A stretch of 64,000 nucleotides of DNA from Lachnospiraceae bacterium. Its GTDB lineage: Bacteria > Bacillota > Clostridia > Lachnospirales > Lachnospiraceae. Both the position numbers and the translations under genes were made by a program. Of the stretch, positions 1 to 64,000 are shown in pieces. The first letter of the stretch is position 1. Each line of letters starts with the position of its first letter. The notes beneath the pieces are model-generated. The model was not told where the DNA came from. It saw only the letters and a program-made list of their open reading frames with translations, and did not search any database. Where the stretch lies: contig JAFVHP010000048.1 in NCBI GenBank assembly GCA_017474455.1, forward strand, positions 62,001 to 126,000. The letters run 5' to 3'.

Positions 1-1
1 G

Positions 2-316
2 CCCTATGCGCTGCCGCCGCTCATGATCCTGCCGGAGATCGTTAAGGAACTGGAAGGCACCGGCATCGAGATATTTGCCGACTGCGGCATGGATACGGGT
101 TCAGATGTATTCAAGGCAGTTGCCCTCGGCGCCAAAGCAGTCAGTGTCGGCCGCGCCATGCTCCCGGCCCTGCAGGAAGGCGGTACGGAAGGGGTAAAGG
201 CGAAGATCACGCAGATGAACAATGAACTGATCCGTATGCTCAGTTTCACCGGTTTCAGAACACCTGGAGAAGCGGACGCGACCGTTCTCTGGAAAGACGG
301 AAAGCCGATGGCGTGA
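2..316 (+). CDS. FMN-dependent 2-hydroxy-acid oxidase/dehydrogenase, C-terminal part
   Basis: Only the last 104 codons are in the window; the reading frame enters from the left edge. The visible part holds the end of the FMN-binding TIM barrel: DCGMDTGSDVFKAVALGAKA matches the D-G-G/R-x-G-x-D-x-x-K-A-L-A-L-G-A segment of the lactate oxidase/glycolate oxidase family, which binds the FMN phosphate, followed by VGRAML and a C-terminal helix. These flavoproteins oxidise L-2-hydroxy acids such as lactate to 2-oxo acids. The usual second Gly of the DGG motif is replaced (DCGMDTG). The substrate cannot be told from this fragment. Confidence 0.85.
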   Translation, partial: PYALPPLMILPEIVKELEGTGIEIFADCGMDTGSDVFKAVALGAKAVSVGRAMLPALQEGGTEGVKAKITQMNNELIRMLSFTGFRTPGEADATVLWKDGKPMA

Positions 317-396
317 TACAATATATCAGTTAACAGCAGTTCTATAGAGAAAAGTCTTTAGCGATCAACATGTATATGCAATAAGGAGAAAAAGAC

Positions 397-921
397 ATGG
401 GAGACATTCTTGATATTTTCAAAGCGCGCAAGAGCGTGAACAGCTACACAGACGAACCGGTGACCCGCGAAGAGATCGACAAAGTGCTGACAGCCGGCAA
501 ATACGGCCCCAGCGGCATGAACAAACAGCCGGTCATTGCGATCGCGGTCACGGATCCGGATATGATCGCGAAGCTTCGCAAGATGAACCAGGATGTAATG
601 GGCATGTATGAGAGGGATCCTTTCTATGGCGCACCCTGCGTGATCGCGGTCCTCGCGAACAAAGAAAGCTTCACCCGCGTCTACGACGGTTCCATAGCGA
701 TCGGCTATATGCTGCTGGAAGCTTTCTCACTTGGTCTCGGCGCCCGCTGGATCCACCGCTGCAAAGAAGAGTTCGAAACGGAAGCAGGAAAGGAGATCCT
801 GAAGTCTCTCGGTATCGAGGGAGAATATGAAGGTATCGGGCACGTGATCCTCGGGCATGCTGCCGGCGAACTTCATCCCGACTTCGAAAAGAAAGAAGAT
901 TTTGCTTATTATATCGATTGA
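397..921 (+). CDS. Nitroreductase family flavoprotein
   Basis: A 174-residue single-domain protein of the FMN-dependent nitroreductase family. It starts with the family signature (residues about 9-50: KARKSVNSYTDEPVTREEI, then KYGPSGMNKQPV), where the Arg and Ser/Asn contact FMN. The central AIAIGYMLLEAFSLGLGARWIH-like helix and the C-terminal GHVILGHA strand complete the fold. These homodimers use NAD(P)H to reduce nitroaromatics, quinones or other electrophiles; the physiological substrate is not predictable. A strong ribosome site (AAGGAG) lies 8 bases before the ATG. The gene stands alone between the hydroxy-acid oxidase and a terminator-like hairpin. Confidence 0.85.
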   Translation: MGDILDIFKARKSVNSYTDEPVTREEIDKVLTAGKYGPSGMNKQPVIAIAVTDPDMIAKLRKMNQDVMGMYERDPFYGAPCVIAVLANKESFTRVYDGSIAIGYMLLEAFSLGLGARWIHRCKEEFETEAGKEILKSLGIEGEYEGIGHVILGHAAGELHPDFEKKEDFAYYID

Positions 922-948
922 CGCTGCATAAGCGGTTAGATAACAATT

Positions 949-990
949 AACCTCCCGGAGGACTGACAGTCCGGTCCACCGGGAGGTTTT
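949..990 (+). terminator. Intrinsic terminator after the nitroreductase gene
   Basis: CCTCCCGG (951-958) pairs with CCGGGAGG (979-986) and is followed by TTTT. It lies 30 bases after the nitroreductase stop and 50 bases before feoAB. A weak promoter-like pair (TTGACG 918-923, 17-base spacer, TAACAA 941-946) precedes it, so it could also act as a leader attenuator for feoAB; this is inference. Confidence 0.7.
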
Positions 991-1039
991 CAGGTAACGG
1001 CGGGAAATGCGGCCTGCCGGATGAAAAGGAACGGATCAG

Positions 1040-3400
1040 ATGACACTGAAGGAACTGGGTATAGGGGAACACGGTATAGTAACGGCTGTCGGCGGGGAAG
1101 GCGCGCTCAGACAGCATTTTCTGGATATGGGCATTATCCCGGGCGTCGAGGTCGCGGTCGTAAAGTACGCGCCGCTGGGCGATCCTGTGGAGATCAGGAT
1201 ACACGGCTATGAACTGACGCTGAGGCTGGATGACGCGGCCAGGATCGATATACAGAAAAAAGAAAAGGGTGATGAATCTGCAGAAGAAGAACTGCGCCCG
1301 CACAAACAGCAGCATCCCGGGCTCGGCGAAGGCGGCAGGTTCCATCCGAAGGGAAGCGGGGAACCGCTCCCCCCGGGCTCAGTCCTGACATTTGCCCTCG
1401 TCGGAAACCAGAACAGCGGCAAAACGACCCTGTTCAACCAGCTGACCGGTTCCAGGCAGCACGTCGGTAACTTTCCCGGCGTAACGGTAGACCGTAAGGA
1501 CGGAATGATAACAGGGATCAATGACCCTGCCTATACAGCTGTCATCACGGATCTGCCCGGTATTTACTCCATGTCACCGTATTCCAGTGAAGAACTGGTG
1601 TCCAGAAATTTCGTCCTTGAACAGAAGCCGAAAGCGATCATCAATATCGTCGACGCGACGAACATCGAAAGGAACCTTTATCTCACCATACAGCTTTTGG
1701 AAATGGGCGTTCCGGTAGTCGTTGCCCTGAATATGATGGATGAGATCGCCGGCAACGGCGGTTCGATAGATGTAAACCGGATGGAGGAAATGCTCGGCGT
1801 CCCGGTCGTGCCGATCTCCGCGGCAAAGAATTCCGGTGTCCGCGAACTGGTGGAACATGCGGTCCATATCGCGAAATATCAGGAAAAGCCTTCCAGGCAT
1901 GATTTCTGCGACGAGAACGACCACGGCGGCGCTGTCCACAGATGCCTGCACGCCGTGATACACCTGATCGACGATCACGCCAAAGCTGCCGGTATCCCGG
2001 TCCGCTTTGCCGCCGCCAAGGCCATTGAAGGAGACCGGCTGATCCTGGACCAGCTGGGGCTGGATGAAAATGAGCTGGAGATGCTGGAGCATATCACGAT
2101 CCAGATGGAAAAGGAACGCGGCCTGGACAGAAGCGCCGCCATGGCGGACATGCGGTTTTCCTTTATCATGAAAGTCTGCAGCAGCTGTGTGAAAAAGCCG
2201 CACGAGAGCAAAGAGCACGTCAGGAGCAGCCGGATCGACCGGATCGTCACCGGTAAATATACAGCCATCCCGCTGTTCATCGTGATCATGGGACTGGTCT
2301 TTTACCTGACTTTCAATGTGATCGGCGCTTTTCTGCAGGGCCTGATCGAGACCGGTATGGGTGCATTGTCCGGTGCAGTGGACAGCGCGCTGACAACTGC
2401 CGGTGTAAACCCGGTCATCCACGGCCTGATCATTGACGGCATATTCGAAGGTGTCGGAAGCGTCCTGAGCTTTCTGCCCATCATCGTGACCATGTTCTTT
2501 TTCCTGTCGATACTCGAAGACAGCGGATATATCGCCCGTGTAGCTTTCTTCATGGATAAACTGCTCAGAAAGATCGGCCTGTCCGGCCGCAGCATTGTAC
2601 CGATGCTGATCGGCTTCGGCTGTACTGTCCCGGCCGTTATGGCGACGAGGACGCTGCCCAGTGAAAGGGACCGCAAAATGACGATCCTTCTGACGCCTTT
2701 CATGAGCTGCACGGCCAAGCTTCCGATCTATGCCTTTTTTGTCAGCGCCTTCTTCCCGAAAAGGGGCGGCATCGTCATGACAGGGCTCTATATCATCGGC
2801 ATACTGACAGGCATCCTGGCGGCGCTGCTGTATAAAAAAACGATCTTCAAAGGGGAGCCTGTCCCCTTTGTGATGGAACTGCCGAATTACCGGATGCCGA
2901 GCGCGCGGAGCGTACTGCAGCTTCTGTGGGAAAAAACAAAAGACTTCCTGCAGAGGGCGTTTTCGGTCATCCTGGTCGCGACGATCGTGGTCTGGTTCAT
3001 GAAGAGCTTTGATTTCCATATGAATTTTGTCAGCGATTCCCAGCAGAGCATCCTGGCTGGTATAGCCGGGATAATCGCGCCTCTCTTCAGACCGGCCGGC
3101 ATCGGCGACTGGCGGATCGTGACTTCGCTGATCAGCGGCTTTATGGCAAAGGAGAGCGTTGTATCGGTACTGCAGGTACTGTTCGCGGCTGAAGGCGGTG
3201 TTGCGGCAGCGTTCGGCAAGGCTACGGCTGCAGCCGTCCTGGTATTCAGCCTGCTTTATACGCCGTGCGTAGCGGCCATCGCTTCCATCCGGCGCGAACT
3301 CGGCGGCAAATGGGCTGCCGCAGTCGTACTGTGGCAGTGTGCTTTGGCATGGGCCGGCGCTTTCATCATTCATCTCATAGGTATTGCGATATGGCACTGA
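1040..3400 (+). CDS. feoB: Ferrous iron transporter, FeoA-FeoB fusion
   Basis: Iron(II) uptake GTPase and membrane channel. Residues 1-75 are a FeoA SH3-like domain (LGIGEHGIVTAV, FLDMGIIPG), followed by a charged linker of about 40 residues and then FeoB. The G domain has G1 GNQNSGKT (122-129), a switch I region ending NFPGVTVDRKDG, G3 DLPG and G4 NMMD. The membrane part has two Gate motifs (LIGFGCTVPAVMATRT and FMSCTAKLPIY) and a C-terminal helix bundle. At 786 residues it is about as long as FeoA plus FeoB, so the fusion is genuine and not a frameshift. It overlaps the next small gene by 10 bases, forming a two-gene operon. Confidence 0.96.
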   Translation: MTLKELGIGEHGIVTAVGGEGALRQHFLDMGIIPGVEVAVVKYAPLGDPVEIRIHGYELTLRLDDAARIDIQKKEKGDESAEEELRPHKQQHPGLGEGGRFHPKGSGEPLPPGSVLTFALVGNQNSGKTTLFNQLTGSRQHVGNFPGVTVDRKDGMITGINDPAYTAVITDLPGIYSMSPYSSEELVSRNFVLEQKPKAIINIVDATNIERNLYLTIQLLEMGVPVVVALNMMDEIAGNGGSIDVNRMEEMLGVPVVPISAAKNSGVRELVEHAVHIAKYQEKPSRHDFCDENDHGGAVHRCLHAVIHLIDDHAKAAGIPVRFAAAKAIEGDRLILDQLGLDENELEMLEHITIQMEKERGLDRSAAMADMRFSFIMKVCSSCVKKPHESKEHVRSSRIDRIVTGKYTAIPLFIVIMGLVFYLTFNVIGAFLQGLIETGMGALSGAVDSALTTAGVNPVIHGLIIDGIFEGVGSVLSFLPIIVTMFFFLSILEDSGYIARVAFFMDKLLRKIGLSGRSIVPMLIGFGCTVPAVMATRTLPSERDRKMTILLTPFMSCTAKLPIYAFFVSAFFPKRGGIVMTGLYIIGILTGILAALLYKKTIFKGEPVPFVMELPNYRMPSARSVLQLLWEKTKDFLQRAFSVILVATIVVWFMKSFDFHMNFVSDSQQSILAGIAGIIAPLFRPAGIGDWRIVTSLISGFMAKESVVSVLQVLFAAEGGVAAAFGKATAAAVLVFSLLYTPCVAAIASIRRELGGKWAAAVVLWQCALAWAGAFIIHLIGIAIWH

Positions 3401-3552
3401 ATTTAGCGGATATCATTCTGATCATAATAATAGCGGCAGCCGCGGCTGCCGCTGTATGGCGTCTTGTAAAGAACAGGGGAAAGTCCTGCGGCTGCGGCTG
3501 TGAGAACTGTGTCAGCAAAAGCAGCTGCAAGGAGCCGGGACAAGGAAAGTAA
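3391..3552 (+). CDS. FeoB-associated Cys-rich membrane mini-protein
   Basis: A 53-residue protein: a single N-terminal membrane helix (LADIILIIIIAAAAAAAV) followed by a short cytosolic tail rich in Cys (CGCGCENC, then SKSSC) and Lys. This is the layout of the FeoB-associated Cys-rich membrane proteins found after feoB in Firmicutes; they are thought to assist FeoB, possibly by binding iron or a cluster, but the role is not established. The ATG at 3391 lies inside feoB, 10 bases before its stop, which points to translational coupling. Confidence 0.85.
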   Translation: MALNLADIILIIIIAAAAAAAVWRLVKNRGKSCGCGCENCVSKSSCKEPGQGK

Positions 3553-3600
3553 TGCTGTCGGGAAAACCATTTCGACCGGACCGCGTGAGCGGGATGAGGA

Positions 3601-3627
3601 AGCTGGTGCGCGGGCACCGGCTTTTTA
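3601..3627 (+). terminator. Intrinsic terminator of the feo operon
   Basis: GCTGGTGC and GCACCGGC form an 8-base stem with a GCGG loop followed by five T. It lies 50 bases after the Cys-rich gene and abuts the stop codon of the convergent gene at 3625. Confidence 0.85.
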
Positions 3628-4521
3628 TTCGTATACGAAGCCGCTGTGTTCCCCGAGCGGCTTTTCCAGAAGGTCCGGGTTCCGGAATATGTGTTTGATC
3701 AGTTTCAGGCTCCGGACGAAGTAAAAACCGTCCGCGATCCTCTCATCGAGCGTAACGCCGATATCGATCAGGGTACGGAGCTGTTTCGTCCCGTCAGGCA
3801 TCCGCACTTCATCCTTGTAATAGGTACCGATCGTAACGATGATACTGTTGGTGCCGTAATTGGCCAGATGGTGGTAAACGGCAGGGCCGCCGATGCTGCC
3901 CAGATTACTGGCGAGGATCGTCGTATAGTGCGTATCACCGTCTGTAAGGATCTTCGGATTGATGCCCCAGAAATCCAGATAGCGGATAATACGGATCGCC
4001 AGTGCCAGGATCGGCATGGGTATCTTCGCGAAGGCATCGATGACGGAATCTATGCCGCCGGTCGAATGCTCGCTTTTTCGTGTTTCATTTACATTACCGA
4101 CGATCTTCCGGCTGATGGAGGAGAGGGTATCATCATCCTCCGGAACGAGCACCATCAGGGATTCCTCTGCGCCGTCGGCGAAACGGCGTTTGACGATAAA
4201 ACTGAGGCTGATCTCGTCCCGCTCATAGGTGCGGTATCCCTGGATATAGCGGTTCATCAGGGGTCTTTCCCTAACCATCCTGGCGAGCGCCGTGATGGCA
4301 CAGTGGAAGACGGTCGTCTTATATTCCGGATGGGAGGCGTTTTCCTTATCCAGCCATTCCATCAGTTCTGTGATATCCAGCGTATCGTGCATGTAGACTT
4401 CACAGTCTGTACGCTTGGGCCACAGATACCCCATGATACTCTGAAGCCCCGGTGTCCTGACCAGTCTGGCATCGCGCCGGTCGCCCCATTTTCTTTTCTT
4501 TCCAGATTTCTGTTCAGACAT
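3625..4521 (-). CDS. Lone 2-oxo-acid dehydrogenase E2-like acyltransferase domain protein
   Basis: A 298-residue stand-alone domain of the chloramphenicol acetyltransferase/E2 catalytic superfamily, without lipoyl or peripheral-subunit-binding domains. The fold is supported by the N-terminal RRDARLVRTPGLQSIMGYLWP strand, the THYTTILASNLGSIGGP strand typical of E2 cores, and the C-terminal motif. The E2 catalytic motif HRxxDG is here ERIADG: Glu260 stands where the catalytic His belongs. As I recall, related lone E2-like proteins of Firmicutes share this change, so it may not be a CoA acyltransferase of the usual type. The gene follows the acyl-CoA ligase gene by 14 bases and is the last gene of the extended ATP synthase operon. 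Substrate unknown. Confidence 0.75.
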   Translation of the reverse strand: MSEQKSGKKRKWGDRRDARLVRTPGLQSIMGYLWPKRTDCEVYMHDTLDITELMEWLDKENASHPEYKTTVFHCAITALARMVRERPLMNRYIQGYRTYERDEISLSFIVKRRFADGAEESLMVLVPEDDDTLSSISRKIVGNVNETRKSEHSTGGIDSVIDAFAKIPMPILALAIRIIRYLDFWGINPKILTDGDTHYTTILASNLGSIGGPAVYHHLANYGTNSIIVTIGTYYKDEVRMPDGTKQLRTLIDIGVTLDERIADGFYFVRSLKLIKHIFRNPDLLEKPLGEHSGFVYE

Positions 4522-4535
4522 ATTTGCTCTACCTC

Positions 4536-6368
4536 TTAAGCCGTCCGTTTGTCCGTACCGCCCTCCGCTGCCGGATCACCTGCAGCCGGATCTGTCTGTG
4601 ACGGCTGCATGGCTTCCCTTTCCGCTTCTTCTTCCAGGAGGCGGTAAGCCACTTTGCCGACCAGTGTTTTGGGAAGCTCTTTCCGGAAGATGATCTCTTT
4701 CGGCAGTGCATAGGCGGCAATATGTGTACGAAGATAAGACATCAGTTCTTCTTTGAGTGCCTCAGTTTCTTCAAAGCCGTCCCGGAGGACGATATATGCG
4801 CGTACCCTGTGCATCCTGCGCGGATCGGGAACACCGATGACACAGCTGCAGGAGACGGCGGGGAAACTGTCGATCAGGTTTTCTATCCTGCCGGGATAGA
4901 CATTATATCCGTTGGTGATGATCAGTCTTTTTATGCGCTGTCGGAAATAGACGTAACCTTCTTCATCCATGATCCCCAGATCGCCCGTCAGCAGCCATGT
5001 CCTGCCGTCAGAAAGAGTGCGCAGTGCTTTTTTCGTTTCTTCTTCCGCGTCCAGATAGCCCAGCATAAGGGTCGGTCCGGTCAGAATGATCTCACCTTCT
5101 TCGCCGCAGGGAAGTTCCAGTTCTTCAAGCGGGGGAAGCTCCCCGTCAGGCAGTTCTTCAAAACGGGAACTGCCGGTCATCGGCCTGACGATCTTATAAT
5201 ACATGTCGGCAAAGGGAAGCCCGATGCTGCCTTCTTTGAAACGGTCAACAGGGGTGAGGCAGCTGGCCGTTACGCATTCGGTCAGACCGTAGCCCTCACG
5301 GATCTGGATATCCGCTCCGCGCTCCTGAAGGAAAGCGTCGATCTTCTTTTTCAGTTCCACAGAAAGGGAATCACCTCCGCAGAAAACGCCTTTCAGGAAA
5401 GAAAGATCGGCGTTTTCAAACTCGGGAAGATGGAGAAGGGCTTCAAAGATGGTCGGGACGCCGGCGATAAAGCTGGGGTGCTTTTTCAGCAGCATCTGTG
5501 CGTAGGAGCGGCTGTTGAACGTCGGCATCAGGATACAGCCCGCGCCGTAGCAGAGGACAGTATGGAGATTGATCCCGAGGCCGAAACCGTGGAAGCACGG
5601 CATACAGCTCAGCATGGTCAGCCCGTTCTTAAATTCCATACCGATCGCGTTCCTTACCTGCATGGCGCAGGCGTTGAAGTTCAGATCGGAAAGGCAGATA
5701 CCTTTGGGCAGGCCGGTGGTACCGCCGCTGTAGAGGATCACGGCGGTATGTTCTTTATCGAAAACGGGTTCCGGCAGGGAAACGCTTTCCTTCCGGCCCA
5801 TACGCATGAACTGTTTCCAGGAAAGATCGGGGGATACAGGATATTTCAGGTATTCCCTGCCTTTTTTGAGGATATACAGAAGAGCCAGGTGGGGAGGCAG
5901 TTCCTCCTGCATCCTGGCAGTTATGATCAGCGGGGCGCTGCCGGCAAGTTCCGGACTGTCCGCAGCCTCACGGACTTTTTCATAGAACATGTCCGCCGTA
6001 ACGACGGCCCTGCTTTTCGAGACTATCAGATAGTAGGTGATCTCCGTTTTCGCCGAAAGGGGATGTACCATATTCGCGGCGGCCCCGATCCGGTTCAGCG
6101 CGTAAAAAGCGATCAGCGCCTGCGGGATATTGGGCAGACAGATCGTGACTCGGTCGCCCCTTCCGATACCGAGGGACGTAAACGCCCTGGCGGCGCAGAG
6201 GATCAGTTCAACAAATCGGCGGTAGGAGGTCTTTATACCGTAGAATTCATACGCCGGTTCTTCCGGGTATACGCCCGTAATATATTCGACCATCTGGAAC
6301 ATGGTCTTTTCAGGATATTCCAGATGGTCGAGAAATTCAGGATTTGTATCGGCTGTGTTGATGCTCAT
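4536..6368 (-). CDS. AMP-forming acyl-CoA ligase family protein
   Basis: A 610-residue adenylate-forming enzyme of the fatty-acyl-CoA synthetase type. It has the P-loop-like motif YSGGTTGLPKG (213-223), the GYGLTECV motif, the TGDLG hinge-region Asp, RIKRLIITNGYNVYP, and the C-terminal catalytic Lys in PKTLVGKVAYR. It should activate a carboxylic acid with ATP to an acyl-adenylate and then a thioester. The C-terminal 30 residues are an acidic, Pro/Ala-rich tail. Its ATG follows the atpC stop with no gap (TAAATG), so translation is coupled to the ATP synthase operon. The acid substrate and the acceptor (CoA or a carrier) are not predictable. Confidence 0.85.
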   Translation of the reverse strand: MSINTADTNPEFLDHLEYPEKTMFQMVEYITGVYPEEPAYEFYGIKTSYRRFVELILCAARAFTSLGIGRGDRVTICLPNIPQALIAFYALNRIGAAANMVHPLSAKTEITYYLIVSKSRAVVTADMFYEKVREAADSPELAGSAPLIITARMQEELPPHLALLYILKKGREYLKYPVSPDLSWKQFMRMGRKESVSLPEPVFDKEHTAVILYSGGTTGLPKGICLSDLNFNACAMQVRNAIGMEFKNGLTMLSCMPCFHGFGLGINLHTVLCYGAGCILMPTFNSRSYAQMLLKKHPSFIAGVPTIFEALLHLPEFENADLSFLKGVFCGGDSLSVELKKKIDAFLQERGADIQIREGYGLTECVTASCLTPVDRFKEGSIGLPFADMYYKIVRPMTGSSRFEELPDGELPPLEELELPCGEEGEIILTGPTLMLGYLDAEEETKKALRTLSDGRTWLLTGDLGIMDEEGYVYFRQRIKRLIITNGYNVYPGRIENLIDSFPAVSCSCVIGVPDPRRMHRVRAYIVLRDGFEETEALKEELMSYLRTHIAAYALPKEIIFRKELPKTLVGKVAYRLLEEEAEREAMQPSQTDPAAGDPAAEGGTDKRTA

Positions 6369-6773
6369 TTATTTCCCTGCAGAGGAGAGTCTGACCAGAG
6401 CCCTGCGAAGCTTGGCTTCGGCGCGTACACGTGCTTCATTCGAGAGCCTTGCGTCATCCAGTCTTTCCTGTGCAGCCTTTTTCGCGCTTTCGGCCCGTTC
6501 GACATCGATCTCATTGCTCCATTCCCAGGTGGTCGGGATGACGCGGCAGAGATTGTCCATCATGGAAAGCATGCCGCCCATACAGGCAGCTTTCTGTTCT
6601 GTCCCGTCGGGGAGTCTGACCGTAGCCGTACCCATGCCGATGGCGGTACAGTAATCTATGTGTTTTGCCAGAATGGCAATGTCGCCATGGACCGAGCGGA
6701 GAGAGATGCTTTCCACTTCACCGTCATAGATCAGTCCGTCCATGGTAACGACCTGTAACTGAAAGGTTGCCAT
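6369..6773 (-). CDS. atpC: ATP synthase epsilon subunit
   Basis: A 134-residue F1 central-stalk subunit. The N-terminal beta-sandwich starts FQLQVVTMDGLIYDGEVESI and is followed by the C-terminal helical hairpin (ERAESAKKAAQERL). It couples rotation to catalysis and can inhibit ATP hydrolysis. It is the last of the canonical atp genes, 18 bases after atpD, and is directly joined to the acyl-CoA ligase gene. Confidence 0.95.
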   Translation of the reverse strand: MATFQLQVVTMDGLIYDGEVESISLRSVHGDIAILAKHIDYCTAIGMGTATVRLPDGTEQKAACMGGMLSMMDNLCRVIPTTWEWSNEIDVERAESAKKAAQERLDDARLSNEARVRAEAKLRRALVRLSSAGK

Positions 6774-6791
6774 ACGATCCCTCCAAAATGA

Positions 6792-8201
<1,410 letters not shown>

Positions 8202-8224
8202 TCAATAAACCAATGCAGCAGATA

Positions 8225-9160
8225 TTACTGTCCTTCGGCGCCCGCGACGATCTCGGTGATCTCCTGTGTGATGCTGGCCTGTCTTGCACGGTTGTAGTAC
8301 AGGCTCAGTTTCTCGATCATTTCGCCCGCATTGTCCGTCGCCGCCTCCATGGCGGTCCGGCGTGCGGCCAGCTCACTGGCAACGGAAATATTCACACTGG
8401 TATAGACCAGGCCGGCCAGATATTCCGGCACGATCGTATTGAATACCGATTCGGAATCGGGTTCATACAGAATAACGCCCAGGTCTTTTGCCTCAAGCGA
8501 AGCCGCAACGTCTTCGGCAGCTTTCTTTGCAGCACTGTTTTTGCCGTCGTCGTTCATTTCCTCCCACTCGAGCGTATGCTCCAGAAGATCGGAAAGGGGC
8601 AGGAAGGATATGGCGCGCGGGATCTGGGAAAGCATGGATACAAAATCAGTGTAGCAGAGCATGACATGCCCGTAATGGTTCGCGCTGAATTCATTGCAGA
8701 TCAGCTTCGCGATGCCGAAACTGTCCGAAACGGAGATCCGGGCGACTTCGGCATATTCCTCAGTGAGGATATTGACGCCTCTGCGGCGGAAATACTCCAC
8801 CGCTTTTTTGCCGACCGGCAGGACATCGATGTCTTTGCCTGCCCGTTCTGCTTCCATGAACTTGAACAGGTTCGAATTATAACCGCCCGCCAGGCCTCTG
8901 TCGCCGGCAATGACGATATAGAGCCATCTGTTCTCGTCCGCCCCCGATTTTGTGTAGGGAGACTGGAAATCATTGTTCTCCCTGGCAATATCTGTCAGCG
9001 TGCTCTTAAGGATATTCAGATAAGGCTTGGAGTGATCCGCCTTTTCCTTGGCCTTTCTGAGCTTGGAAGCAGCCACCAGCTGCATGGCTTTGGTGATCTG
9101 CATGGTATTCTGAACGCTTTTGATCCGGAGCTTTACGGCCTTCATATTAGATGCAGCCAT
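8225..9160 (-). CDS. atpG: ATP synthase gamma subunit
   Basis: The 311-residue rotor shaft. N- and C-terminal helices that form the coiled coil are recognisable (MKAVKLRIKSVQNTMQITKA near the start, RRTAMEAATDNAGEMIE near the end). It is about 20-25 residues longer than the usual bacterial gamma; the extra length sits in the central Rossmann-like part, around the stretch NDDGKNSAAKKAAEDVAASL. It is placed between atpA and atpD as in nearly all bacterial operons. Confidence 0.96.
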   Translation of the reverse strand: MAASNMKAVKLRIKSVQNTMQITKAMQLVAASKLRKAKEKADHSKPYLNILKSTLTDIARENNDFQSPYTKSGADENRWLYIVIAGDRGLAGGYNSNLFKFMEAERAGKDIDVLPVGKKAVEYFRRRGVNILTEEYAEVARISVSDSFGIAKLICNEFSANHYGHVMLCYTDFVSMLSQIPRAISFLPLSDLLEHTLEWEEMNDDGKNSAAKKAAEDVAASLEAKDLGVILYEPDSESVFNTIVPEYLAGLVYTSVNISVASELAARRTAMEAATDNAGEMIEKLSLYYNRARQASITQEITEIVAGAEGQ

Positions 9161-9177
9161 GAATTATCCTCCGTCAG

Positions 9178-10704
<1,527 letters not shown>

Positions 10705-10733
10705 TTATTCACATCCTCATGCTAAGAGCTGGT

Positions 10734-11273
10734 TTACAGTACGATCTGGTCGACCCTCTTGCGGATCTCGGAGAGCCTGCCTGCCACTGTCCCGTCAAGG
10801 AGCCTGCCTTCAAGCTCGACCTTCAGGCCGCCGATCAGTGAAGGATCGGTCTTTGCGGTAAGCTCAATGGTCTTGCCGCTTTGCTTTTCAAGGCTTTCCT
10901 TCAGTGCGGACAGCTGTTCGGTGCTCAGCGCGACGGCACTGGTGACGGTGGCGGAAGCGATACCGTTGTCTTCGTTATAGAGCGCTTTGAAAGTGTTCCG
11001 GTCGGAAGAGAACGTACGCAGGGCCCCGTTTTCCAGAAGGATCTTCAGAAAATTCAGGATATAAGGGTGTACCCGGCCGCCGAATGCCTCGTCGAGAAGG
11101 GAAAGACGGAGCTTTTTTTTGACAGACGGCTCAGACAGCAGCTTTATGTAATCGGGATTCTCTTTTAACAGGGAATCGACCATATCAAGCTGCTGCAGGA
11201 TCTCTTCCGAGATCTGCTCCTCTTTGGCGAGCTGGTACAGGCTTTGTCCGTAAACGCTGGAAGCAGTCGTCAT
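10734..11273 (-). CDS. atpH: ATP synthase delta subunit
   Basis: The 179-residue peripheral-stalk subunit (OSCP/delta family) linking subunit b to the top of alpha. It shows the N-terminal helical domain (VYGQSLYQLAKEE) and the conserved C-terminal strand-rich signature (DPSLIGGLKVELEGRLLDGT). It overlaps atpF by 4 bases (ATGA). Confidence 0.95.
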   Translation of the reverse strand: MTTASSVYGQSLYQLAKEEQISEEILQQLDMVDSLLKENPDYIKLLSEPSVKKKLRLSLLDEAFGGRVHPYILNFLKILLENGALRTFSSDRNTFKALYNEDNGIASATVTSAVALSTEQLSALKESLEKQSGKTIELTAKTDPSLIGGLKVELEGRLLDGTVAGRLSEIRKRVDQIVL

Positions 11274-11782
11274 GATGCCTCCCCTACGCCGCGGATGAAG
11301 TCCTCAATGAGCTTCTTGTGATCCTCTTCACGGATCTCCTTTTCAACGACCTTGCCGGCAATATCCATGGCGAGCCCGCCGATCTCATCCTTGACTTCAT
11401 TGAGAGCCTTTTTGCGCTCCTGGGCTATATCGGCTTCGGCACGCTGCTTGATGCCGGCGGCCTCATCCTTCGCCTCGGATACGATCGCTTCAGCCTTGGC
11501 GGAAGCTTCCTTTTCAGCGCTCTTCATGATCCTGGCCGCTTCATCACGCGCCTCGGATATGCTGCTCTCATAGGAGTTCTTCATCTCAATGGCTTCTTCT
11601 TTGGCGGTCTTGGCGTCCCTGATCTCTTTGTCGGCCAGTTCCTGCCGCTTTTTCAGGATGTTGTTGATCGGTTTGAAGAGGAACTTCTTGATCAGGAACA
11701 GCTGAATAAACAGGTTCAGGATCTGCGCGATAAATGTCCAGGGGACTAATGTGACCAATGATTGAGTTTCGTTCATAGGCAT
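11270..11782 (-). CDS. atpF: ATP synthase b subunit
   Basis: A 170-residue stator subunit: one N-terminal membrane helix (WTFIAQILNLFIQLFLI) and a long charged helix rich in Ala/Glu/Lys that dimerises as a right-handed coiled coil. The segment FLFKPINNILKKRQELADKE is typical of the family. Stop overlaps the atpH start. Confidence 0.95.
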   Translation of the reverse strand: MPMNETQSLVTLVPWTFIAQILNLFIQLFLIKKFLFKPINNILKKRQELADKEIRDAKTAKEEAIEMKNSYESSISEARDEAARIMKSAEKEASAKAEAIVSEAKDEAAGIKQRAEADIAQERKKALNEVKDEIGGLAMDIAGKVVEKEIREEDHKKLIEDFIRGVGEAS

Positions 11783-11819
11783 CCTCCTGTGTGATAACTA
11801 CGGATTCCTTCTCCTTTTA

Positions 11820-12898
<1,079 letters not shown>

Positions 12899-12916
12899 GC
12901 GTTCGTTTCACCTCCT

Positions 12917-13405
12917 TTACTGTGGATTTTGTGTTCCTGTAATAAAACCCCTGGCCTTGATCAGGAGGCTGGGGATAAACAGCGGGATTATGCCTGCCGC
13001 GAACTGGAAGACCGGAAGCGTTATCGCAAGGACGACCCAGATAAGCTGCATCAGCATGCGGTGCCGGAAGGAGAGCTTCATCGTTTTATAGGCCCTGTCG
13101 GAAACCTCGGGGGAGATATGGATTTCCTTATCCTCATCCCCGTCCGCCCTTTCAGATGCGGTCTTTTTGGCATCTGCGGCAGCCGCTTCCGTGATCTTCT
13201 GGACGGTAAGCGACATCCAGAAAAAATTCAGGGACGCGACGATACCGCCGCAGAGAGCGCCGAGAACGACCGGATACCCGAAGGGGACGGATCTCGGCAT
13301 GATGCGGTGCAGTACAAAAAAGACCAGTATCACAACTACGCAGGCAAGAAGCGTGCCTGCTGTTATGAATATGGTCTCTTTCTTTACAGCGCCCTGAATC
13401 TTCAT
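12917..13405 (-). CDS. ATP synthase subunit I-like membrane protein
   Basis: A 162-residue protein with four predicted membrane helices in two pairs (about 15-35 and 43-66, then about 115-135 and 138-152) around a charged cytosolic segment rich in Ala, Lys and Glu (EAAAADAKKTASERADGDED). Position just before atpB and the helix-pair layout fit AtpI, the assembly factor helping c-ring formation. Sequence similarity is too loose to be certain from reading alone. Confidence 0.65.
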   Translation of the reverse strand: MKIQGAVKKETIFITAGTLLACVVVILVFFVLHRIMPRSVPFGYPVVLGALCGGIVASLNFFWMSLTVQKITEAAAADAKKTASERADGDEDKEIHISPEVSDRAYKTMKLSFRHRMLMQLIWVVLAITLPVFQFAAGIIPLFIPSLLIKARGFITGTQNPQ

Positions 13406-13452
13406 TATTGGTCCGGTATATCCAAAAGGCAGTGCCGGATCTTTCCGACCGG

Positions 13453-13716
13453 TCAGACGTGGTCGTTGAAAGAGATGGTACTGTCCTTTTTTTTCTTATT
13501 ATCTCTGCTGATAACAGCGGTGTAAAACTTCCAGGCTGTCATCATCGAGCTGCCGATGCCGAGGATAAACCCCGGTATATAGATCCATGCGGGAGCGGAG
13601 AGCTTAGAGATCAGAAGATAGCACACAAACAGACACAGGAGCAGCGGTGTTGCAAGGGAGAGCCCCAGCTGCCCGACCAGTGTCAGTTGTCTCATTATCT
13701 TAGATAGATCCTTCAT
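13453..13716 (-). CDS. AtpZ/AtpI-type small membrane protein, first gene of the atp operon
   Basis: An 87-residue protein with two membrane helices (LVGQLGLSLATPLLLCLFVC and IYIPGFILGIGSSMMTAWKF) and a charged tail. The spacing of the helices and the Gly-rich second one match the AtpZ/F0F1 putative magnesium-transporter subunit family that leads many Firmicutes atp operons. The ATG at 13716 was chosen over an upstream TTG (13737): it has GGGGACGG 8 bases before it, and the predicted transcription start lies near 13735. Confidence 0.7.
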   Translation of the reverse strand: MKDLSKIMRQLTLVGQLGLSLATPLLLCLFVCYLLISKLSAPAWIYIPGFILGIGSSMMTAWKFYTAVISRDNKKKKDSTISFNDHV

Positions 13717-13741
13717 AAGAGAACCGTCCCCAAACAATTAA

Positions 13742-13788
13742 AATATACACGTTTCAGGAATAACAGGCAAGGTAAATATTCTGTTATT
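13742..13788 (-). promoter_or_regulatory. atp operon promoter with overlapping inverted repeat
   Basis: On the minus strand TTGCCT (13770-13765), a 17-base spacer and TATATT (13747-13742) place the start of transcription about 18 bases before the first ATG. AATAACAG (13759-13766) and CTGTTATT (13781-13788) form a perfect 8-base inverted repeat covering the -35 box, a plausible operator. The rest of the gap up to 13934 is AT-rich with no gene; no terminator with a T run is seen for the antiporter gene. Confidence 0.6.
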
Positions 13789-13934
13789 TTGGCAGATAAT
13801 AGCCTAATTTACCGCAAATAATGCGACATATTATGGTACCGGCTGAAAACTGCGTGTTTGGGCAAAATACTGTCAGAATAATATATAATTAAGAACAATC
13901 GGACTCTGACAGACCGACCGGGACGGACACAGCC

Positions 13935-15245
13935 TCAGGCCTTCTGGAACCTCTCCCTGCTGGTCTTGGAGGCCGGCTTGGAGCTGATATCGCCTGCCTT
14001 CGTCAAGGCCCATCTTGTCATGGAAGGTCCGACGAGTTCATAGATCAGGACGCTGAACAGGATGACGTTCCGGATGATCTCGCCGGAAGGGGATCCGAGT
14101 GTCTGGGCGGTCACGACCATTCCGAGAGCGACGCCGGCCTGAGGGAACAGCGTGATGCCGAGGTATTTTCGGACGTTCTCGTCACAGTGCATGGCACTGC
14201 TGGAGACCTTTGCCCCCATGTATTTGCCGGTACAGCGGATGAGGATGTAGGTGATGCCCACGAGCACCATGGCGGGATATCTGAATACCGCCAGGTCCAG
14301 CTCCGCGCCGCTTAAGACAAAGAAGCATGCATATAGCGGTACAGTCCATTTGTCGCACCGTTCAAAGATATCCTTGGAATACTCGCTGGCGTTGCAGAAG
14401 ACCGTTCCGGCCATCATGCAGGTCAGAAGCGATGAGAAGGCGATCGTCACAGGACCTGCCGGGAAAGAGACGGATGAAAAAGCAATGGTCATGAATACGA
14501 TCGAGATCGTCATGGCCAGACGGTTGGAGTTGGAGAAGAACAGCTTTTCCAGGGCGGAGAGCAAAAGGCCCATGACAGCGCCGAGAAAGAGCGAGCAGAC
14601 GATCTCCAGCAGCGGGTCGATGACGATAGAAACCACGCTGAGGGTGCCGCCTTCCAGTGCCTGCGCAATACCAAAGGATACCGCAAAGAGCACGAGACCG
14701 ACCGCGTCATCCAGGGCTACGATCGGCAGCAGCAGTGACGTGACGGGACCTTTTGCCTTATACTGCCTGACGACCATAAGCGTTGCGGCAGGCGCTGTCG
14801 CTGATGCGATCGCGCCGAGCGTTATGCAGGCCGGGAGAGGCAGTACGTCGTTTCCCAGTATGAAATGCAGTCCGATCAGGGCCGCGTCTACGAGCACCGC
14901 TGCGGTGACGGCCTGGAATATACCGATGACGACGGCGGAGCGTCCGATCTCTTTGATCTCGGAGAGCCTGAATTCAGCGCCGATCGAAAAGGCGATGAAC
15001 CCCAGGGCAACGCTCGTGACAGGGGAAAGGGCTTCGATCTGGTCAAAATCTCTGAAACCGAACCAGGGAAGATCCAGTGCTCCAAGAAAATACGGGCCGA
15101 CGAGCAGACCTGCCAGCAGGAATGCCGTGACATCCGGAAAGTTCAGCTTCAGAAGCTTGAACAGACGAGTGGCCATCAGGCCCATGAACAGTGCAAAAGC
15201 GGTTCCGATAAGCGGTGCCATAATACGAATATATCCTCCGATCAT
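13935..15245 (-). CDS. Cation:proton antiporter (CPA2-like)
   Basis: A 436-residue membrane protein with about 12 helices of the monovalent cation/proton antiporter family. The unwound core helices are visible: PDVTAFLLAGLLVGP near residue 40, FSIGAEFRLSEI near 95, and ALDDAVGLVLFAVSFG near 180, where the Asp pair is the likely ion site. No C-terminal NAD-binding (TrkA-N) domain is present, unlike KefB/KefC. It likely exchanges Na+ or K+ for H+. The start is uncertain: ATG at 15245 lacks a good ribosome site, while ATG at 15221 has GGAGGA 12 bases upstream. It lies next to an ATP synthase predicted to use Na+. Confidence 0.85.
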   Translation of the reverse strand: MIGGYIRIMAPLIGTAFALFMGLMATRLFKLLKLNFPDVTAFLLAGLLVGPYFLGALDLPWFGFRDFDQIEALSPVTSVALGFIAFSIGAEFRLSEIKEIGRSAVVIGIFQAVTAAVLVDAALIGLHFILGNDVLPLPACITLGAIASATAPAATLMVVRQYKAKGPVTSLLLPIVALDDAVGLVLFAVSFGIAQALEGGTLSVVSIVIDPLLEIVCSLFLGAVMGLLLSALEKLFFSNSNRLAMTISIVFMTIAFSSVSFPAGPVTIAFSSLLTCMMAGTVFCNASEYSKDIFERCDKWTVPLYACFFVLSGAELDLAVFRYPAMVLVGITYILIRCTGKYMGAKVSSSAMHCDENVRKYLGITLFPQAGVALGMVVTAQTLGSPSGEIIRNVILFSVLIYELVGPSMTRWALTKAGDISSKPASKTSRERFQKA

Positions 15246-15264
15246 TCAGCTTTAAGTCCTGATA

Positions 15265-15329
15265 ACTGACTGCCGCGCATTTTGATGGCGGCAGTCAGTA
15301 AGTATAGCGCTGTTCCGGGGATAAATCAA
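15265..15329 (-). promoter_or_regulatory. Antiporter promoter with a 12-base palindromic operator
   Basis: On the minus strand TTGATT (15329-15324), a 17-base spacer and TATACT (15306-15301) give a start near 15294. A perfect inverted repeat, ACTGACTGCCGC (15265-15276) and GCGGCAGTCAGT (15288-15299), straddles that start. There is no T run on either strand, so it is more likely an operator or leader hairpin than a terminator. Confidence 0.6.
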
Positions 15330-15340
15330 ACAGATCTGTA

Positions 15341-15408
15341 TTTATGCATAAACTGCATAAATCACTGTCGGTCTTCGCATTGATGCATAAAAATGTGAAA
15401 CCTATCAT
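15341..15408 (+). promoter_or_regulatory. Promoter and TGCATAAA operator array of deglycosidase cassette A
   Basis: TTGATG (15380-15385), 17 bases, TATCAT (15403-15408) form a good promoter 46 bases before the first gene. TGCATAAA occurs three times (15345-15352, 15354-15361, 15384-15391); the first is half of the 12-base palindrome TTTATGCATAAA (15341-15352), and the third overlaps the -35 box. This is the pattern of a regulated promoter, probably read by one of the cassette's own regulators (LysR or RpiR). Confidence 0.65.
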
Positions 15409-15453
15409 GAAAACAGATACTTAAAACAGTCACAGCTGATCAGGAGGGGGATT

Positions 15454-15915
15454 ATGTATGATTCATATCTGGTGGTAAAGGATACGCTGCAGAATGATGT
15501 TGAAAACGGAAAAACAGTCGGATTTTCATTCGGTGTAAGGCTGGCTAATTACAGGGGCATCTTTCTGTCTCTGGTAAACGGCTTTTATGTGGAAGTGGAC
15601 GGTAAAGTCTATAGTCGGGATGAGCAGACATTTGAGATCAACGGCAGGCCTGCCCGCTCCATGGACGAGATCGCCAAGTGCTATTGGGAGCACTGGGATA
15701 TGCAGGATATGGGCAGGGTGCACATCTTAGAAGAGGGAGGCCTTGCACCGGGTGAGCATAAGATCACGTATATGGAGTGCAATCTGGCATATTACGGGTA
15801 CCACGGCAAGGGATGCGACGATGAGATCTTCGTGAAGAACCCGCCGCAGCCCGGCGATCCGATGGGATCAGAGAAGACGCCGATAAAAAATGATTATGTT
15901 CTGGAGCTCAGGTAA
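15454..15915 (+). CDS. C-glycoside deglycosidase beta-subunit-like protein (DUF6379)
   Basis: A 153-residue, mostly beta protein of the DUF6379 family, the small subunit of C-glycoside deglycosidase complexes (as in DgpB-DgpC of puerarin-degrading gut bacteria). Visible family features are the LANYRGIFLSLVNGFYVEVDG core (compare IPYYRGVMLCLVKDAEVRIG in the paralogue at 28335) and the DEQTFEINGRPA segment. Such subunits form a beta-sandwich that closes the active site of the TIM-barrel alpha subunit encoded 13 bases downstream. AGGAGGGGG lies 5 bases before the ATG. The actual glycoside is unknown, and O-glycoside-acting relatives exist. Confidence 0.75.
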   Translation: MYDSYLVVKDTLQNDVENGKTVGFSFGVRLANYRGIFLSLVNGFYVEVDGKVYSRDEQTFEINGRPARSMDEIAKCYWEHWDMQDMGRVHILEEGGLAPGEHKITYMECNLAYYGYHGKGCDDEIFVKNPPQPGDPMGSEKTPIKNDYVLELR

Positions 15916-15928
15916 GGAGGAATAGAAA

Positions 15929-16996
15929 ATGGGGATCAAGAGAGGTGTATCGCTGTATTCATATCAACAGTCTGAATGGTTTGGCAGGATGACATGGAGA
16001 GATCAGCTGGAGGAAGTCGCGATGAACCTTGGAGGCGCAACCGGTATCGAGATCATCAGCGAAGCCACCATTCCGCAGTATCCATTTCCTTCTGAACAGT
16101 TTATCTTCGACTGGAATAATGAGATCGCAAGGTGGAACCTGAAGGCGGTCACAATGGACTGCTATCTGGATGTCATGCAGTTCCGGACGCATGTCATGAA
16201 TCATAAGGAAGCGGCACAGAGACTGATGTATGATCTGAGACTTGCCAAAAAGATGGGCTTTGAGAACATCCGTCTTGTCCACAGCGTCCCGCTTGAAGCG
16301 ATCGAGATGGCGCTGCCGCTCGCCGAGGAGCTGAACGTACGTATGACAAATGAGATCCATTCCCCGTATCCGATCACGGCGAACCTGAACCTGCCGGATG
16401 TCGATCATGCATTCATGGGCGCTGACTGGAAATACAGGCATTCCCAGGATATTGCCTTTATAGAGCGGACAGGGACGAAGCATTACGGTCTGCAGCCGGA
16501 TATGGGCATTTTCCAGTATCGGGCACCCAGACCCATGCTGGGGTATCTCCTGCGCAGTTACGTATCCGCGGAGGAAGCCGGCAGGATCGTGGATGAATAC
16601 TACAGAGTATTCGATGAAGCCGGGGAAAGCGCAGCGAATAAGTATATGGAAGACAGCTGCCCGGCAATCATGGAATCCAAATTCGGCTTCATGCTTTTCT
16701 CCGGTATGAGTGCAAGACCGGAAGAGTTATACAAGATCGCTCCTTATATCTACTGTATTCACGGCAAGTTCTACAAGATGACGGAGATTCCTGGAAAGCC
16801 CGGGCAGTATGAAGAGTCCTCCATCCGGTATCCGGAAGCGATCAAGGTCCTTAAGTCCATCGGTTATGATGGGTACATTGATTCCGAGTATGAAGGGCAG
16901 AGAAGCCAGCAGGATATGGGCGATGCCGGTCTTGCGGATGAGGTGGAAGAGGTCCGCAGGCATCATGAGATGCTGAAGAGGCTGATCGGGGAATAA
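15929..16996 (+). CDS. C-glycoside deglycosidase alpha-subunit-like TIM-barrel protein
   Basis: A 355-residue member of the sugar phosphate isomerase/epimerase (AP endonuclease 2-like) TIM-barrel superfamily. It starts KRGVSLYSYQQ, as does the paralogue at 27289. Likely divalent-metal ligands are Glu142, Asp191, His279 and Glu320; His144 in NEIHSP corresponds in position to the catalytic His of known deglycosidases. These enzymes cleave the C-C bond of a 3-keto C-glycoside by deprotonation and elimination. Compared with the paralogue it has a longer loop after EIHSPYP and another around residues 200-240. The partner beta subunit precedes it. Function by family and context; substrate unknown. 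Confidence 0.75.
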   Translation: MGIKRGVSLYSYQQSEWFGRMTWRDQLEEVAMNLGGATGIEIISEATIPQYPFPSEQFIFDWNNEIARWNLKAVTMDCYLDVMQFRTHVMNHKEAAQRLMYDLRLAKKMGFENIRLVHSVPLEAIEMALPLAEELNVRMTNEIHSPYPITANLNLPDVDHAFMGADWKYRHSQDIAFIERTGTKHYGLQPDMGIFQYRAPRPMLGYLLRSYVSAEEAGRIVDEYYRVFDEAGESAANKYMEDSCPAIMESKFGFMLFSGMSARPEELYKIAPYIYCIHGKFYKMTEIPGKPGQYEESSIRYPEAIKVLKSIGYDGYIDSEYEGQRSQQDMGDAGLADEVEEVRRHHEMLKRLIGE

Positions 16997-17040
16997 GAGC
17001 GTCAATAACGTAAGTCTATAGAATGTAAAGAAGGTCTGCC

Positions 17041-17095
17041 TGCCCTCAGGTGCGGTATAATAATTCTGTCAATGATTATCAGGCATTTGAGGGCA
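17041..17095 (+). promoter_or_regulatory. Promoter and inverted repeat before the LysR gene
   Basis: TGCCCTCA (17041-17048) and TGAGGGCA (17088-17095) are perfect inverted copies flanking a TATAAT (17056-17061); no good -35 box is seen. The right arm also supplies the ribosome site (GAGGG) of the LysR gene, so the element could act as an operator or as a leader stem that masks the ribosome site. Confidence 0.45.
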
Positions 17096-17101
17096 CCTTC
17101 T

Positions 17102-18001
17102 ATGCAGATCGAATACTTAATGGAATTTGCTGAATTATGCGACACCATGAACTATCTCCAGGCTGCCGAGAAGCTGTATATCTCGCAGTCCAATCTGTCC
17201 AGGCATATCCAGTCGATGGAAAAGGAACTGGGTGTTATGCTGTTCAAACGGACGAAGCGGAGAATTGAGATAACGGAGATGGGAGAATGCCTTCTCAGAT
17301 ATGCGAGAAAAATGTCGGCGGACTGGTCGGCTTTCTCGACGGAGATGCAGAAGCTGAACGCCGCAGCAGGCGGTATCCGCAGGATCTCCATCGGTTTTAT
17401 CGGGGCAATGGCACCATACAGTATCAATCATATCCTTTCAGAGTATCAGCTGGCGCATCAGGACTTTGCGATCAGACTTGTTACACTGCGCTGCGGAAAA
17501 GAACTGGAGATGCTGCAAAATGGCATCTGCGATATGGTGTTGATGAGCGGACGGGAGTATATGTCTCCGGAATACGAATCGGTAAAGGTGCTGGCAGACA
17601 TGGTCGTTGCCGTGACAAACAATGAGCATCCGCTTACGGCAAAGAAGACGCTGACGGTCAGCGACCTTGAACCTTACCCGATCGCTGTCATGGAGAGATT
17701 CATTAGGCCTGGGGATCCGTTCTACCAGGCATGCGCTGCTGCAGGTATAAAACTCACTTATCAGATCTCGGACGGATCCGACCTTCTGGACAGGGCAGCA
17801 GTTGCCGGGGAAGTATCGATCATGACGGCAAAGCCGGCCTCTTATTTTGCGGATGATTCCGTAACGATCATGCGGATCGTGCCAAAGATAGAGGTTCGGG
17901 CGGACCTTATATGCCTGCGTGAAAGCATGGCAAGAGAAGAGATCCTGTCCCTCATGGAATATCTGCGGTCGGAGGCAGTGCAGACAGTGATCAACAGCTG
18001 A
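17102..18001 (+). CDS. LysR-family transcriptional regulator
   Basis: A 299-residue LysR-type regulator. The N-terminal winged helix-turn-helix is clear (MQIEYLMEFAELCDTMNYLQ, AAEKLYISQSNLSRHIQSME) followed by a two-lobed effector-binding domain (RRISIGFIGAMAPYSINHIL onward). The ATG at 17102 is preferred to one 30 bases upstream because it matches the family N-terminus and has GAGGG 9 bases before it. It follows the deglycosidase alpha gene by 105 bases with its own -10 box, so it probably controls the cassette in response to an aglycone or glycoside. Confidence 0.9.
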   Translation: MQIEYLMEFAELCDTMNYLQAAEKLYISQSNLSRHIQSMEKELGVMLFKRTKRRIEITEMGECLLRYARKMSADWSAFSTEMQKLNAAAGGIRRISIGFIGAMAPYSINHILSEYQLAHQDFAIRLVTLRCGKELEMLQNGICDMVLMSGREYMSPEYESVKVLADMVVAVTNNEHPLTAKKTLTVSDLEPYPIAVMERFIRPGDPFYQACAAAGIKLTYQISDGSDLLDRAAVAGEVSIMTAKPASYFADDSVTIMRIVPKIEVRADLICLRESMAREEILSLMEYLRSEAVQTVINS

Positions 18002-18158
18002 ATATCTGCAGAGCAGTGATGACGAATCGTCCGTCCGGCGTCAGCCGGGCTGCCTCGACCTGTCCGTCTCCTGATAGGGGATAACTGTGCAGAAGGCTGC
18101 CGAAGAAGTTCGATACGATCACTTCGCGGTCATCGTGCCTGCCGCATAGCCAAAGTAT

Positions 18159-18164
18159 TATAAT
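18159..18164 (+). promoter_or_regulatory. Putative -10 box of the first RpiR gene
   Basis: TATAAT 42 bases before the ATG, with a weak -35 (GTGCCT 18135-18140, 18-base spacer). The gap 18002-18205 otherwise holds no plus-strand gene. Confidence 0.4.
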
Positions 18165-18205
18165 AATATTGTTGACAGGAAAACTATTCTGACCGAGGTG
18201 AGCGC

Positions 18206-18976
18206 ATGAATGTCCTCCAGAACCTGATCGAGATGTACAATCATCTTTCTCCTGACAGTACTTACAGGGAAGTGATAAGGCTCATACTCATGAATCTGAA
18301 AGAAGCAGCTGAGGCTACAGTCTATGACCTGGCGGAACTGACCTGTTCGTCCAGGACCACGATCAGCCGTCTTCTGGATAAGCTCGGCTACGGCAGCTAT
18401 GCGGAGTTCCATGAAGCCCTGCGGCAGGCCGTCAGGAATTATACATACTATAACCGGATCCTGCCCGCGCATGCCGGCCGGGAAGAGATCCTGCCGGAGC
18501 TTAAGAAACAGGCGGAAAGTGCAGCGCGGATCGAAAGTCCGGACATGTCGGAGGCAGCGCTTGCGGAAGTGTCGCAGGCCCTTCATGAAGCAGGGCAGGT
18601 ATTCTTTTATACGACAGCCTCCCGGAGCATCTCCTCGCTGCAGCAGAACCTGGCGATGGCCGGCATCGACACACTGAACCTGATGATCCTGCCGGAGCTT
18701 CTGCAGTGCGCAGGACAGGCCAGGGAGGGAAGCATCCTGTTCTGCAGGACCATAGAATACGCGGAGACGCAGGACCTGAGGCCGTTATTTGAAGCTTTTA
18801 AAGCACGGGGTACTTCTGTATATATGTTCGGAGGAGAGAAGACCCGGTACAGCAGGTACGTGGACAGATTTATCCTGAAGAACAGTACGGCAGAGGGAGC
18901 CATCGGCCTGCTCTTATCGGATGAACTGTATTTCTACGCCCTCAGTGAGACGTTCAGGAGAATGTATCTCGACTGA
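18206..18976 (+). CDS. MurR/RpiR-family regulator, cassette A
   Basis: A 256-residue RpiR-type regulator: N-terminal helix-turn-helix (VYDLAELTCSSRTTISRLLDKLGYGSY, about residues 40-66) and a C-terminal SIS-like domain that normally senses phosphosugars (VFFYTTASRSISSLQQNLAMAG). It is the same length as the RpiR protein at 30724 and aligns with it from the start (LIEMYNHLSPDSTY versus LIALYNQLPRDNVY), so the two are paralogues that each sit with one cassette. GAGGTGAG precedes the ATG. Confidence 0.85.
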   Translation: MNVLQNLIEMYNHLSPDSTYREVIRLILMNLKEAAEATVYDLAELTCSSRTTISRLLDKLGYGSYAEFHEALRQAVRNYTYYNRILPAHAGREEILPELKKQAESAARIESPDMSEAALAEVSQALHEAGQVFFYTTASRSISSLQQNLAMAGIDTLNLMILPELLQCAGQAREGSILFCRTIEYAETQDLRPLFEAFKARGTSVYMFGGEKTRYSRYVDRFILKNSTAEGAIGLLLSDELYFYALSETFRRMYLD

Positions 18977-19031
18977 CGGCTCGCCCGGCATAGCGGGCTG
19001 CGGAACAAAAATAATATATCGATCTTATTTC

Positions 19032-19076
19032 AGGACACAGATCTGAAGCCAAAGCTTCAATTCTGTGTCCTTTTTG
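19032..19076 (+). terminator. Intrinsic terminator after the RpiR gene
   Basis: AGGACACAGA and TCTGTGTCCT form the outer stem, with an inner GAAGC/GCTTC pair, followed by TTTTTG. Confidence 0.85.
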
Positions 19077-19186
19077 ATTTCCCTGAGTCCAATGACGCCA
19101 TATCCGCACGCGGCGGCGTTCCGGGACCTTTAAACTGAAGACTGTAAGAAACAGACAGGCAGTTAAAGCCGGAAGGAGGAGATCAG

Positions 19187-19963
19187 ATGAAATACAGTAT
19201 GTGCGCGGATATCATGTATGTCGGTGTCGGCAAGACGGGACCGATCTGGCCTGAAACGGAAGGCATTCTTGACGCGATGGACTTCGCGAAAAAAAACGGT
19301 CTTGATATGATCGAATTCTTCGGCTTTGAGGGAAGGGATCTGGACCGTATCGCCGCGAAAAGCCGTGAGCTGGATATGCCGGTGCTTTCGATAGTAGCAA
19401 AGGGCGGAGAGCTGCTCGGAAACAGGAACCGGTATCAGGAATTCCTTGACGGGTTCAAAGAGACCATTCCGGCGGCAAAGAAGCTTGGCGTAAAGGCGGT
19501 CGTCATTAACTGCAACAATGCCGATACCGACGTGCCCAGGCAGCAGGCGCTGGACCTGATCGCAAAGGGGCTGAAGGAAGTCGCGGGATCCGCGAAAGAA
19601 GCGGGCCTCGAGATCTGGCTGGAGGCAATATCCGGAGAGTATTTCAGAAGCTCTGCCGAGATCGTCTCGATCCTGGATGCCGTTAATGAAGAGAATGTAA
19701 AGATGCTCTTTGACATTTACCACTTCCAGATGATCGAAGGGAACATCTGCAGCCATCTTCATGATTATCTTGGAAAGATCGGGCACATCCACGGAGCGAA
19801 CGCGCCGGCCCGGTGCGAGCTCACAAAGGGCGAGCTGGACTACCGGTTCATCCTCGAATATCTGAAGAACGGACTTGGTTATGAAGGGACCTTCGGCCTG
19901 GAATTCTTCACCTTCACGGACCGTGAACAGAAAGTGGCAGATTCCTGCAGCATCCTTATATAA
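19187..19963 (+). CDS. Sugar isomerase/epimerase (hydroxypyruvate isomerase-like TIM barrel)
   Basis: A 258-residue protein of the same TIM-barrel superfamily as the alpha subunits but of the shorter hydroxypyruvate isomerase-like type. Probable metal ligands are Glu146 (WLEAIS), Asp176 (FDIYHFQ), His202 (HIHGANAP) and Glu239 (GLEFF). Its place between the deglycosidase genes and a Gfo/Idh/MocA oxidoreductase suggests it handles a keto- or dehydrated sugar released by the pathway; exact reaction unknown. A strong AAGGAGGAG site precedes the ATG. The gap before it (18977-19186) holds the terminator above and an unassigned imperfect inverted repeat around 19130-19167. Confidence 0.75.
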   Translation: MKYSMCADIMYVGVGKTGPIWPETEGILDAMDFAKKNGLDMIEFFGFEGRDLDRIAAKSRELDMPVLSIVAKGGELLGNRNRYQEFLDGFKETIPAAKKLGVKAVVINCNNADTDVPRQQALDLIAKGLKEVAGSAKEAGLEIWLEAISGEYFRSSAEIVSILDAVNEENVKMLFDIYHFQMIEGNICSHLHDYLGKIGHIHGANAPARCELTKGELDYRFILEYLKNGLGYEGTFGLEFFTFTDREQKVADSCSILI

Positions 19964-20015
19964 GAAAACAGCGAAAACTTATTATATTTCAAAATTCTGA
20001 AACGGAGGGAAAACA

Positions 20016-21083
20016 ATGAAGACTTTAAACATCGCTATCATCGGAACAGGAACCATCGCACGTGAAAAGCACATCCCCTGCCTCGTCAAAAGGGACGATG
20101 TGAAGATCACCGTACTCTGTGACATCGATACGGAGAAGGCGGAAGCGGTCAAAAAGGAATTCGGGCTCGACGACGCCGTGATCTGCGATGATTATCATAA
20201 GGTCTGCGCCGACCCCGATATCGACGTAGTCCATGTCCTTACACCCAACCCGCTCCACTGCCCGATCACGATCGAGGCACTGGAGAACGGCAAGCATGTC
20301 CACTGTGAAAAGCCCATGGCCTGCACCTATGCCGATGCCAGGAAGATGGTCGAGACCGCAAAACGCGTCGGAAAGAAGCTGACCAGCGGTACCCAGTGGA
20401 GATACCAGCCGGCCCCCATGAAGATGAAGGAGATGATCAAAGAAGGTAAGTTCGGTGACATTTACTACATCAAGTCTTCCCAGCTGCGCGGCAGACGCCT
20501 TCCCGCCTACGGTGTTTATACCAGTAAGACAGGAAACGGCGGCGGTATGCTGATGGACGGCGGCCCCCACTCCATCGACCTGCCCATGTGGCTGACGGAC
20601 AACTATGATGTCCAGAGCGTCCGCGGTGTGACCTTCGACAGGATGAAGAACCATACCGAAGGCAATGCTCTCGGCGCGTGGGATCCGGATCACTTTGATG
20701 TGGAAGATTCCTTCATGGCAATGATCACGATGAAAAACGGCATGCTGATCTATGTTGAATGCGCATGGGTCATCAACATGCTCCAGGAAGCGCCCGGAAT
20801 GACGGCTGCGATCGCGGGCACCAAGGCTGGCGCCGATATGGTCGGCCCCGGTTTTGAGAATCATGTGCGCGTCAATGAGATCGTGGACGGCAAGATGGTC
20901 ATTGATTCGATCGAATGTTCAGCAGACCAGTCCATGCACGAATATGACATCAATCACTGGATCGATGCCATCCAGAATGGCGGCGAACCCGCAGTCCTTC
21001 CGGAGCAGGCTGCAACGCTCGTCCGCGTGATCGAGGCGATCTACAAGTCCGCAGCGACCGGCCAGACGATCTTCTTTGACTGA
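20016..21083 (+). CDS. Gfo/Idh/MocA-family NAD(P)-dependent sugar oxidoreductase
   Basis: A 355-residue dehydrogenase with an N-terminal Rossmann fold (IGTGTIAREKHIPCL) and the family EKP motif at 98-100 (HCEKPMAC). The C-terminal domain holds MDGGPHSIDLPMW, where Asp181 and His185 fit the usual catalytic pair. In known C-glycoside pathways a protein of this family (DgpA-like) oxidises the sugar 3-hydroxyl to give the 3-keto substrate of the deglycosidase; that role is inferred here from the neighbourhood. It follows the isomerase gene by 52 bases and ends at a strong terminator, so the two are co-transcribed. Confidence 0.85.
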   Translation: MKTLNIAIIGTGTIAREKHIPCLVKRDDVKITVLCDIDTEKAEAVKKEFGLDDAVICDDYHKVCADPDIDVVHVLTPNPLHCPITIEALENGKHVHCEKPMACTYADARKMVETAKRVGKKLTSGTQWRYQPAPMKMKEMIKEGKFGDIYYIKSSQLRGRRLPAYGVYTSKTGNGGGMLMDGGPHSIDLPMWLTDNYDVQSVRGVTFDRMKNHTEGNALGAWDPDHFDVEDSFMAMITMKNGMLIYVECAWVINMLQEAPGMTAAIAGTKAGADMVGPGFENHVRVNEIVDGKMVIDSIECSADQSMHEYDINHWIDAIQNGGEPAVLPEQAATLVRVIEAIYKSAATGQTIFFD

Positions 21084-21110
21084 TCACTGCAGAATGGCTG
21101 AACAGGAACG

Positions 21111-21155
21111 AAACTGCCGGGGGATCATGGATACATGATCCCCCGGCAGTTTTCT
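21111..21155 (+). terminator. Strong intrinsic terminator of cassette A
   Basis: A perfect 18-base stem (21112-21129 with 21134-21151) with a GATA loop and a TTTT tail. Confidence 0.92.
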
Positions 21156-21286
21156 TATGAAATACGGATTTTGTACCGCACATTATGCACCGTGACCGAT
21201 ACAATACCGGAAATATGCATTATAATAGCCTTACTGCGATTTCAGTGCTGTCTGATCAGACAGCTGCATCAAAGGAGGAAATAGAG

Positions 21287-21856
21287 ATGTTCTGCACTGA
21301 ATGTGGAAAGATGCTGCCGGAAGGCAGTTTTGTATGTCCCGCGTGCGGTACGCCTGTGAGCGTTACCGGAACGGCCGGGGCGGCCGTTATGGCAAAGGCG
21401 CCGGAACCGGCAGAAACAACAGAAACAGCAGAAACAGCAGAAACAGCAGAAACAACTGCTGCTGTGCTGGAACAGGAACCGGAAGCTGAAACTGTATCTT
21501 CTGCGGTCTTGCCGGATGATACGGCTGATACGGCAGAAGATGATTCCGGCAGCCTGCATGAAGAATACACGGCATCATCTGCCCGGGTTCCCGAAGAGAC
21601 AGGGTCTTCCAGCGGTTTAGGTCTGTGCATTGCCGGCTTTATATTTTCACTGGCCGGCCTGTTTTTCTCCATCATCATGATAACGCTGTTCGCGGGCCTG
21701 ATCCTTTCCGGTATCGGAGTATCACTGGCCAGTAAGGACGAATCCGGAAATCATGCAGGCAGAGGCCTCGGAATAGCGGGCATCGTGATCTCGGTCGTCG
21801 GTATCCTTCTCAGGATATTCCTTATCTCCGCGCTGGTGGCGGTCTTTCGCGGCTGA
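21287..21856 (+). CDS. Zinc-ribbon membrane protein with Glu-Thr-Ala repeat linker
   Basis: A 189-residue protein. An N-terminal zinc ribbon (CTECGKMLPEGSFVCPACG, two CxxC pairs) is followed by an acidic low-complexity linker with five copies of a Glu-Thr-Ala/Thr triplet, then two C-terminal membrane helices with a Gly-rich loop (GLGLCIAGFIFSLAGLFFSI, GIAGIVISVVGILL) of the DUF4190 type. The role is unknown; such proteins are common in Firmicutes. The ATG at 21287 follows AAAGGAGG by 8 bases. It stands between two unrelated operons. Confidence 0.7.
   Translation: MFCTECGKMLPEGSFVCPACGTPVSVTGTAGAAVMAKAPEPAETTETAETAETAETTAAVLEQEPEAETVSSAVLPDDTADTAEDDSGSLHEEYTASSARVPEETGSSSGLGLCIAGFIFSLAGLFFSIIMITLFAGLILSGIGVSLASKDESGNHAGRGLGIAGIVISVVGILLRIFLISALVAVFRG
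21411..21455 (+). repeat. Five tandem 9-base repeats inside the zinc-ribbon gene
   Basis: CAGAAACAA or CAGAAACAG repeated five times without interruption, in frame, encoding the Glu-Thr-Ala/Thr linker. Copy-number changes would alter linker length in steps of three residues without breaking the frame. Confidence 0.9.
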
Positions 21857-21909
21857 GCCGCTTGGGCCGGGCGGCAGGGTATACAGGGTATACAGGGTAT
21901 ACCGGCTCA
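21854..21909. repeat. Three 9-base tandem repeats inside an inverted repeat
   Basis: GGGTATACA occurs twice (21877-21894) and is followed by GGGTATACC (21895-21903). The block is flanked by TGAGCCG (21854-21860) and CGGCTCA (21903-21909), which overlap the stop codons of the two convergent genes. It may serve as a shared transcription stop, although no T run is present. Confidence 0.7.
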
Positions 21910-22299
21910 GGAAGCGGCCGGTATATCCCTTGTGGCGATCAGGTCTGAACCGGTCCCTGCCACATTGCTGATCAGGACTTCTCCCAGTGTCACGGGAGCG
22001 GTGAGCTTAAGCGAGTGGACTGCCTCCATGACGTCCATGATGCTCTGCTTCGGTATCGGCGCGGCGGTCCTGACAGGTGCTCTCGCGATGATGCCGTTAT
22101 CGACAGGTACGGTAGAGGTGACGGTCCGCACGGGACTCGTCACTTCCTGCTTTCCGTAGATCTCGCCGCGGGGGCAGGTGTTGCCGGTCACGGATACATC
22201 GCTGCCGTCTACGGTCACTTTCAGCTGGCAGCCGATCGGGCACTGAATACAGGTGAGCTCGACGATCTCAGGTGTGCTGTTGTTTTTCTTTGCAGCCAT
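21907..22299 (-). CDS. DUF1667 protein, glycerol-3-phosphate oxidation partner
   Basis: A 130-residue DUF1667-family protein with the Cys motif CIQCPIGCQL and a second Cys in GNTCPRGEIYGKQE, a possible metal or iron-sulfur site. The C-terminal part reads VRTAAPIPKQSIMDVMEAV. In many Clostridia it is encoded directly after a GlpA-like flavoprotein and an FAD oxidoreductase, as here, and may act as a small electron-transfer subunit; its function is not established. Start choice is uncertain: ATG at 22299 has GGAG 8 bases before it, ATG at 22305 is an alternative. Confidence 0.8.
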   Translation of the reverse strand: MAAKKNNSTPEIVELTCIQCPIGCQLKVTVDGSDVSVTGNTCPRGEIYGKQEVTSPVRTVTSTVPVDNGIIARAPVRTAAPIPKQSIMDVMEAVHSLKLTAPVTLGEVLISNVAGTGSDLIATRDIPAAS

Positions 22300-22374
22300 G
22301 TTCATATCTCCATCTGATCCTCCCGCCAAAGACTGCGGGAGACCATACTTTATCAGAATCAGTCTTATTCCGGG

Positions 22375-23673
22375 TCAGTCTTCAAGCTTGATCGTGATCT
22401 CTTTTGTGTCAGGATAAGAGAGCAGCTTTTCCTTTGTCAGTACGACCTGCTCCATTTCGCCGGGAGCCAGGACGCGTTTCTTCTGCCTGCTGATCCGTTC
22501 GCTGCCGAAATAAACACTGACATAGCGGTCGCGGTAGTTATTGTCCACGCGGAATCTCACGGTAAGTTTATCATCCATTCCGGAAGGATGGATGTATTGC
22601 GGAACGGTGTAACGGACGCCGCCTTCCGCCTTTAGAACGACAGCGGCCGTATCTTTTTCGAGATCCTGTCCGGAGGAGAGGAAACGGGCGGCGCTCCTGC
22701 CGGCTCTGGCAGCTTCCTCGGACACGTAATCGACCAGGTCATGGACGTGCAGCACGTTGCCGCAGGCAAAGACGCCGGGGATATCTGTTGAAAGGGATTC
22801 ATCCACATCGGGTCCTCCGGTCACCCTGTTCATGGTGATGCCGGCCGCCCTGGACAGTTCGTTCTCGGGCAGCAGGCCGCAGGAGAGCAGCAGCGTGTCA
22901 CAGGGATAGTATTTCTCCGTTCCGGGTATCGGGCTGCGGTGTTCATCCACCTCCTGGATCGTGACGCCTTCGATGTGGTCACGCCCGTGGATATTAGTGA
23001 CCGTATGGGAGAGCAGCAGCGGGATGCCATAGTCCTGGAGGCACTGGACGATATTTCTCTTTAAGCCGCCGGAATAGGACATCAGTTCCGCAACAGCGCT
23101 GACATGGGCTCCTTCCAGCGTCATCCGCCTGGCCATGATCAGGCCGATATCGCCGGATCCCAGGATAACGACTTCTTTGCCGATCTTTTTGCCTTCTATA
23201 TTCATCAGTCTCTGCGCCGTTCCGGCGGTATAGATGCCGGCAGGCCGGTAGCCGGGAATGGAAAGCGCGCCCCTGGGGCGTTCTCTGCATCCCATGGCCA
23301 GGATAACGGCGCCTGCATCGATCAGGCTGACCCCCTCCCTGCTTATGCAGGTGATCCTCCTGTCCCTGGAAATATCCGTAACGATGGTACCGAGCCGGCA
23401 GGGAATGTTTTCTTCCTGCACTCTGCGGATGTATCTGGCGGCGTATTCGGGACCCGTCAGCTCTTCGCCGAAGGTATGGAGACCGAAACCGTTATGGATG
23501 CACTGGTTCAGGATGCCGCCCGGCTGACTGTCGCGTTCGATGATCAGGATATCCCGGACGCCGCTCTCCCTGGCGGACGCAGCTGCTGCGAGACCGGCGG
23601 GACCGCCCCCGACGATGACAAGTTCATGTTTTTCAATTGGAAGATTATTTGCAGACATATTCCTGATCCTCAT
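22375..23673 (-). CDS. FAD/NAD(P)-dependent oxidoreductase of the glycerol-3-phosphate cluster
   Basis: A 432-residue pyridine nucleotide-disulfide oxidoreductase-type flavoprotein. The FAD fold is at residues 18-30 (VIVGGGPAGLAAAASA), the NAD(P) fold follows EVVILGSGDIGLIMARRM, and VFACGNVLHVHDLVD is the second FAD signature. No redox-active CxxxxC is present. A C-terminal beta domain of about 90 residues follows. The usual partner of the GlpA-like protein upstream; it probably passes electrons from glycerol-3-phosphate to NAD(P) or another acceptor. Its ATG overlaps the upstream stop (ATGA); an internal ATG at 23658 is possible. Confidence 0.85.
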   Translation of the reverse strand: MRIRNMSANNLPIEKHELVIVGGGPAGLAAAASARESGVRDILIIERDSQPGGILNQCIHNGFGLHTFGEELTGPEYAARYIRRVQEENIPCRLGTIVTDISRDRRITCISREGVSLIDAGAVILAMGCRERPRGALSIPGYRPAGIYTAGTAQRLMNIEGKKIGKEVVILGSGDIGLIMARRMTLEGAHVSAVAELMSYSGGLKRNIVQCLQDYGIPLLLSHTVTNIHGRDHIEGVTIQEVDEHRSPIPGTEKYYPCDTLLLSCGLLPENELSRAAGITMNRVTGGPDVDESLSTDIPGVFACGNVLHVHDLVDYVSEEAARAGRSAARFLSSGQDLEKDTAAVVLKAEGGVRYTVPQYIHPSGMDDKLTVRFRVDNNYRDRYVSVYFGSERISRQKKRVLAPGEMEQVVLTKEKLLSYPDTKEITIKLED

Positions 23674-25154
23674 TCTTCTTTCATGAGAAGCTCTGAACCG
23701 GGACGGTTCTTGCAGACTTCTTCTTCGGGAATGCCGAGTTCCCTGGCAAGGATCGCCATGGCGGCAGGAGTACAGAAGCCTGCCTGGCAGCGTCCCATGC
23801 CCTGGCGGACACGGCGTTTGATCCCGTCCATGGAGACAGCCCCCGGCGTACGGCGGATGGCATCTTTGATCTCACCGGCGGAAATGTTCTCACAACGGCA
23901 GATGATAACCCCGAAGTCGGGGTCTTTTCTGATCAGAGCATCCCGTTTGTCGGCCGGAAGTTCGCCCGCGTGGATAAAGCCCCTGCGCCTTGTAACGATC
24001 TCTTTCCTGTCTTTATGCACGGCTTTGGAAAGCCCGCTCTTTCTCAGATAGTTCACGATCCTGCGGGCAAGGTAGTCACCGAGCGCCGGCGATGCAGATA
24101 AGCCCGGGGATTCGACACCGGCCGCGTCAAAGAAGCCTTTCGCGTCCGCAGGTTCGCCCAGGATGAAGTCGCCTCTCTTCGTATGCGCCCTGAGCCCGGC
24201 AAAGCCTGTGATCGTCTGTCCGTAGGGTACGGAAGGGACGGAAAGGAGGGCGGTAGACCTGATCTCCGCAAGGCCTTTTGCCGTGATATTGGTCTCTTCA
24301 GCCGAACCCACATCCTCCGCATTGGGACCGATGAGCAGATTGCCGTGGACCGTGGGAGTGACCAGGACACCCTTGCCGAGAGCGCTCGGAAGCTGGAAGA
24401 TCGTATGCGAGACCAGGCTGCCGGCCGTTTTATCCAGGATCAGGTATTCGCCGCGCCTGGGGATCACTTCCAGCTTATCCTCTGATACCATGTTATGGCA
24501 GACGTCCGAATACAGCCCGGCAGCATTGACGACGGTGCGGGTATCCACTTCTTCCTCATTGCCGGAAGCGTCACGGAAAGTGACCTTATAGAGGCTGTGG
24601 TCTGCCTTTTCTATCCTGATGACCTCTGTCAGGAAACGGAAACGGGCGCCGTTCGCAGCCGCGTTTTCCGCAAATGCGGCCGTCATCTGGAAAGGACAGA
24701 CGATGCCGGCGGTGGATGCCAGCATGGCCATGGTCACTTCTTTGGACAGGGCGGGCTCGAGTTTCCTGGCTTCGTCGCCGGACATGAGCGTCAGCCCTTC
24801 AACGCCGTTGGCGATCCCGCGCTCATACAGCGCTTTAAGACCGGGCTCGTCTTCCCTGCGGAAGCAGAGGACCATAGATCCGTTCTGCTTATAGGGAAAA
24901 TCCAGCTCCCTTGAGAGCCGGGGGAGCATTTTCGCCCCTTTTACATTGAGCTTTGCCTTCAGCGTGCCCGTCTCGGCGTCAAAGCCGGCGTGAATGATGG
25001 CGCTGTTGGCCTTGGAGGTGCCGCTGCAGACGTCCTCCTCCTTTTCCAGGACCAGGATGTCGAGATCATACCGGGAAAGGCTCCTGGCAATACTGCAGCC
25101 TGTCACGCCTGCCCCGATGATCACCGCGTCCATGATACTTTTCTTTTTATTCAT
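23670..25154 (-). CDS. Glycerol-3-phosphate dehydrogenase-like FAD protein with [2Fe-2S] domain
   Basis: A 494-residue flavoprotein. The N-terminal DAO fold has VIIGAGVTGCSIARSLSRY and the substrate-side signature GTSKANSAIIHAGFD. The C-terminal 90 residues form a BFD-like [2Fe-2S] domain with Cys in VIICRCEN and GMGRCQAGFC. This layout matches the anaerobic GlpA type and related 2-hydroxy-acid oxidising flavoproteins; adjacency to glycerol kinase favours glycerol-3-phosphate as substrate, giving dihydroxyacetone phosphate. It lies 40 bases after glpK. Confidence 0.85.
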   Translation of the reverse strand: MNKKKSIMDAVIIGAGVTGCSIARSLSRYDLDILVLEKEEDVCSGTSKANSAIIHAGFDAETGTLKAKLNVKGAKMLPRLSRELDFPYKQNGSMVLCFRREDEPGLKALYERGIANGVEGLTLMSGDEARKLEPALSKEVTMAMLASTAGIVCPFQMTAAFAENAAANGARFRFLTEVIRIEKADHSLYKVTFRDASGNEEEVDTRTVVNAAGLYSDVCHNMVSEDKLEVIPRRGEYLILDKTAGSLVSHTIFQLPSALGKGVLVTPTVHGNLLIGPNAEDVGSAEETNITAKGLAEIRSTALLSVPSVPYGQTITGFAGLRAHTKRGDFILGEPADAKGFFDAAGVESPGLSASPALGDYLARRIVNYLRKSGLSKAVHKDRKEIVTRRRGFIHAGELPADKRDALIRKDPDFGVIICRCENISAGEIKDAIRRTPGAVSMDGIKRRVRQGMGRCQAGFCTPAAMAILARELGIPEEEVCKNRPGSELLMKEE

Positions 25155-25194
25155 AAGTCCTCACAATCCTGTGTAAACCGATTGCCCGGCATGT

Positions 25195-26675
<1,481 letters not shown>

Positions 26676-26692
26676 GATGACCTCCCGTGTTA

Positions 26693-27067
26693 TCAGATCT
26701 CTTTTTTCCAGAGGCCATGCAGGTTGCAGTACTCGTAAGCAGCCACTGCCTTATCGCCTTCCGTGAGTGCAAAGGACACCTCGGGAGCAGATCCGGGGCT
26801 TAAGACTTTGCGCTGCGCGCCTTCGGCAGTCTCCAGCGCTACCCACATGATATGATGTTCTTCGAGCATGGGATGGTCGACCTCGCCGACTCTGACTTTC
26901 ACGGTATTTCCCTCGACCGTAACGGCAGGCACATGCTTCTCATGGGCACCGTCGCTGGTATTTGCGATCATTTCTTCCATCGGCTGGTCACAGCAGTAGG
27001 TGTCACATCTTGAAGGACGAACCATTCCGACGATCTTTCCGCACTTTGAACAGATATAAAATTTCAT
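26693..27067 (-). CDS. Desulfoferrodoxin-type superoxide reductase
   Basis: A 124-residue two-domain (class I, 2Fe-SOR) superoxide reductase. The N-terminal rubredoxin-like FeCys4 site is CSKC plus CC (in YCCDQPM). The C-terminal active site has [17 protein letters not shown] and YCNLHGLW, supplying the four His and one Cys that bind the catalytic iron; the Glu-Lys pair before the first His is conserved. It reduces superoxide to hydrogen peroxide without making oxygen, as expected in an anaerobe. The ATG at 27067 follows GGGGG by 6 bases. It is the first gene of the glycerol operon. Confidence 0.95.
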
Positions 27068-27127
27068 GAGCAACCCCCTTTATCGATCATTTGCTGTATA
27101 TATCAGTATTTGTGAATGCTTTTACTT

Positions 27128-27156
27128 ATTATAGCCTAACTGGCGGTTCTGTAACA
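27128..27156 (-). promoter_or_regulatory. Putative promoter of the superoxide reductase-glycerol operon
   Basis: On the minus strand TATAAT (27133-27128) lies about 60 bases before the ATG; the -35 (TGTTAC, 27156-27151, 17-base spacer) is weak. Confidence 0.5.
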
Positions 27157-27203
27157 GGAGGGAGTGAACGGACATAGCAGCGTCCGGCAGTTTATAAGCA
27201 GCT

Positions 27204-27237
27204 AAAAGGCGCTGCCACTGATTTCGTGACAGCGCCT
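27204..27237 (-). terminator. Intrinsic terminator of deglycosidase cassette B
   Basis: In the minus-strand transcript AGGCGCTG and CAGCGCCT form the stem, extended by CAC/GTG across one mismatch, and are followed by TTTT. It lies 50 bases after the alpha-subunit gene. Confidence 0.85.
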
Positions 27238-27288
27238 CGTATCGGCTTTATTGAGTGTACTTCAGTTTAAGCGTCCTGAGATCCCTTA

Positions 27289-28296
27289 TTAATTCTTTGC
27301 ATACTGTCTGATCAGCCTGTCCAGCAGTACCTGGTGGCGCCTCACCTGTTCGATCTCGTCCTCTACATAGTCACAGCCCTCGTCATGATAAAGACGCTGG
27401 CCTTCGAACTCGGTCGAGATGTAGCCGTCCCAGTCTGCCTGGGAGAGGGTCTTTATGACATTCGGATAATCGATCGTCGTCTCGTTGCAGTCCTCGTCCA
27501 GCTGGTGGCACTTGCCGTGGAAGTGAAGGATATACTTCATCAGCGGCAGAAGAGAGGCGGGATCGTTGTAGGTCGGAAGACCGCCCATGGAGGAGGCCAG
27601 ACCGATCTCGCGTTCGGAGGCGCCCATCGCTTTGAGCTTGGCAACGGTCTCCTTTACAGGACGGCCGTCCCTGACCTGGTCGCGGATGAGCCAGGCGGCT
27701 TCGGGACTGATGCCGGAGCGGATCTGCTGCTCTACGGCAGGATCACAGGCATGTTTCGCGAAGATGCCGAAATCGGGGATCAGGCCTGCCCACTGGGTGT
27801 TGTTCCGTTCGATCATTTCCACATATCCGTCGATATAGGGGGAATCGATCATAACGGGCGGATGGATCTCGGTACCCATCTTGACGCCGTAGTACTCTGC
27901 GATGGGAAGAGCGGCTTCGATCACGTCAAAGTGTATCTTGCAGAGTACGCGGATGACGGGGAAACCGAGGTCGTGGGCGAGCTTTAAGTCCCTTTCCAGG
28001 AAAGCGACCTGTTCTTTCAGGGTAAGATAGCGCTTCCTGTCGCGGAACATTTTAAAATCGATAAAAGTATCCATGCAGGTCGGAGTCACATTGAATTCCT
28101 GCATCAGGTCCTTCCACCAGTCGATATCTTTCTGGCGGTTGGTGGGGAAACTTCCGACAGGCATCTGCTCGGGAATGAGTTCGATACCTTCGGCGCCTGT
28201 TTTGGCGGCTTCCGCCACACAGCCGCGCAGGTCGAGCTGGCCGAGATAATAGGCCTGCTGGTAGCTGTATAATGAAATACTTCTTTTGATAGCCAT
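27289..28296 (-). CDS. C-glycoside deglycosidase alpha-subunit-like TIM-barrel protein, cassette B
   Basis: A 335-residue paralogue of the protein at 15929; both begin with IKR then SLYSYQQ. Likely metal ligands are Glu143, Asp175, His260 and Glu296, and His145 in TEIHPP sits at the position of the catalytic His known in deglycosidases. The C-terminal helix (DEIEQVRRHQVLLDRLIRQY) is also shared. The loop after the EIH motif is shorter than in the cassette A protein, so the two probably prefer different glycosides. It follows its beta subunit by 38 bases. Function from family and context. Confidence 0.75.
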   Translation of the reverse strand: MAIKRSISLYSYQQAYYLGQLDLRGCVAEAAKTGAEGIELIPEQMPVGSFPTNRQKDIDWWKDLMQEFNVTPTCMDTFIDFKMFRDRKRYLTLKEQVAFLERDLKLAHDLGFPVIRVLCKIHFDVIEAALPIAEYYGVKMGTEIHPPVMIDSPYIDGYVEMIERNNTQWAGLIPDFGIFAKHACDPAVEQQIRSGISPEAAWLIRDQVRDGRPVKETVAKLKAMGASEREIGLASSMGGLPTYNDPASLLPLMKYILHFHGKCHQLDEDCNETTIDYPNVIKTLSQADWDGYISTEFEGQRLYHDEGCDYVEDEIEQVRRHQVLLDRLIRQYAKN

Positions 28297-28334
28297 AATT
28301 ATTCCTTTCGATCCGGATCAGAAGAATGCCGGCA

Positions 28335-28754
28335 TTACCTGCAGATACCGCCGGAAGCGGACCTGTCATAGCTCATATGGGCCCATGTGAGGCCGTTAAA
28401 GCCGGGGTTATAGGAAACGAGGATCGCGATGCCTACCGCGATGTCGGTAGGACCGTATTCCGGAAGACCGTTCGTCAAAGGGACATAGAGTTCAGCTTTT
28501 TCGCCGAATTCCCAACGGACGGAAGTGATGGTGGCCATATCATCGAAATAGTATTCTTCGCCGCCTACGATGAATTTCATCTGGTCGGAAGTAAAGACCT
28601 GGTTTCCAATGCGGACTTCTGCGTCTTTGACAAGGCAGAGCATGACGCCGCGGTAGTAGGGGATCCTGACTTTGATCTTAATGCCTTCGATCACGCCGTT
28701 GTTCACGACGTTTTCGATCTTGTCTTCAGGATCCAGCATGAATTTTTCGTACAT
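28335..28754 (-). CDS. C-glycoside deglycosidase beta-subunit-like protein (DUF6379), cassette B
   Basis: A 139-residue DUF6379 protein. Shared with the paralogue at 15454 are PYYRGVMLCLVKDAEVRIG and the Asp-Asp plus Trp-Glu segment MATITSVRWEFGE (compare MDEIAKCYWEHWD). It ends with GLTWAHMSYD, near where partner contacts occur in known complexes. AAAGGAG lies 6 bases before the ATG at 28754, so a longer upstream start is unlikely. Beta then alpha is the order in both cassettes. Confidence 0.75.
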   Translation of the reverse strand: MYEKFMLDPEDKIENVVNNGVIEGIKIKVRIPYYRGVMLCLVKDAEVRIGNQVFTSDQMKFIVGGEEYYFDDMATITSVRWEFGEKAELYVPLTNGLPEYGPTDIAVGIAILVSYNPGFNGLTWAHMSYDRSASGGICR

Positions 28755-28770
28755 TACAGACTCCTTTCGG

Positions 28771-28813
28771 AAAAAAGGCTGCCGCACATAACGGTGATTA
28801 TGTGCGGCAGCCT
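28771..28813 (-). terminator. Partial terminator between the binding-protein gene and the deglycosidase genes
   Basis: AGGCTGCCGCACATAA pairs with TTATGTGCGGCAGCCT around a 6-base loop (28776-28813), followed in the minus-strand transcript by six T. As the downstream genes have no visible promoter of their own, it probably lowers their expression relative to the binding protein. Confidence 0.85.
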
Positions 28814-28861
28814 GTCTCAGTCAATATTCAGAGGATCAAACTCCAAACATTAATCCGGCAA

Positions 28862-30493
28862 TTACTGTGCTGCCTTCCATGCATCGAGCTGTTCCTGATA
28901 AGCGGCAAGGTATTCGTCAGAACCGGCGCCCTTCAGTTCGCTCAGATACGCATCATATTCGGCATCGTCGTAAACACCGCAGAGGATGTCGCCCTTATAC
29001 TTGTCGACAACAGAGGTAAGCGCTGTCATGACGTTGTTCAGGTCGGACTGGTCGCAGGTGAAGCCGAGGAAAGGAGAAATGGGAGCGGAGGTGAGATAGT
29101 CATAGGCTCTCTCTCTGAAGTCCGCGCCGTTGCCCTTCCAGGGATATGCGTTGAAGTAGTTGCCGAATACGAAATCCGCGCCGTGATAGCTGACAGATTC
29201 AGTTGTAACGCCTTCAGGGAAATCAGCTTCGCCGTCAACAATGACATAGTCCTTGCCTTCTTCACCCCAGATGATGAGGTTCTCGAGAACGGGATCTGTC
29301 ATCAGGCAGTTGATCCAGCGGATCGCAGCTTCGGGTTCCTGAGCGGTTACGGGAACGCCGAGGCCGAACTTGTTGATATAGGAGGAGCTTAACAGGTTCT
29401 TGGAAAGCTCTACGCAGACTACTTCGTAGCCTGTGGCTTCCTGCTTGGAGACTTCTACGCCCATCTCGGATGTTTCGACTGCGGAGAAGACAACGCCTGC
29501 CTTGATCAGAGTGTCGATGTGGTCGTCGGTGATAACGGAATCTTTGTAGACCCATCCGTTGTTGTACCACTCACGTACTCTGTCCTGCTGCTCGCGGAAT
29601 GCGGGATTCTCGGGAAGAAGTGAGATAACGCCGTCATTGTCGGAGAAAACGATGTTCATGATGTCGCCGAGAGCGTCGAAGGACGTGACGTCTGCGAAAG
29701 CTTCGCCGCCATAGATGTTGCCGGTCTGCATAAGGACGTTCTTGGTCTGGCCGATGGGAGAGATGCTGCCGAGGTCATTGACAGCAGCGAGGACTTCTTC
29801 GACTTCCGCCCATGTCGTCATGTTCTGTGCAAGGTCAAGGACGCCGGCTTCTTCCAGGATATCTTTTCTCATGATGAGATAGATGCCGCTGGCATAGTTG
29901 CGGTAGCAGGGGACACCGTAGATGGCGCCGTTGACGGACATGCCGTTGATATAATCACCGACGAGTTCCAGTGTTTCCTGGCCGTCCTCTTCCAGATATT
30001 CGGTGATATCCATCAGCTGGGAATTACCGATCATGGAAGTGAAGCTGGCAGGATCCCTGGGGATGATGCTGCAGACATCGAGCTGTTCGCCGCTGGCGAT
30101 CTCAAGGCCTACCTGTGTCGGATAGTCGCCGCCGCCTGCCCAGTGGACATTGGCAACAACGCCTGCTTTGGCTGCTGTGATCTCATTCATCGCGTCGATG
30201 ATGGGACCTGCGTTTTCGCTGACACCGCGAAGGTCGTAAAGAAGGACGTTGATCTCGTCAACATCACCTGTCCATCCTTCGGCAACTTCTTCAGCTGCTT
30301 CAGCAACTTCTTCTACTGCTTCCTCGGCAGCTTCTTCAGCTGCTTCGGCAACTTCTTCGACTGCTTCCTCAGCGGCTTCTTCAACAGCGGGAGCTGCTGC
30401 GGGAGCGGCACCCTGGTCAGCTGCGCCGCATCCGGCGAGGGCAGCTGCGGCAAGAATGCCTGCAAGTACTACTGATAATACTCTTTTCTTCAT
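28862..30493 (-). CDS. ABC sugar-type solute-binding lipoprotein with Glu/Ala repeat linker
   Basis: A 543-residue extracellular binding protein. A signal peptide ends in the lipobox LAGC (Cys22), followed by an acidic linker of about 50 residues containing two copies of a 15-residue Glu/Ala/Val repeat, then a family 1 binding fold (EINVLLYDLRGVSENAGPII onward; long form as in LplA/oligosaccharide-binding proteins). It likely captures a glycoside for import. No permease or ATPase gene is present nearby, so it must use a transporter from elsewhere. GGGGG lies 4 bases before the ATG. It heads cassette B, and a partial terminator follows. Confidence 0.88.
   Translation of the reverse strand: MKKRVLSVVLAGILAAAALAGCGAADQGAAPAAAPAVEEAAEEAVEEVAEAAEEAAEEAVEEVAEAAEEVAEGWTGDVDEINVLLYDLRGVSENAGPIIDAMNEITAAKAGVVANVHWAGGGDYPTQVGLEIASGEQLDVCSIIPRDPASFTSMIGNSQLMDITEYLEEDGQETLELVGDYINGMSVNGAIYGVPCYRNYASGIYLIMRKDILEEAGVLDLAQNMTTWAEVEEVLAAVNDLGSISPIGQTKNVLMQTGNIYGGEAFADVTSFDALGDIMNIVFSDNDGVISLLPENPAFREQQDRVREWYNNGWVYKDSVITDDHIDTLIKAGVVFSAVETSEMGVEVSKQEATGYEVVCVELSKNLLSSSYINKFGLGVPVTAQEPEAAIRWINCLMTDPVLENLIIWGEEGKDYVIVDGEADFPEGVTTESVSYHGADFVFGNYFNAYPWKGNGADFRERAYDYLTSAPISPFLGFTCDQSDLNNVMTALTSVVDKYKGDILCGVYDDAEYDAYLSELKGAGSDEYLAAYQEQLDAWKAAQ
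30297..30386 (-). repeat. Two 45-base tandem repeats in the binding-protein linker
   Basis: Near-identical 45-base units (30297-30341 and 30342-30386) encode two 15-residue Glu/Ala/Val repeats. A partial third copy follows at 30281-30296. Confidence 0.8.
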
Positions 30494-30522
30494 ATTACCC
30501 CCTTTAGTGGTTTGAGTTTTTA

Positions 30523-30677
30523 CACAGCCTCAAAGACGGGAGAAGGCTGTGCAAAGGTTACTTACAATAAAATTTTAGTTTAGTTGCCGGCTCTGGACCA
30601 TATCCGCCTCGGATACAAGACAACAATTGCGGTTGTTTCATATCAAAAACTGATATAAAATATCTGTTAAAGATATA
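30523..30677. promoter_or_regulatory. Divergent regulatory region of cassette B with several palindromes
   Basis: The gap between the binding-protein gene and the divergent RpiR gene holds TATCCG-3-CGGATA (30601-30615), ATATCA-5-TGATAT (30640-30656) and ATATCT-5-AGATAT (30660-30676), all operator-like. A minus-strand promoter may use TGGTCC (30600-30595) and TAAAAT (30577-30572), 17 bases apart. CACAGCCT (30523-30530) and AGGCTGTG (30544-30551) make a leader hairpin in the binding-protein mRNA. The RpiR protein next door is the obvious candidate reader. Confidence 0.55.
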
Positions 30678-30723
30678 TCTGCGTATCAGCAGGTCAAATG
30701 AACAAAAAGGGAAAATTGGCCAA

Positions 30724-31494
30724 ATGACTATACTTCATGACCTCATCGCGCTTTACAACCAGCTTCCCAGAGACAATGTCTATTCGCTGGTCATTGTCTG
30801 TATCCTGCAGAATCTTTCCAGGATCCCGGTGCTTTCACTGGAACAGACGGCCGAACTGTGCGGAGTCAGTCCCATAACGATAAGCAGGCTGCTCAAAAAG
30901 CTTTCCTGCAGTTCATACCGGATATTCAAACAGCAGATCGCCGACGTCGTGGATGCCTATCCCAAATATAACCGTGTTATCCCGATCCCGATGCTGGATC
31001 CGGATAATGCAACGGACAGCTACCTGGACTGTATCCTGCATGAACTGGAGGATCTGAAAAAAGAGATTGACAGGGATGCGCTGAAAAATGCCTGTGCTAT
31101 GATACACGGCGCGGATATTGTGCATTTCTGCGATATGTATGCCAGAGGGCATTCCAAAAGACAGTTCCAGGCCGATCTGTGGATGGACGGCAAAGTGGTG
31201 CAGTGCCACGGTGCCCCCGGCGACTGTGTATATGAGGGCGGCAGCAGCGTCATGCTGGTCACGGTGCTGGCTGCATCCAAGAATTACGGGGACCTGGTCC
31301 GTGCGGTCAGGGGTCTGCACAAGGCCGGGATGAAGTGCGTCATCATCGCTTCATCGTCCACGCCGGCCGGGATCAGTGAAAACGCCGATATCATGATCCG
31401 TTTCCGCGGCCTCGACAGCGCGGCCGACAATATCCTGATCGACACTATCTACAATCTTCTGTGCATCAATTACAGGGCTTCCTACATGGACTAG
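30724..31494 (+). CDS. MurR/RpiR-family regulator, cassette B
   Basis: A 256-residue RpiR regulator with an N-terminal helix-turn-helix (LEQTAELCGVSPITISRLLKKL, about residues 39-60) and a SIS-type sensor domain (DIVHFCDMYARGHSKRQFQ, then MLVTVLAASKNYGDLVRAV). It is a paralogue of the protein at 18206. Divergent orientation to the binding-protein/deglycosidase genes across a palindrome-rich gap is typical of a local regulator. Only three bases separate its stop from the end of the convergent methyltransferase gene, and no terminator is seen there. Confidence 0.88.
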   Translation: MTILHDLIALYNQLPRDNVYSLVIVCILQNLSRIPVLSLEQTAELCGVSPITISRLLKKLSCSSYRIFKQQIADVVDAYPKYNRVIPIPMLDPDNATDSYLDCILHELEDLKKEIDRDALKNACAMIHGADIVHFCDMYARGHSKRQFQADLWMDGKVVQCHGAPGDCVYEGGSSVMLVTVLAASKNYGDLVRAVRGLHKAGMKCVIIASSSTPAGISENADIMIRFRGLDSAADNILIDTIYNLLCINYRASYMD

Positions 31495-31497
31495 GCT

Positions 31498-32763
31498 TCA
31501 GAGCACCTGGAAAAGATAGAACTGCAGGTACGCGGAGCTTCCCGCTCCCCACAGGATGGGGTGATCCGGTGCCTGTGCCCGCTTTTCGATCTGTTTCAGC
31601 CGCCTGTGCGCGTCATGGGCGGCTATATCTATGACTTTGGCAAAATGCTCTTCATCCATGAAGTGAGAGCAGGAAGCCGTCGCCAGAAAACCGCCCGGCC
31701 TGACAAGGCCGATGCCCCTGCGGTTGATCTCCCGGTAGCCTCTTTGGGCGCTCTGTATCGTGCCCCTGGCTTTCGTGAAGGCAGGCGGGTCCAGGATCAC
31801 GACGTCGAATCTTTCACCGGACGCGGCCAGTTCCGGCAGATAGGAAAAAACATCCGTGCAGACGAAATCGATCCTGTCTTCGAGCCCGTTGAGCTTTGCG
31901 TTGGCGGCCGCGATATCCAGCGCAGACTGTGATATATCGGCGGCCGTAACGTGGAGCGCGCCGGCAGCCGCGGCGTTTAATGCGAACGAACCGGTATGCG
32001 TAAAGCAGTCCAGGACCCTGGCCCCGCGGCAGAACGGCCTTATGGCAAGACGGTTCAGTTTCTGGTCCAGGAAAAAGCCGGTCTTCTGCCCGTCCGCAAC
32101 GTCTGCGAGATAGGAGAGCCCGTTTTCCCGTACAGTGACGGCTGTGTCAAAAGGTTCCGAAAGGTACCCGCTGTAAGGGGGCAGGCCTTCCAGAGACCTG
32201 GCTTTGCCGCCGCTTCTTTCATATATGCCCCGTATCGTAAGGCCTTCTTTATCCCTGAGGGATCGGATCACAGCGGACAGGATCAGTTCTTTGAACCGGT
32301 CAAGCCCGTAGAAAAGGGATTCGATCACAAGGATATCTTCATATTTATCCAGTGTGATGCCCGGCAGAAAGTCTGCTTCACCGAATATGAGCCTGCAGGA
32401 AGAATAATCGCCGCCTTCCGCAATGGAACCGAGCGCCCGCCGGTAATCCAGGGCATCGAGGACCCTGCCGGCAATGAATGCGGGAGTGATGCGTTCATTT
32501 CTGTCACGCGTGAGCATGCGCACCCGTATCCTGGAGTTTTGGCTGACGGCGCCGAACCCCATCACATAACCGTCAAAATCGTCCACACGCACGATATCGC
32601 CGTTCAAAATGCCGCTGTCCATGGCGTCGATCTCATTGTCATAGATCCACTGCCCGCCGGCCTTCAGCGACCTGCCTTCCCCCTTTTTTATACGCACGGT
32701 CCGGCCGGAGAACAGATCTTTGCTGTCATCACATGTATAATTCAGATATTCGTTTATAGTCAT
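31498..32763 (-). CDS. RlmI-type class I SAM-dependent rRNA methyltransferase
   Basis: A 421-residue protein: an N-terminal PUA RNA-binding domain (VRIKKGEGRSLKAGGQWIYD onward), a central segment with GQKTGFFLDQKLNR, and a C-terminal Rossmann methyltransferase domain with motif I VLDCFTHTGSFALNAA and the catalytic-region motif DVVILDPPAFTK. This is the layout of RlmI/YccW, which makes 5-methylcytosine in 23S rRNA. A Cys in ATASCSHFM matches the conserved catalytic position. Monocistronic, with a long intergenic region upstream. Confidence 0.9.
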   Translation of the reverse strand: MTINEYLNYTCDDSKDLFSGRTVRIKKGEGRSLKAGGQWIYDNEIDAMDSGILNGDIVRVDDFDGYVMGFGAVSQNSRIRVRMLTRDRNERITPAFIAGRVLDALDYRRALGSIAEGGDYSSCRLIFGEADFLPGITLDKYEDILVIESLFYGLDRFKELILSAVIRSLRDKEGLTIRGIYERSGGKARSLEGLPPYSGYLSEPFDTAVTVRENGLSYLADVADGQKTGFFLDQKLNRLAIRPFCRGARVLDCFTHTGSFALNAAAAGALHVTAADISQSALDIAAANAKLNGLEDRIDFVCTDVFSYLPELAASGERFDVVILDPPAFTKARGTIQSAQRGYREINRRGIGLVRPGGFLATASCSHFMDEEHFAKVIDIAAHDAHRRLKQIEKRAQAPDHPILWGAGSSAYLQFYLFQVL

Positions 32764-32855
32764 TTGTATTTCCTGTCATCTTTGTTTATCAGCATCCGTG
32801 TGCATTATTATACATGATTCCCAAGAAGCGGGACGAGCGATATGTATCGTCATGC

Positions 32856-32985
32856 TTGGCCCGGACTTTCAATATGGTTATAATCCGGCATTAAAACCTG
32901 CGGCAGGCTTTGGCCGGCGCCGCAGACAGACGATCGCCAATACCTGTATCCCGCCGTATCGTATGCGGCCGGTACAGGTATTTTT
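32856..32985 (+). ncRNA. Candidate small RNA with its own promoter and terminator
   Basis: TTGGCC (32856-32861), exactly 17 bases, TATAAT (32879-32884) predict a transcript starting near 32891. It would contain a hairpin CTGCGGC/GCCGCAG (32898-32904, 32919-32925) and end at an intrinsic terminator: TACCTGTA (32941-32948) with TACAGGTA (32973-32980), an inner CCGC/GCGG stem and TTTTT. The RNA would be about 95 nucleotides, with no coding sequence seen, and a separate -10 box for nth follows. It matches no common RNA family I can recognise (not SRP RNA, 6S or tmRNA). The predicted transcript is 32891-32985. Confidence 0.5.
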
Positions 32986-33001
32986 GATGGAGCAATCATG
33001 A

Positions 33002-33007
33002 TATAAT
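33002..33007 (+). promoter_or_regulatory. Putative -10 box for the nth-polysaccharide operon
   Basis: TATAAT 30 bases before the nth start codon, with a poor -35 region (TATTTT 32979-32984). Confidence 0.45.
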
Positions 33008-33036
33008 AGACTGATTAAAGACCGGGGGTGGGATAA

Positions 33037-33693
33037 ATGGCGGTTTCGCTGCAGAAACGCGTAAAAAGGATACTGGAAGAATTCGACAGCCGCTACGGAA
33101 CGCAAGCGTCAACGTATCTTGAACACGATGCGTCAAAAGCATGGCAGCTCCTGTTCGCGACTATCCTTTCGGCCCAGTGCACGGATGCGCGCGTAAATAT
33201 GGTCACCAAAGACCTGTACCGCAAGTATCCGGATATCAGGGCTTTCGCGGAAGCAGACCCCGGAGAACTCGAGCAGGATATCCATTCGACAGGGTTTTTC
33301 CACAGCAAAGCCAGAAACATCATCGCCTCCGCCAGGATACTGACAGAACAGTATGACGGGCAGATCCCCGATACCCTCGAGGAACTGACGAAGCTCCCCG
33401 GTGTCGGAAGGAAGACCGCGAACCTGATGCTCAGCCAGTTTTTCGGGCAGGATGCGATCGTGGTGGATACGCATGTCGGCAGGATATCCAGGAAACTCGG
33501 CCTGACAAAGGCAGAGGATCCTGCCAAAGTCGAAGCGGATCTTCAGAAGCTTCTCCCGAGGGATCACTGGTCCGCCTTCAATGTGCAGGGGATCGCTTTC
33601 GGAAGGACGATATGCAAGGCACCAAGGCCCAGGTGCGGTGAATGTTATCTCGCGGATATATGCCCGTCGTGCGAAACGGCGGATAAGCCTTAA
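33037..33693 (+). CDS. nth: Endonuclease III
   Basis: A 218-residue bifunctional DNA glycosylase/AP lyase that removes oxidised pyrimidines. The helix-hairpin-helix motif LPGVGRKTA carries the catalytic Lys126, and VDTHVGR carries the catalytic Asp144. The C-terminal [4Fe-4S] site has the C-x6-C-x2-C-x5-C spacing (CKAPRPRCGECYLADIC). Full length. It lies 18 bases before the first glycosyltransferase gene and so may be co-transcribed with the polysaccharide genes. Confidence 0.97.
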   Translation: MAVSLQKRVKRILEEFDSRYGTQASTYLEHDASKAWQLLFATILSAQCTDARVNMVTKDLYRKYPDIRAFAEADPGELEQDIHSTGFFHSKARNIIASARILTEQYDGQIPDTLEELTKLPGVGRKTANLMLSQFFGQDAIVVDTHVGRISRKLGLTKAEDPAKVEADLQKLLPRDHWSAFNVQGIAFGRTICKAPRPRCGECYLADICPSCETADKP

Positions 33694-33711
33694 GGCGCGG
33701 AAAACGTGGTT

Positions 33712-34653
33712 ATGATGAAAGAGAAAAAACTGTTATCGATCATTGTCCCCTGTTATAACGAAGAAGAAAACGTCGGGGAATTCTATAAAGCGGTCAGGCA
33801 GCTGGATCCTTTTTTTGCGGAAAGGGATCTGGACACGGAGATCCTGTACATTGACGACGGATCATCGGACAGGACTGTTGATGAAGTCAGAAAGCTCCGC
33901 GCCGGGGACGATAGCGTCCGGCTTGTTTCCTTTTCCCGCAATTTCGGAAAGGAAGCCGCCATCTACGCCGGGCTCCAGAAATCACGTGGAGACTATATCG
34001 TCATGATGGATGCGGATCTTCAGGATCCGCCGTCACTTTTACCGGAAATGTTCGGTTATATTGATGAAGGTTATGACTGCGCGGCGACCCGGCGGGTGAC
34101 CAGGAAGGGCGAACCGCCGATCCGGTCGTTCTTCGCCAGGAGGTTCTATGCCCTGATCAACCGGTTTTCCAAAACCGAGATCGTGGACGGCGCCAGAGAC
34201 TACCGTCTGATGACAAGGCAGATGGCGGACGCCGTGCTGTCTCTTTCCGAATACAACAGATTCTCGAAAGGGATATTCAGCTGGGTCGGTTTTAAGACCA
34301 GATGGGTGGAATACGAAAATGTCGAGCGCCTGCACGGGGAGACCAAATGGTCGTTCTGGTCATTGTTCATCTATGCCCTGGACGGAATAGCCGCCTTTAC
34401 GACGGCCCCCCTGACCATGGTCGCCTTTATCGGGCTGGCTTTCTGCGTACTGGCCTTTTTCATGATCGTTTTTGTTGTCGTCCGGGCGGCGATCTTCGGA
34501 GACCCGACCAGCGGCTGGCCTTCGCTCGTATGTATCATACTGCTGGTATCGGGCGTGCAGCTGCTCTGCCTGGGCGTACTGGGACATTATCTTTCGAGAG
34601 CGTATCTGGAAGTCAAAAGACGCCCTATATATATCGTAAAAGAAGAGGACTGA
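33712..34653 (+). CDS. GtrB/DPM-like membrane glycosyltransferase (GT2)
   Basis: A 313-residue family 2 glycosyltransferase of the polyprenyl-phosphate glycosyltransferase type. The catalytic domain begins SIIVPCYNEEENV, with the metal-binding MDADLQDPP and the acceptor-side DGARDYRLM and NRFSKGIFSWVG motifs; two C-terminal membrane helices follow (LTMVAFIGLAFCVLAFFMIV, LVCIILLVSGVQLLCLGVLG). It probably makes a polyprenyl-phosphate-linked sugar used outside the membrane to decorate a surface polymer. The start may instead be GTG at 33706. First glycan gene of the operon. Confidence 0.88.
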   Translation: MMKEKKLLSIIVPCYNEEENVGEFYKAVRQLDPFFAERDLDTEILYIDDGSSDRTVDEVRKLRAGDDSVRLVSFSRNFGKEAAIYAGLQKSRGDYIVMMDADLQDPPSLLPEMFGYIDEGYDCAATRRVTRKGEPPIRSFFARRFYALINRFSKTEIVDGARDYRLMTRQMADAVLSLSEYNRFSKGIFSWVGFKTRWVEYENVERLHGETKWSFWSLFIYALDGIAAFTTAPLTMVAFIGLAFCVLAFFMIVFVVVRAAIFGDPTSGWPSLVCIILLVSGVQLLCLGVLGHYLSRAYLEVKRRPIYIVKEED

Positions 34654-34669
34654 TACAGGTTAAGAGTAT

Positions 34670-36076
34670 ATGAATGGCGCGACCGGAAAAAAAGATCCTG
34701 CCGGGTCTGTCAGAAGGATCCTCGTCCTCTGGCTCCCGTTCCTCGGACTGATCGTTGATCTCGCGATCTATGGTTTTGTCTGGATCAACTGTTATTACGA
34801 ACCCAAGATCAGATACAATCTGAAATTCTATTTCAAGGGTCATGTCGTAATACTGGTGATCTATCTTGTGCTGCTCATCTTTTTCATGCAGACGTACGGC
34901 GGCTTCAAAGTCGGGTACCTGAAACCCCTGGATGTGATCCTTTCCCAGGTATTCTCACTGGCCGCGGTCAATGCCATCACTTATCTTCAGCTGTCCCTCA
35001 TGGCAGTCAGCCTTGTACGGGTCAGGTTCATACTCCTGATGATGCTGATCCAGTGCGCGGTATCCGTCGTTTGGATCTTTTTCTGTGACGACATGTATAA
35101 AAGGACCTTTCCGCCGAAGAAGGTCCTCCTGATCCACGGCGACCGTTCCGTCGAACGCATCCTGCATAAATTCGAGAGCCGCCCCGAGCGGTTCGACATC
35201 AGGAAATGTATCGGTATCAGCGAAGGACTGGATACGGTCATGGAGGAGCTGGATAAAGGATATGAGGCAGCCGCCCTCTGGGACCTGCCGACGGCTGAAC
35301 GCAACAGGCTGATCAAGTACTGCTACGGGAAAGGTATCCGCATGTACACGATGCCCAAGATCCCGGATGTGCTGCTTTCCGGTTCTTCGAGCCTGCACCT
35401 GTTCGATACGCCGATCTATATGACAAGGGAATACCCGCTGACCTTTCTGCAGAGACTCGCGAAGCGGGCCATAGACGTGACCTGCGCCCTTATCCTGCTG
35501 ATCATCGCATCGCCGGTCATGCTCATCACGGCCCTGGCAGTGCACCTCTATGACAAAGGTCCCGTATTCTACAAACAGGTCAGGTGTACGATAGGACAGA
35601 AGGAATTTGAGATCATCAAATTCAGGAGCATGCGCACCGACGCGGAGAAAGACGGCATAGCCAGGCTCTCCAGTGTGGGCGACGACAGGATCACCCCGGT
35701 CGGCCGGTTCATACGCAAAGTCAGGATCGACGAGCTGCCGCAGCTGATCAACATCCTCGCCGGGGATATGTCCTTTGTGGGACCCAGGCCCGAAAGGCCC
35801 GAGATCATAGAACAGTATGTAAAAACAATGCCGGAGTTCGTCTTCAGGATGAAAGTAAAGGCGGGACTGGCGGGCTACGCCCAGGTTTACGGCAAATACA
35901 ATACGACGCCCTATGACAAACTGAAGCTGGATCTGAGCTATATCCAGAATTATTCGGTATGGCTGGACCTTAAGCTGATGCTCCTTACGCTGAAGATACT
36001 CTTCCAGCCGGAGAGTACCGAGGGCGTATCCGAGGGCAGCATTACGGCACAGGAGTATGAACAGGATGAAAAGTGA
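34670..36076 (+). CDS. Polyprenyl-phosphate sugar-phosphate transferase (priming enzyme)
   Basis: A 468-residue polyprenol-phosphate hexose-1-phosphate transferase of the WbaP type. Four N-terminal membrane helices are followed by a cytosolic Rossmann-like domain (KVLLIHGDRSVERIL), a re-entrant helix at about 270-292 and the catalytic domain: FRSMRTDAEKDG, the catalytic Asp354-Glu355 pair in RIDELPQLIN, and MSFVGPRPERPE. It transfers a sugar phosphate to undecaprenyl phosphate to start a polysaccharide repeat unit. The stop overlaps the Wzz-like gene. Confidence 0.95.
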   Translation: MNGATGKKDPAGSVRRILVLWLPFLGLIVDLAIYGFVWINCYYEPKIRYNLKFYFKGHVVILVIYLVLLIFFMQTYGGFKVGYLKPLDVILSQVFSLAAVNAITYLQLSLMAVSLVRVRFILLMMLIQCAVSVVWIFFCDDMYKRTFPPKKVLLIHGDRSVERILHKFESRPERFDIRKCIGISEGLDTVMEELDKGYEAAALWDLPTAERNRLIKYCYGKGIRMYTMPKIPDVLLSGSSSLHLFDTPIYMTREYPLTFLQRLAKRAIDVTCALILLIIASPVMLITALAVHLYDKGPVFYKQVRCTIGQKEFEIIKFRSMRTDAEKDGIARLSSVGDDRITPVGRFIRKVRIDELPQLINILAGDMSFVGPRPERPEIIEQYVKTMPEFVFRMKVKAGLAGYAQVYGKYNTTPYDKLKLDLSYIQNYSVWLDLKLMLLTLKILFQPESTEGVSEGSITAQEYEQDEK

Positions 36077-37085
36077 CGGCGTGATCGAACGGGGGATATA
36101 TCTGCGCGCGCTGAGGCGGATCTGGGTGGTGCCTCTTTGTATGCTGCTGGGCGCGGCGCTTATGCTTTGCGGATATCTGGCAGCCGTCAGGATCGGAAAC
36201 ACACATACCTACGAACAGGTGTCCAAGCTTTATATCAACTTTACCGGCGGGCCGGATGCCCATCTGGCGGACTGGTACAACGGCGCTACATGGACTGACC
36301 TTCTCTCGGCCCATCCCGTACTGACCAGGGGGATCGCATCCCGGCTCGGAACGGATGAGGAGGAAGCAAAACAGCTCGTCAGGGAGCATGTGACGGCTGA
36401 GATCCTTTCGGATATCCGCCTTATGACGGTGACCGTCAGGGCGGATGACGCGGAACTGGCCGGCCGGCTGGCCGCGGCCGTAAACGGTGCCGTTACCGAT
36501 TTCGGGAGCCATACGGAAGGCTTCGATTCGATCGAGTTCCTGTCTTCGGATCCTGTCAAGGAAACAAGGATAAATGACCGTTCGCGGAACGCGGCGCTTC
36601 TTGGCGCGTTTCTCGGCCTCATCTTCGGCGCGGCGGGCCTGTGGCTGTATGAAGCCGTCAGGCTGGCTGTATACACACCGGAAGAAGCGGAATATCTTTA
36701 TGACATTCCCTGTGCCGGCATAGTCTGCCGGGACACGGACGGGAAAGATTCAAAATGGAATAAAGCGCTGGCCGGCGCACTTTCCGGTCCGGCAGCACAA
36801 GGCGCGCTGGCTGTATCGGCAGGCGGGGCGGAAGATGCTGCCGCTGCCGTCAGTATGATAAAGGCCGCTGCGGGGGAAGACCTGCAGCTTTTGCCGGCTG
36901 ATGCGGGGGAAGCCGCGGGGAAAAACGCGCCCTGCATCATCGCCGTTTTGCACAGCGGCAAAGATGAAGGCGCTGCTGTACGGAGAATGATATCCGGACT
37001 GCGGATGGCTGCGGAAGAGAGCAGGATCGTAACCATGATCACCGGCGGTGATGAAAAGTTCCTGGACAGGTATTACAGGTTATGA
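36066..37085 (+). CDS. Wzz-like chain-length protein with degenerate kinase-like C-terminus
   Basis: A 339-residue protein. The Wzz/YveK-type part has membrane helix 1 (VVPLCMLLGAALMLCGYLAA), a periplasmic/extracellular stretch of about 140 residues (TYEQVSKLYINFTG onward) and helix 2 (AALLGAFLGLIFGAAGLWLY). After it come about 125 residues whose order resembles a tyrosine autokinase (CpsD/Wzc): a strand ALAVSAGGAEDAA where Walker A should be, then IIAVLHSGKDEGAAVRRMI and MITGGDEKFLDRYYRL. The Walker A Gly-Lys-Ser/Thr is absent, so it cannot bind ATP in the usual way. The ATG at 36066 has AGGAG 10 bases upstream. No separate kinase gene is present in the operon. Confidence 0.75.
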   Translation: MKSDGVIERGIYLRALRRIWVVPLCMLLGAALMLCGYLAAVRIGNTHTYEQVSKLYINFTGGPDAHLADWYNGATWTDLLSAHPVLTRGIASRLGTDEEEAKQLVREHVTAEILSDIRLMTVTVRADDAELAGRLAAAVNGAVTDFGSHTEGFDSIEFLSSDPVKETRINDRSRNAALLGAFLGLIFGAAGLWLYEAVRLAVYTPEEAEYLYDIPCAGIVCRDTDGKDSKWNKALAGALSGPAAQGALAVSAGGAEDAAAAVSMIKAAAGEDLQLLPADAGEAAGKNAPCIIAVLHSGKDEGAAVRRMISGLRMAAEESRIVTMITGGDEKFLDRYYRL

Positions 37086-37927
37086 GGAGTATAAACGATT
37101 ATAAGGCGGTGGATCCCGAGGAACTGGCAAAGCCGGACGGCAGGCTGGAAGTCCTGGTCGCCTGCGTCCGCGAGAACCCGATCATGCTGGCCGAACACAT
37201 GAACCTCAGCACATCGGCAATCATCTGCAATCAGTGCCAGGAGATCTCCTTCGAGGAGTTTACGCGGAAAGGCCGCAGGATCAGGGCATATAATTTTGCG
37301 GAAAAAGGCGTCGGCCTCAACCGCAACAACGCGCTCATGCGGGCGGTCTGTGAGTTCGCGCTGTTCTCGGACGATGATATCATCTATGACGATGATTACG
37401 AGGAAAAGGTGCTCCGCGAGTTCGACCGCAACCCCAAAGCCGATATCCTCATGTTCAACGTGTCCGCGGTAGAGAGCAGAAGGACTTATGAGAATATCAG
37501 GCATAAAAGGGTACGCTGGTACAATTACGGGCGGTATCCTACATACAGTATGTGTGTCCGGACGGAGAGCATACGGAAAGCCAACGTATATTTTTCGCTT
37601 TTGTTCGGCGGCGGCGCGAAATATTCTAACGGGGAAGATACGCTCTTTATCCATGACTGTCTGAAAAAGGGCATGAAGATATACGGTGTCCCGGTCAATA
37701 TCGGGCACGAGGACAGGCGCGGGGACGGCGGGCCGGATTCCACCTGGTTTACGGGATATAATGAAAAATTCTTCTATGACAGGGGAGTCCTGTATAAATA
37801 TCTGTATGGAGCCATGAAGAAGCCCTTTGCGGCTTTGTTCCTGTTAAGGCACAGGAAGCAGATGTGTACCTCGATAAAGCCGCTGGAAGCGTACAGGCTG
37901 ATGAAAAAGGGAATGTCGGAAGGCTGA
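37082..37927 (+). CDS. Family 2-like glycosyltransferase
   Basis: A 281-residue GT-A fold transferase without membrane segments. The metal-binding motif is unusually acidic (LFSDDDIIYDDDYE), and a likely catalytic base is in NGEDTLFIHDCLK. The N-terminus (GRLEVLVACVRENPIMLAEH) differs from classical GT2 proteins. It probably adds one sugar of the repeat unit; donor unknown. ATGA overlap with the Wzz-like gene before it. Confidence 0.78.
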   Translation: MRSINDYKAVDPEELAKPDGRLEVLVACVRENPIMLAEHMNLSTSAIICNQCQEISFEEFTRKGRRIRAYNFAEKGVGLNRNNALMRAVCEFALFSDDDIIYDDDYEEKVLREFDRNPKADILMFNVSAVESRRTYENIRHKRVRWYNYGRYPTYSMCVRTESIRKANVYFSLLFGGGAKYSNGEDTLFIHDCLKKGMKIYGVPVNIGHEDRRGDGGPDSTWFTGYNEKFFYDRGVLYKYLYGAMKKPFAALFLLRHRKQMCTSIKPLEAYRLMKKGMSEG

Positions 37928-39048
37928 TGAGCGTCCTGATCTATATTGCGATCGCCGTCCTGGCGGTCATTACAGCAGGATATGCCGGTATGCTGCCGGC
38001 AGGTGTAAGAAGGAGAGGAGCGGTCATATTTCTTTTCCTTCTTCTCTTTGTGCCCGCCGCCCTCCGGCAGGGCATCGGTAATGATTATTACCGTTATGCC
38101 GCATTCATGCATCTTGTCGTCAGCAATGCCTATGTCCCGACCGAATGGGGGTTCAATACCGTCGTCAGAGTGATATACGGCCTGTGCGGCTATGAGAACT
38201 ACCTGCTGGTCTTTGCTGTTTTTGCGGCTGTGACCCTGTTTATCTTCCTGAAGGCCATATTCAGGGAGGCAGAGGATCTTGCCGCTTCTTTTGCGCTCTT
38301 CATGCTGTTCGGTTATTACTTTAACTGTTACAACACGGTACGGTATTACCTTGCCCTTTCGATCGCGCTTCTTGCACTTGGCTTTATACGCAGGAAAGAA
38401 TATGCCTGGTTCGTGATCGCGATAGCAGCGGCGGCTTCCTTCCATAAATCCGCCCTGGTACTTTTCCTTCTGTATCCGCTGTGCATGATCAGATGGAAAA
38501 GAGTCCCACTTATTGTGGTGACGGCTGCCGGCGCGGTGCTTTCCCTGTTCAGGTCGTTCTGGACGGGGGTGTTCCTGAGGCTGTATCCGTCCTATGAAGG
38601 GACCGGTTTCTTCGAAGCGGCAAGGCCCGGCTATGCCGGTATCGCCAGATGTCTGGCCATCCTGCTGCTCGCCGTGCTCGCGGTATATTTCTGCGGCGGC
38701 AGGGGGACGCCCGGCATAAAGAGGATCACCGGGGAGAGTATTATTGACCATTATTATGCCAGGATGAATTATATGGCGCTTGCCATTTATGTTTTCGGCT
38801 GGTTCGTGCCGGAGATCTCCAGGATCGGCCATTACCTGACGATCACGCACATTTTTTATATCCCGCAGATACTTTCGTATGTACGGGAGAGGGACGAAAA
38901 GATGTACCGCAGGTTCAGGGCTGCTGTCTTTGCTGCGGCGGTACTGTATTTTGCCGCGTTCCTGTATAAGGCATGGTCGCCTGATATCAGCCTCCTGCCT
39001 TACAGGACGTTCCTGTTCCACGACCTGCCGGACGTTATAGTGGAATGA
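37927..39048 (+). CDS. EpsG-like polysaccharide polymerase (Wzy-type)
   Basis: A 373-residue membrane protein with about ten helices. The N-terminal region with PAALRQGIGNDYYRY after helix 2 is the signature of EpsG-family polymerases (Arg, then Gly-x-Asp-Tyr), and a second conserved segment is FHKSALVLFLLYPLC. It would join repeat units outside the membrane. The start at 37927 is chosen because it overlaps the previous stop by one base (TGATG). Confidence 0.85.
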   Translation: MSVLIYIAIAVLAVITAGYAGMLPAGVRRRGAVIFLFLLLFVPAALRQGIGNDYYRYAAFMHLVVSNAYVPTEWGFNTVVRVIYGLCGYENYLLVFAVFAAVTLFIFLKAIFREAEDLAASFALFMLFGYYFNCYNTVRYYLALSIALLALGFIRRKEYAWFVIAIAAAASFHKSALVLFLLYPLCMIRWKRVPLIVVTAAGAVLSLFRSFWTGVFLRLYPSYEGTGFFEAARPGYAGIARCLAILLLAVLAVYFCGGRGTPGIKRITGESIIDHYYARMNYMALAIYVFGWFVPEISRIGHYLTITHIFYIPQILSYVRERDEKMYRRFRAAVFAAAVLYFAAFLYKAWSPDISLLPYRTFLFHDLPDVIVE

Positions 39049-39069
39049 CCAACGGTATTGAAAACAGAT

Positions 39070-39921
39070 ATGCAGATGAGACAGAGCCCATTATTCTCGG
39101 TTATAGTTGTCAGCTTTAATGCGGGCGGGAAGCTTAAGGATACGCTGCTTAATATTGCCGCGCAGTCCTGCCGCGATTTTGAAGTGGTCGTGAAGGATGC
39201 CGGTTCAAAAGACGGCTCCGCAGACGGGCTGGAAGATGTCGGCAGGCTGATGCCGGACGGAGGGTTCACGGTAAGGATATCCCCTGACCGGGGCATTTAT
39301 GACGGAATGAACCAGGCTGCCGCCTTATCGCGCGGAGAGTTTCTTTACTTCCTGAACTGCGGGGACTTGTTTGCCGATAACGATACGCTTCTTCATATTA
39401 AAGAGCGTATACTTAAGGACAGGGAAGAGAAAAAGTACAGTGACGGCAGGCCGCTCATCTATTACGGCGACGTTATCGAAAAGACAACGGGGCAGATCGC
39501 TGCCGCCAAACCTGTCATGGATGACTTTGCTCTGTACCGCAATATCCCCAGCCACCAGGCTGTGATCTATGAACGAAAGCTCCTTGAGCAGCCGACGGGC
39601 GGGTTTGATACGCAGTATACGGTCAGGGCGGACTACGAACATTTCCTGCGGTGCCATTACCGCGCGGGCGCGCATATGATACCGCTTGGGTTTACGATAG
39701 CCTCCTATGAGGGAGGCGGTTTTTCGGAGACGAAAGAGAACCGGAAGATCTCGGCAGCAGAACATAAAAAGATCACGGCATTATATATGCCGGCGCGAAA
39801 GCGTTTTCTCTACAGGCTTTACCTGTACTGCACACTGCAGCCGCTGAGGGAGAAGATCGCACAGGATCCGAAGACGGCCGGGATCTATCAGAAGATCAGG
39901 ACAATGGTTTACCACAGATGA
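39070..39921 (+). CDS. Family 2 glycosyltransferase
   Basis: A 283-residue GT2 protein: FSVIVVSFNAGGKLKDTLLN, the nucleotide-binding DAGSKDGS, DRGIYDGMNQAAALSRGEFL and the metal site LNCGDLF, and an acceptor-side motif TVRADYEHFLRC. These features match WcaA/WcaE-like transferases. Among three candidate starts (TTG 39058, ATG 39070, ATG 39076) none has a clear ribosome site. Confidence 0.85.
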   Translation: MQMRQSPLFSVIVVSFNAGGKLKDTLLNIAAQSCRDFEVVVKDAGSKDGSADGLEDVGRLMPDGGFTVRISPDRGIYDGMNQAAALSRGEFLYFLNCGDLFADNDTLLHIKERILKDREEKKYSDGRPLIYYGDVIEKTTGQIAAAKPVMDDFALYRNIPSHQAVIYERKLLEQPTGGFDTQYTVRADYEHFLRCHYRAGAHMIPLGFTIASYEGGGFSETKENRKISAAEHKKITALYMPARKRFLYRLYLYCTLQPLREKIAQDPKTAGIYQKIRTMVYHR

Positions 39922-41237
39922 GAGTTTTATGGGTTTGCAACGTTCTGCTTCCGGTATTTGCAAGACATTTAGGAGTCACAGCCCAGGGAAGCGGCGGCTG
40001 GCTGGAAGGATGTTTTGAAAGACTGACGCGGGAACAGACGGATATCACGCTGGCGGTGTGCATGCCTGTCATGCCGCCGGGCATACACACGGAAAAAGGG
40101 ACGCTCCCGGCAGATTCCAAAACGGTTCTGAACGGGGTGACTTTTTATACTTTTGCTGAAAACACGATGGCCCCCCATGTCTACAACGCGGCCATGGAAA
40201 CACGGTTCAAAGAGATACTTGCGGATTTTGAACCGGACCTGGCGCACGTGTTCGGGACAGAGTTCGCCCATACGCTTGCCTTCGCGAATGCCTTTGGCAA
40301 TCCGCGCAGGCTCCTTATCGGGCTTCAGGGGCTTTGCGGCAGGATCGCTGATGTCTATATGGCGGACCTGCCTTATTCGGTGCAGCGCGGAAGGACTTTC
40401 AGGGATATCGTAAGACACGATTCCCTCAGGCAGCAGCAGGCGAATTTCCGCAAAAGGGCAGGCAATGAATATAAAGCCCTCCGGCTTGCCATGCATGTGA
40501 CCGGCAGGACTGCCTTTGACAGGGAGGCCGCGTCCGAGATCAATCCGGAAGCGATCTATCATCCGATGAACGAAACGCTGCGCAGCGTCTTTTACTCCGG
40601 AGCCTGGAGCCCGGATAAAATGGAACCGCACACGATCTTTGTCAGCCAGGGGGATTATCCCTTAAAGGGTCTCCACTTTGTCCTTCTGGCCATGCCGGAG
40701 ATACTCAAAAGCTTCCCTGACGCGCATCTGTATGTTGCCGGTACCTCCATCATCGGTAATGTGGGGAGTGACAGGCATGTGAAAAGAAAGTATCCGGCGG
40801 CTCTCTCCGTGAGCGGGTACGGCGCCTACTTAAGGAAGATCATCCGGAAAGAACATCTGTCGAAACACGTGACCATGCTGGGCAGATTGTCAGGGAGCAG
40901 GATGAAGGAGCAGATGCTGAAGGCCAACGTATTCTGCTGTCCTTCCGTGCTGGAGAACTCCCCCAACGCCATGTGCGAAGCCATGCTTCTGGGCACGCCC
41001 GTAGTCGCGGCAAAGGTAGGGGGCGTCCCGAGCCTTATCACTGACGGTGAAGAAGGGATCCTGTTCCCGTCGGGAAAGGTGGATGAACTGGCGGAAGGTA
41101 TCAAGACCTTCTTCTATGAACCCGAGCTGGGCCGGATCCTGGGCGGCGCCGCCGCCAGAAGGGCACGGGTCACGCATAATCCGGATACCAATTTCAAACG
41201 GCTGATCGGGATATACCGGAGCATAGTTTCTTCATGA
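39918..41237 (+). CDS. Family 4 glycosyltransferase
   Basis: A 439-residue GT-B transferase. The N-terminal domain has a Gly-rich loop (VTAQGSGGWLEGCFERL), and the C-terminal donor-binding domain has the E-x7-E motif (PSVLENSPNAMCEAMLLGTPVV) that binds the nucleotide sugar. A histidine-containing segment DLAHVFGTEFAHT lies in the acceptor domain. Overlaps the preceding gene by 4 bases (ATGA). Confidence 0.87.
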   Translation: MRVLWVCNVLLPVFARHLGVTAQGSGGWLEGCFERLTREQTDITLAVCMPVMPPGIHTEKGTLPADSKTVLNGVTFYTFAENTMAPHVYNAAMETRFKEILADFEPDLAHVFGTEFAHTLAFANAFGNPRRLLIGLQGLCGRIADVYMADLPYSVQRGRTFRDIVRHDSLRQQQANFRKRAGNEYKALRLAMHVTGRTAFDREAASEINPEAIYHPMNETLRSVFYSGAWSPDKMEPHTIFVSQGDYPLKGLHFVLLAMPEILKSFPDAHLYVAGTSIIGNVGSDRHVKRKYPAALSVSGYGAYLRKIIRKEHLSKHVTMLGRLSGSRMKEQMLKANVFCCPSVLENSPNAMCEAMLLGTPVVAAKVGGVPSLITDGEEGILFPSGKVDELAEGIKTFFYEPELGRILGGAAARRARVTHNPDTNFKRLIGIYRSIVSS

Positions 41238-42445
41238 AGATCGTATTTGTTTCCAACTATATCAATCATCACCAGATCCCGTTCTGCAGGGCTATGGCGG
41301 CCGCTCCGGATACGGAGTTCACTTTTGTGCAGCTGATGCCCATGGAGGAAGAACGGGTCCGGATGGGCTGGGATAAGGCGCTGGGCGAACTGCCGTTCTT
41401 AAAGTGCATGTACGATGATCAGCAGGCTATCCGCAGACAGATCCTTGACTGTGACGCAGCTCTGTTCGGATGGTCGGACTGCGAAGACCTGATCCGTGAA
41501 AGGCTGGACGCCGGAAAGATCGTGATCCGGGTCAGTGAGCGGATCTACCGGGAAGGGCAGTGGAAGCGTTTTTCGCCCAGGGGCCTTTTAGCGAAGTATC
41601 ATGAACATATCCGTTACCGGAACAAAGAAGCCTACCTCCTTTGCGCGGGGGCTTATGTCGCATCGGATTTTTCGCTGATCCATGCCTATCCGGACAAGAT
41701 GTTCAAGTGGGGTTATTTTCCTGAACTGCGCAGGTACGGCGATGACAGGATCTTGCAGATTCGGGAAGGCCGCCTGGCTGATGAAAGGCTCCGCCTTATG
41801 TTCGCGGGCAGGTTCATCCCGCTCAAGCATCCGGAATACGCGCTGAAAGAAGCGCTCTTTATGAAAAACGCGGGCCTGCCGGTCAGGCTGGACATGGTCG
41901 GTTCCGGCCAGATGCAGGATGAGCTGCAGGAATTAGTGAGGAACAACGGCCTGGAAGATACTGTCCGATTTACCGGTTTCATGGAGCCGGATAAAGTCCG
42001 GGACCTGATGGAAGAGAGCGATCTGTTTTTCTTCACCAGCAACCACCTCGAAGGCTGGGGCGCTGTCCTTTCGGAAGCCATGAACAGCATGTGCGCGTGC
42101 GTGGCCGGAACGATGGCAGGCGCAGCCCCGTTTCTTATCGAAAACGGAAGTAACGGTATCCTCTATGACAGGGAATCCTTTGCTTCATTCCATGCGGCGG
42201 TACAGAAACTGGTCTCGGACGGCAAAGGCAGAATCCTTCCGGCGGAGCAGGTAAAAGAGCGTTGTTTCAAAATGGGGCAGGCGGCATACGGTACCATGGC
42301 AGACTTATGGAACGCGCAGAAAGCGGCGGACGAACTGGCTGCCTTTATCCGGTGCAGGCTGGCCGGGAATGAATATATGCCCCCGTCAAAAGGCCCCATG
42401 AGCAGGGCCCTGGTTATCAAACCTTTTCTGAAGATCGATGAATAA
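41234..42445 (+). CDS. Family 4-type glycosyltransferase
   Basis: A 403-residue GT-B protein. The C-terminal domain is recognisable from RLMFAGRFIPLKHPEYALKE, the MVGSGQMQDELQELV segment and the E-x7-E region NHLEGWGAVLSEAMNSMC. The N-terminal domain (KIVFVSNYINHHQIPFCRAM) is typical of transferases with a retracted acceptor side. Overlaps its upstream neighbour by 4 bases. Confidence 0.85.
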   Translation: MKIVFVSNYINHHQIPFCRAMAAAPDTEFTFVQLMPMEEERVRMGWDKALGELPFLKCMYDDQQAIRRQILDCDAALFGWSDCEDLIRERLDAGKIVIRVSERIYREGQWKRFSPRGLLAKYHEHIRYRNKEAYLLCAGAYVASDFSLIHAYPDKMFKWGYFPELRRYGDDRILQIREGRLADERLRLMFAGRFIPLKHPEYALKEALFMKNAGLPVRLDMVGSGQMQDELQELVRNNGLEDTVRFTGFMEPDKVRDLMEESDLFFFTSNHLEGWGAVLSEAMNSMCACVAGTMAGAAPFLIENGSNGILYDRESFASFHAAVQKLVSDGKGRILPAEQVKERCFKMGQAAYGTMADLWNAQKAADELAAFIRCRLAGNEYMPPSKGPMSRALVIKPFLKIDE

Positions 42446-43454
42446 ACTGATATCGGTGATCGTGCCGGCATATAACGCCCAGGCGACGATCGAAGCCACT
42501 TTAAAGAGTATAATGGCACAGACCTATTCGCCTCTTGAGATCGTCGTGGTCAATGACGGTTCTGCGGATGATACGGAAAAGAAAGCGCGGATGCTGGCGG
42601 GGACGGACCCGCGGATCAAAGTCGTCTCGCAGCCAAACGGAGGCCTTTCCAATGCCAGGAACAGAGGCGTAATGGAAGCTTCGGGCGAGCTGGTGGGATT
42701 CGTGGATTCGGACGACCTAATCTATCCGGATATGTACCGGCAGCTCTATGAAGCGTATCTTGGCGTCTGCGGCAGATATCCCGACGGGACTGTCTTCATA
42801 CAGACCGGCAGGGAAGAGATAGACGAAAACGGGAACATACTTCCCTCTGTCTGCAGCGTACCGGATAAGGAGATTTTCCTTACTTCCGAAGAATTCGCAA
42901 AGACGCTCCTTATGCATAAAGGGGATTCTTCCTTCTGTACGCGGCTGTGCAGCAGGGATTTCATGATGGCGCATCCTTTTGAGGAGGGCGTCCTTTCAGA
43001 AGACTTTTCACTGCAGATGGGCCTGACAGGCATCCTTTCCGGCATACTCCTCATACCGTATATCGGCTACAGGGTCGTCCACAGGGCGGGCAGCATGACG
43101 AGGAAGGCAAAGGCTGACGATTTCCCGCCGGTCTATACCGTCATACTGGGGCATGCGGACCGCGCGGAAGAGCTGGCCGTCCGCTTTCCTTCCCTGAAGA
43201 GCGCGGCGAGGCGATTCGGACTGTACATGAGGATGGAATATCTTTTGCATATCCCGGTGAAGGATATGCAGTCTTCAAATAAAGTCTATACGGACGTCGT
43301 CCGTTACTTGAGGAAGCATTTCGCGGACATCGTAAAAGGCCCGTACCTGACGGCAAAGAACAGGCTTTACCTCATCGTGCTCGCCATCTGTCCGAAAACG
43401 GCGAGGGCGGTGCATGCCGCGCTGATGGGACTTAAGCGGGAGGACAGGAAGTAA
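42438..43454 (+). CDS. Family 2 glycosyltransferase
   Basis: A 338-residue GT2 protein with the classical N-terminal motifs ISVIVPAYNAQATIEATLKS, VVVNDGSADDT, the SNARNRGVMEASGELVGFVD segment and the DSDD metal site. The C-terminal part is helical without membrane segments. Overlaps the previous gene by 8 bases and the next by one. Confidence 0.9.
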   Translation: MNKLISVIVPAYNAQATIEATLKSIMAQTYSPLEIVVVNDGSADDTEKKARMLAGTDPRIKVVSQPNGGLSNARNRGVMEASGELVGFVDSDDLIYPDMYRQLYEAYLGVCGRYPDGTVFIQTGREEIDENGNILPSVCSVPDKEIFLTSEEFAKTLLMHKGDSSFCTRLCSRDFMMAHPFEEGVLSEDFSLQMGLTGILSGILLIPYIGYRVVHRAGSMTRKAKADDFPPVYTVILGHADRAEELAVRFPSLKSAARRFGLYMRMEYLLHIPVKDMQSSNKVYTDVVRYLRKHFADIVKGPYLTAKNRLYLIVLAICPKTARAVHAALMGLKREDRK

Positions 43455-44719
43455 TGGCCATGCAAAAGAACGGCGGGAAGAAAAAACTCCTGCTGATCAG
43501 TCCCATGCTCCATCAGGGAGGGTTCGAGAAAGTCTGTGTGGAGACCGCGCGGCTCCTGCAGCCGTTCTATGAAGTACATATCCTCATCTTCGACGACCGG
43601 GACAGGTTTTTCGATACCGAAGGGCTGGACGTGACCTGCATCGGCGTGCCGGCAAAGGACGGAAAGCTCAATAAGGCCCTGAACGTAATCCGCCGCTGCA
43701 TGAAAGTCAGGAGATTCAAAAAGGAGCAGAAAACAGATATTTCCTACAGTTTCGGCTCCACTGCGAATATAGTCAACTGCCTTACCCGCTGCGGCGACAG
43801 GATCGTAGCCGGCATACACGGCGGGATCGATCTGGACAACAGCACCCATATGAAACTGTTCTTCAAAAAGGCCGACGCCGTGCTCTGCTGTTCCAGGGGC
43901 ATACTCGCACTCGCCGGGCAGAGGTACGGGAGAATAAGCCCTGTCGCCGAAAACCTGCATAAGGGCGTCTATGTGTTCAATCCCATCGATACGGACAGGA
44001 TAAGGGAACTGGCAGCCGAACCGGTAACTGATATCCCTTTTATGGACTCTGCAGCCGGCGGTACGGATACTGAAGCCAGAGTACTGGTCACGGTCGGCCG
44101 TGATGATCCGCAGAAAGGGTACTGGCATATGATCAAAGCCTTTTACCTTCTGCAGAAGGATCCCGGCGGGCGGGAGCTGAGGCTCCTTATCATCGGCGGC
44201 GGCAGTTTTGAAAAAGGAAAAAGGCTCTGCAAAGACCTGGGGATCGCTGATAAAGTATGCTTTGCCGGGCTGAGGGAAAATCCGTATAAATACATGCGCA
44301 GGTCGGACCTTTACCTGCTTTCGTCCAACCACGAAGGCTTTCCCGTTGCCATGGCGGAGGCCATGGCTGCCGGATTACCTGCCGTCGCGTCAGATGCCAG
44401 GACCGGCCCGAGAGAGCTCCTGCTTAAAGAGGACGATTATCTTTCACTGTGCCGGCAGGACCCGCTTTACGAAAAGGACCATGAACCGGTCAAAGGACAG
44501 GGCGGGATCCTTTTCGGACCGCTTTCCGAAAAGGAGGACTATGATCCGGACAGCATTACCGAAGAGGATGTCCGGTATGCGGGATGCATCCGTACGCTTC
44601 TTGACGACGATGCGGCAATGAGGAAAACGGGCGCCGATGCCTGTGCCAGGGCACAGGAATTCGGCAGCAGAGCGTACGTACAGGCCCTTATGAAAGTGCT
44701 GGAAGGAGATGGAAAGTGA
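43454..44719 (+). CDS. Family 4 glycosyltransferase
   Basis: A 421-residue GT-B transferase. KLLLISPMLHQGGFEKVCVE at the N-terminus is the typical Gly-Gly-x-Glu loop; the C-terminal domain contains VLVTVGRDDPQKGYWHMIKA and the E-x7-E motif in NHEGFPVAMAEAMAAGLPAV. An insertion of about 50 residues after the ARTGPRELL motif (DYLSLCRQDPLYEKDHEPVK) is uncommon. TAATG overlap with the previous gene. Confidence 0.88.
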   Translation: MAMQKNGGKKKLLLISPMLHQGGFEKVCVETARLLQPFYEVHILIFDDRDRFFDTEGLDVTCIGVPAKDGKLNKALNVIRRCMKVRRFKKEQKTDISYSFGSTANIVNCLTRCGDRIVAGIHGGIDLDNSTHMKLFFKKADAVLCCSRGILALAGQRYGRISPVAENLHKGVYVFNPIDTDRIRELAAEPVTDIPFMDSAAGGTDTEARVLVTVGRDDPQKGYWHMIKAFYLLQKDPGGRELRLLIIGGGSFEKGKRLCKDLGIADKVCFAGLRENPYKYMRRSDLYLLSSNHEGFPVAMAEAMAAGLPAVASDARTGPRELLLKEDDYLSLCRQDPLYEKDHEPVKGQGGILFGPLSEKEDYDPDSITEEDVRYAGCIRTLLDDDAAMRKTGADACARAQEFGSRAYVQALMKVLEGDGK

Positions 44720-45828
44720 AGATAGCATTTCATCTTAACTGTCTGGAGCGCGGCGGCGCCGAAAGAGTTGCCAGTATCCTGGCCGGGCGTTTTGCCTGCG
44801 ATGGCCAGGATGTGACCGTGGCAACGGAGTGGACGGGCGAGGATGAGTTCTCACTGGACCCGGAAGTCCGCAGGGTGCACGTCGGACTGACCGCGGAGGA
44901 TGAAAAGAAAGGCCGGCTGCGAAAAGCCATGCTGAGGATCACAAGGCTCCGGGATTTTCTCAGGGAAGAGAAGCCCGACGTGGTGATCGCCTTTGACCAT
45001 AACGTGGATTACAGGGCGCTGATGGCTGCCGCGCCTTTGGGGATCCCCGTCATCATATCCATAAGGACGGATCCTTCCGCTTCCTATACAGGGCTGAGGG
45101 ACAGGATACTGGTGCCGCTTCTTTTTAAAAGGGCGGCAGGCTGTGTCTTCCAGACAAGGGAACAGAAAATGTTCTTCGCGCCTCTCCTGCAGGATAACGG
45201 AACAGTGATCCTGAACCCCGTCCACCCGAAATATCCCGAAAAACAGAAAGAGATCATCGCAGCGCCGCCGGAGAAGGAAAAGATCGTCATCCACTGCGGA
45301 AGGATCAGCAGGCCGAAGAACCAGGCGATGCTGATCGATGCTTTTATGCAGGTCCATGAAAAGCATCCGGATCATATCCTGCAGATCTACGGCCAGGATG
45401 AAAAAGACGGGACCAGGCAGATCCTGGAGAAAAAGATAAAGGACTACGGCGCTTCCGCGTTCATACAGATTCATGGCGCGGTGGACGATCTGGAAAAAAT
45501 ACTGCCGAAAGCTTCGGTCTATGCCCATACTTCCGATTATGAAGGGCTGCCCAACGCGATCATAGAAGCCATGTGCATGGGACTGCCTGTCGTCTCGACG
45601 GACTGCCCCTGCGGCGGTCCCGCGGAACTCATCGACGACGGTGTTAACGGACTGCTGGTACCGAAACGGGATACCGCTGCCGCGGCAGAAGCGATCTGCC
45701 GCCTGATAGAAGATCCTGAACTGGCAGAAAGACTGGGCCGTGAAGCCATGAAGATCACCGGGCGCTGCAGCGAAGAAGAGGTTTTCGGGCAGTGGAAGGC
45801 ATTTTTGTTGGCAATTGCAGAAAGATAG
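44716..45828 (+). CDS. Family 4 glycosyltransferase
   Basis: A 370-residue GT-B transferase, the last gene of the polysaccharide operon. N-terminal CLERGGAERVASILAGRF, C-terminal VIHCGRISRPKNQAMLIDAF and the E-x7-E segment DYEGLPNAIIEAMCMGLPVV, followed by CGGPAELI. These match GalNAc/galactosyl transferases of capsule clusters, but the donor is not certain. Overlaps the previous gene by 4 bases. No terminator follows; the next promoter begins inside its 3' end. Confidence 0.9.
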   Translation: MKIAFHLNCLERGGAERVASILAGRFACDGQDVTVATEWTGEDEFSLDPEVRRVHVGLTAEDEKKGRLRKAMLRITRLRDFLREEKPDVVIAFDHNVDYRALMAAAPLGIPVIISIRTDPSASYTGLRDRILVPLLFKRAAGCVFQTREQKMFFAPLLQDNGTVILNPVHPKYPEKQKEIIAAPPEKEKIVIHCGRISRPKNQAMLIDAFMQVHEKHPDHILQIYGQDEKDGTRQILEKKIKDYGASAFIQIHGAVDDLEKILPKASVYAHTSDYEGLPNAIIEAMCMGLPVVSTDCPCGGPAELIDDGVNGLLVPKRDTAAAAEAICRLIEDPELAERLGREAMKITGRCSEEEVFGQWKAFLLAIAER

Positions 45829-45837
45829 CCGTATAAT
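45808..45837 (+). promoter_or_regulatory. Promoter of the ilvE-iorAB operon
   Basis: TTGGCA (45808-45813), 18-base spacer, TATAAT (45832-45837), starting within the last codons of the upstream glycosyltransferase gene; predicted start near 45844. Confidence 0.65.
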
Positions 45838-45902
45838 ACCAACAATAGTCTGAAGCTGTTCATGAAAATCATTAATATATGCAGAATCTGAAAGGAGCCA
45901 TA

Positions 45903-46934
45903 ATGGACAAAAAGAATCTCGACTGGGCAAATCTTGGCTTTGCTTATCTCAAAGCCGACTGGCGTTATGTCAGCAACTACAGGAACGGGGCATGGGACGA
46001 AGGCGGACTGACACAGGACGATATGATCGCCATGAGCGAGGACGCCGGTGTCCTGCAGTATGCGCAGACCGTATTCGAAGGCCTGAAAGCCTATACGACG
46101 GAAGACGGCAGGATCGTCTGCTTCCGCCCTGATCTGAATGACGCCAGGCTGAAGATGTCCTGCGAGAGACTCGAGATCCCTGTCCTGCCGGAAGGCAGGT
46201 TCACGGAAGCGGTCACCAAAGTCGTTTCGGCCAATGCCGCATGGGTACCGCCTTACGGTTCGGGAGCCTCCCTTTATATCCGCCCTTATATCTTCGGCAT
46301 CAGCCCCGTTATCGGCGTAAAGCCTGCGGAAGAGTACCAGTTCCGTACCTTTGTCACACCGGTCGGCCCCTATTTCAAAGGCGGCGCGAAGCCGATCTCC
46401 GTCAAGATCAGCGATTTTGACAGGGCAGCCCCGCGCGGCACAGGCCATATCAAAGCGGGCCTCAACTATGCCATGAGCCTTCATGCCATCGTGACCGCGC
46501 ACAACGAAGGTTTCTCCGAGAATATCTATCTTGATCCCGGGACCAGGACGAAGATCGAAGAGACCGGCGGCGCGAATATCCTGTTCGCCGACGGCGACGG
46601 CAACCTTGTCGTCCCCAGGTCCGACAGTATCCTTCCTTCCATCACCCGCCGTTCGATCGAATATGTCGCGGAACATTATCTCGGCCTGAAAGTAACGGAA
46701 CGCGACGTATACCTTTCGGAAGTCGGAGAGTTCAAGGAATGCGGCCTGTGCGGAACAGCTGCCGTTATTTCACCGGTCGGTCATATCTATGACCACGGCA
46801 AAGACATCTGGTTCGAGAGCGGCATGGAAAAGATGGGCCCTGTCATGCAGAAGCTTTACGATACGCTTACCGGCATCCAGCTCGGCAGGATCGAAGCTCC
46901 CGAGGGATGGATCCACACTATCTGTGAAGCATAA
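45903..46934 (+). CDS. ilvE: Branched-chain amino acid aminotransferase
   Basis: A 343-residue class IV PLP aminotransferase. The pyridoxal Lys is Lys184 in GTGHIKAGLNYA, the substrate loop has VFEGLKAYTTEDG, and ETGGANILF plus GTAAVISPVG are the usual C-terminal cofactor-phosphate sites. It interconverts branched-chain (and often aromatic) amino acids and 2-oxo acids with glutamate. The ATG at 45903 follows GGAG by 6 bases. It lies directly before iorAB, which fits supply of aryl- or branched 2-oxo acids to that enzyme. Confidence 0.95.
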   Translation: MDKKNLDWANLGFAYLKADWRYVSNYRNGAWDEGGLTQDDMIAMSEDAGVLQYAQTVFEGLKAYTTEDGRIVCFRPDLNDARLKMSCERLEIPVLPEGRFTEAVTKVVSANAAWVPPYGSGASLYIRPYIFGISPVIGVKPAEEYQFRTFVTPVGPYFKGGAKPISVKISDFDRAAPRGTGHIKAGLNYAMSLHAIVTAHNEGFSENIYLDPGTRTKIEETGGANILFADGDGNLVVPRSDSILPSITRRSIEYVAEHYLGLKVTERDVYLSEVGEFKECGLCGTAAVISPVGHIYDHGKDIWFESGMEKMGPVMQKLYDTLTGIQLGRIEAPEGWIHTICEA

Positions 46935-46989
46935 ATTATGAAAGCAGGAAGAGCACACAAGCAAAGTGCACTTCGGAATGGCAGGAAAT

Positions 46990-48744
46990 ATGAGTGAAAA
47001 AATGATGCTGCTGGGAAATGCAGCACTTGCTAGAGGAGCCTGGGAAGCCGGCGTCAAGGTATCGTCCGCTTATCCGGGCACGCCCAGTACGGAAGTTTCC
47101 GAAGAACTGGTCAAGCTTCCGGACGTTTATGTCGAATGGGCTCCCAACGAAAAAGTGGCGACGGAAGTCGCAATAGGCGCGTCCATCTCCGGTGTGCGTT
47201 CGATGGCCGTGATGAAGCATGTCGGCTTCAACGTGGCGGCGGACCCGACTTACACGGCGTCTTACACCGGCGTGAACGGCGGTATGGTCATGATCGTTGC
47301 CGATGATCCGGGCCTGTACAGTTCACAGAATGAACAGGACACCAGGAGGATCGCAAGGGCGGCGATCCTGCCGGTCCTGGAACCTTCGGATTCCCAGGAA
47401 GCAAAGGATTACATGAAGGCCGCCTTTGAGATCTCGGAGCGTTTCGATACCCCGGTAGTCGTAAGGACCACGACAAGGCTGGCCCATTCCCAGACCATGG
47501 TCGAGTGTGAGGACAGGGTCGTTCCTGAAGACAAGCCTTATGAACGCAATATCGCCAAATTCGTCATGATGCCGGCCATGGCAAAGAACCGCCATCTCGT
47601 CGTGGAACAGCGCATGAAAGATCTGGCGGAATTTGCGGAGACGAGCCCGCTCAACACCGTTCAGTACGGTCCCATGGAGCTGGACGGGAAAAAGGTCGGT
47701 TTCATCACGGAAGGGATTCCCTACCAGTATGTAAAGGAAGTATGTCCCGATGCCAGCATCTTAAAGCTCGGCATGGTCAACCCGCTGCCCGAAAAGCTGA
47801 TCAGGGAATTTGCATCGAAGGTAGATACCCTCTATATATTTGAAGAACTTGAACCTGTCGTCGAAGAACAGGTCAGGGCCATGGGCATCAGGTGCTTCGG
47901 CAAGGATGTATTTACCATCCAGGGCGAATACAGCGCGAATATGCTCAGGGAAAGAGTGCTGCACGAGACAGGCGCTGTCATGCCTGCCGGCAGCGCTCCC
48001 GCCAGACCCCCGATCCTGTGCCCCGGCTGTCCCCACCGTGCGGTGTTCTCCGTCATGGCAAAGCTGAAGCTCCATGCGGCCGGCGATATCGGCTGTTATA
48101 CTCTCGGAGCACAGGCACCGCTTTCGGTCATCGACACAACGATCTGCATGGGCGCCAGCATTTCTTCCCTTCACGGCATGGAAAAGGCCAAAGGCCATGA
48201 CTATATCAAAAACTGGGTAGCCGTGATCGGCGATTCCACATTTATGCATACCGGGATCAATTCCCTTGTCAATATGGTATACAACCAGTCCCACGGTACG
48301 GTCGTCATCCTTGACAACAGGACCACGGGCATGACCGGCCATCAGGACCACGCCGGGACCGGCAGGACCCTGATGGGCGAAGAGGTCCCCGCCGTGGACT
48401 TCACTTCCCTGTGCAGAGGGATCGGCGTGAAGAATGTCATCACGGTCGATTCCTTCGATATCGCACAAGTCGAGCGCGTCCTGAGAGAAGAGACGGCAAG
48501 GGACGAACTCTCCGTCATCATCATGAGATATCCCTGCGCACTCCTGAAAGGACAGAAATTCCCGTATAAGTGCGTTGCGCTTCCCGAAAAGTGCAAACAC
48601 TGCGGCGCCTGCCTGCGCCCGGGATGTCCTGCGCTGACAAAGAATGAAGACGGCAGCATTTTCATCGACGAGACCATGTGCAACGGCTGCGGCCTGTGCA
48701 TGAGCCTCTGTAAGTTCGATGCCATAAGGAAGGAGGAACGGTGA
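46990..48744 (+). CDS. iorA: Indolepyruvate:ferredoxin oxidoreductase alpha subunit
   Basis: A 584-residue TPP and iron-sulfur enzyme subunit. The pyruvate-site domain starts MLLGNAALARGAWEAGVKVS with YPGTPSTEV; the TPP domain has LCPGCPHRAVF and IGDSTFMHTGINSLVNM. The C-terminus is a two-cluster ferredoxin (CKHCGACLRPGCP and CNGCGLCMSLCKFD). With IorB it oxidises aryl 2-oxo acids to aryl-acetyl-CoA and reduces ferredoxin. GTG at 46966 is an alternative start. One-base overlap with iorB. Confidence 0.96.
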   Translation: MSEKMMLLGNAALARGAWEAGVKVSSAYPGTPSTEVSEELVKLPDVYVEWAPNEKVATEVAIGASISGVRSMAVMKHVGFNVAADPTYTASYTGVNGGMVMIVADDPGLYSSQNEQDTRRIARAAILPVLEPSDSQEAKDYMKAAFEISERFDTPVVVRTTTRLAHSQTMVECEDRVVPEDKPYERNIAKFVMMPAMAKNRHLVVEQRMKDLAEFAETSPLNTVQYGPMELDGKKVGFITEGIPYQYVKEVCPDASILKLGMVNPLPEKLIREFASKVDTLYIFEELEPVVEEQVRAMGIRCFGKDVFTIQGEYSANMLRERVLHETGAVMPAGSAPARPPILCPGCPHRAVFSVMAKLKLHAAGDIGCYTLGAQAPLSVIDTTICMGASISSLHGMEKAKGHDYIKNWVAVIGDSTFMHTGINSLVNMVYNQSHGTVVILDNRTTGMTGHQDHAGTGRTLMGEEVPAVDFTSLCRGIGVKNVITVDSFDIAQVERVLREETARDELSVIIMRYPCALLKGQKFPYKCVALPEKCKHCGACLRPGCPALTKNEDGSIFIDETMCNGCGLCMSLCKFDAIRKEER

Positions 48745-49316
48745 TGACCAAGAGCATTATGATCGTCGGCGTCGGCGGTCAGGGAACACTCCTCACAAGC
48801 AGGATCCTCGGCGGCCTTATGGAAAATGCCGGATATGAGGTAAAGATCTCGGAAGTACACGGAATGGCGCAGCGCGGCGGCAGCGTCGTCACTTTCGTCA
48901 GATACGGCGAGAGCGTGGCCGAGCCGATCGTGGAGGAAGGTCAGGCTGACCTGATCATTGCCTTCGAACGTCTGGAGGCACTGCGTTATGAGCATTTCCT
49001 GAAGCCCAACGGCGTCATGATCATCAACGACTGGCGCATAGACCCGATCACGGTCGTTACCGGGCAGACCGCCTATCCGGAGAATATCATCGAAGACCTG
49101 TCCACACGCCATAAAGTCTACAGGGTCTGCGCGATGGAAGAGGCGCTCCGCCTTGGCAACTCCAGGGTATTCAACAACATCGTCCTCGGACTTGCCGCCA
49201 GGCATATGGACTTCACCAGGGAAGAATGGCTGAAGGTGATTTCGGAGAAAGTGCCGCCGAAGACGGTCGAGATCAACGAAAAAGCTTTCCTTGCCGGATA
49301 TGGCATGGAGGGGTAA
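48744..49316 (+). CDS. iorB: Indolepyruvate:ferredoxin oxidoreductase beta subunit
   Basis: A 190-residue gamma/beta-type subunit of 2-oxo-acid ferredoxin oxidoreductases, with the glycine-rich VGVGGQGTLLTSRILGG and the HGMAQRGGSVVTFVRYG motif that are near invariant in the family. The ATG at 48744 follows GGAGG by 7 bases. Together with IorA it forms the complete enzyme; the phenylacetate-CoA ligase at 59579 is a likely metabolic partner. Confidence 0.95.
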   Translation: MTKSIMIVGVGGQGTLLTSRILGGLMENAGYEVKISEVHGMAQRGGSVVTFVRYGESVAEPIVEEGQADLIIAFERLEALRYEHFLKPNGVMIINDWRIDPITVVTGQTAYPENIIEDLSTRHKVYRVCAMEEALRLGNSRVFNNIVLGLAARHMDFTREEWLKVISEKVPPKTVEINEKAFLAGYGMEG

Positions 49317-49331
49317 ATAGAATACAAATAC

Positions 49332-49472
49332 ACTGCTGCCGGGCCGTTCAGACTGCCCGGGCACGCTCTCGCTATACCTCGCTGGCAGCGGTACATAATG
49401 CGCCAAAGGACGGCGCATAAGTACCGGCCGCTCGCTAATGCGCCGGGCATGTCTGTACAGCCCGGCAGCAGT
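49332..49472. repeat. Large nested inverted repeat between iorB and the sirtuin gene
   Basis: ACTGCTGCCGGGC (49332-49344) and GCCCGGCAGCAGT (49460-49472) are perfect 13-base inverted arms. Inside them are GGTAC/GTACC (49390-49394, 49421-49425), TGCGCC/GGCGCA (49399-49404, 49412-49417) and TGCCCGG/CCGGGCA (49354-49360, 49443-49449). The unit is 141 bases, GC-rich and nearly free of coding signal. It could be a folded RNA, a miniature repeat element or a long terminator hairpin; no T run follows. Folding was judged by eye. Confidence 0.65.
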
Positions 49473-49502
49473 CATTTATAAACCCGGAAAGGAGATCCGG
49501 CG

Positions 49503-50240
49503 ATGGATGAATATCAGCTGAAGAAAACGCAGGAACTGAAAGAGATCGTTGAGAAAAGCTCCAACATCGTGTTCTTCGGGGGAGCCGGCGTCTCCACCGA
49601 GAGCGGGATCCCCGACTTCAGGTCGGTCGACGGGCTTTATCACCAGAAATACGATTATCCTCCGGAAGAGATCCTGAGCCACGGTTTCTATGTGAACAAG
49701 CCGGAGGAATTCTTCCGCTTCTACAAGGATAAGCTGATCATAAAGGATGTGAAGCCGAACGCGGCGCATCTGAAGCTGGCTGAACTTGAGAAGCAGGGGA
49801 AGCTGAAAGCTGTGGTCACACAGAATATAGACGGCCTTCACCAGCTGGCGGGTTCAAAGGAAGTCCTGGAACTGCACGGAAGCATCCAGCGCAATTACTG
49901 TGAAAGATGCGGAAAGTTCTACGGCCTTGATGACCTGGAAAGAATGCTGGAAACGGAAGCGGTTCCCCACTGCAGCTGCGGCGCAAGGATCAAGCCCGAC
50001 GTCGTCCTCTACGGGGAAGGGCTGGATGACAAGGTCGTATCAAAGGCAGTCAAATATATCAGCAGGGCGGACGTACTGATCATCGGAGGGACCAGTCTCG
50101 TGGTCTATCCGGCGGCCGGCCTGATCGATTATTTCAGGGGCAGCAAACTGGTCGTGATCAACATGTCCCCCACGGGCAGGGACGCATATGCCGACCTGCT
50201 CATCAGTGCTCCGATCGGAGAGGTCTTTTCTAATATATGA
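49503..50240 (+). CDS. cobB: Sir2-family NAD-dependent protein deacylase
   Basis: A 245-residue sirtuin. The NAD-binding motif FFGGAGVSTESGIPDFRS, the catalytic VTQNIDGLHQLAG and ELHGSI with the active-site His, and four zinc-binding Cys (CERCGK and HCSCGA) are intact; GTSLVVYPAAG is the second NAD loop. It removes acetyl or other acyl groups from Lys, with NAD+ consumed. AAAGGAG lies 8-12 bases before the ATG. It overlaps the acyltransferase gene by 4 bases. Confidence 0.95.
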   Translation: MDEYQLKKTQELKEIVEKSSNIVFFGGAGVSTESGIPDFRSVDGLYHQKYDYPPEEILSHGFYVNKPEEFFRFYKDKLIIKDVKPNAAHLKLAELEKQGKLKAVVTQNIDGLHQLAGSKEVLELHGSIQRNYCERCGKFYGLDDLERMLETEAVPHCSCGARIKPDVVLYGEGLDDKVVSKAVKYISRADVLIIGGTSLVVYPAAGLIDYFRGSKLVVINMSPTGRDAYADLLISAPIGEVFSNI

Positions 50241-50848
50241 GCATCCGGGACGTCGTAAAAATACCGGCATTATGGCTGCGGGCCTTTCGCCGGAAATGCC
50301 AGTATCTGATCAACAGGTCGCTGTTTGCGCTGCACGGGGTCAGACTGTCCGGAAAGCCCGGCGTTATGGACGGTATCATAAAGGTCAGGCGCAGCCGTAA
50401 AGGCAGTATTTTCATAGGAAGGGGATTTTCCTGCAATTCTGGCGCATCTTACAATCTGATCTCGCCGTTCTCATCCCAGAGGTGCGTGCTCAGAACGATC
50501 GGCAGCGGCAGGATAGAGATCGGCGAAAATGTCGGGATATCCAATACCTGCATCGTATCGGCGGATACGGTCGTCATAGGGAACAATGTCATGATCGGCG
50601 GCGGATGCAGGATCTGGGACACGGACTTTCATCCCCTGGACCATAAGGAGCGTGCCGCTTCTTTTGAAAATCCGGGGAAAAGTGCGCCGGTGCGTATCAT
50701 GGACGATGCATTTATCGGCGCGGACTGCATCATCCTTAAGGGCGTAACGGTCGGGAAAAGGGCCGTCGTCGGTGCGGGCAGCGTCTTACGCAGCGATGCC
50801 GGCGACGATGAAGTCTGGGCCGGCAATCCCGCGGTCAGGATACGCTGA
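50237..50848 (+). CDS. Left-handed beta-helix acyltransferase
   Basis: A 203-residue hexapeptide-repeat acyltransferase (maltose O-acetyltransferase/NodL-like). Repeats are visible from GRIEIGENVGISNTCIVSAD through NNVMIGGGCRIWDTDFHPLD to DAFIGADCIILKGVTVGKRA. The His in DTDFHPLD is the catalytic position. A basic N-terminal region of about 60 residues precedes the helix. It may O-acetylate a sugar of the nearby polysaccharide; that link is inference. ATGA overlap with the sirtuin gene. Confidence 0.85.
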   Translation: MSIRDVVKIPALWLRAFRRKCQYLINRSLFALHGVRLSGKPGVMDGIIKVRRSRKGSIFIGRGFSCNSGASYNLISPFSSQRCVLRTIGSGRIEIGENVGISNTCIVSADTVVIGNNVMIGGGCRIWDTDFHPLDHKERAASFENPGKSAPVRIMDDAFIGADCIILKGVTVGKRAVVGAGSVLRSDAGDDEVWAGNPAVRIR

Positions 50849-50863
50849 GCCTCTGAAAACATC

Positions 50864-50892
50864 TGGACATTTTAATTTCAGTATGTTATGAT
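50864..50892 (+). promoter_or_regulatory. Promoter of the rpsF-ssb-rpsR operon
   Basis: TGGACA (50864-50869), 17-base spacer, TATGAT (50887-50892); predicted start near 50899, giving a leader of about 75 bases. Confidence 0.65.
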
Positions 50893-50923
50893 ACATTTCC
50901 GCGGGTTATATCCCGATTTCCTT

Positions 50924-50947
50924 GCTCTTACCGCAGGAGGTAAGGGC
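50924..50947 (+). promoter_or_regulatory. Leader hairpin, possible S6:S18 autoregulatory site
   Basis: GCTCTTACC (50924-50932) pairs with GGTAAGGGC (50939-50947) around a GCAGGA loop. The loop context CCGCAGG resembles the CCG/AGG elements of the S6:S18 mRNA-binding site found before rpsF in many bacteria, but I judged this by eye only. Confidence 0.45.
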
Positions 50948-50973
50948 CAGAGACCAAAAGGAGGTAAAAAAGC

Positions 50974-51264
50974 ATGAATAAGTATGAGTTAGCCGTTGTT
51001 GTGAATGCGCAGATCGATGACGAAGCACGTGCTGCCGTAGTTGCTAACTGCAAGAGTCTTGTAGAAAGATTCGGCGGCGTTGTCGGCGAAACAGACGACT
51101 GGGGAAAGAAGAAACTCGCTTATCCCATCAAGAAGATGGATGAGGGTTTCTATTATTTCATCCATTTCGAGGCAGAAGGCTCAGCCATTGCCGAGATCGA
51201 GAGCCGCATGCGCATCATGGACAATGTCATCCGTTATCTGTGCGTCAAACAGGACGAAGCCTAA
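50974..51264 (+). CDS. rpsF: 30S ribosomal protein S6
   Basis: A 96-residue S6 protein: MNKYELAVVVNAQIDDEARA, the DDWGKKKLAYPIKK segment and EIESRMRIMDNVIRYL, all typical. It binds 16S rRNA together with S18, encoded two genes later. GGAGG lies 8 bases before the ATG, in a leader with a possible autoregulatory hairpin. Confidence 0.98.
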   Translation: MNKYELAVVVNAQIDDEARAAVVANCKSLVERFGGVVGETDDWGKKKLAYPIKKMDEGFYYFIHFEAEGSAIAEIESRMRIMDNVIRYLCVKQDEA

Positions 51265-51282
51265 CAGAAAGTTGAGGACTTT

Positions 51283-51777
51283 ATGAACAGAGTAGTTCTG
51301 ATGGGACGTTTAACCAGAGATCCTGATGTCCGCTACAGCCAGGGCGAACAGCCGATGGCGATCGCGAGATATACCCTTGCGGTAGACCGCAGGCGCGGAC
51401 GCAGTAATGACGGTGAAAATTCCGCTGATTTCATTTCCTGTGTTGCATTCGGCAAGGCAGGCGAGTTCGCGGAAAAGTATTTCCACAAAGGAACCAAGAT
51501 AGCGGTATCCGGACGTATCCAGACCGGCAGCTATGTCAATAAGGACGGCGTTAAGGTCTATACGACGGATGTCGTTGTAGATGATCAGGAATTTGCTGAG
51601 AGCAGGAACGCTTCCCAGGGGCAGGGTTCATCCTTCCCGGGGAATGACAGTTTCGGCGGTGAGAGCTTTGGCGCTCCTTCCGGCGGCTTTGGAAATGCCG
51701 GACAGGGTGCTTCGGATCCCATTGACGGCTTCATGAACATTCCTGAAGGGATCGATGAGGAACTTCCTTTTTCATAA
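51283..51777 (+). CDS. ssb: Single-stranded DNA-binding protein
   Basis: A 164-residue SSB: an OB fold starting NRVVLMGRLTRDPDVRYSQG with FISCVAFGKAGEFAEKY and DVVVDDQEFAES, then a Gly/Ser/Phe-rich linker and the acidic tip DEELPFS that recruits partner proteins. Placed between rpsF and rpsR, as is usual in Firmicutes. Confidence 0.98.
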   Translation: MNRVVLMGRLTRDPDVRYSQGEQPMAIARYTLAVDRRRGRSNDGENSADFISCVAFGKAGEFAEKYFHKGTKIAVSGRIQTGSYVNKDGVKVYTTDVVVDDQEFAESRNASQGQGSSFPGNDSFGGESFGAPSGGFGNAGQGASDPIDGFMNIPEGIDEELPFS

Positions 51778-51838
51778 GAGGCAGGCGGCTCCGGTCCGGG
51801 CAAAGAAGATTGAACAATCATTACATTGGAGGTAGACC

Positions 51839-52093
51839 ATGGCATTTGAGAGAGAAGATGCTCCTTTCAAGAAGAGAGGCGGCTTCCATAGAAAGAGAAA
51901 AGTCTGCGTTTTCTGCGGAAAAGACAATAAGATCGATTATAAGGATGCTGCAAAGCTCCGCAAGTATGTTTCCGAGAGCGGCAAGATCCTTCCCCGCAGG
52001 ATCACAGGTACCTGCGCTACACACCAGAGAGCGCTGACCAGCGCCATCAAGCGTGCGCGCCACCTGGCGATCATGCCTTATTCCGAGAGATAA
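51839..52093 (+). CDS. rpsR: 30S ribosomal protein S18
   Basis: An 84-residue S18: basic N-terminus with [20 protein letters not shown], two Cys of a probable zinc site in CVFC only, and the conserved [20 protein letters not shown]. Having just the CxxC pair is common. GGAGG lies 7 bases before the ATG. Confidence 0.98.
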
Positions 52094-52130
52094 GACTTAA
52101 GCCGGGATCGGACTGAATTATTAAAGGAAC

Positions 52131-52167
52131 GAAAGCAGCATATCCTCCGGGGTGTGCTGCTTTTTCT
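52131..52167 (+). terminator. Intrinsic terminator of the rpsF operon
   Basis: AAAGCAGCA and TGCTGCTTT form the stem across a 13-14-base loop with TCCTCCGGGG, followed by TTTTTC. Confidence 0.8.
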
Positions 52168-52168
52168 C

Positions 52169-52198
52169 TTTACACGGCGCACTTTAGTGTGCTACTAT
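52169..52198 (+). promoter_or_regulatory. Promoter of the amino-acid importer operon
   Basis: TTTACA (52169-52174), 18-base spacer, TACTAT (52193-52198). The spacer holds the near-palindrome GCGCAC-TTTA-GTGTGC (52177-52192), one mismatch, a possible operator. Confidence 0.6.
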
Positions 52199-52275
52199 GA
52201 TGCAGTATTCGTATTCGATGCTTGTGCCGTATCTGTGGCGGAAGCAGTACAGACAAAGAGGAGAATCCAAACATT

Positions 52276-53142
52276 ATGAAAAGAACACTTGCATGCATCC
52301 TGGCACTGTCAATGACAGCAGCGGTATTTGCCGGCTGCACGGCTATCCCTGCGGCAGCTCCCGCGGCGCAGCCTGCCGAAGCGGTTGAGGAAACAGCTGC
52401 GGCTTCCGAAGAAGCGGCACCTGCCGGGGACGAAGGAACCTTCGTTTTCAAACATGGTTTTGATCTCGATTATCCGCCGTATTCCTATATCGATGACAAT
52501 GGCCAGACCGGCGGCTTCGATGTCGAGATGGCGCAGGCTGTCTGTGAGTATTACGGCTGGACATATGAAGCGGTACCTTTTAACTGGGACGCAAAAGACG
52601 CTGAATTAAATGCCGGCAGCTGCGACTGCATCTGGTCCGGTTTCACGGTCAACGGCCGTGAAGACGACTATCTCTGGAGCATGCCGTATTCCGACAACAC
52701 CCAGATGATCATGGTCAAAAAAGATTCCGGGATCGCCTCTCTTGCCGATCTGGAAGGCAAAGCCGTCGGCGTCCAGACATCCACGTCTGCTTATGATCTT
52801 CTGAACGATGAAGAAGGCCAGGCGGAACTGGCGAAGACTTTCGGTTCCCTGGAAGTGTATGAGACCTATACGATCGCCTTCAACGACCTTAAGGCCGGCG
52901 CGATCGACGCCATCGCGATCGATGTTACCAGCGGCAATTACCTGATGAGCGGCGAGACCGATTTCGCTTATCTGGATGAAGAACTGGGCAGCGAGCAGTA
53001 TGCGATCGGATTCCGCAAGGACGACCAGGAACTCTGCGACAAGGTCAACGCGGCTCTGGAAGCGCTTGTTGCCGACGGGACGTACGATGCCATCGGCCAG
53101 AAGTATCCTGATATCTACAACTACCTTACCTTAGGCAAATAA
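52276..53142 (+). CDS. Polar amino-acid ABC transporter, substrate-binding lipoprotein
   Basis: A 288-residue family 3 binding protein. The signal peptide ends in the lipobox FAGC (Cys20), then an Ala/Glu/Pro-rich linker of about 35 residues. The binding domain shows DLDYPPYSYIDDNGQTGGFD, VPFNWDAKDAELNAGSCDCI and the hinge GVQTSTSAYDLL. It captures a small polar amino acid; the exact one is not predictable. The ATG at 52276 is set by the signal peptide and a GAGGAG 12 bases upstream. A terminator-like hairpin separates it from the permease gene. Confidence 0.92.
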   Translation: MKRTLACILALSMTAAVFAGCTAIPAAAPAAQPAEAVEETAAASEEAAPAGDEGTFVFKHGFDLDYPPYSYIDDNGQTGGFDVEMAQAVCEYYGWTYEAVPFNWDAKDAELNAGSCDCIWSGFTVNGREDDYLWSMPYSDNTQMIMVKKDSGIASLADLEGKAVGVQTSTSAYDLLNDEEGQAELAKTFGSLEVYETYTIAFNDLKAGAIDAIAIDVTSGNYLMSGETDFAYLDEELGSEQYAIGFRKDDQELCDKVNAALEALVADGTYDAIGQKYPDIYNYLTLGK

Positions 53143-53196
53143 GCGGTATTGAACAGTACTGATACTGCCGTAAATCACTGACCGGACGGAATGTGG

Positions 53197-53245
53197 CAGC
53201 TGTGCCGCCGCAGCCCAGGCTGCGGGCGGCACAGCTGTTTTTCTT
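53197..53245 (+). terminator. Partial terminator between binding-protein and permease genes
   Basis: A near-perfect stem of about 20 pairs (CAGCTGTGCCGCC with GGCGGCACAGCTG, plus an inner GCAGCC/GGCTGC) is followed by TTTTTC. As the permease gene has no visible promoter, read-through at low level is expected, keeping binding protein in excess. Confidence 0.85.
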
Positions 53246-53268
53246 TCATACCGGGACGGGGGACAGAT

Positions 53269-53916
53269 ATGACCTTATCAACCATGCTCTCAACTATGGC
53301 CGGCGGAATGCTGAAGACCTGCGGGATATTTGTACTCACGCTGGTCGGATCGCTGCCGCTCGGCATGATCGTGGCGCTGCTTCGCCGGTCGCGCTTTACC
53401 GTTATCCGCGGCATCGTCCGTGTTTATATCTCTGTTATCCGCGGGACGCCGCTTATGCTGCAGCTGCTCGTCTGGTATTTCGGACCTTTTTACCTGTTCC
53501 ACTGGTCGATAAGGGGATGGCGGTTTCCCGCGCTGATACTGGGCTTTATTCTCAACTATGCGGCATATTTCGCGGAGATATACCGCGGCGGCATCGAATC
53601 GATCCCGGCAGGCCAGTATGAAGCGGCCCAGGTGCTCGGATACAGTAAGACACAGACGTTCATGCGGATCATACTGCCGCAGGTCATCAAGAGGATCATG
53701 CCTTCCGTGACCAATGAGGTGATCACGCTGGTCAAGGATACTTCGCTGGCGTTCACGCTCGCCTATCAGGAAGTGTTCTCCCTGGCGAAACAGATCTCGG
53801 CATCCCAGACATCGTTCATGCCGTTCGTCATCGCCGGCGTATTCTATTTCGTCGCGAATTACGCAGTGGAATTCGCGATGGAACGCATCGAAAAAGCATT
53901 GAACTATTACCGTTAA
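53269..53916 (+). CDS. Polar amino-acid ABC transporter, permease
   Basis: A 215-residue HisM/GlnP-type permease with five helices. The family signature [21 protein letters not shown] is present, as is the EAA loop that docks with the ATPase ([20 protein letters not shown]). The ATG at 53269 follows CGGGGGAC by 6 bases. A single permease gene suggests a homodimeric membrane part. Confidence 0.95.
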
Positions 53917-53938
53917 GGGAAACAGGGAGAGATTAACG

Positions 53939-54697
53939 ATGATCGTTGAGATGAATAATATCCGCAAGCGTTTCGATAAGCTTGAAGTGATCAAGAATAT
54001 CAGTTTCGGTGTCGACAGCGGTGAAGTGGTCAGTATCATCGGCCCTTCCGGATCCGGTAAATCCACTCTGCTAAGGTGTGCCACCTTCCTTGAGACGATA
54101 GACGGCGGCGAGATCCTGTATATGGGAGAAAAAGCCGCCTATACGGATGAGAGCGGCAAAGCCGTGTACGTGCACCAGCATGAACTGCATCATTTCAGAA
54201 GCTACTGCGGGCTGGTCTTCCAGCAGTTCAACCTGTTCCCCCATTACAGTGTCCTTAAGAACCTCACGGACGCCCAGATCAAAGTCCAGCACAGGACCAG
54301 GGATGAGGCGGAGGAGACCGCCATGGAACTTCTTGGCAAGATGGGCATAGCCGATAAGGCACAGGCGTATCCGTACCAGCTTTCCGGCGGCCAGCAGCAG
54401 AGAGTGGCGATCGCCAGGGCGCTGGCTATGAAGCCTAAGATCCTGTTCTTCGATGAACCCACATCAGCGCTGGACCCGGAGCTGACCGGGGAAGTCCTGA
54501 AGGTCATCCGCCAGCTGGCCGAAGAAAAGATGACCATGGTCGTGGTCACCCATGAAATGCCTTTTGCGAAAGCTGTCAGCAACAGGGTGCTGTTCATGGA
54601 CGGCGGTGTTATCGTAGAGCAGGGCGATCCGAAGGAAGTCTTTGACGATCCCAAAGAGGAAAGGACCAGACAGTTCCTGCGGGTGTTTGAGAGATAA
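53939..54697 (+). CDS. Polar amino-acid ABC transporter, ATP-binding protein
   Basis: A 252-residue ABC ATPase: Walker [10 protein letters not shown] (35-43), Q-loop [15 protein letters not shown], signature [15 protein letters not shown], Walker [15 protein letters not shown] and the switch His in VVVTHEM. Family of GlnQ/HisP. An insertion of about 12 residues before the Q-loop ([14 protein letters not shown]) is unusual. Twenty-two bases after the permease gene. Confidence 0.96.
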
Positions 54698-54702
54698 GAG
54701 GG

Positions 54703-55527
54703 ATGGAGTATACGATCCTGGATCCGACCGGAAATATAACAGCTCTGGTCGAAAGCCCCGTCAGTATTGAGGAGCAGCCTGCCGCGGCAAGGGAACTGAT
54801 GCTGCGTCACCCGGAAGTGGAGCAGGTCGGTTTTGTGCGCTTTCCTTCACCGGAGGAAAATAACGGCCCCGCACCCGGACTCCGGATCGGGCTCCGCATG
54901 GCGGGCGGGGAGTTCTGCGGCAACGCCTCGATGAGCGCCGCGGCTTTATACTTTTACAGGAACAGTGAAAACGGGGCGGGAACAGTTTTGCTTGATGTAT
55001 CCGGGACGTCACGCCCGGTCCGGGCAGATATCACACAGGGAGATAAGCCGGAAAGCTTTTACGGTGCGGTCCATATGCCCGGGATCCTTTCCATAAAAAG
55101 AACGGATCTGTCCTTTGGCCCGATCCATGGAAATGCTGTACTGGTCGGGATGGAGGGCATTTCCCACATCATTATCGAGCAGGGAACGGCGCTTTTTTTC
55201 CTTATGCGCGAGCCGGCTGCCGCGGAGGAAGCGGCGAAGACCTGGTGCCGCGAACTGTCCCTCTGCGGCCTTGGACTTATGTTCCTTGAAAAGGATAAAG
55301 ACGGGTACAGGCTGACACCGCTTGTCTATGTCCCTGGCAGCGGCACCGTCTTCTGGGAGAACTCCTGTGCCAGCGGGACATCGGCAGCAGGTTTCTTTCT
55401 ATCACAAAGATCCGGCATGGGGACCGACGCGGTCTTTAATGAACCGGGCGGGAGACTGCGTGTCACATGCAGCCCTTCCGGTTCGGATATAGTCCTGTAC
55501 GGAAGCGTCAGTATCCTGCAGGAGTAA
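54703..55527 (+). CDS. DapF-like cofactor-independent amino-acid epimerase/racemase
   Basis: A 274-residue protein of the diaminopimelate epimerase fold. Two Cys in the right places act as proton donor and acceptor: Cys72 in GGEFCGNASMSAA and Cys222 in ENSCASGTSAAG. It differs clearly from true DapF (the second motif lacks the G-E-T-x-A-C-G-T form), so it is more like the racemases linked to metallophore or histidine metabolism. Five bases separate it from the importer ATPase gene, so it probably acts on the imported amino acid. Substrate unknown. Confidence 0.75.
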   Translation: MEYTILDPTGNITALVESPVSIEEQPAAARELMLRHPEVEQVGFVRFPSPEENNGPAPGLRIGLRMAGGEFCGNASMSAAALYFYRNSENGAGTVLLDVSGTSRPVRADITQGDKPESFYGAVHMPGILSIKRTDLSFGPIHGNAVLVGMEGISHIIIEQGTALFFLMREPAAAEEAAKTWCRELSLCGLGLMFLEKDKDGYRLTPLVYVPGSGTVFWENSCASGTSAAGFFLSQRSGMGTDAVFNEPGGRLRVTCSPSGSDIVLYGSVSILQE

Positions 55528-55556
55528 GGCTCTGGCAACTCTGCCTATGGTTATGG

Positions 55557-55562
55557 TATACT
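55557..55562 (+). promoter_or_regulatory. Putative -10 box for gdpP-rplI-dnaB
   Basis: TATACT with a weak -35 (TGGCAA 55533-55538, 18-base spacer). Start near 55569 leaves a leader of about 90 bases before the chosen gdpP start. Confidence 0.45.
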
Positions 55563-55659
55563 GGTAAGAAGCTTTCTTATGAGGGCTTACCGGGACCGCA
55601 GGCTAAAGGCAGCCAATGCTTTACTGCACCGGCATCTTATACAGGGGAAGAACAGGCTT

Positions 55660-57708
55660 ATGAATGATTCGGTGAAAATGAAGGGCTATCTCCTTTTGGC
55701 GTTTAAAACACCGGTCCTGATGAGTATACTTCTGGTTGCGGCGGATATACTGATCCTCTTTATCCACTGGCCGTCCGGTATCATTATGACAGTCGCGCTT
55801 GTGATCTATCTGACCGTCATTCTGATCAGGTACTTCCAGAGCAAGAAAAAGCTGCTGCATGAACTGGTGAGTTTTGCGGCAGAATACGGACAGATCCAGA
55901 AACAGCTTCTAAAAGAGCTCGACGTTCCGTACGCGGTGCTGGATGACAGCGGTCATCTGATCTGGATGAATGACCGGTTCAGGGAAGTCACTCACAAAGA
56001 AAAGAATTATCATAAATCCATCACGACCATCTTTGCATCCATCACCAAGGATGCTCTTCCTACGGATGAATCTCCCCAGAGCGACCAGTCGGTAGAATTT
56101 GAAGACAGTACATATTCGGTCATTATGAAGAGGGTCTCCATCGAAGACCTGATCAATGATACCGAAGTGATCGAAGCGACGGATTACAGAGGCGCGCTGA
56201 TCGCCATGTACCTGTTCAACGAAACGGCGACAAGGCTTGCCATCAAGGAAGTGGACGACCAGTCGCTGGTCGTCGGATATATCTATATAGACAATTATGA
56301 TGAGGCGCTGGACAGTGTCGAGGATGTACGCAGATCCCTTCTCGTGGCGCTGATCGACCGCAAGGTCAATAAGTATATCGCCGCCTGTGACGGACTGTGC
56401 ATCAAGACTGAAAAAGACAAATACCAGATCATCCTGCGTAAGAAATCTTTAAGGGACCTCCAGGAAGATCATTTTTCACTGCTGTCGGATGTCAAAACGG
56501 TCAATATCGGCAATGAAATGGCCGTGACCATCAGCATAGGCATCGGTGTCGACGCTTTGAGCTACGCCCAGTGCAACGAATTCGCCAGGAACGCGATCGA
56601 TATGGCGCTCGGCAGGGGAGGCGACCAGGCCGTCGTCAAGACCCCCGACAACATGTTCTACTACGGCGGCAAGACACAGCAGGTCGAAAAGAACACGAGG
56701 GTCAAGGCTAGGGTCAAGACGGAGGCGCTCAAGGAGATCATATCCGCCAGGGATACCGTCTATATCATGGGCCACCGGCTCGGCGACGCGGACAGTTTCG
56801 GCGCGGCGATGGGTATTTACAGGATAGCCAGGTCCCTCGAAAGGCCTGCCCACGTCGTCATCAACGAGACGACGGCAGCCCTCGGACCGCTGCTTGCCCG
56901 GTTCCGCAATAATCCCGAGTATCCCGATGACCTGCTGATCAATTCGCAGCAGGCGATCGAATCGGTCGGAGACGACGCCGCGCTGGTCGTGGTGGATGTT
57001 TCCAGGCCCGGTATCACGGAATGTCCCGATCTGCTCAGGATGTGCAAATCGATCGTTGTGCTCGACCACCACAGGCAGGGTTCGGAAGTCATCCAGAACG
57101 CGACGCTTTCCTATATCGAAGCCTATGCTTCGTCCGCCTGCGAAATGGTGTCGGAGATCCTCCAATACATCGGCGGCAACATTAAGATAAGGCCGGAAGA
57201 GGCGGATGCCCTTTATTCCGGTATCGTTCTGGATACCAACAATTTCGTCAGCAAAACGGGCGTCAGGACATTTGAAGCGGCGGCATTTCTGCGCCGCAGC
57301 GGCGCGGACGTGACCAGGGTCAGGAAACTGTTCAGGGAAGACGTTGACGAGTATAAGGCCAGGGCGGATGCGGTGTCCCAGGCTGAGATATACAAAGGGG
57401 CTTACGCCATCTCGACCTGCCAGAGCCACGATCTGCAGAATCCTACCGTTATCGGGGCGCAGGCCGCGAACGAGCTCCTCAACATCAGGGGCGTAAAAGG
57501 CAGTTTTGTACTGACCGAGTTCCGGAACCAGATCTTTATCAGCGCCAGATCCATAGACGAGGTCAACGTCCAGGTGATCATGGAAAGGCTCGGCGGAGGC
57601 GGCCATATGAACGTGGCCGGCTGCCAGATGGAAGATGTCAGCATTGCGGAAGCGATCGGCGTGCTCAAACAGACGATCGATGCGCTTATAGAGGAAGGAG
57701 AACTTTAA
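55660..57708 (+). CDS. gdpP: Cyclic-di-AMP phosphodiesterase GdpP
   Basis: A 682-residue membrane phosphodiesterase that cleaves the second messenger cyclic-di-AMP. Order: two membrane helices (TPVLMSILLVAADILILFIH and IIMTVALVIYLTVILI), a PAS-like domain (YAVLDDSGHLIWMNDRFREV), a degenerate GGDEF domain (VTISIGIGVDALSYAQCNEF), then DHH (MGHRLGDADSFGAA; VVVLDHHRQG) and DHHA1 (GGGGHMNVAGCQ) domains. Catalytic Asp and His residues are present. Start 55660 fits the helix layout; an upstream ATG at 55579 is possible. It abuts rplI with no gap. Confidence 0.95.
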   Translation: MNDSVKMKGYLLLAFKTPVLMSILLVAADILILFIHWPSGIIMTVALVIYLTVILIRYFQSKKKLLHELVSFAAEYGQIQKQLLKELDVPYAVLDDSGHLIWMNDRFREVTHKEKNYHKSITTIFASITKDALPTDESPQSDQSVEFEDSTYSVIMKRVSIEDLINDTEVIEATDYRGALIAMYLFNETATRLAIKEVDDQSLVVGYIYIDNYDEALDSVEDVRRSLLVALIDRKVNKYIAACDGLCIKTEKDKYQIILRKKSLRDLQEDHFSLLSDVKTVNIGNEMAVTISIGIGVDALSYAQCNEFARNAIDMALGRGGDQAVVKTPDNMFYYGGKTQQVEKNTRVKARVKTEALKEIISARDTVYIMGHRLGDADSFGAAMGIYRIARSLERPAHVVINETTAALGPLLARFRNNPEYPDDLLINSQQAIESVGDDAALVVVDVSRPGITECPDLLRMCKSIVVLDHHRQGSEVIQNATLSYIEAYASSACEMVSEILQYIGGNIKIRPEEADALYSGIVLDTNNFVSKTGVRTFEAAAFLRRSGADVTRVRKLFREDVDEYKARADAVSQAEIYKGAYAISTCQSHDLQNPTVIGAQAANELLNIRGVKGSFVLTEFRNQIFISARSIDEVNVQVIMERLGGGGHMNVAGCQMEDVSIAEAIGVLKQTIDALIEEGEL

Positions 57709-58116
57709 ATGAAGGTTATACTGCTGCAGGATGTCAAATCCCTCGGGAAAAAGGGCGAGATAGTGGAAGTGGCCAGCGGCTATGCAAGGAATTATGTCCT
57801 GCCGAAAAAGCTCGGAGTGGAAGCTACCGAGAAGAACAGGAACGATATCAAGCTGCAGAAGGCGCATGAAGAGAAACTGGCAGCCCAGAGGCTTGCGGAG
57901 GCACAGGAACTGGCCGTAAAACTGGAATCCGCCCAGATCACTGTCTCCATGAAGCGCGGGGAAGGTGACCGTGTCTTCGGTTCCATTTCCGCCAAGGAGA
58001 TCGCGGAAGCCGCTGCGGCCCAGCACGGTCTGGAGCTGGATAAGAAGAAGATCCAGATCGAAGAGCCCATCCGTTCGTTCGGGATGTTCGAAGTACCCAT
58101 CAAGCTTCATCCCTAA
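57709..58116 (+). CDS. rplI: 50S ribosomal protein L9, truncated by a premature stop
   Basis: A 135-residue L9: N-terminal domain [20 protein letters not shown] with [13 protein letters not shown], long linking helix, and C-terminal domain to VPIKLHP. Normal L9 is about 148 residues and continues with E-V-T. Here codon 136 is TAA, and the frame then continues VTGRLYVLVKEK to a second TAA at 58153, matching the B. subtilis end VTATLKVHVTEQK. One base change (GAA to TAA) explains it. Loss of the last strand would weaken the 23S rRNA-binding C-terminal domain. Confidence 0.95.
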
Positions 58117-58155
58117 GTGACCGGCCGTCTGTACGTGCTCGTAAAGGAAAAGTAA
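58117..58155 (+). other. Untranslated remainder of rplI after the premature stop
   Basis: Twelve in-frame codons and a stop that encode the usual last residues of L9. They are read only if the TAA at 58114-58116 is an error or is read through. Confidence 0.8.
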
Positions 58156-58170
58156 GGAAAGAGTCCGGAT

Positions 58171-59550
58171 ATGCCCCAGGAAGGATACACCGCGCCGGCG
58201 TCAGCGGAGCGGGATACTGTTGCACGAATAATGCCCCATTCGATCGAGGCGGAACAGTCTGTGCTCGGATCGATGCTCATGAACCAGGCTGCGATCCAGA
58301 CGGCTTCGGACATACTGACAGAGGCGGATTTTTATTCAAGGCAGAACGGTATCATCTTTGCCGCCATCGTGGAACTGTTTCATAAAAATACGCCCGTCGA
58401 TCCGGTGACGCTGCAGGACTGTCTGAAGGAGAAGAATCTCCCGCCGGAACTCTACAGCGCGGAAGTACTCGGCGAACTGATCAGGGCGGTCCCGACATCG
58501 GCCAATATTAAAGCCTATGCTTCGATCGTTGCGGAGAAAGCGCTGCTCCGACGCCTGATCAGGGCTTCGGAAAGCATAGAGACCGACTGCTATGCCCAGG
58601 CAAAGGAACTGGAGGACATCCTGGATAATGCCGAAAAGCAGATCTTTGATCTTTCCAAGAAGAGAGGCGCGCAGGATTTCGTACCGATCAGGGAAGTCGT
58701 CCTGTCGGCAATGGCCAGGATCGAGGAAGCTTCCCGAACAAAGGGCAGTATCACCGGTGTAGCGACCGGGTTTACGGATCTGGATTCCAGACTGGCCGGA
58801 CTCCAGAAATCGGATCTGATCCTCCTGGCTGCCAGGCCTTCCATGGGAAAGACCGCCCTTGCCTTAAACATAGCCGAATACGCGGCCCTCAGGAACAACG
58901 CCCATGTGGCGATCTTTTCCCTCGAAATGTCAAAAGAACAGCTCATGAACCGGTTCTTTTCCATGGTCTCGCATGTTGACGCGCAGAAGATCAGGACCGG
59001 CGAACTCAATGAGCAGGAATGGATCGACCTGATGGAAGGTGCCGGCATCATCGGGGAAAGCAACCTGATGATAGACGACACACCGGCCATTACCGTCCCC
59101 GAGATCCGCTCAAAGTGCCGTAAGTTCAAAATGGATTACGGCCTGGACCTTATTATGATCGATTATCTCCAGCTGATGAGCGGGAGCACCAGGGCCGGTG
59201 ACTCCAGACAGCAGGAGATTTCGGATATATCACGTTCGCTCAAGGGACTGGCAAGAGAACTTGAAGTCCCCGTTGTCGCCCTGTCGCAGCTTTCACGTGC
59301 CGTGGAAGCAAGGCCCAACCACAGGCCCATGCTGTCGGATCTTAGAGAGTCGGGAGCAATCGAGCAGGATGCGGACGTAGTCATGTTCATTTACCGTGAT
59401 GATTACTACCACGAAGATTCCGAAAAGAAGGGGATCGCGGAGATCATCATCGCCAAACAGCGCAACGGTCCTATCGGTACGGTGGAACTGCAGTGGATCC
59501 CGCAGCAGACCAAGTTCGGGAACCTGGCAGCACAGCGTTTCGGAGGATGA
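58171..59550 (+). CDS. dnaB: Replicative DNA helicase DnaB
   Basis: A 459-residue hexameric helicase. The N-terminal domain (MPHSIEAEQSVLGSMLMNQA) interacts with primase; the RecA-like C-terminal domain has Walker A ARPSMGKTALALNIA, Walker B LIMIDYLQLMSG, the LSQLSRAVEARPNHRPMLSD segment and the arginine-finger region near the end (IIIAKQRNGPIG). Full length. It follows rplI as in many Firmicutes. Confidence 0.97.
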   Translation: MPQEGYTAPASAERDTVARIMPHSIEAEQSVLGSMLMNQAAIQTASDILTEADFYSRQNGIIFAAIVELFHKNTPVDPVTLQDCLKEKNLPPELYSAEVLGELIRAVPTSANIKAYASIVAEKALLRRLIRASESIETDCYAQAKELEDILDNAEKQIFDLSKKRGAQDFVPIREVVLSAMARIEEASRTKGSITGVATGFTDLDSRLAGLQKSDLILLAARPSMGKTALALNIAEYAALRNNAHVAIFSLEMSKEQLMNRFFSMVSHVDAQKIRTGELNEQEWIDLMEGAGIIGESNLMIDDTPAITVPEIRSKCRKFKMDYGLDLIMIDYLQLMSGSTRAGDSRQQEISDISRSLKGLARELEVPVVALSQLSRAVEARPNHRPMLSDLRESGAIEQDADVVMFIYRDDYYHEDSEKKGIAEIIIAKQRNGPIGTVELQWIPQQTKFGNLAAQRFGG

Positions 59551-59578
59551 GTCAGTCAGAAAGGAGACAGAAGTCAAA

Positions 59579-60889
59579 GTGAAAATGGAAAGGTATTACG
59601 ACAGGGAGCATGAATGCGCATCGAGAGAGCAGATGATCGCATGGCAGAGTGAAAGACTCGTAAAGACAGTGGAACGTGTATATAACAACGTCCCTTACTA
59701 CAGGAAAAAGATGGACGAAGCCGGTGTCAGGCCGGAACACATACACGGGATCGAAGACCTGCATCTCCTGCCGTTCCTTACAAAAGATGATCTGCGTGAC
59801 GCATATCCCTACGGGCTTCTGGCTGAACCTCTTGAGAACTGTGTAAGGATCCAGTCCACTTCCGGAACGACCGGCCGCCGCGTCGTCGCGTTCTATACCC
59901 AGCATGATGTGGATCTCTGGGAAGAATGCTGCGCCAGGGCACTCGTAGCCGCCGGCGGGACAAATGAAGACGTCGTACAGGTCTGCTACGGATACGGTCT
60001 TTTCACAGGCGGTCCCGGACTGAACGGCGGCTCCCATAAGCTTGGTTCTCTTACCCTGCCCATGTCATCCGGCAACACCGACAGGCAGATCCAGTTCATG
60101 GTGGACCTCGGCGCGACGATCCTGTGCTGCACACCCTCTTATGCGGCTTATCTGGCTGAATCGATCATTGAAAGAGGCCAGCGCGACCAGATCAAACTCA
60201 AGGCCGGTATCTTTGGCGCCGAAGCATGGACGGAAGAGATGCGCCATGATATCGAAGAGAAGCTTGGTATTAAAGCATATGATATCTACGGACTGACCGA
60301 GATCTCCGGACCCGGTGTTTCATTTGAATGCTCTGACCAGAAGGGCATGCATATCAATGAAGACCACTTTATCGCGGAAGTCATCAACCCGGTCACGGGG
60401 GAAGTCCTTCCGGACGGAGAAAAGGGAGAACTTGTATTTACGAGCATTACAAAGGAAGCGTTCCCGCTCCTGCGCTACAGGACCAGGGATATCACGATCC
60501 TTTCCAGGGAACAGTGTCCCTGCGGCAGGACCACTGTCCGCATGACCAAGCCTCTCGGCAGAAGCGACGATATGCTGATCGTCAAGGGCGTCAACGTATT
60601 CCCTTCACAGATCGAGACCGTGCTGCTCAATACTGGCTATCCTGCGAACTACCAGATCATCGTCACAAGAGAGAACAACAGCGACCGTATCGAAGTACAG
60701 GTGGAAATGACCCCCGAGATGTTCTCGGACTCTCTGTCAGAAGTTTCAGCAAGAGAAAAGGAACTGGTCAATGCGCTTAAGGCTATGCTCGGTATTTACT
60801 GCGCGGTCAAACTCGTAGCGCCCAAGACGATCGAGCGGAGCGAAGGCAAGGCCAAGAGAGTCATTGACAAGAGAAATCTTTACGCATAA
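59579..60889 (+). CDS. paaK: Phenylacetate-CoA ligase family protein
   Basis: A 436-residue adenylate-forming ligase of the PaaK type. IQSTSGTTGRRVVAFYT is the nucleotide-binding loop, YDIYGLTEISGPGVSFEC the adenine pocket, and LRYRTRDIT plus GRSDDMLIVKGVNVFPSQIE the hinge and C-terminal domain. It makes aryl-acetyl-CoA from the acid and CoA, or runs in reverse to make ATP from the IorAB product. The GTG at 59579 is 12 bases after GGAG; ATG at 59585 is an alternative. It pairs with the ACT-domain gene that follows. Confidence 0.92.
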   Translation: MKMERYYDREHECASREQMIAWQSERLVKTVERVYNNVPYYRKKMDEAGVRPEHIHGIEDLHLLPFLTKDDLRDAYPYGLLAEPLENCVRIQSTSGTTGRRVVAFYTQHDVDLWEECCARALVAAGGTNEDVVQVCYGYGLFTGGPGLNGGSHKLGSLTLPMSSGNTDRQIQFMVDLGATILCCTPSYAAYLAESIIERGQRDQIKLKAGIFGAEAWTEEMRHDIEEKLGIKAYDIYGLTEISGPGVSFECSDQKGMHINEDHFIAEVINPVTGEVLPDGEKGELVFTSITKEAFPLLRYRTRDITILSREQCPCGRTTVRMTKPLGRSDDMLIVKGVNVFPSQIETVLLNTGYPANYQIIVTRENNSDRIEVQVEMTPEMFSDSLSEVSAREKELVNALKAMLGIYCAVKLVAPKTIERSEGKAKRVIDKRNLYA

Positions 60890-60904
60890 GAAAGGAGCCG
60901 TACG

Positions 60905-61342
60905 ATGACAGTCAGACAGATTTCGGTTTTTCTGGAAAACAGACCCGCTGCTCTTCTCGAGTTCACGAAACTCCTTGAAGAAAATTCCATCGACCTGCGC
61001 GCCCTGTCTTTGGCCGAAGCCGAAGATTTCGGGATCGTCAGGATCATCGTAGATGATTCCTATAAGACCATGCAGGTCTTAAAAGATGCCGGGTATGTAT
61101 GCAACATGACAAAAGTACTGGCAGTGGAAGTGGAAGACAAGCCGGGCGCCCTCGTCAAAGTACTGAAGGCACTGGGTGATAACGGCGTAAACCTGGAGTA
61201 TACTTATGCATTCCTCAGCAGTAAGAAAGGCAGTGCCTTTATGATCATGAGGGTGGCCGACAACGACGCTGCGGTCAAAGCTCTCTCTGCGGCAGGGATA
61301 AAAACTGTATGCCAGGATGATCTGGGGGCGTTGTTCCAGTAA
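60905..61342 (+). CDS. Tandem ACT-domain protein
   Basis: A 145-residue protein made of two ACT domains (residues about 1-70, VRQISVFLENRPAALLEFTK; and 71-145, VLAVEVEDKPGALVKVLKAL). Such proteins follow paaK genes in many anaerobes and probably sense an amino acid to regulate the ligase or aromatic amino-acid breakdown. The second domain's KPGAL motif is the typical ligand-binding loop. Fifteen bases after paaK. Confidence 0.9.
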   Translation: MTVRQISVFLENRPAALLEFTKLLEENSIDLRALSLAEAEDFGIVRIIVDDSYKTMQVLKDAGYVCNMTKVLAVEVEDKPGALVKVLKALGDNGVNLEYTYAFLSSKKGSAFMIMRVADNDAAVKALSAAGIKTVCQDDLGALFQ

Positions 61343-61344
61343 AT

Positions 61345-62805
61345 ATGGATAGTTTGAAAAAGGACAGAGCCGGACTGCTGACAGGAAGGAATATCTTTAT
61401 CCTGATCGCGGCTGCCGGCTTTGTGGCTGTTCTGGTATTTAATCTTCTGACTCCGATGATCTCGGACGATTATGCCTACGGATACCGCGTCAGGCAGGCT
61501 GTATCGTTCGCGGATCTTCTGCGTCAGGAATATGAGCAGTATCAGACGTGGACCGGGAGGTCTGTCGCGCATCTGATACTGCGTATTTTTTTATCCGGCA
61601 GCCGGCAGGTCTTTGCCGTCTGCAACTCACTCGTCTTTACGCTGCTTTCATTTTTGATCTACAGAAGGGTCAGGAACAGGCGTAAGTACGATATCTTTGT
61701 CTATCTGCTCGTCCTGTCCGGGTTATGGGTCTTCGGCGTCGAGTTTGCCCAGACCTGTCTCTGGGAGACCGGATCATGCAATTATCTGTGGACGACCGCG
61801 ATCATCATGCTCTTCATCGACCGTATGGAAGCCGCAGGCATACCGGAACGCATATCCGCAGGTGATGCCCTGCCAAAGAAAAAGATAACAGCTGTCTTTG
61901 CGGCCGCCGGTATGTTTCTTCTGGGGACGGCTGCCGGCTGGTGCAATGAGAACACATCCGGCGGTGCGCTGCTGTTTGCCCTTCTGATCCTTTTTGTGCC
62001 GACGCTCTTTTCGCCGGATAAGGCTGCAGGAAAGACAGTGCGGCCGGGCAGTCTGCCTGTTCTTGCCGCCGGGACAGCCGGCTGTGCTTTCGGCCTGTTC
62101 ATGATGGTCAGGGCGCCCGGCAACTATCTGCGGAGTTCTTATATTGAAGAAAACTACAGCGGCCTTGTCGGTATGGTCGCCAGATTCAGCAAGGTGACGC
62201 AGATCATCGGGGAAAAATTCTATATCCTGATCCTGGTGTTCGTGATCACCTGCATCATCACAGCGCTGCAGAGCGGGAAAAACAAAGCCGAGCTGTGCGC
62301 CAGGCTTAAATACAGGAGTATCTTCGCCTTCCTGTTTCTGATGACGTCTTACGCGCTGATACTGGCTGCGGGAGCGCAGGCAAGGGCTTACTTCGGTGCG
62401 GGAGTGTTCCTTATCACAGCCTGTGTTGAGGGAATACAGGACTGTGTCCGGTATGAACAGGAGCATGCGGACGGGATATTTGCCCGTACGCTTGCCTTCG
62501 GGGCACTGGCCGCAATGATGATCTTTATGTTCTTTACATACATAGACTGCGGGTCGGACCTTGCACGGATCTGGCGGGATGCTTCAGAACGGGTAAGTAT
62601 CCTGGAACAGGCAAGGGCAGAGGGGGCAGAGTATGTGGAAGTCAGACAGCTCCATCCGCAGTTCGACAACCGGTATACGGCTGCGTTCACGGGAGGAAGT
62701 GAGCTGCAGGATGATCCGGGATACTGGATCAACGTTGAATATGAATCCTATTACGGTATAGCGGAAATATCGGCACTGGCGCCGGATGAGGATCCGGAGC
62801 CCTGA
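61345..62805 (+). CDS. DUF6056-type polytopic membrane protein
   Basis: A 486-residue integral membrane protein with about ten helices. The loop after helix 1 reads PMISDDYAYGYRVRQAVSF with the Asp-Asp pair seen in GT-C-type glycosyltransferases, followed by WTGRSVAHLILR, and CLWETGSCNYLWTTAI later. These are features of the DUF6056 family, thought to be lipid-linked sugar transferases. It starts two bases after the ACT gene, yet no functional link is evident. Confidence 0.72.
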   Translation: MDSLKKDRAGLLTGRNIFILIAAAGFVAVLVFNLLTPMISDDYAYGYRVRQAVSFADLLRQEYEQYQTWTGRSVAHLILRIFLSGSRQVFAVCNSLVFTLLSFLIYRRVRNRRKYDIFVYLLVLSGLWVFGVEFAQTCLWETGSCNYLWTTAIIMLFIDRMEAAGIPERISAGDALPKKKITAVFAAAGMFLLGTAAGWCNENTSGGALLFALLILFVPTLFSPDKAAGKTVRPGSLPVLAAGTAGCAFGLFMMVRAPGNYLRSSYIEENYSGLVGMVARFSKVTQIIGEKFYILILVFVITCIITALQSGKNKAELCARLKYRSIFAFLFLMTSYALILAAGAQARAYFGAGVFLITACVEGIQDCVRYEQEHADGIFARTLAFGALAAMMIFMFFTYIDCGSDLARIWRDASERVSILEQARAEGAEYVEVRQLHPQFDNRYTAAFTGGSELQDDPGYWINVEYESYYGIAEISALAPDEDPEP

Positions 62806-62836
62806 AACGGAACTTGATATGAACGGGGGAATGCAA

Positions 62837-64000
62837 ATGGAGAGAAAATGGCACAGTATACCAAAGAACGGCTATATCCTTATCGTAAATGAGGGCGGAA
62901 AGAATATTGCCTACTGCCCGGATTCGGGCATCAAGATCCTTGAAGAAGACGGTTTTGCGTTCAAGGACCTGAACGGAAACGGGGTACTGGATCCCTATGA
63001 AGACTGGAGACTGCCGGTCGAAGAAAGGATCAGCGACCTTGTGGGCAGGATGAGTATCGATCAGATCGCAGGTCTGATGCTGTACAGTTCGCACCAGTCC
63101 GTTTCGGTGCCGGATCCCGACAATGCGTTTACCATGCGTTTCGCAGGCACCTACAGGGGAGGAAACGCTTTCGACATTGAAAAGGACAGGATCTGGGATC
63201 TTACGGACCAGCAGAAACTGTTCCTGGAGAGAGACAATGTCCGCCACATCCTGATGACCAGTGTCGAGAATTCGGCGGCAGCTGCCAGGTGGAACAACAA
63301 TATCCAGGCGTACTGCGAGAGCGTAGGCCTCGGCATTCCGGCCAATATCAGTTCGGATCCCAGACATGGCGCGTCTTCCAACGGCGAGTTCTTCGTAGGG
63401 GCGAACGGCAGTATTTCCCAGTGGCCTTCGACGCTGGGCCTGGCCGCGTCCTTTGATCCCGAACTGACTAAACTCTTCGGCGAGATCATGTCCAAAGAAT
63501 ACAGGGGACTCGGGATAACGACCGCGCTCTCACCCCAGATCGACCTGGCGACGGAGCCCAGATGGAACCGCTTCAACGGGACCTTCGGCTCCATTTCGAA
63601 GCTTTCGGCCGATATGGCGAGGGCTTATGTGGACGGCTGCCAGACGACCGAAGGAGAAGCGGACGGCTGGGGAAAAGACAGTATCAACGCCATGGTCAAG
63701 CACTGGCCGGGCGGCGGCACCGGTGAAGGCGGCCGCGACGCGCATTACTGCTATGGAATGTATTCCGTATATCCCGGGAACAATGCGGCCGAACATCTGA
63801 TTCCGTTTACGGAAGGCGCTTTCAAACTGAACGGTCCCACCAAGAAAGCGGCAGCTGTCATGCCTTATTACACGATCTCACTGGGACTGGATAAGAAATA
63901 CGGGGAGAACGTCGGCAACTCCTATAACAAACATATCATAACCGACATGCTCAGGGATAAATACGGTTTTGACGGCGTGGTGTGTACCGACTGGGGAATC
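62837..64000 (+). CDS. Glycoside hydrolase family 3 protein, 5' part
   Basis: The first 388 codons of a GH3 beta-glycosidase; the gene leaves the window. A short N-terminal beta region precedes the Ca2+-loop-like DLNGNGVLDPYEDWRLPVEE (44-63), typical of one GH3 subgroup. The barrel shows VKHWPGGGTGEGGRDAH (the Lys-His dyad) and ends at VVCTDWG, where the Asp is the nucleophile. No signal peptide, so it is cytosolic. The ATG at 62837 follows GGGGGA by 6 bases; ATGs at 62819 and 62831 are in frame. A glucoside- or xyloside-cleaving role would fit the catabolic cassettes elsewhere. Confidence 0.92.
   Translation, partial: MERKWHSIPKNGYILIVNEGGKNIAYCPDSGIKILEEDGFAFKDLNGNGVLDPYEDWRLPVEERISDLVGRMSIDQIAGLMLYSSHQSVSVPDPDNAFTMRFAGTYRGGNAFDIEKDRIWDLTDQQKLFLERDNVRHILMTSVENSAAAARWNNNIQAYCESVGLGIPANISSDPRHGASSNGEFFVGANGSISQWPSTLGLAASFDPELTKLFGEIMSKEYRGLGITTALSPQIDLATEPRWNRFNGTFGSISKLSADMARAYVDGCQTTEGEADGWGKDSINAMVKHWPGGGTGEGGRDAHYCYGMYSVYPGNNAAEHLIPFTEGAFKLNGPTKKAAAVMPYYTISLGLDKKYGENVGNSYNKHIITDMLRDKYGFDGVVCTDWGI

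Follow-up and report, generated by a model that had tools for sequence, protein, structure and literature searches.

A large arsenal of predicted 3-keto-glycoside beta-eliminases, probably spread horizontally in part, in a Lachnospiraceae genome

The Lachnospiraceae genome that contains the window (by which we mean the whole stretch of 64,000 nucleotides analysed here) encodes 33 CGDB domains (PF19906, all above the cut-off) and 34 alpha subunits, which are best read as a large arsenal of predicted 3-keto-glycoside beta-eliminases that has partly spread horizontally. C-glycoside deglycosidases (CGDs) are gut enzymes that free aglycones from plant C-glycosides, e.g. puerarin; their chemistry is already known, whereas the size of the set, its ratio of lyases to oxidases and the unit of transfer are new here. 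Taken as a whole, we consider this explanation likely: each of the two cassettes in the window would encode a heteromeric, metal-dependent enzyme of the CGD family (DgpBC/DfgAB) that acts on 3-keto-glycosides by beta-elimination, and many members of the arsenal would have diverged long ago or come from other clostridia, some of them as bare units. The original prediction had described two paralogous cassettes; both are real, but the genome as a whole holds far more such places than these.

Gene content of the two cassettes

When genes were called anew, the predicted coordinates of both cassettes proved correct, and the genes are as follows.

Cassette A
15454..15915, plus strand: beta A, DUF6379/CGDB, 153 aa (PF19906, E=2.3e-33; PDB 9m3a_B, DfgB, DgpB), YRG-motif tyrosine present
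15929..16996, plus strand: alpha A, CGD-type TIM barrel, 355 aa, with a lid-length segment (PDB 8qvc, 1.4e-42)
17072..18001, plus strand: LysR-type regulator (PF00126 and PF03466)
18206..18976, plus strand: RpiR-like regulator A (PF01418, HTH_6, 28.9 bits, barely above the cut-off of 28.3)
19187..19963, plus strand: xylose-isomerase-like (hydroxypyruvate isomerase-like) TIM barrel (PF01261, 4.2e-29)
20016..21083, plus strand: DgpA-clade Gfo/Idh/MocA protein, putative glycoside 3-dehydrogenase (DgpA1 9m3d, 5.7e-86; DgpA 7xr9, 1.9e-85)

Cassette B
27289..28296, minus strand: alpha B, CGD-type TIM barrel, 335 aa (PDB 8qvc, 7e-61), catalytic residues conserved
28335..28787, minus strand: beta B (PF19906, 9.5e-25; PDB DfgB, 1.1e-11)
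28862..30493, minus strand: extracellular solute-binding lipoprotein (SBP_bac_8 and DUF3502)
30724..31494, plus strand: RpiR-like regulator B, in divergent orientation to the lipoprotein, beta and alpha genes (PF01418, 22.1 bits, under the cut-off of 28.3)

Pfam recovered the LysR, the AP_endonuc_2 TIM barrel and the Gfo/Idh/MocA protein expected in cassette A, as well as the SBP_bac_8 and DUF3502 lipoprotein expected in cassette B, which consists of this lipoprotein, the beta-alpha pair and the divergent RpiR-like regulator, with the oxidase absent. Since cassette B thus amounts to a predicted lyase and an import lipoprotein only, it must depend on an oxidase from outside the cassette. The two pairs had also been expected to share one gene order, which is true of the beta-alpha order, although cassette B lies on the minus strand, and to have an RpiR paralogue each: the two RpiR-like proteins do match each other (E 3e-13), with no further match among the genes called in 23 stretches of the same genome and the window, but only A passes PF01418. 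The start of beta B is probably ATG 28754 rather than GTG 28787; DNA similarity to a relative also stops at 28754. As predicted, the alpha subunits differ in length and in the loop after the EIH motif, which is 17 residues longer in alpha A (alpha A has an H149-D179 spacing, in AgCGD2 numbering, of 47, as against 30 for alpha B). Local duplication of cassette A into cassette B is rejected, the two being 36% identical and in separate clades of the tree.

The prediction that the oxidoreductase occurs only once and may serve both cassettes is borne out genome-wide for the DgpA clade, to which the cassette A enzyme was assigned by score and identity: it reaches 290-292 bits with both DgpA chains (next PDB match 110) and has relatives 65-69% identical in four CGD-carrying genomes, and the next of its 13 matches within its own genome is just 32% identical. 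The TIM barrel encoded upstream of it (19187..19963) falls far below the TIGR03234 cut-off (93 bits against 353), has weak PDB matches to ygbM, epimerases and a 3-keto-D-glucoside 4-epimerase, and agrees with the AtHYD-type hydratase in fold family and neighbourhood alone; by analogy it could be a hydratase of 2-hydroxy-3-keto-glucal, or else a sugar isomerase. All four steps, from oxidation through elimination and hydration to reduction, may be encoded by cassette A.

Family assignment and the arsenal in the genome

The protein families, and the DgpA/DgpB-DgpC pathway, had been correctly named beforehand. PF19906 scores above its cut-off in both window betas, as in all 33 places. One may also consider that the alphas simply isomerise sugars or sugar phosphates, with DUF6379 as an accessory subunit, since the fold is shared and alpha B falls in Pfam AP_endonuc_2 (alpha A has no Pfam match at 0.001). 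Yet both window alphas match the same 8 PDB chains, all of which are CGD alphas or were solved with, or fused to, a DUF6379 domain, and a profile of 29 of the 34 alphas (fused alphas and the alpha on contig C10 omitted) scored 221-361 bits against the 8 CGD-type PDB sequences, compared with 61 for the next match, which is xylose-isomerase-like. We therefore reject assignment to an unrelated isomerase family lacking DUF6379, which had been named in advance as grounds for refutation, and regard the isomerase explanation as very improbable.

A second such ground, loss of the metal site, can be set aside as well. H149 is the proposed catalytic base and E307 its partner (AgCGD2 numbering). These two residues, together with the metal ligands E147, D179, H269, K271 and E305, which were mutated in AgCGD2-numbered work (PMC8563793), are identical in 34/34 alphas of the genome, where they were mapped by motif in a MAFFT alignment, and in all 50 rows of the set A5, which includes both window alphas; in alpha A they are E142, H144, D191, H278, K280, E320 and E322. 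The YRG-motif tyrosine is present in 33/33 betas and corresponds to DgpB Tyr39 provided that the match range, from which the residue number was inferred, is gap-free. All but one of the 33 betas (one of them, C26:264.6, placed by hand) adjoin or are fused to their alpha; the exception is the beta at C19:132.9, where a fused gene intervenes before the assigned alpha. On sequence grounds, both gene pairs appear to be true relatives of CGDs.

The alphas of the genome are highly diverged, with a median identity of 27% and a maximum of 77% among the pairs that BLAST reported, so that we reject the idea that the 33 arose chiefly by recent amplification within the genome. They fall into 30 clades holding only sequences of this genome in a quick tree of 143 rows (two of the 145 alphas, of 230 residues or shorter, being omitted) with support below 80 at 41/141 nodes, and 25/34 are most similar to a sequence from another genome, the genomes compared having been picked for carrying CGDs. 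The lid-length segment, found in both cassettes, is absent from 9/34 alphas, and in eight of these nine lid-less pairs the gene order is alpha-beta. DUF3502 occurs in 21 places genome-wide and, among the matches listed, in 11 neighbours within three genes of a CGD pair; this neighbour survey covered the 25 commonest families per set in 133 of the 134 neighbours of at least 150 aa within that distance, the remaining one lying at a contig edge.

Distribution and exchange of alpha-beta pairs

Outside this genome CGDB domains are sparse. They were found in 1/40 other relatives (23/24 other same-genus genomes, many of them incomplete, show none), in 15/391 other genomes of the order (14 above the cut-off) and in 3/397 of the phylum, the last two samples overlapping in some genomes. 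Sampled relatives, order and phylum members have 0 to 2 CGDBs per genome; in the order and phylum surveys, where 11 of the candidates from the present genome were scored and high counts are therefore capped, no other genome exceeded 2. This rarity in the genus, together with an assembly in 51 contigs, may raise the suspicion that chimerism or contamination of the metagenome assembly has produced the 33 spuriously, which we consider most improbable. The genome (2.6 Mb) is 96.55% complete and 1.3% contaminated; genes for MurA and BirA (contig C11), PPDK (C41) and FeoB (C30) share contigs with CGD pairs; GC content is 51.8%, against 53.7% in neighbours, with an equally good hexamer score. The gene at window positions 9181-10704, which we take to be AtpA and which lies about 5 kb from cassette A, encodes a protein 84-87% identical in 4/5 same-genus genomes (54% in the fifth), a comparison that covers the cassette A contig only. 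Moreover, 3/16 other genomes, which came from a set picked for CGD loci, also hold 14-25 CGDBs by PF19906: the MAG SIG488 (25), CO.O101 bin 251 (16) and Catenibacillus scindens (14).

As the AtpA-like protein has no match in SIG488, translation GTPases were taken as the control (control proteins being presumably EF-G, RF3, IF2 and the small proteins of the str operon). The EF-G-like protein is 66% identical to that of SIG488 and 80% identical to that of C. scindens. Nevertheless, seven of 12 reciprocal alpha pairs with the more distant SIG488 are about 70-88% identical (alpha B has a counterpart there at 78%), whereas the 9 reciprocal alphas of the closer C. scindens range from 39 to 80%, with a median of 69%. 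DNA similarity to SIG488 does not extend beyond the alpha-beta pair, or beyond two or more such pairs in tandem, cassette B being one example (window 27310-28754 against SIG488 locus L032), flanking genes of the shared pairs differ between the two genomes, and non-CGD genes shared at sampled loci do not exceed 70% identity. This suggests that the alpha-beta pair is the unit exchanged among clostridia; the boundaries of similarity are observed directly, while the direction and mechanism of transfer we infer.

Alternatively, the paralogues might have been vertically inherited and slow-evolving, so that the likeness to SIG488 would reflect constraint rather than transfer. Several clostridia carry the same broad alpha clades, SIG488 likewise has the neighbouring pairs C26_262.0 and C26_264.6 close together (L085), the tandem C30_18.9 and C30_20.2 is a tandem there too (L092), and gene order eroded during a long separation could in part look like a bare two-gene transfer. 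Vertical descent nonetheless appears unlikely to us in view of the higher alpha identities in the more distant genome and the lower identity of the non-CGD genes shared with it. Carriage by phages is unsupported, with no relative in viral_contigs for the A2 query and no match in the phage collection for alpha B. Plasmids of other genera do carry distant relatives (23 records, none reaching 60% identity).

Predicted pathway and comparison with known systems

We infer every catalytic step and all substrates from sequence. The DgpA-like dehydrogenase of cassette A would oxidise C3 of a glucoside, after which the alpha-beta lyase, with an active site formed where the two subunits meet and a metal that is probably Mn2+ in both cassettes, would use the EIH histidine to remove the C2 proton and expel the aglycone. 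The resulting 2-hydroxy-3-keto-glucal would be hydrated to 3-keto-glucose, with the cassette A TIM-barrel protein as the candidate, and NADH bound to the DgpA-like enzyme would reduce this to glucose, closing a redox-neutral cycle. DgpA and D3dgpA are described as oxidising glucoside C3 with 3-oxo-glucose as acceptor, DgpA acting on many C- and O-glucosides and D3dgpA on glucosides but not on galactosides, rhamnosides or glucuronides (PMC11239390).

One may tentatively picture a hub-and-spoke arrangement, in which many glycosides are primed by a single promiscuous glucoside 3-oxidase, that of cassette A, and each of more than 30 exchangeable alpha-beta lyases, many acquired as bare two-gene units from other clostridia, frees a different class of aglycone. 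We regard this as possible though rather doubtful; if true, the bacterium would be a broad 3-keto-glycoside specialist. In SIG488, with its 25 CGDBs, no DgpA-clade enzyme was found (best match 32%), and therefore other oxidases may feed such lyases, although this bin is incomplete, at about 1.6 Mb. It is also possible, if somewhat less likely than not, that the lyases act mainly on 3-keto-O-glycosides (plant phenol O-glucosides or similar), cleavage of C-glycosides being minor or absent. PuCGE is described as cleaving 3-keto O- and C-glucosides alike, by authors who ask whether so widespread a family is compatible with substrates that are scarce in nature (PMC10628242), and C-glycosides alone would seem to explain a set of 33 lyases poorly. 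On the other hand, most 3-oxo-O-glucosides, those of kaempferol excepted, are described as losing the aglycone unaided (PMC11239390), so that a lyase would be less needed for them, and full conservation of the catalytic residues does not discriminate between the two kinds of substrate. Why the family is so widespread despite scarce substrates is a question already present in the literature, which 33 diverged pairs with intact catalytic residues and one DgpA-clade oxidase make testable; the suggested exchange of the alpha-beta pair as a unit also bears on how flavonoid metabolism is predicted from metagenomes.

Among known systems, DgpABC of the intestinal strain PUE (PuCGD; 7bvr, 7xr9) shares with the present cassettes a CGDB beta next to a TIM-barrel alpha whose catalytic set is identical, the lid-length segment in alpha and, in cassette A, a DgpA-like Gfo/Idh/MocA protein. 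Cassette A differs from it in the longer loop after EIH, the LysR and RpiR-like regulators and the Hyi-like TIM barrel, cassette B in having no oxidase, and the genome in its 33 pairs. A lid-less alpha, such as 9/34 alphas of the genome but neither cassette can show, belongs to DfgAB of Eubacterium cellulosolvens (EuCGD; 7bvs). The single chain of 8qrz/8un2 (435 aa) is a beta-alpha fusion, as is the gene at C19:133.5 kb, whereas three other fusions in the genome have the reverse, alpha-beta order. The gene sets of Catenibacillus scindens and C. decagia are similar in their multiple dgpBC pairs, with dgpA often apart from dgpBC; at a 33% identity threshold, C. decagia is listed with 6 dgpBC plus DfgAB and 11 DgpA, and C. 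scindens with 4 dgpBC and 3 DgpA (PMC11170127), as against the 14 beta domains that the family profile finds in the latter. In contrast to these sets, the present genome combines 33 CGDB domains with one DgpA-clade enzyme.

The deglycosidase-type pairs of cassettes A and B

Gene calling on the window bore out the gene positions predicted for both cassettes, which are made up as follows.

Cassette A (from 15454), plus strand: in order, beta (CGDB), alpha, LysR, RpiR-like, TIM-barrel and Gfo/Idh/MocA genes
Cassette B (to 31494), minus strand: binding lipoprotein, beta and alpha genes; an RpiR-like gene on the plus strand is divergent from them

The original prediction placed the DUF6379 betas and TIM-barrel alphas in deglycosidase families, and this is upheld by CGDB matches of both betas in a Pfam search (2.3e-33 and 9.5e-25), where alpha A had no match, and by a PDB sequence search in which both alphas matched solved alpha chains of C-glycoside deglycosidase (CGD) type. 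When a profile of 29 alphas from this genome was run against the PDB, eight CGD-type sequences scored 221-361 bits and the next protein 61 bits; the best matches are thus not to an unrelated isomerase family. According to Mori et al. 2021 (PMC8563793), the metal is bound by E147, D179, H269, K271 and E305 (AgCGD2 numbering), changes in which greatly lower activity, with H149 as proposed base and E307 as its helper. All seven residues are identical in 34 of 34 alphas of this genome, A and B included (mapped by motif onto alpha A), so the metal site is conserved throughout. They are likewise invariant in an alignment that sets the two window alphas beside 48 proteins from named loci (50 of 50 rows). 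All 33 betas of this genome keep the tyrosine of the YRG motif (R is kept in 30, G in 31); this tyrosine corresponds, provided that the match to DgpB is gap-free, to DgpB position 39; Tyr39 of the beta is discussed as a possible base by Bitter et al. 2023 (PMC10628242).

RpiR-like regulators of the cassette A/B kind were found, among the fetched loci, in these two cassettes only, which suggests that they are regulated in a way not common to the other pairs. A family scan of 133 of 134 neighbour proteins, in two sets (67 and 66), found DUF3502 lipoproteins most often (seven in the first set and four in the second; 21 in the whole genome), and a GH39 domain in five (three and two per set). Four of the latter, examined singly, are AraC-type regulators bearing a Glyco_hydro_39 domain, which may act as a sensor; they adjoin or lie near CGD pairs:

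L018:11045-13609
L028:11481-13931
L021:14926-17385
L009:3763-5991

Between the cassettes (22375-27073), a glycerol kinase-like gene and two FAD oxidoreductase-like genes were read from the sequence, together with a desulfoferrodoxin-like protein (131 bits, below the cut-off of 147).

The putative oxidase of cassette A

The Gfo/Idh/MocA protein of cassette A scored 290-292 bits against chains of DgpA, the glycoside 3-dehydrogenase, and the next PDB match 110 bits. The prediction that this oxidoreductase occurs only once holds genome-wide for the DgpA clade: a single member was found, the next of 13 matches in this genome being 32% identical, and PF01408 has 15 places here, 14 over the cut-off. 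Relatives at 65-69% occur in Catenibacillus scindens, CO.O101 bin 251, Anaerobium acetethylicum and Lachnospiraceae MAG ABMPRH_302_1, with more at 41-46%; SIG488, a distant CGD-rich MAG (partial bin), has none above 32%. Since DgpA is the best, albeit weak, PDB match of two distant Gfo/Idh/MocA proteins of this genome (97 and 80 bits), the genome may have other 3-oxidases. D3dgpA is described as oxidising many C- and O-glucosides, with NAD recycled by a 3-oxo-glucoside, and as inactive on galactosides, rhamnosides and glucuronides (PMC11239390); by analogy with this broad glucoside range, one oxidase could supply many glucoside lyases. In the scheme that Bitter et al. (PMC10628242) regard as general, oxidation is followed by elimination, hydration and reduction, and the hydratase is probably a second sugar-isomerase-like protein; the cassette A TIM barrel (19187-19963) would be the candidate for this role, by fold and position only. 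Just after cassette A (21185-21856) lies a gene for a membrane-protein-like product that has a TAETAETAET repeat and, at its N-terminus, a pair of CxxC motifs resembling a zinc ribbon.

Size and composition of the set

PF19906 (CGDB) has 33 places in this genome, all over the cut-off; 14 control genomes gave no match. Twenty betas are arranged beta-alpha, nine alpha-beta and four are fused (three alpha-beta, one beta-alpha; both types are also present in other genomes); the alphas number 34, one beta having alphas on both sides. Among the 20 is a pair at 132.9 kb of contig C19 with a fused gene between its beta and alpha. On C19, L021:8921-11983 has three consecutive genes on one strand, for a beta, a beta-alpha fusion and an alpha, resembling a nested pair. 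The most divergent pair (L031:8940-10453, contig C10) has a 238-aa beta with CGDB in its C-terminal half only and an alpha of just 266 aa that nevertheless keeps all seven catalytic residues.

Spacing between catalytic residues divides the 34 alphas into classes. A lid-length segment (D179-H269 distance) is absent in nine (32-41) and present in 25 (80-103); eight of the nine lid-less pairs have alpha-beta order, as does, among unfused lid pairs, only that at 32.8 kb of contig C11. The predicted difference between alphas A and B in the loop after EIH was confirmed: alpha A is one of eight with the longer loop (H149-D179 spacing 36-47 vs 25-31), which alpha B lacks. Since 33 of the 50 aligned proteins, including some from C. 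scindens and A. acetethylicum, have this loop, it marks, as far as the alignment goes, a widespread alpha type and is not private to cassette A.

Elsewhere, CGDB was found in one of 40 relatives (one copy), in 15 of 391 genomes of the order (14 over the cut-off) and in three of 397 of the phylum, at most two per genome. Sixteen genomes selected for holding CGD loci have 1-25: SIG488 25, CO.O101 bin 251 16, C. scindens 14, A. acetethylicum 8 and the remainder 1-6. The absence of CGDB from 23 of the 24 other genomes of the genus counts against the genuineness of the 33. In favour of a real count, the assembly is 96.55% complete with 1.3% contamination, GC is 51.8% in CGD genes and 53.7% in neighbours, the CGD hexamer score at least equals that of the neighbours, contigs with CGD pairs also carry MurA, BirA, PPDK and FeoB genes, and comparable expansions occur in SIG488, CO.O101 bin 251 and C. 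scindens. Upstream of cassette A (4539-12898) lies what we take to be an ATP-synthase gene set, whose alpha-subunit-like protein (AtpA-like, about 5 kb from the cassette) served as kinship marker; four of the five same-genus genomes compared have a match to it at 84-87% identity, the best match in the fifth being 54%.

Divergence and possible transfer of alpha-beta units

Judged from their sequences, the alphas of this genome are old paralogues: their median identity is 27%, for 25 of 34 the closest match is in another genome, ahead of every paralogue, and a quick ML tree with 143 alphas (support at least 80 at 100 of 141 nodes) splits them into 30 own-only clades. Core proteins of this genome and SIG488 are far apart, at 66% (EF-G-like), 61, 66 and 56% (three other large GTPases), 64% (RF3-like), 47% (IF2-like) and 69 and 76% (two small str-operon proteins) identity, whereas EF-G is 80% identical to that of C. 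scindens. Seven of the 12 reciprocal alpha pairs with SIG488 nevertheless stand at 88, 81, 78, 78, 76, 73 and 70%, the other five at 64, 62, 62, 47 and 31%. DNA similarity with SIG488 is limited to CGD genes (cassette B aligns with locus L032 at 27310-28754 only), and for the seven most similar pairs no observed non-CGD flanking SIG488 gene matches our flank at the same place. High alpha identity, similarity confined to CGD genes and unlike flanks together fit a horizontal spread of alpha-beta units. This genome and SIG488 locus L092 have a tandem of two pairs in common, two pairs are kept near one another in altered order at L085, and the case at L096 begins at a contig end. Transposase and integrase families are absent from the 25 commonest neighbour families of each set, a listing that single ones would escape. 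CGD alpha homologues also occur in 23 plasmid records, three predicted conjugative; the 15 listed (31-38% identity) are from Novosphingobium, Sphingobium, Croceicoccus, Deinococcus, Niallia and Pantoea, sometimes with 3-4 places per plasmid.

The C. scindens genome, with its 14 CGDB places by PF19906 (two of them alpha-beta fusions), is credited in print with four DgpBC at a 33% identity threshold (PMC11170127). The largest numbers we found in print are those for C. decagia, six dgpBC plus DfgAB and 11 DgpA (PMC11170127), and searches of open-licence papers brought up no report of a larger CGD set. The chemistry and the family are already known, and cassettes A and B are sound new members; what is new is how large the set is, the apparent excess of lyases over DgpA-clade oxidases (about 33 to one), the alpha-beta fusions and the evidence for the pair as a unit of transfer.
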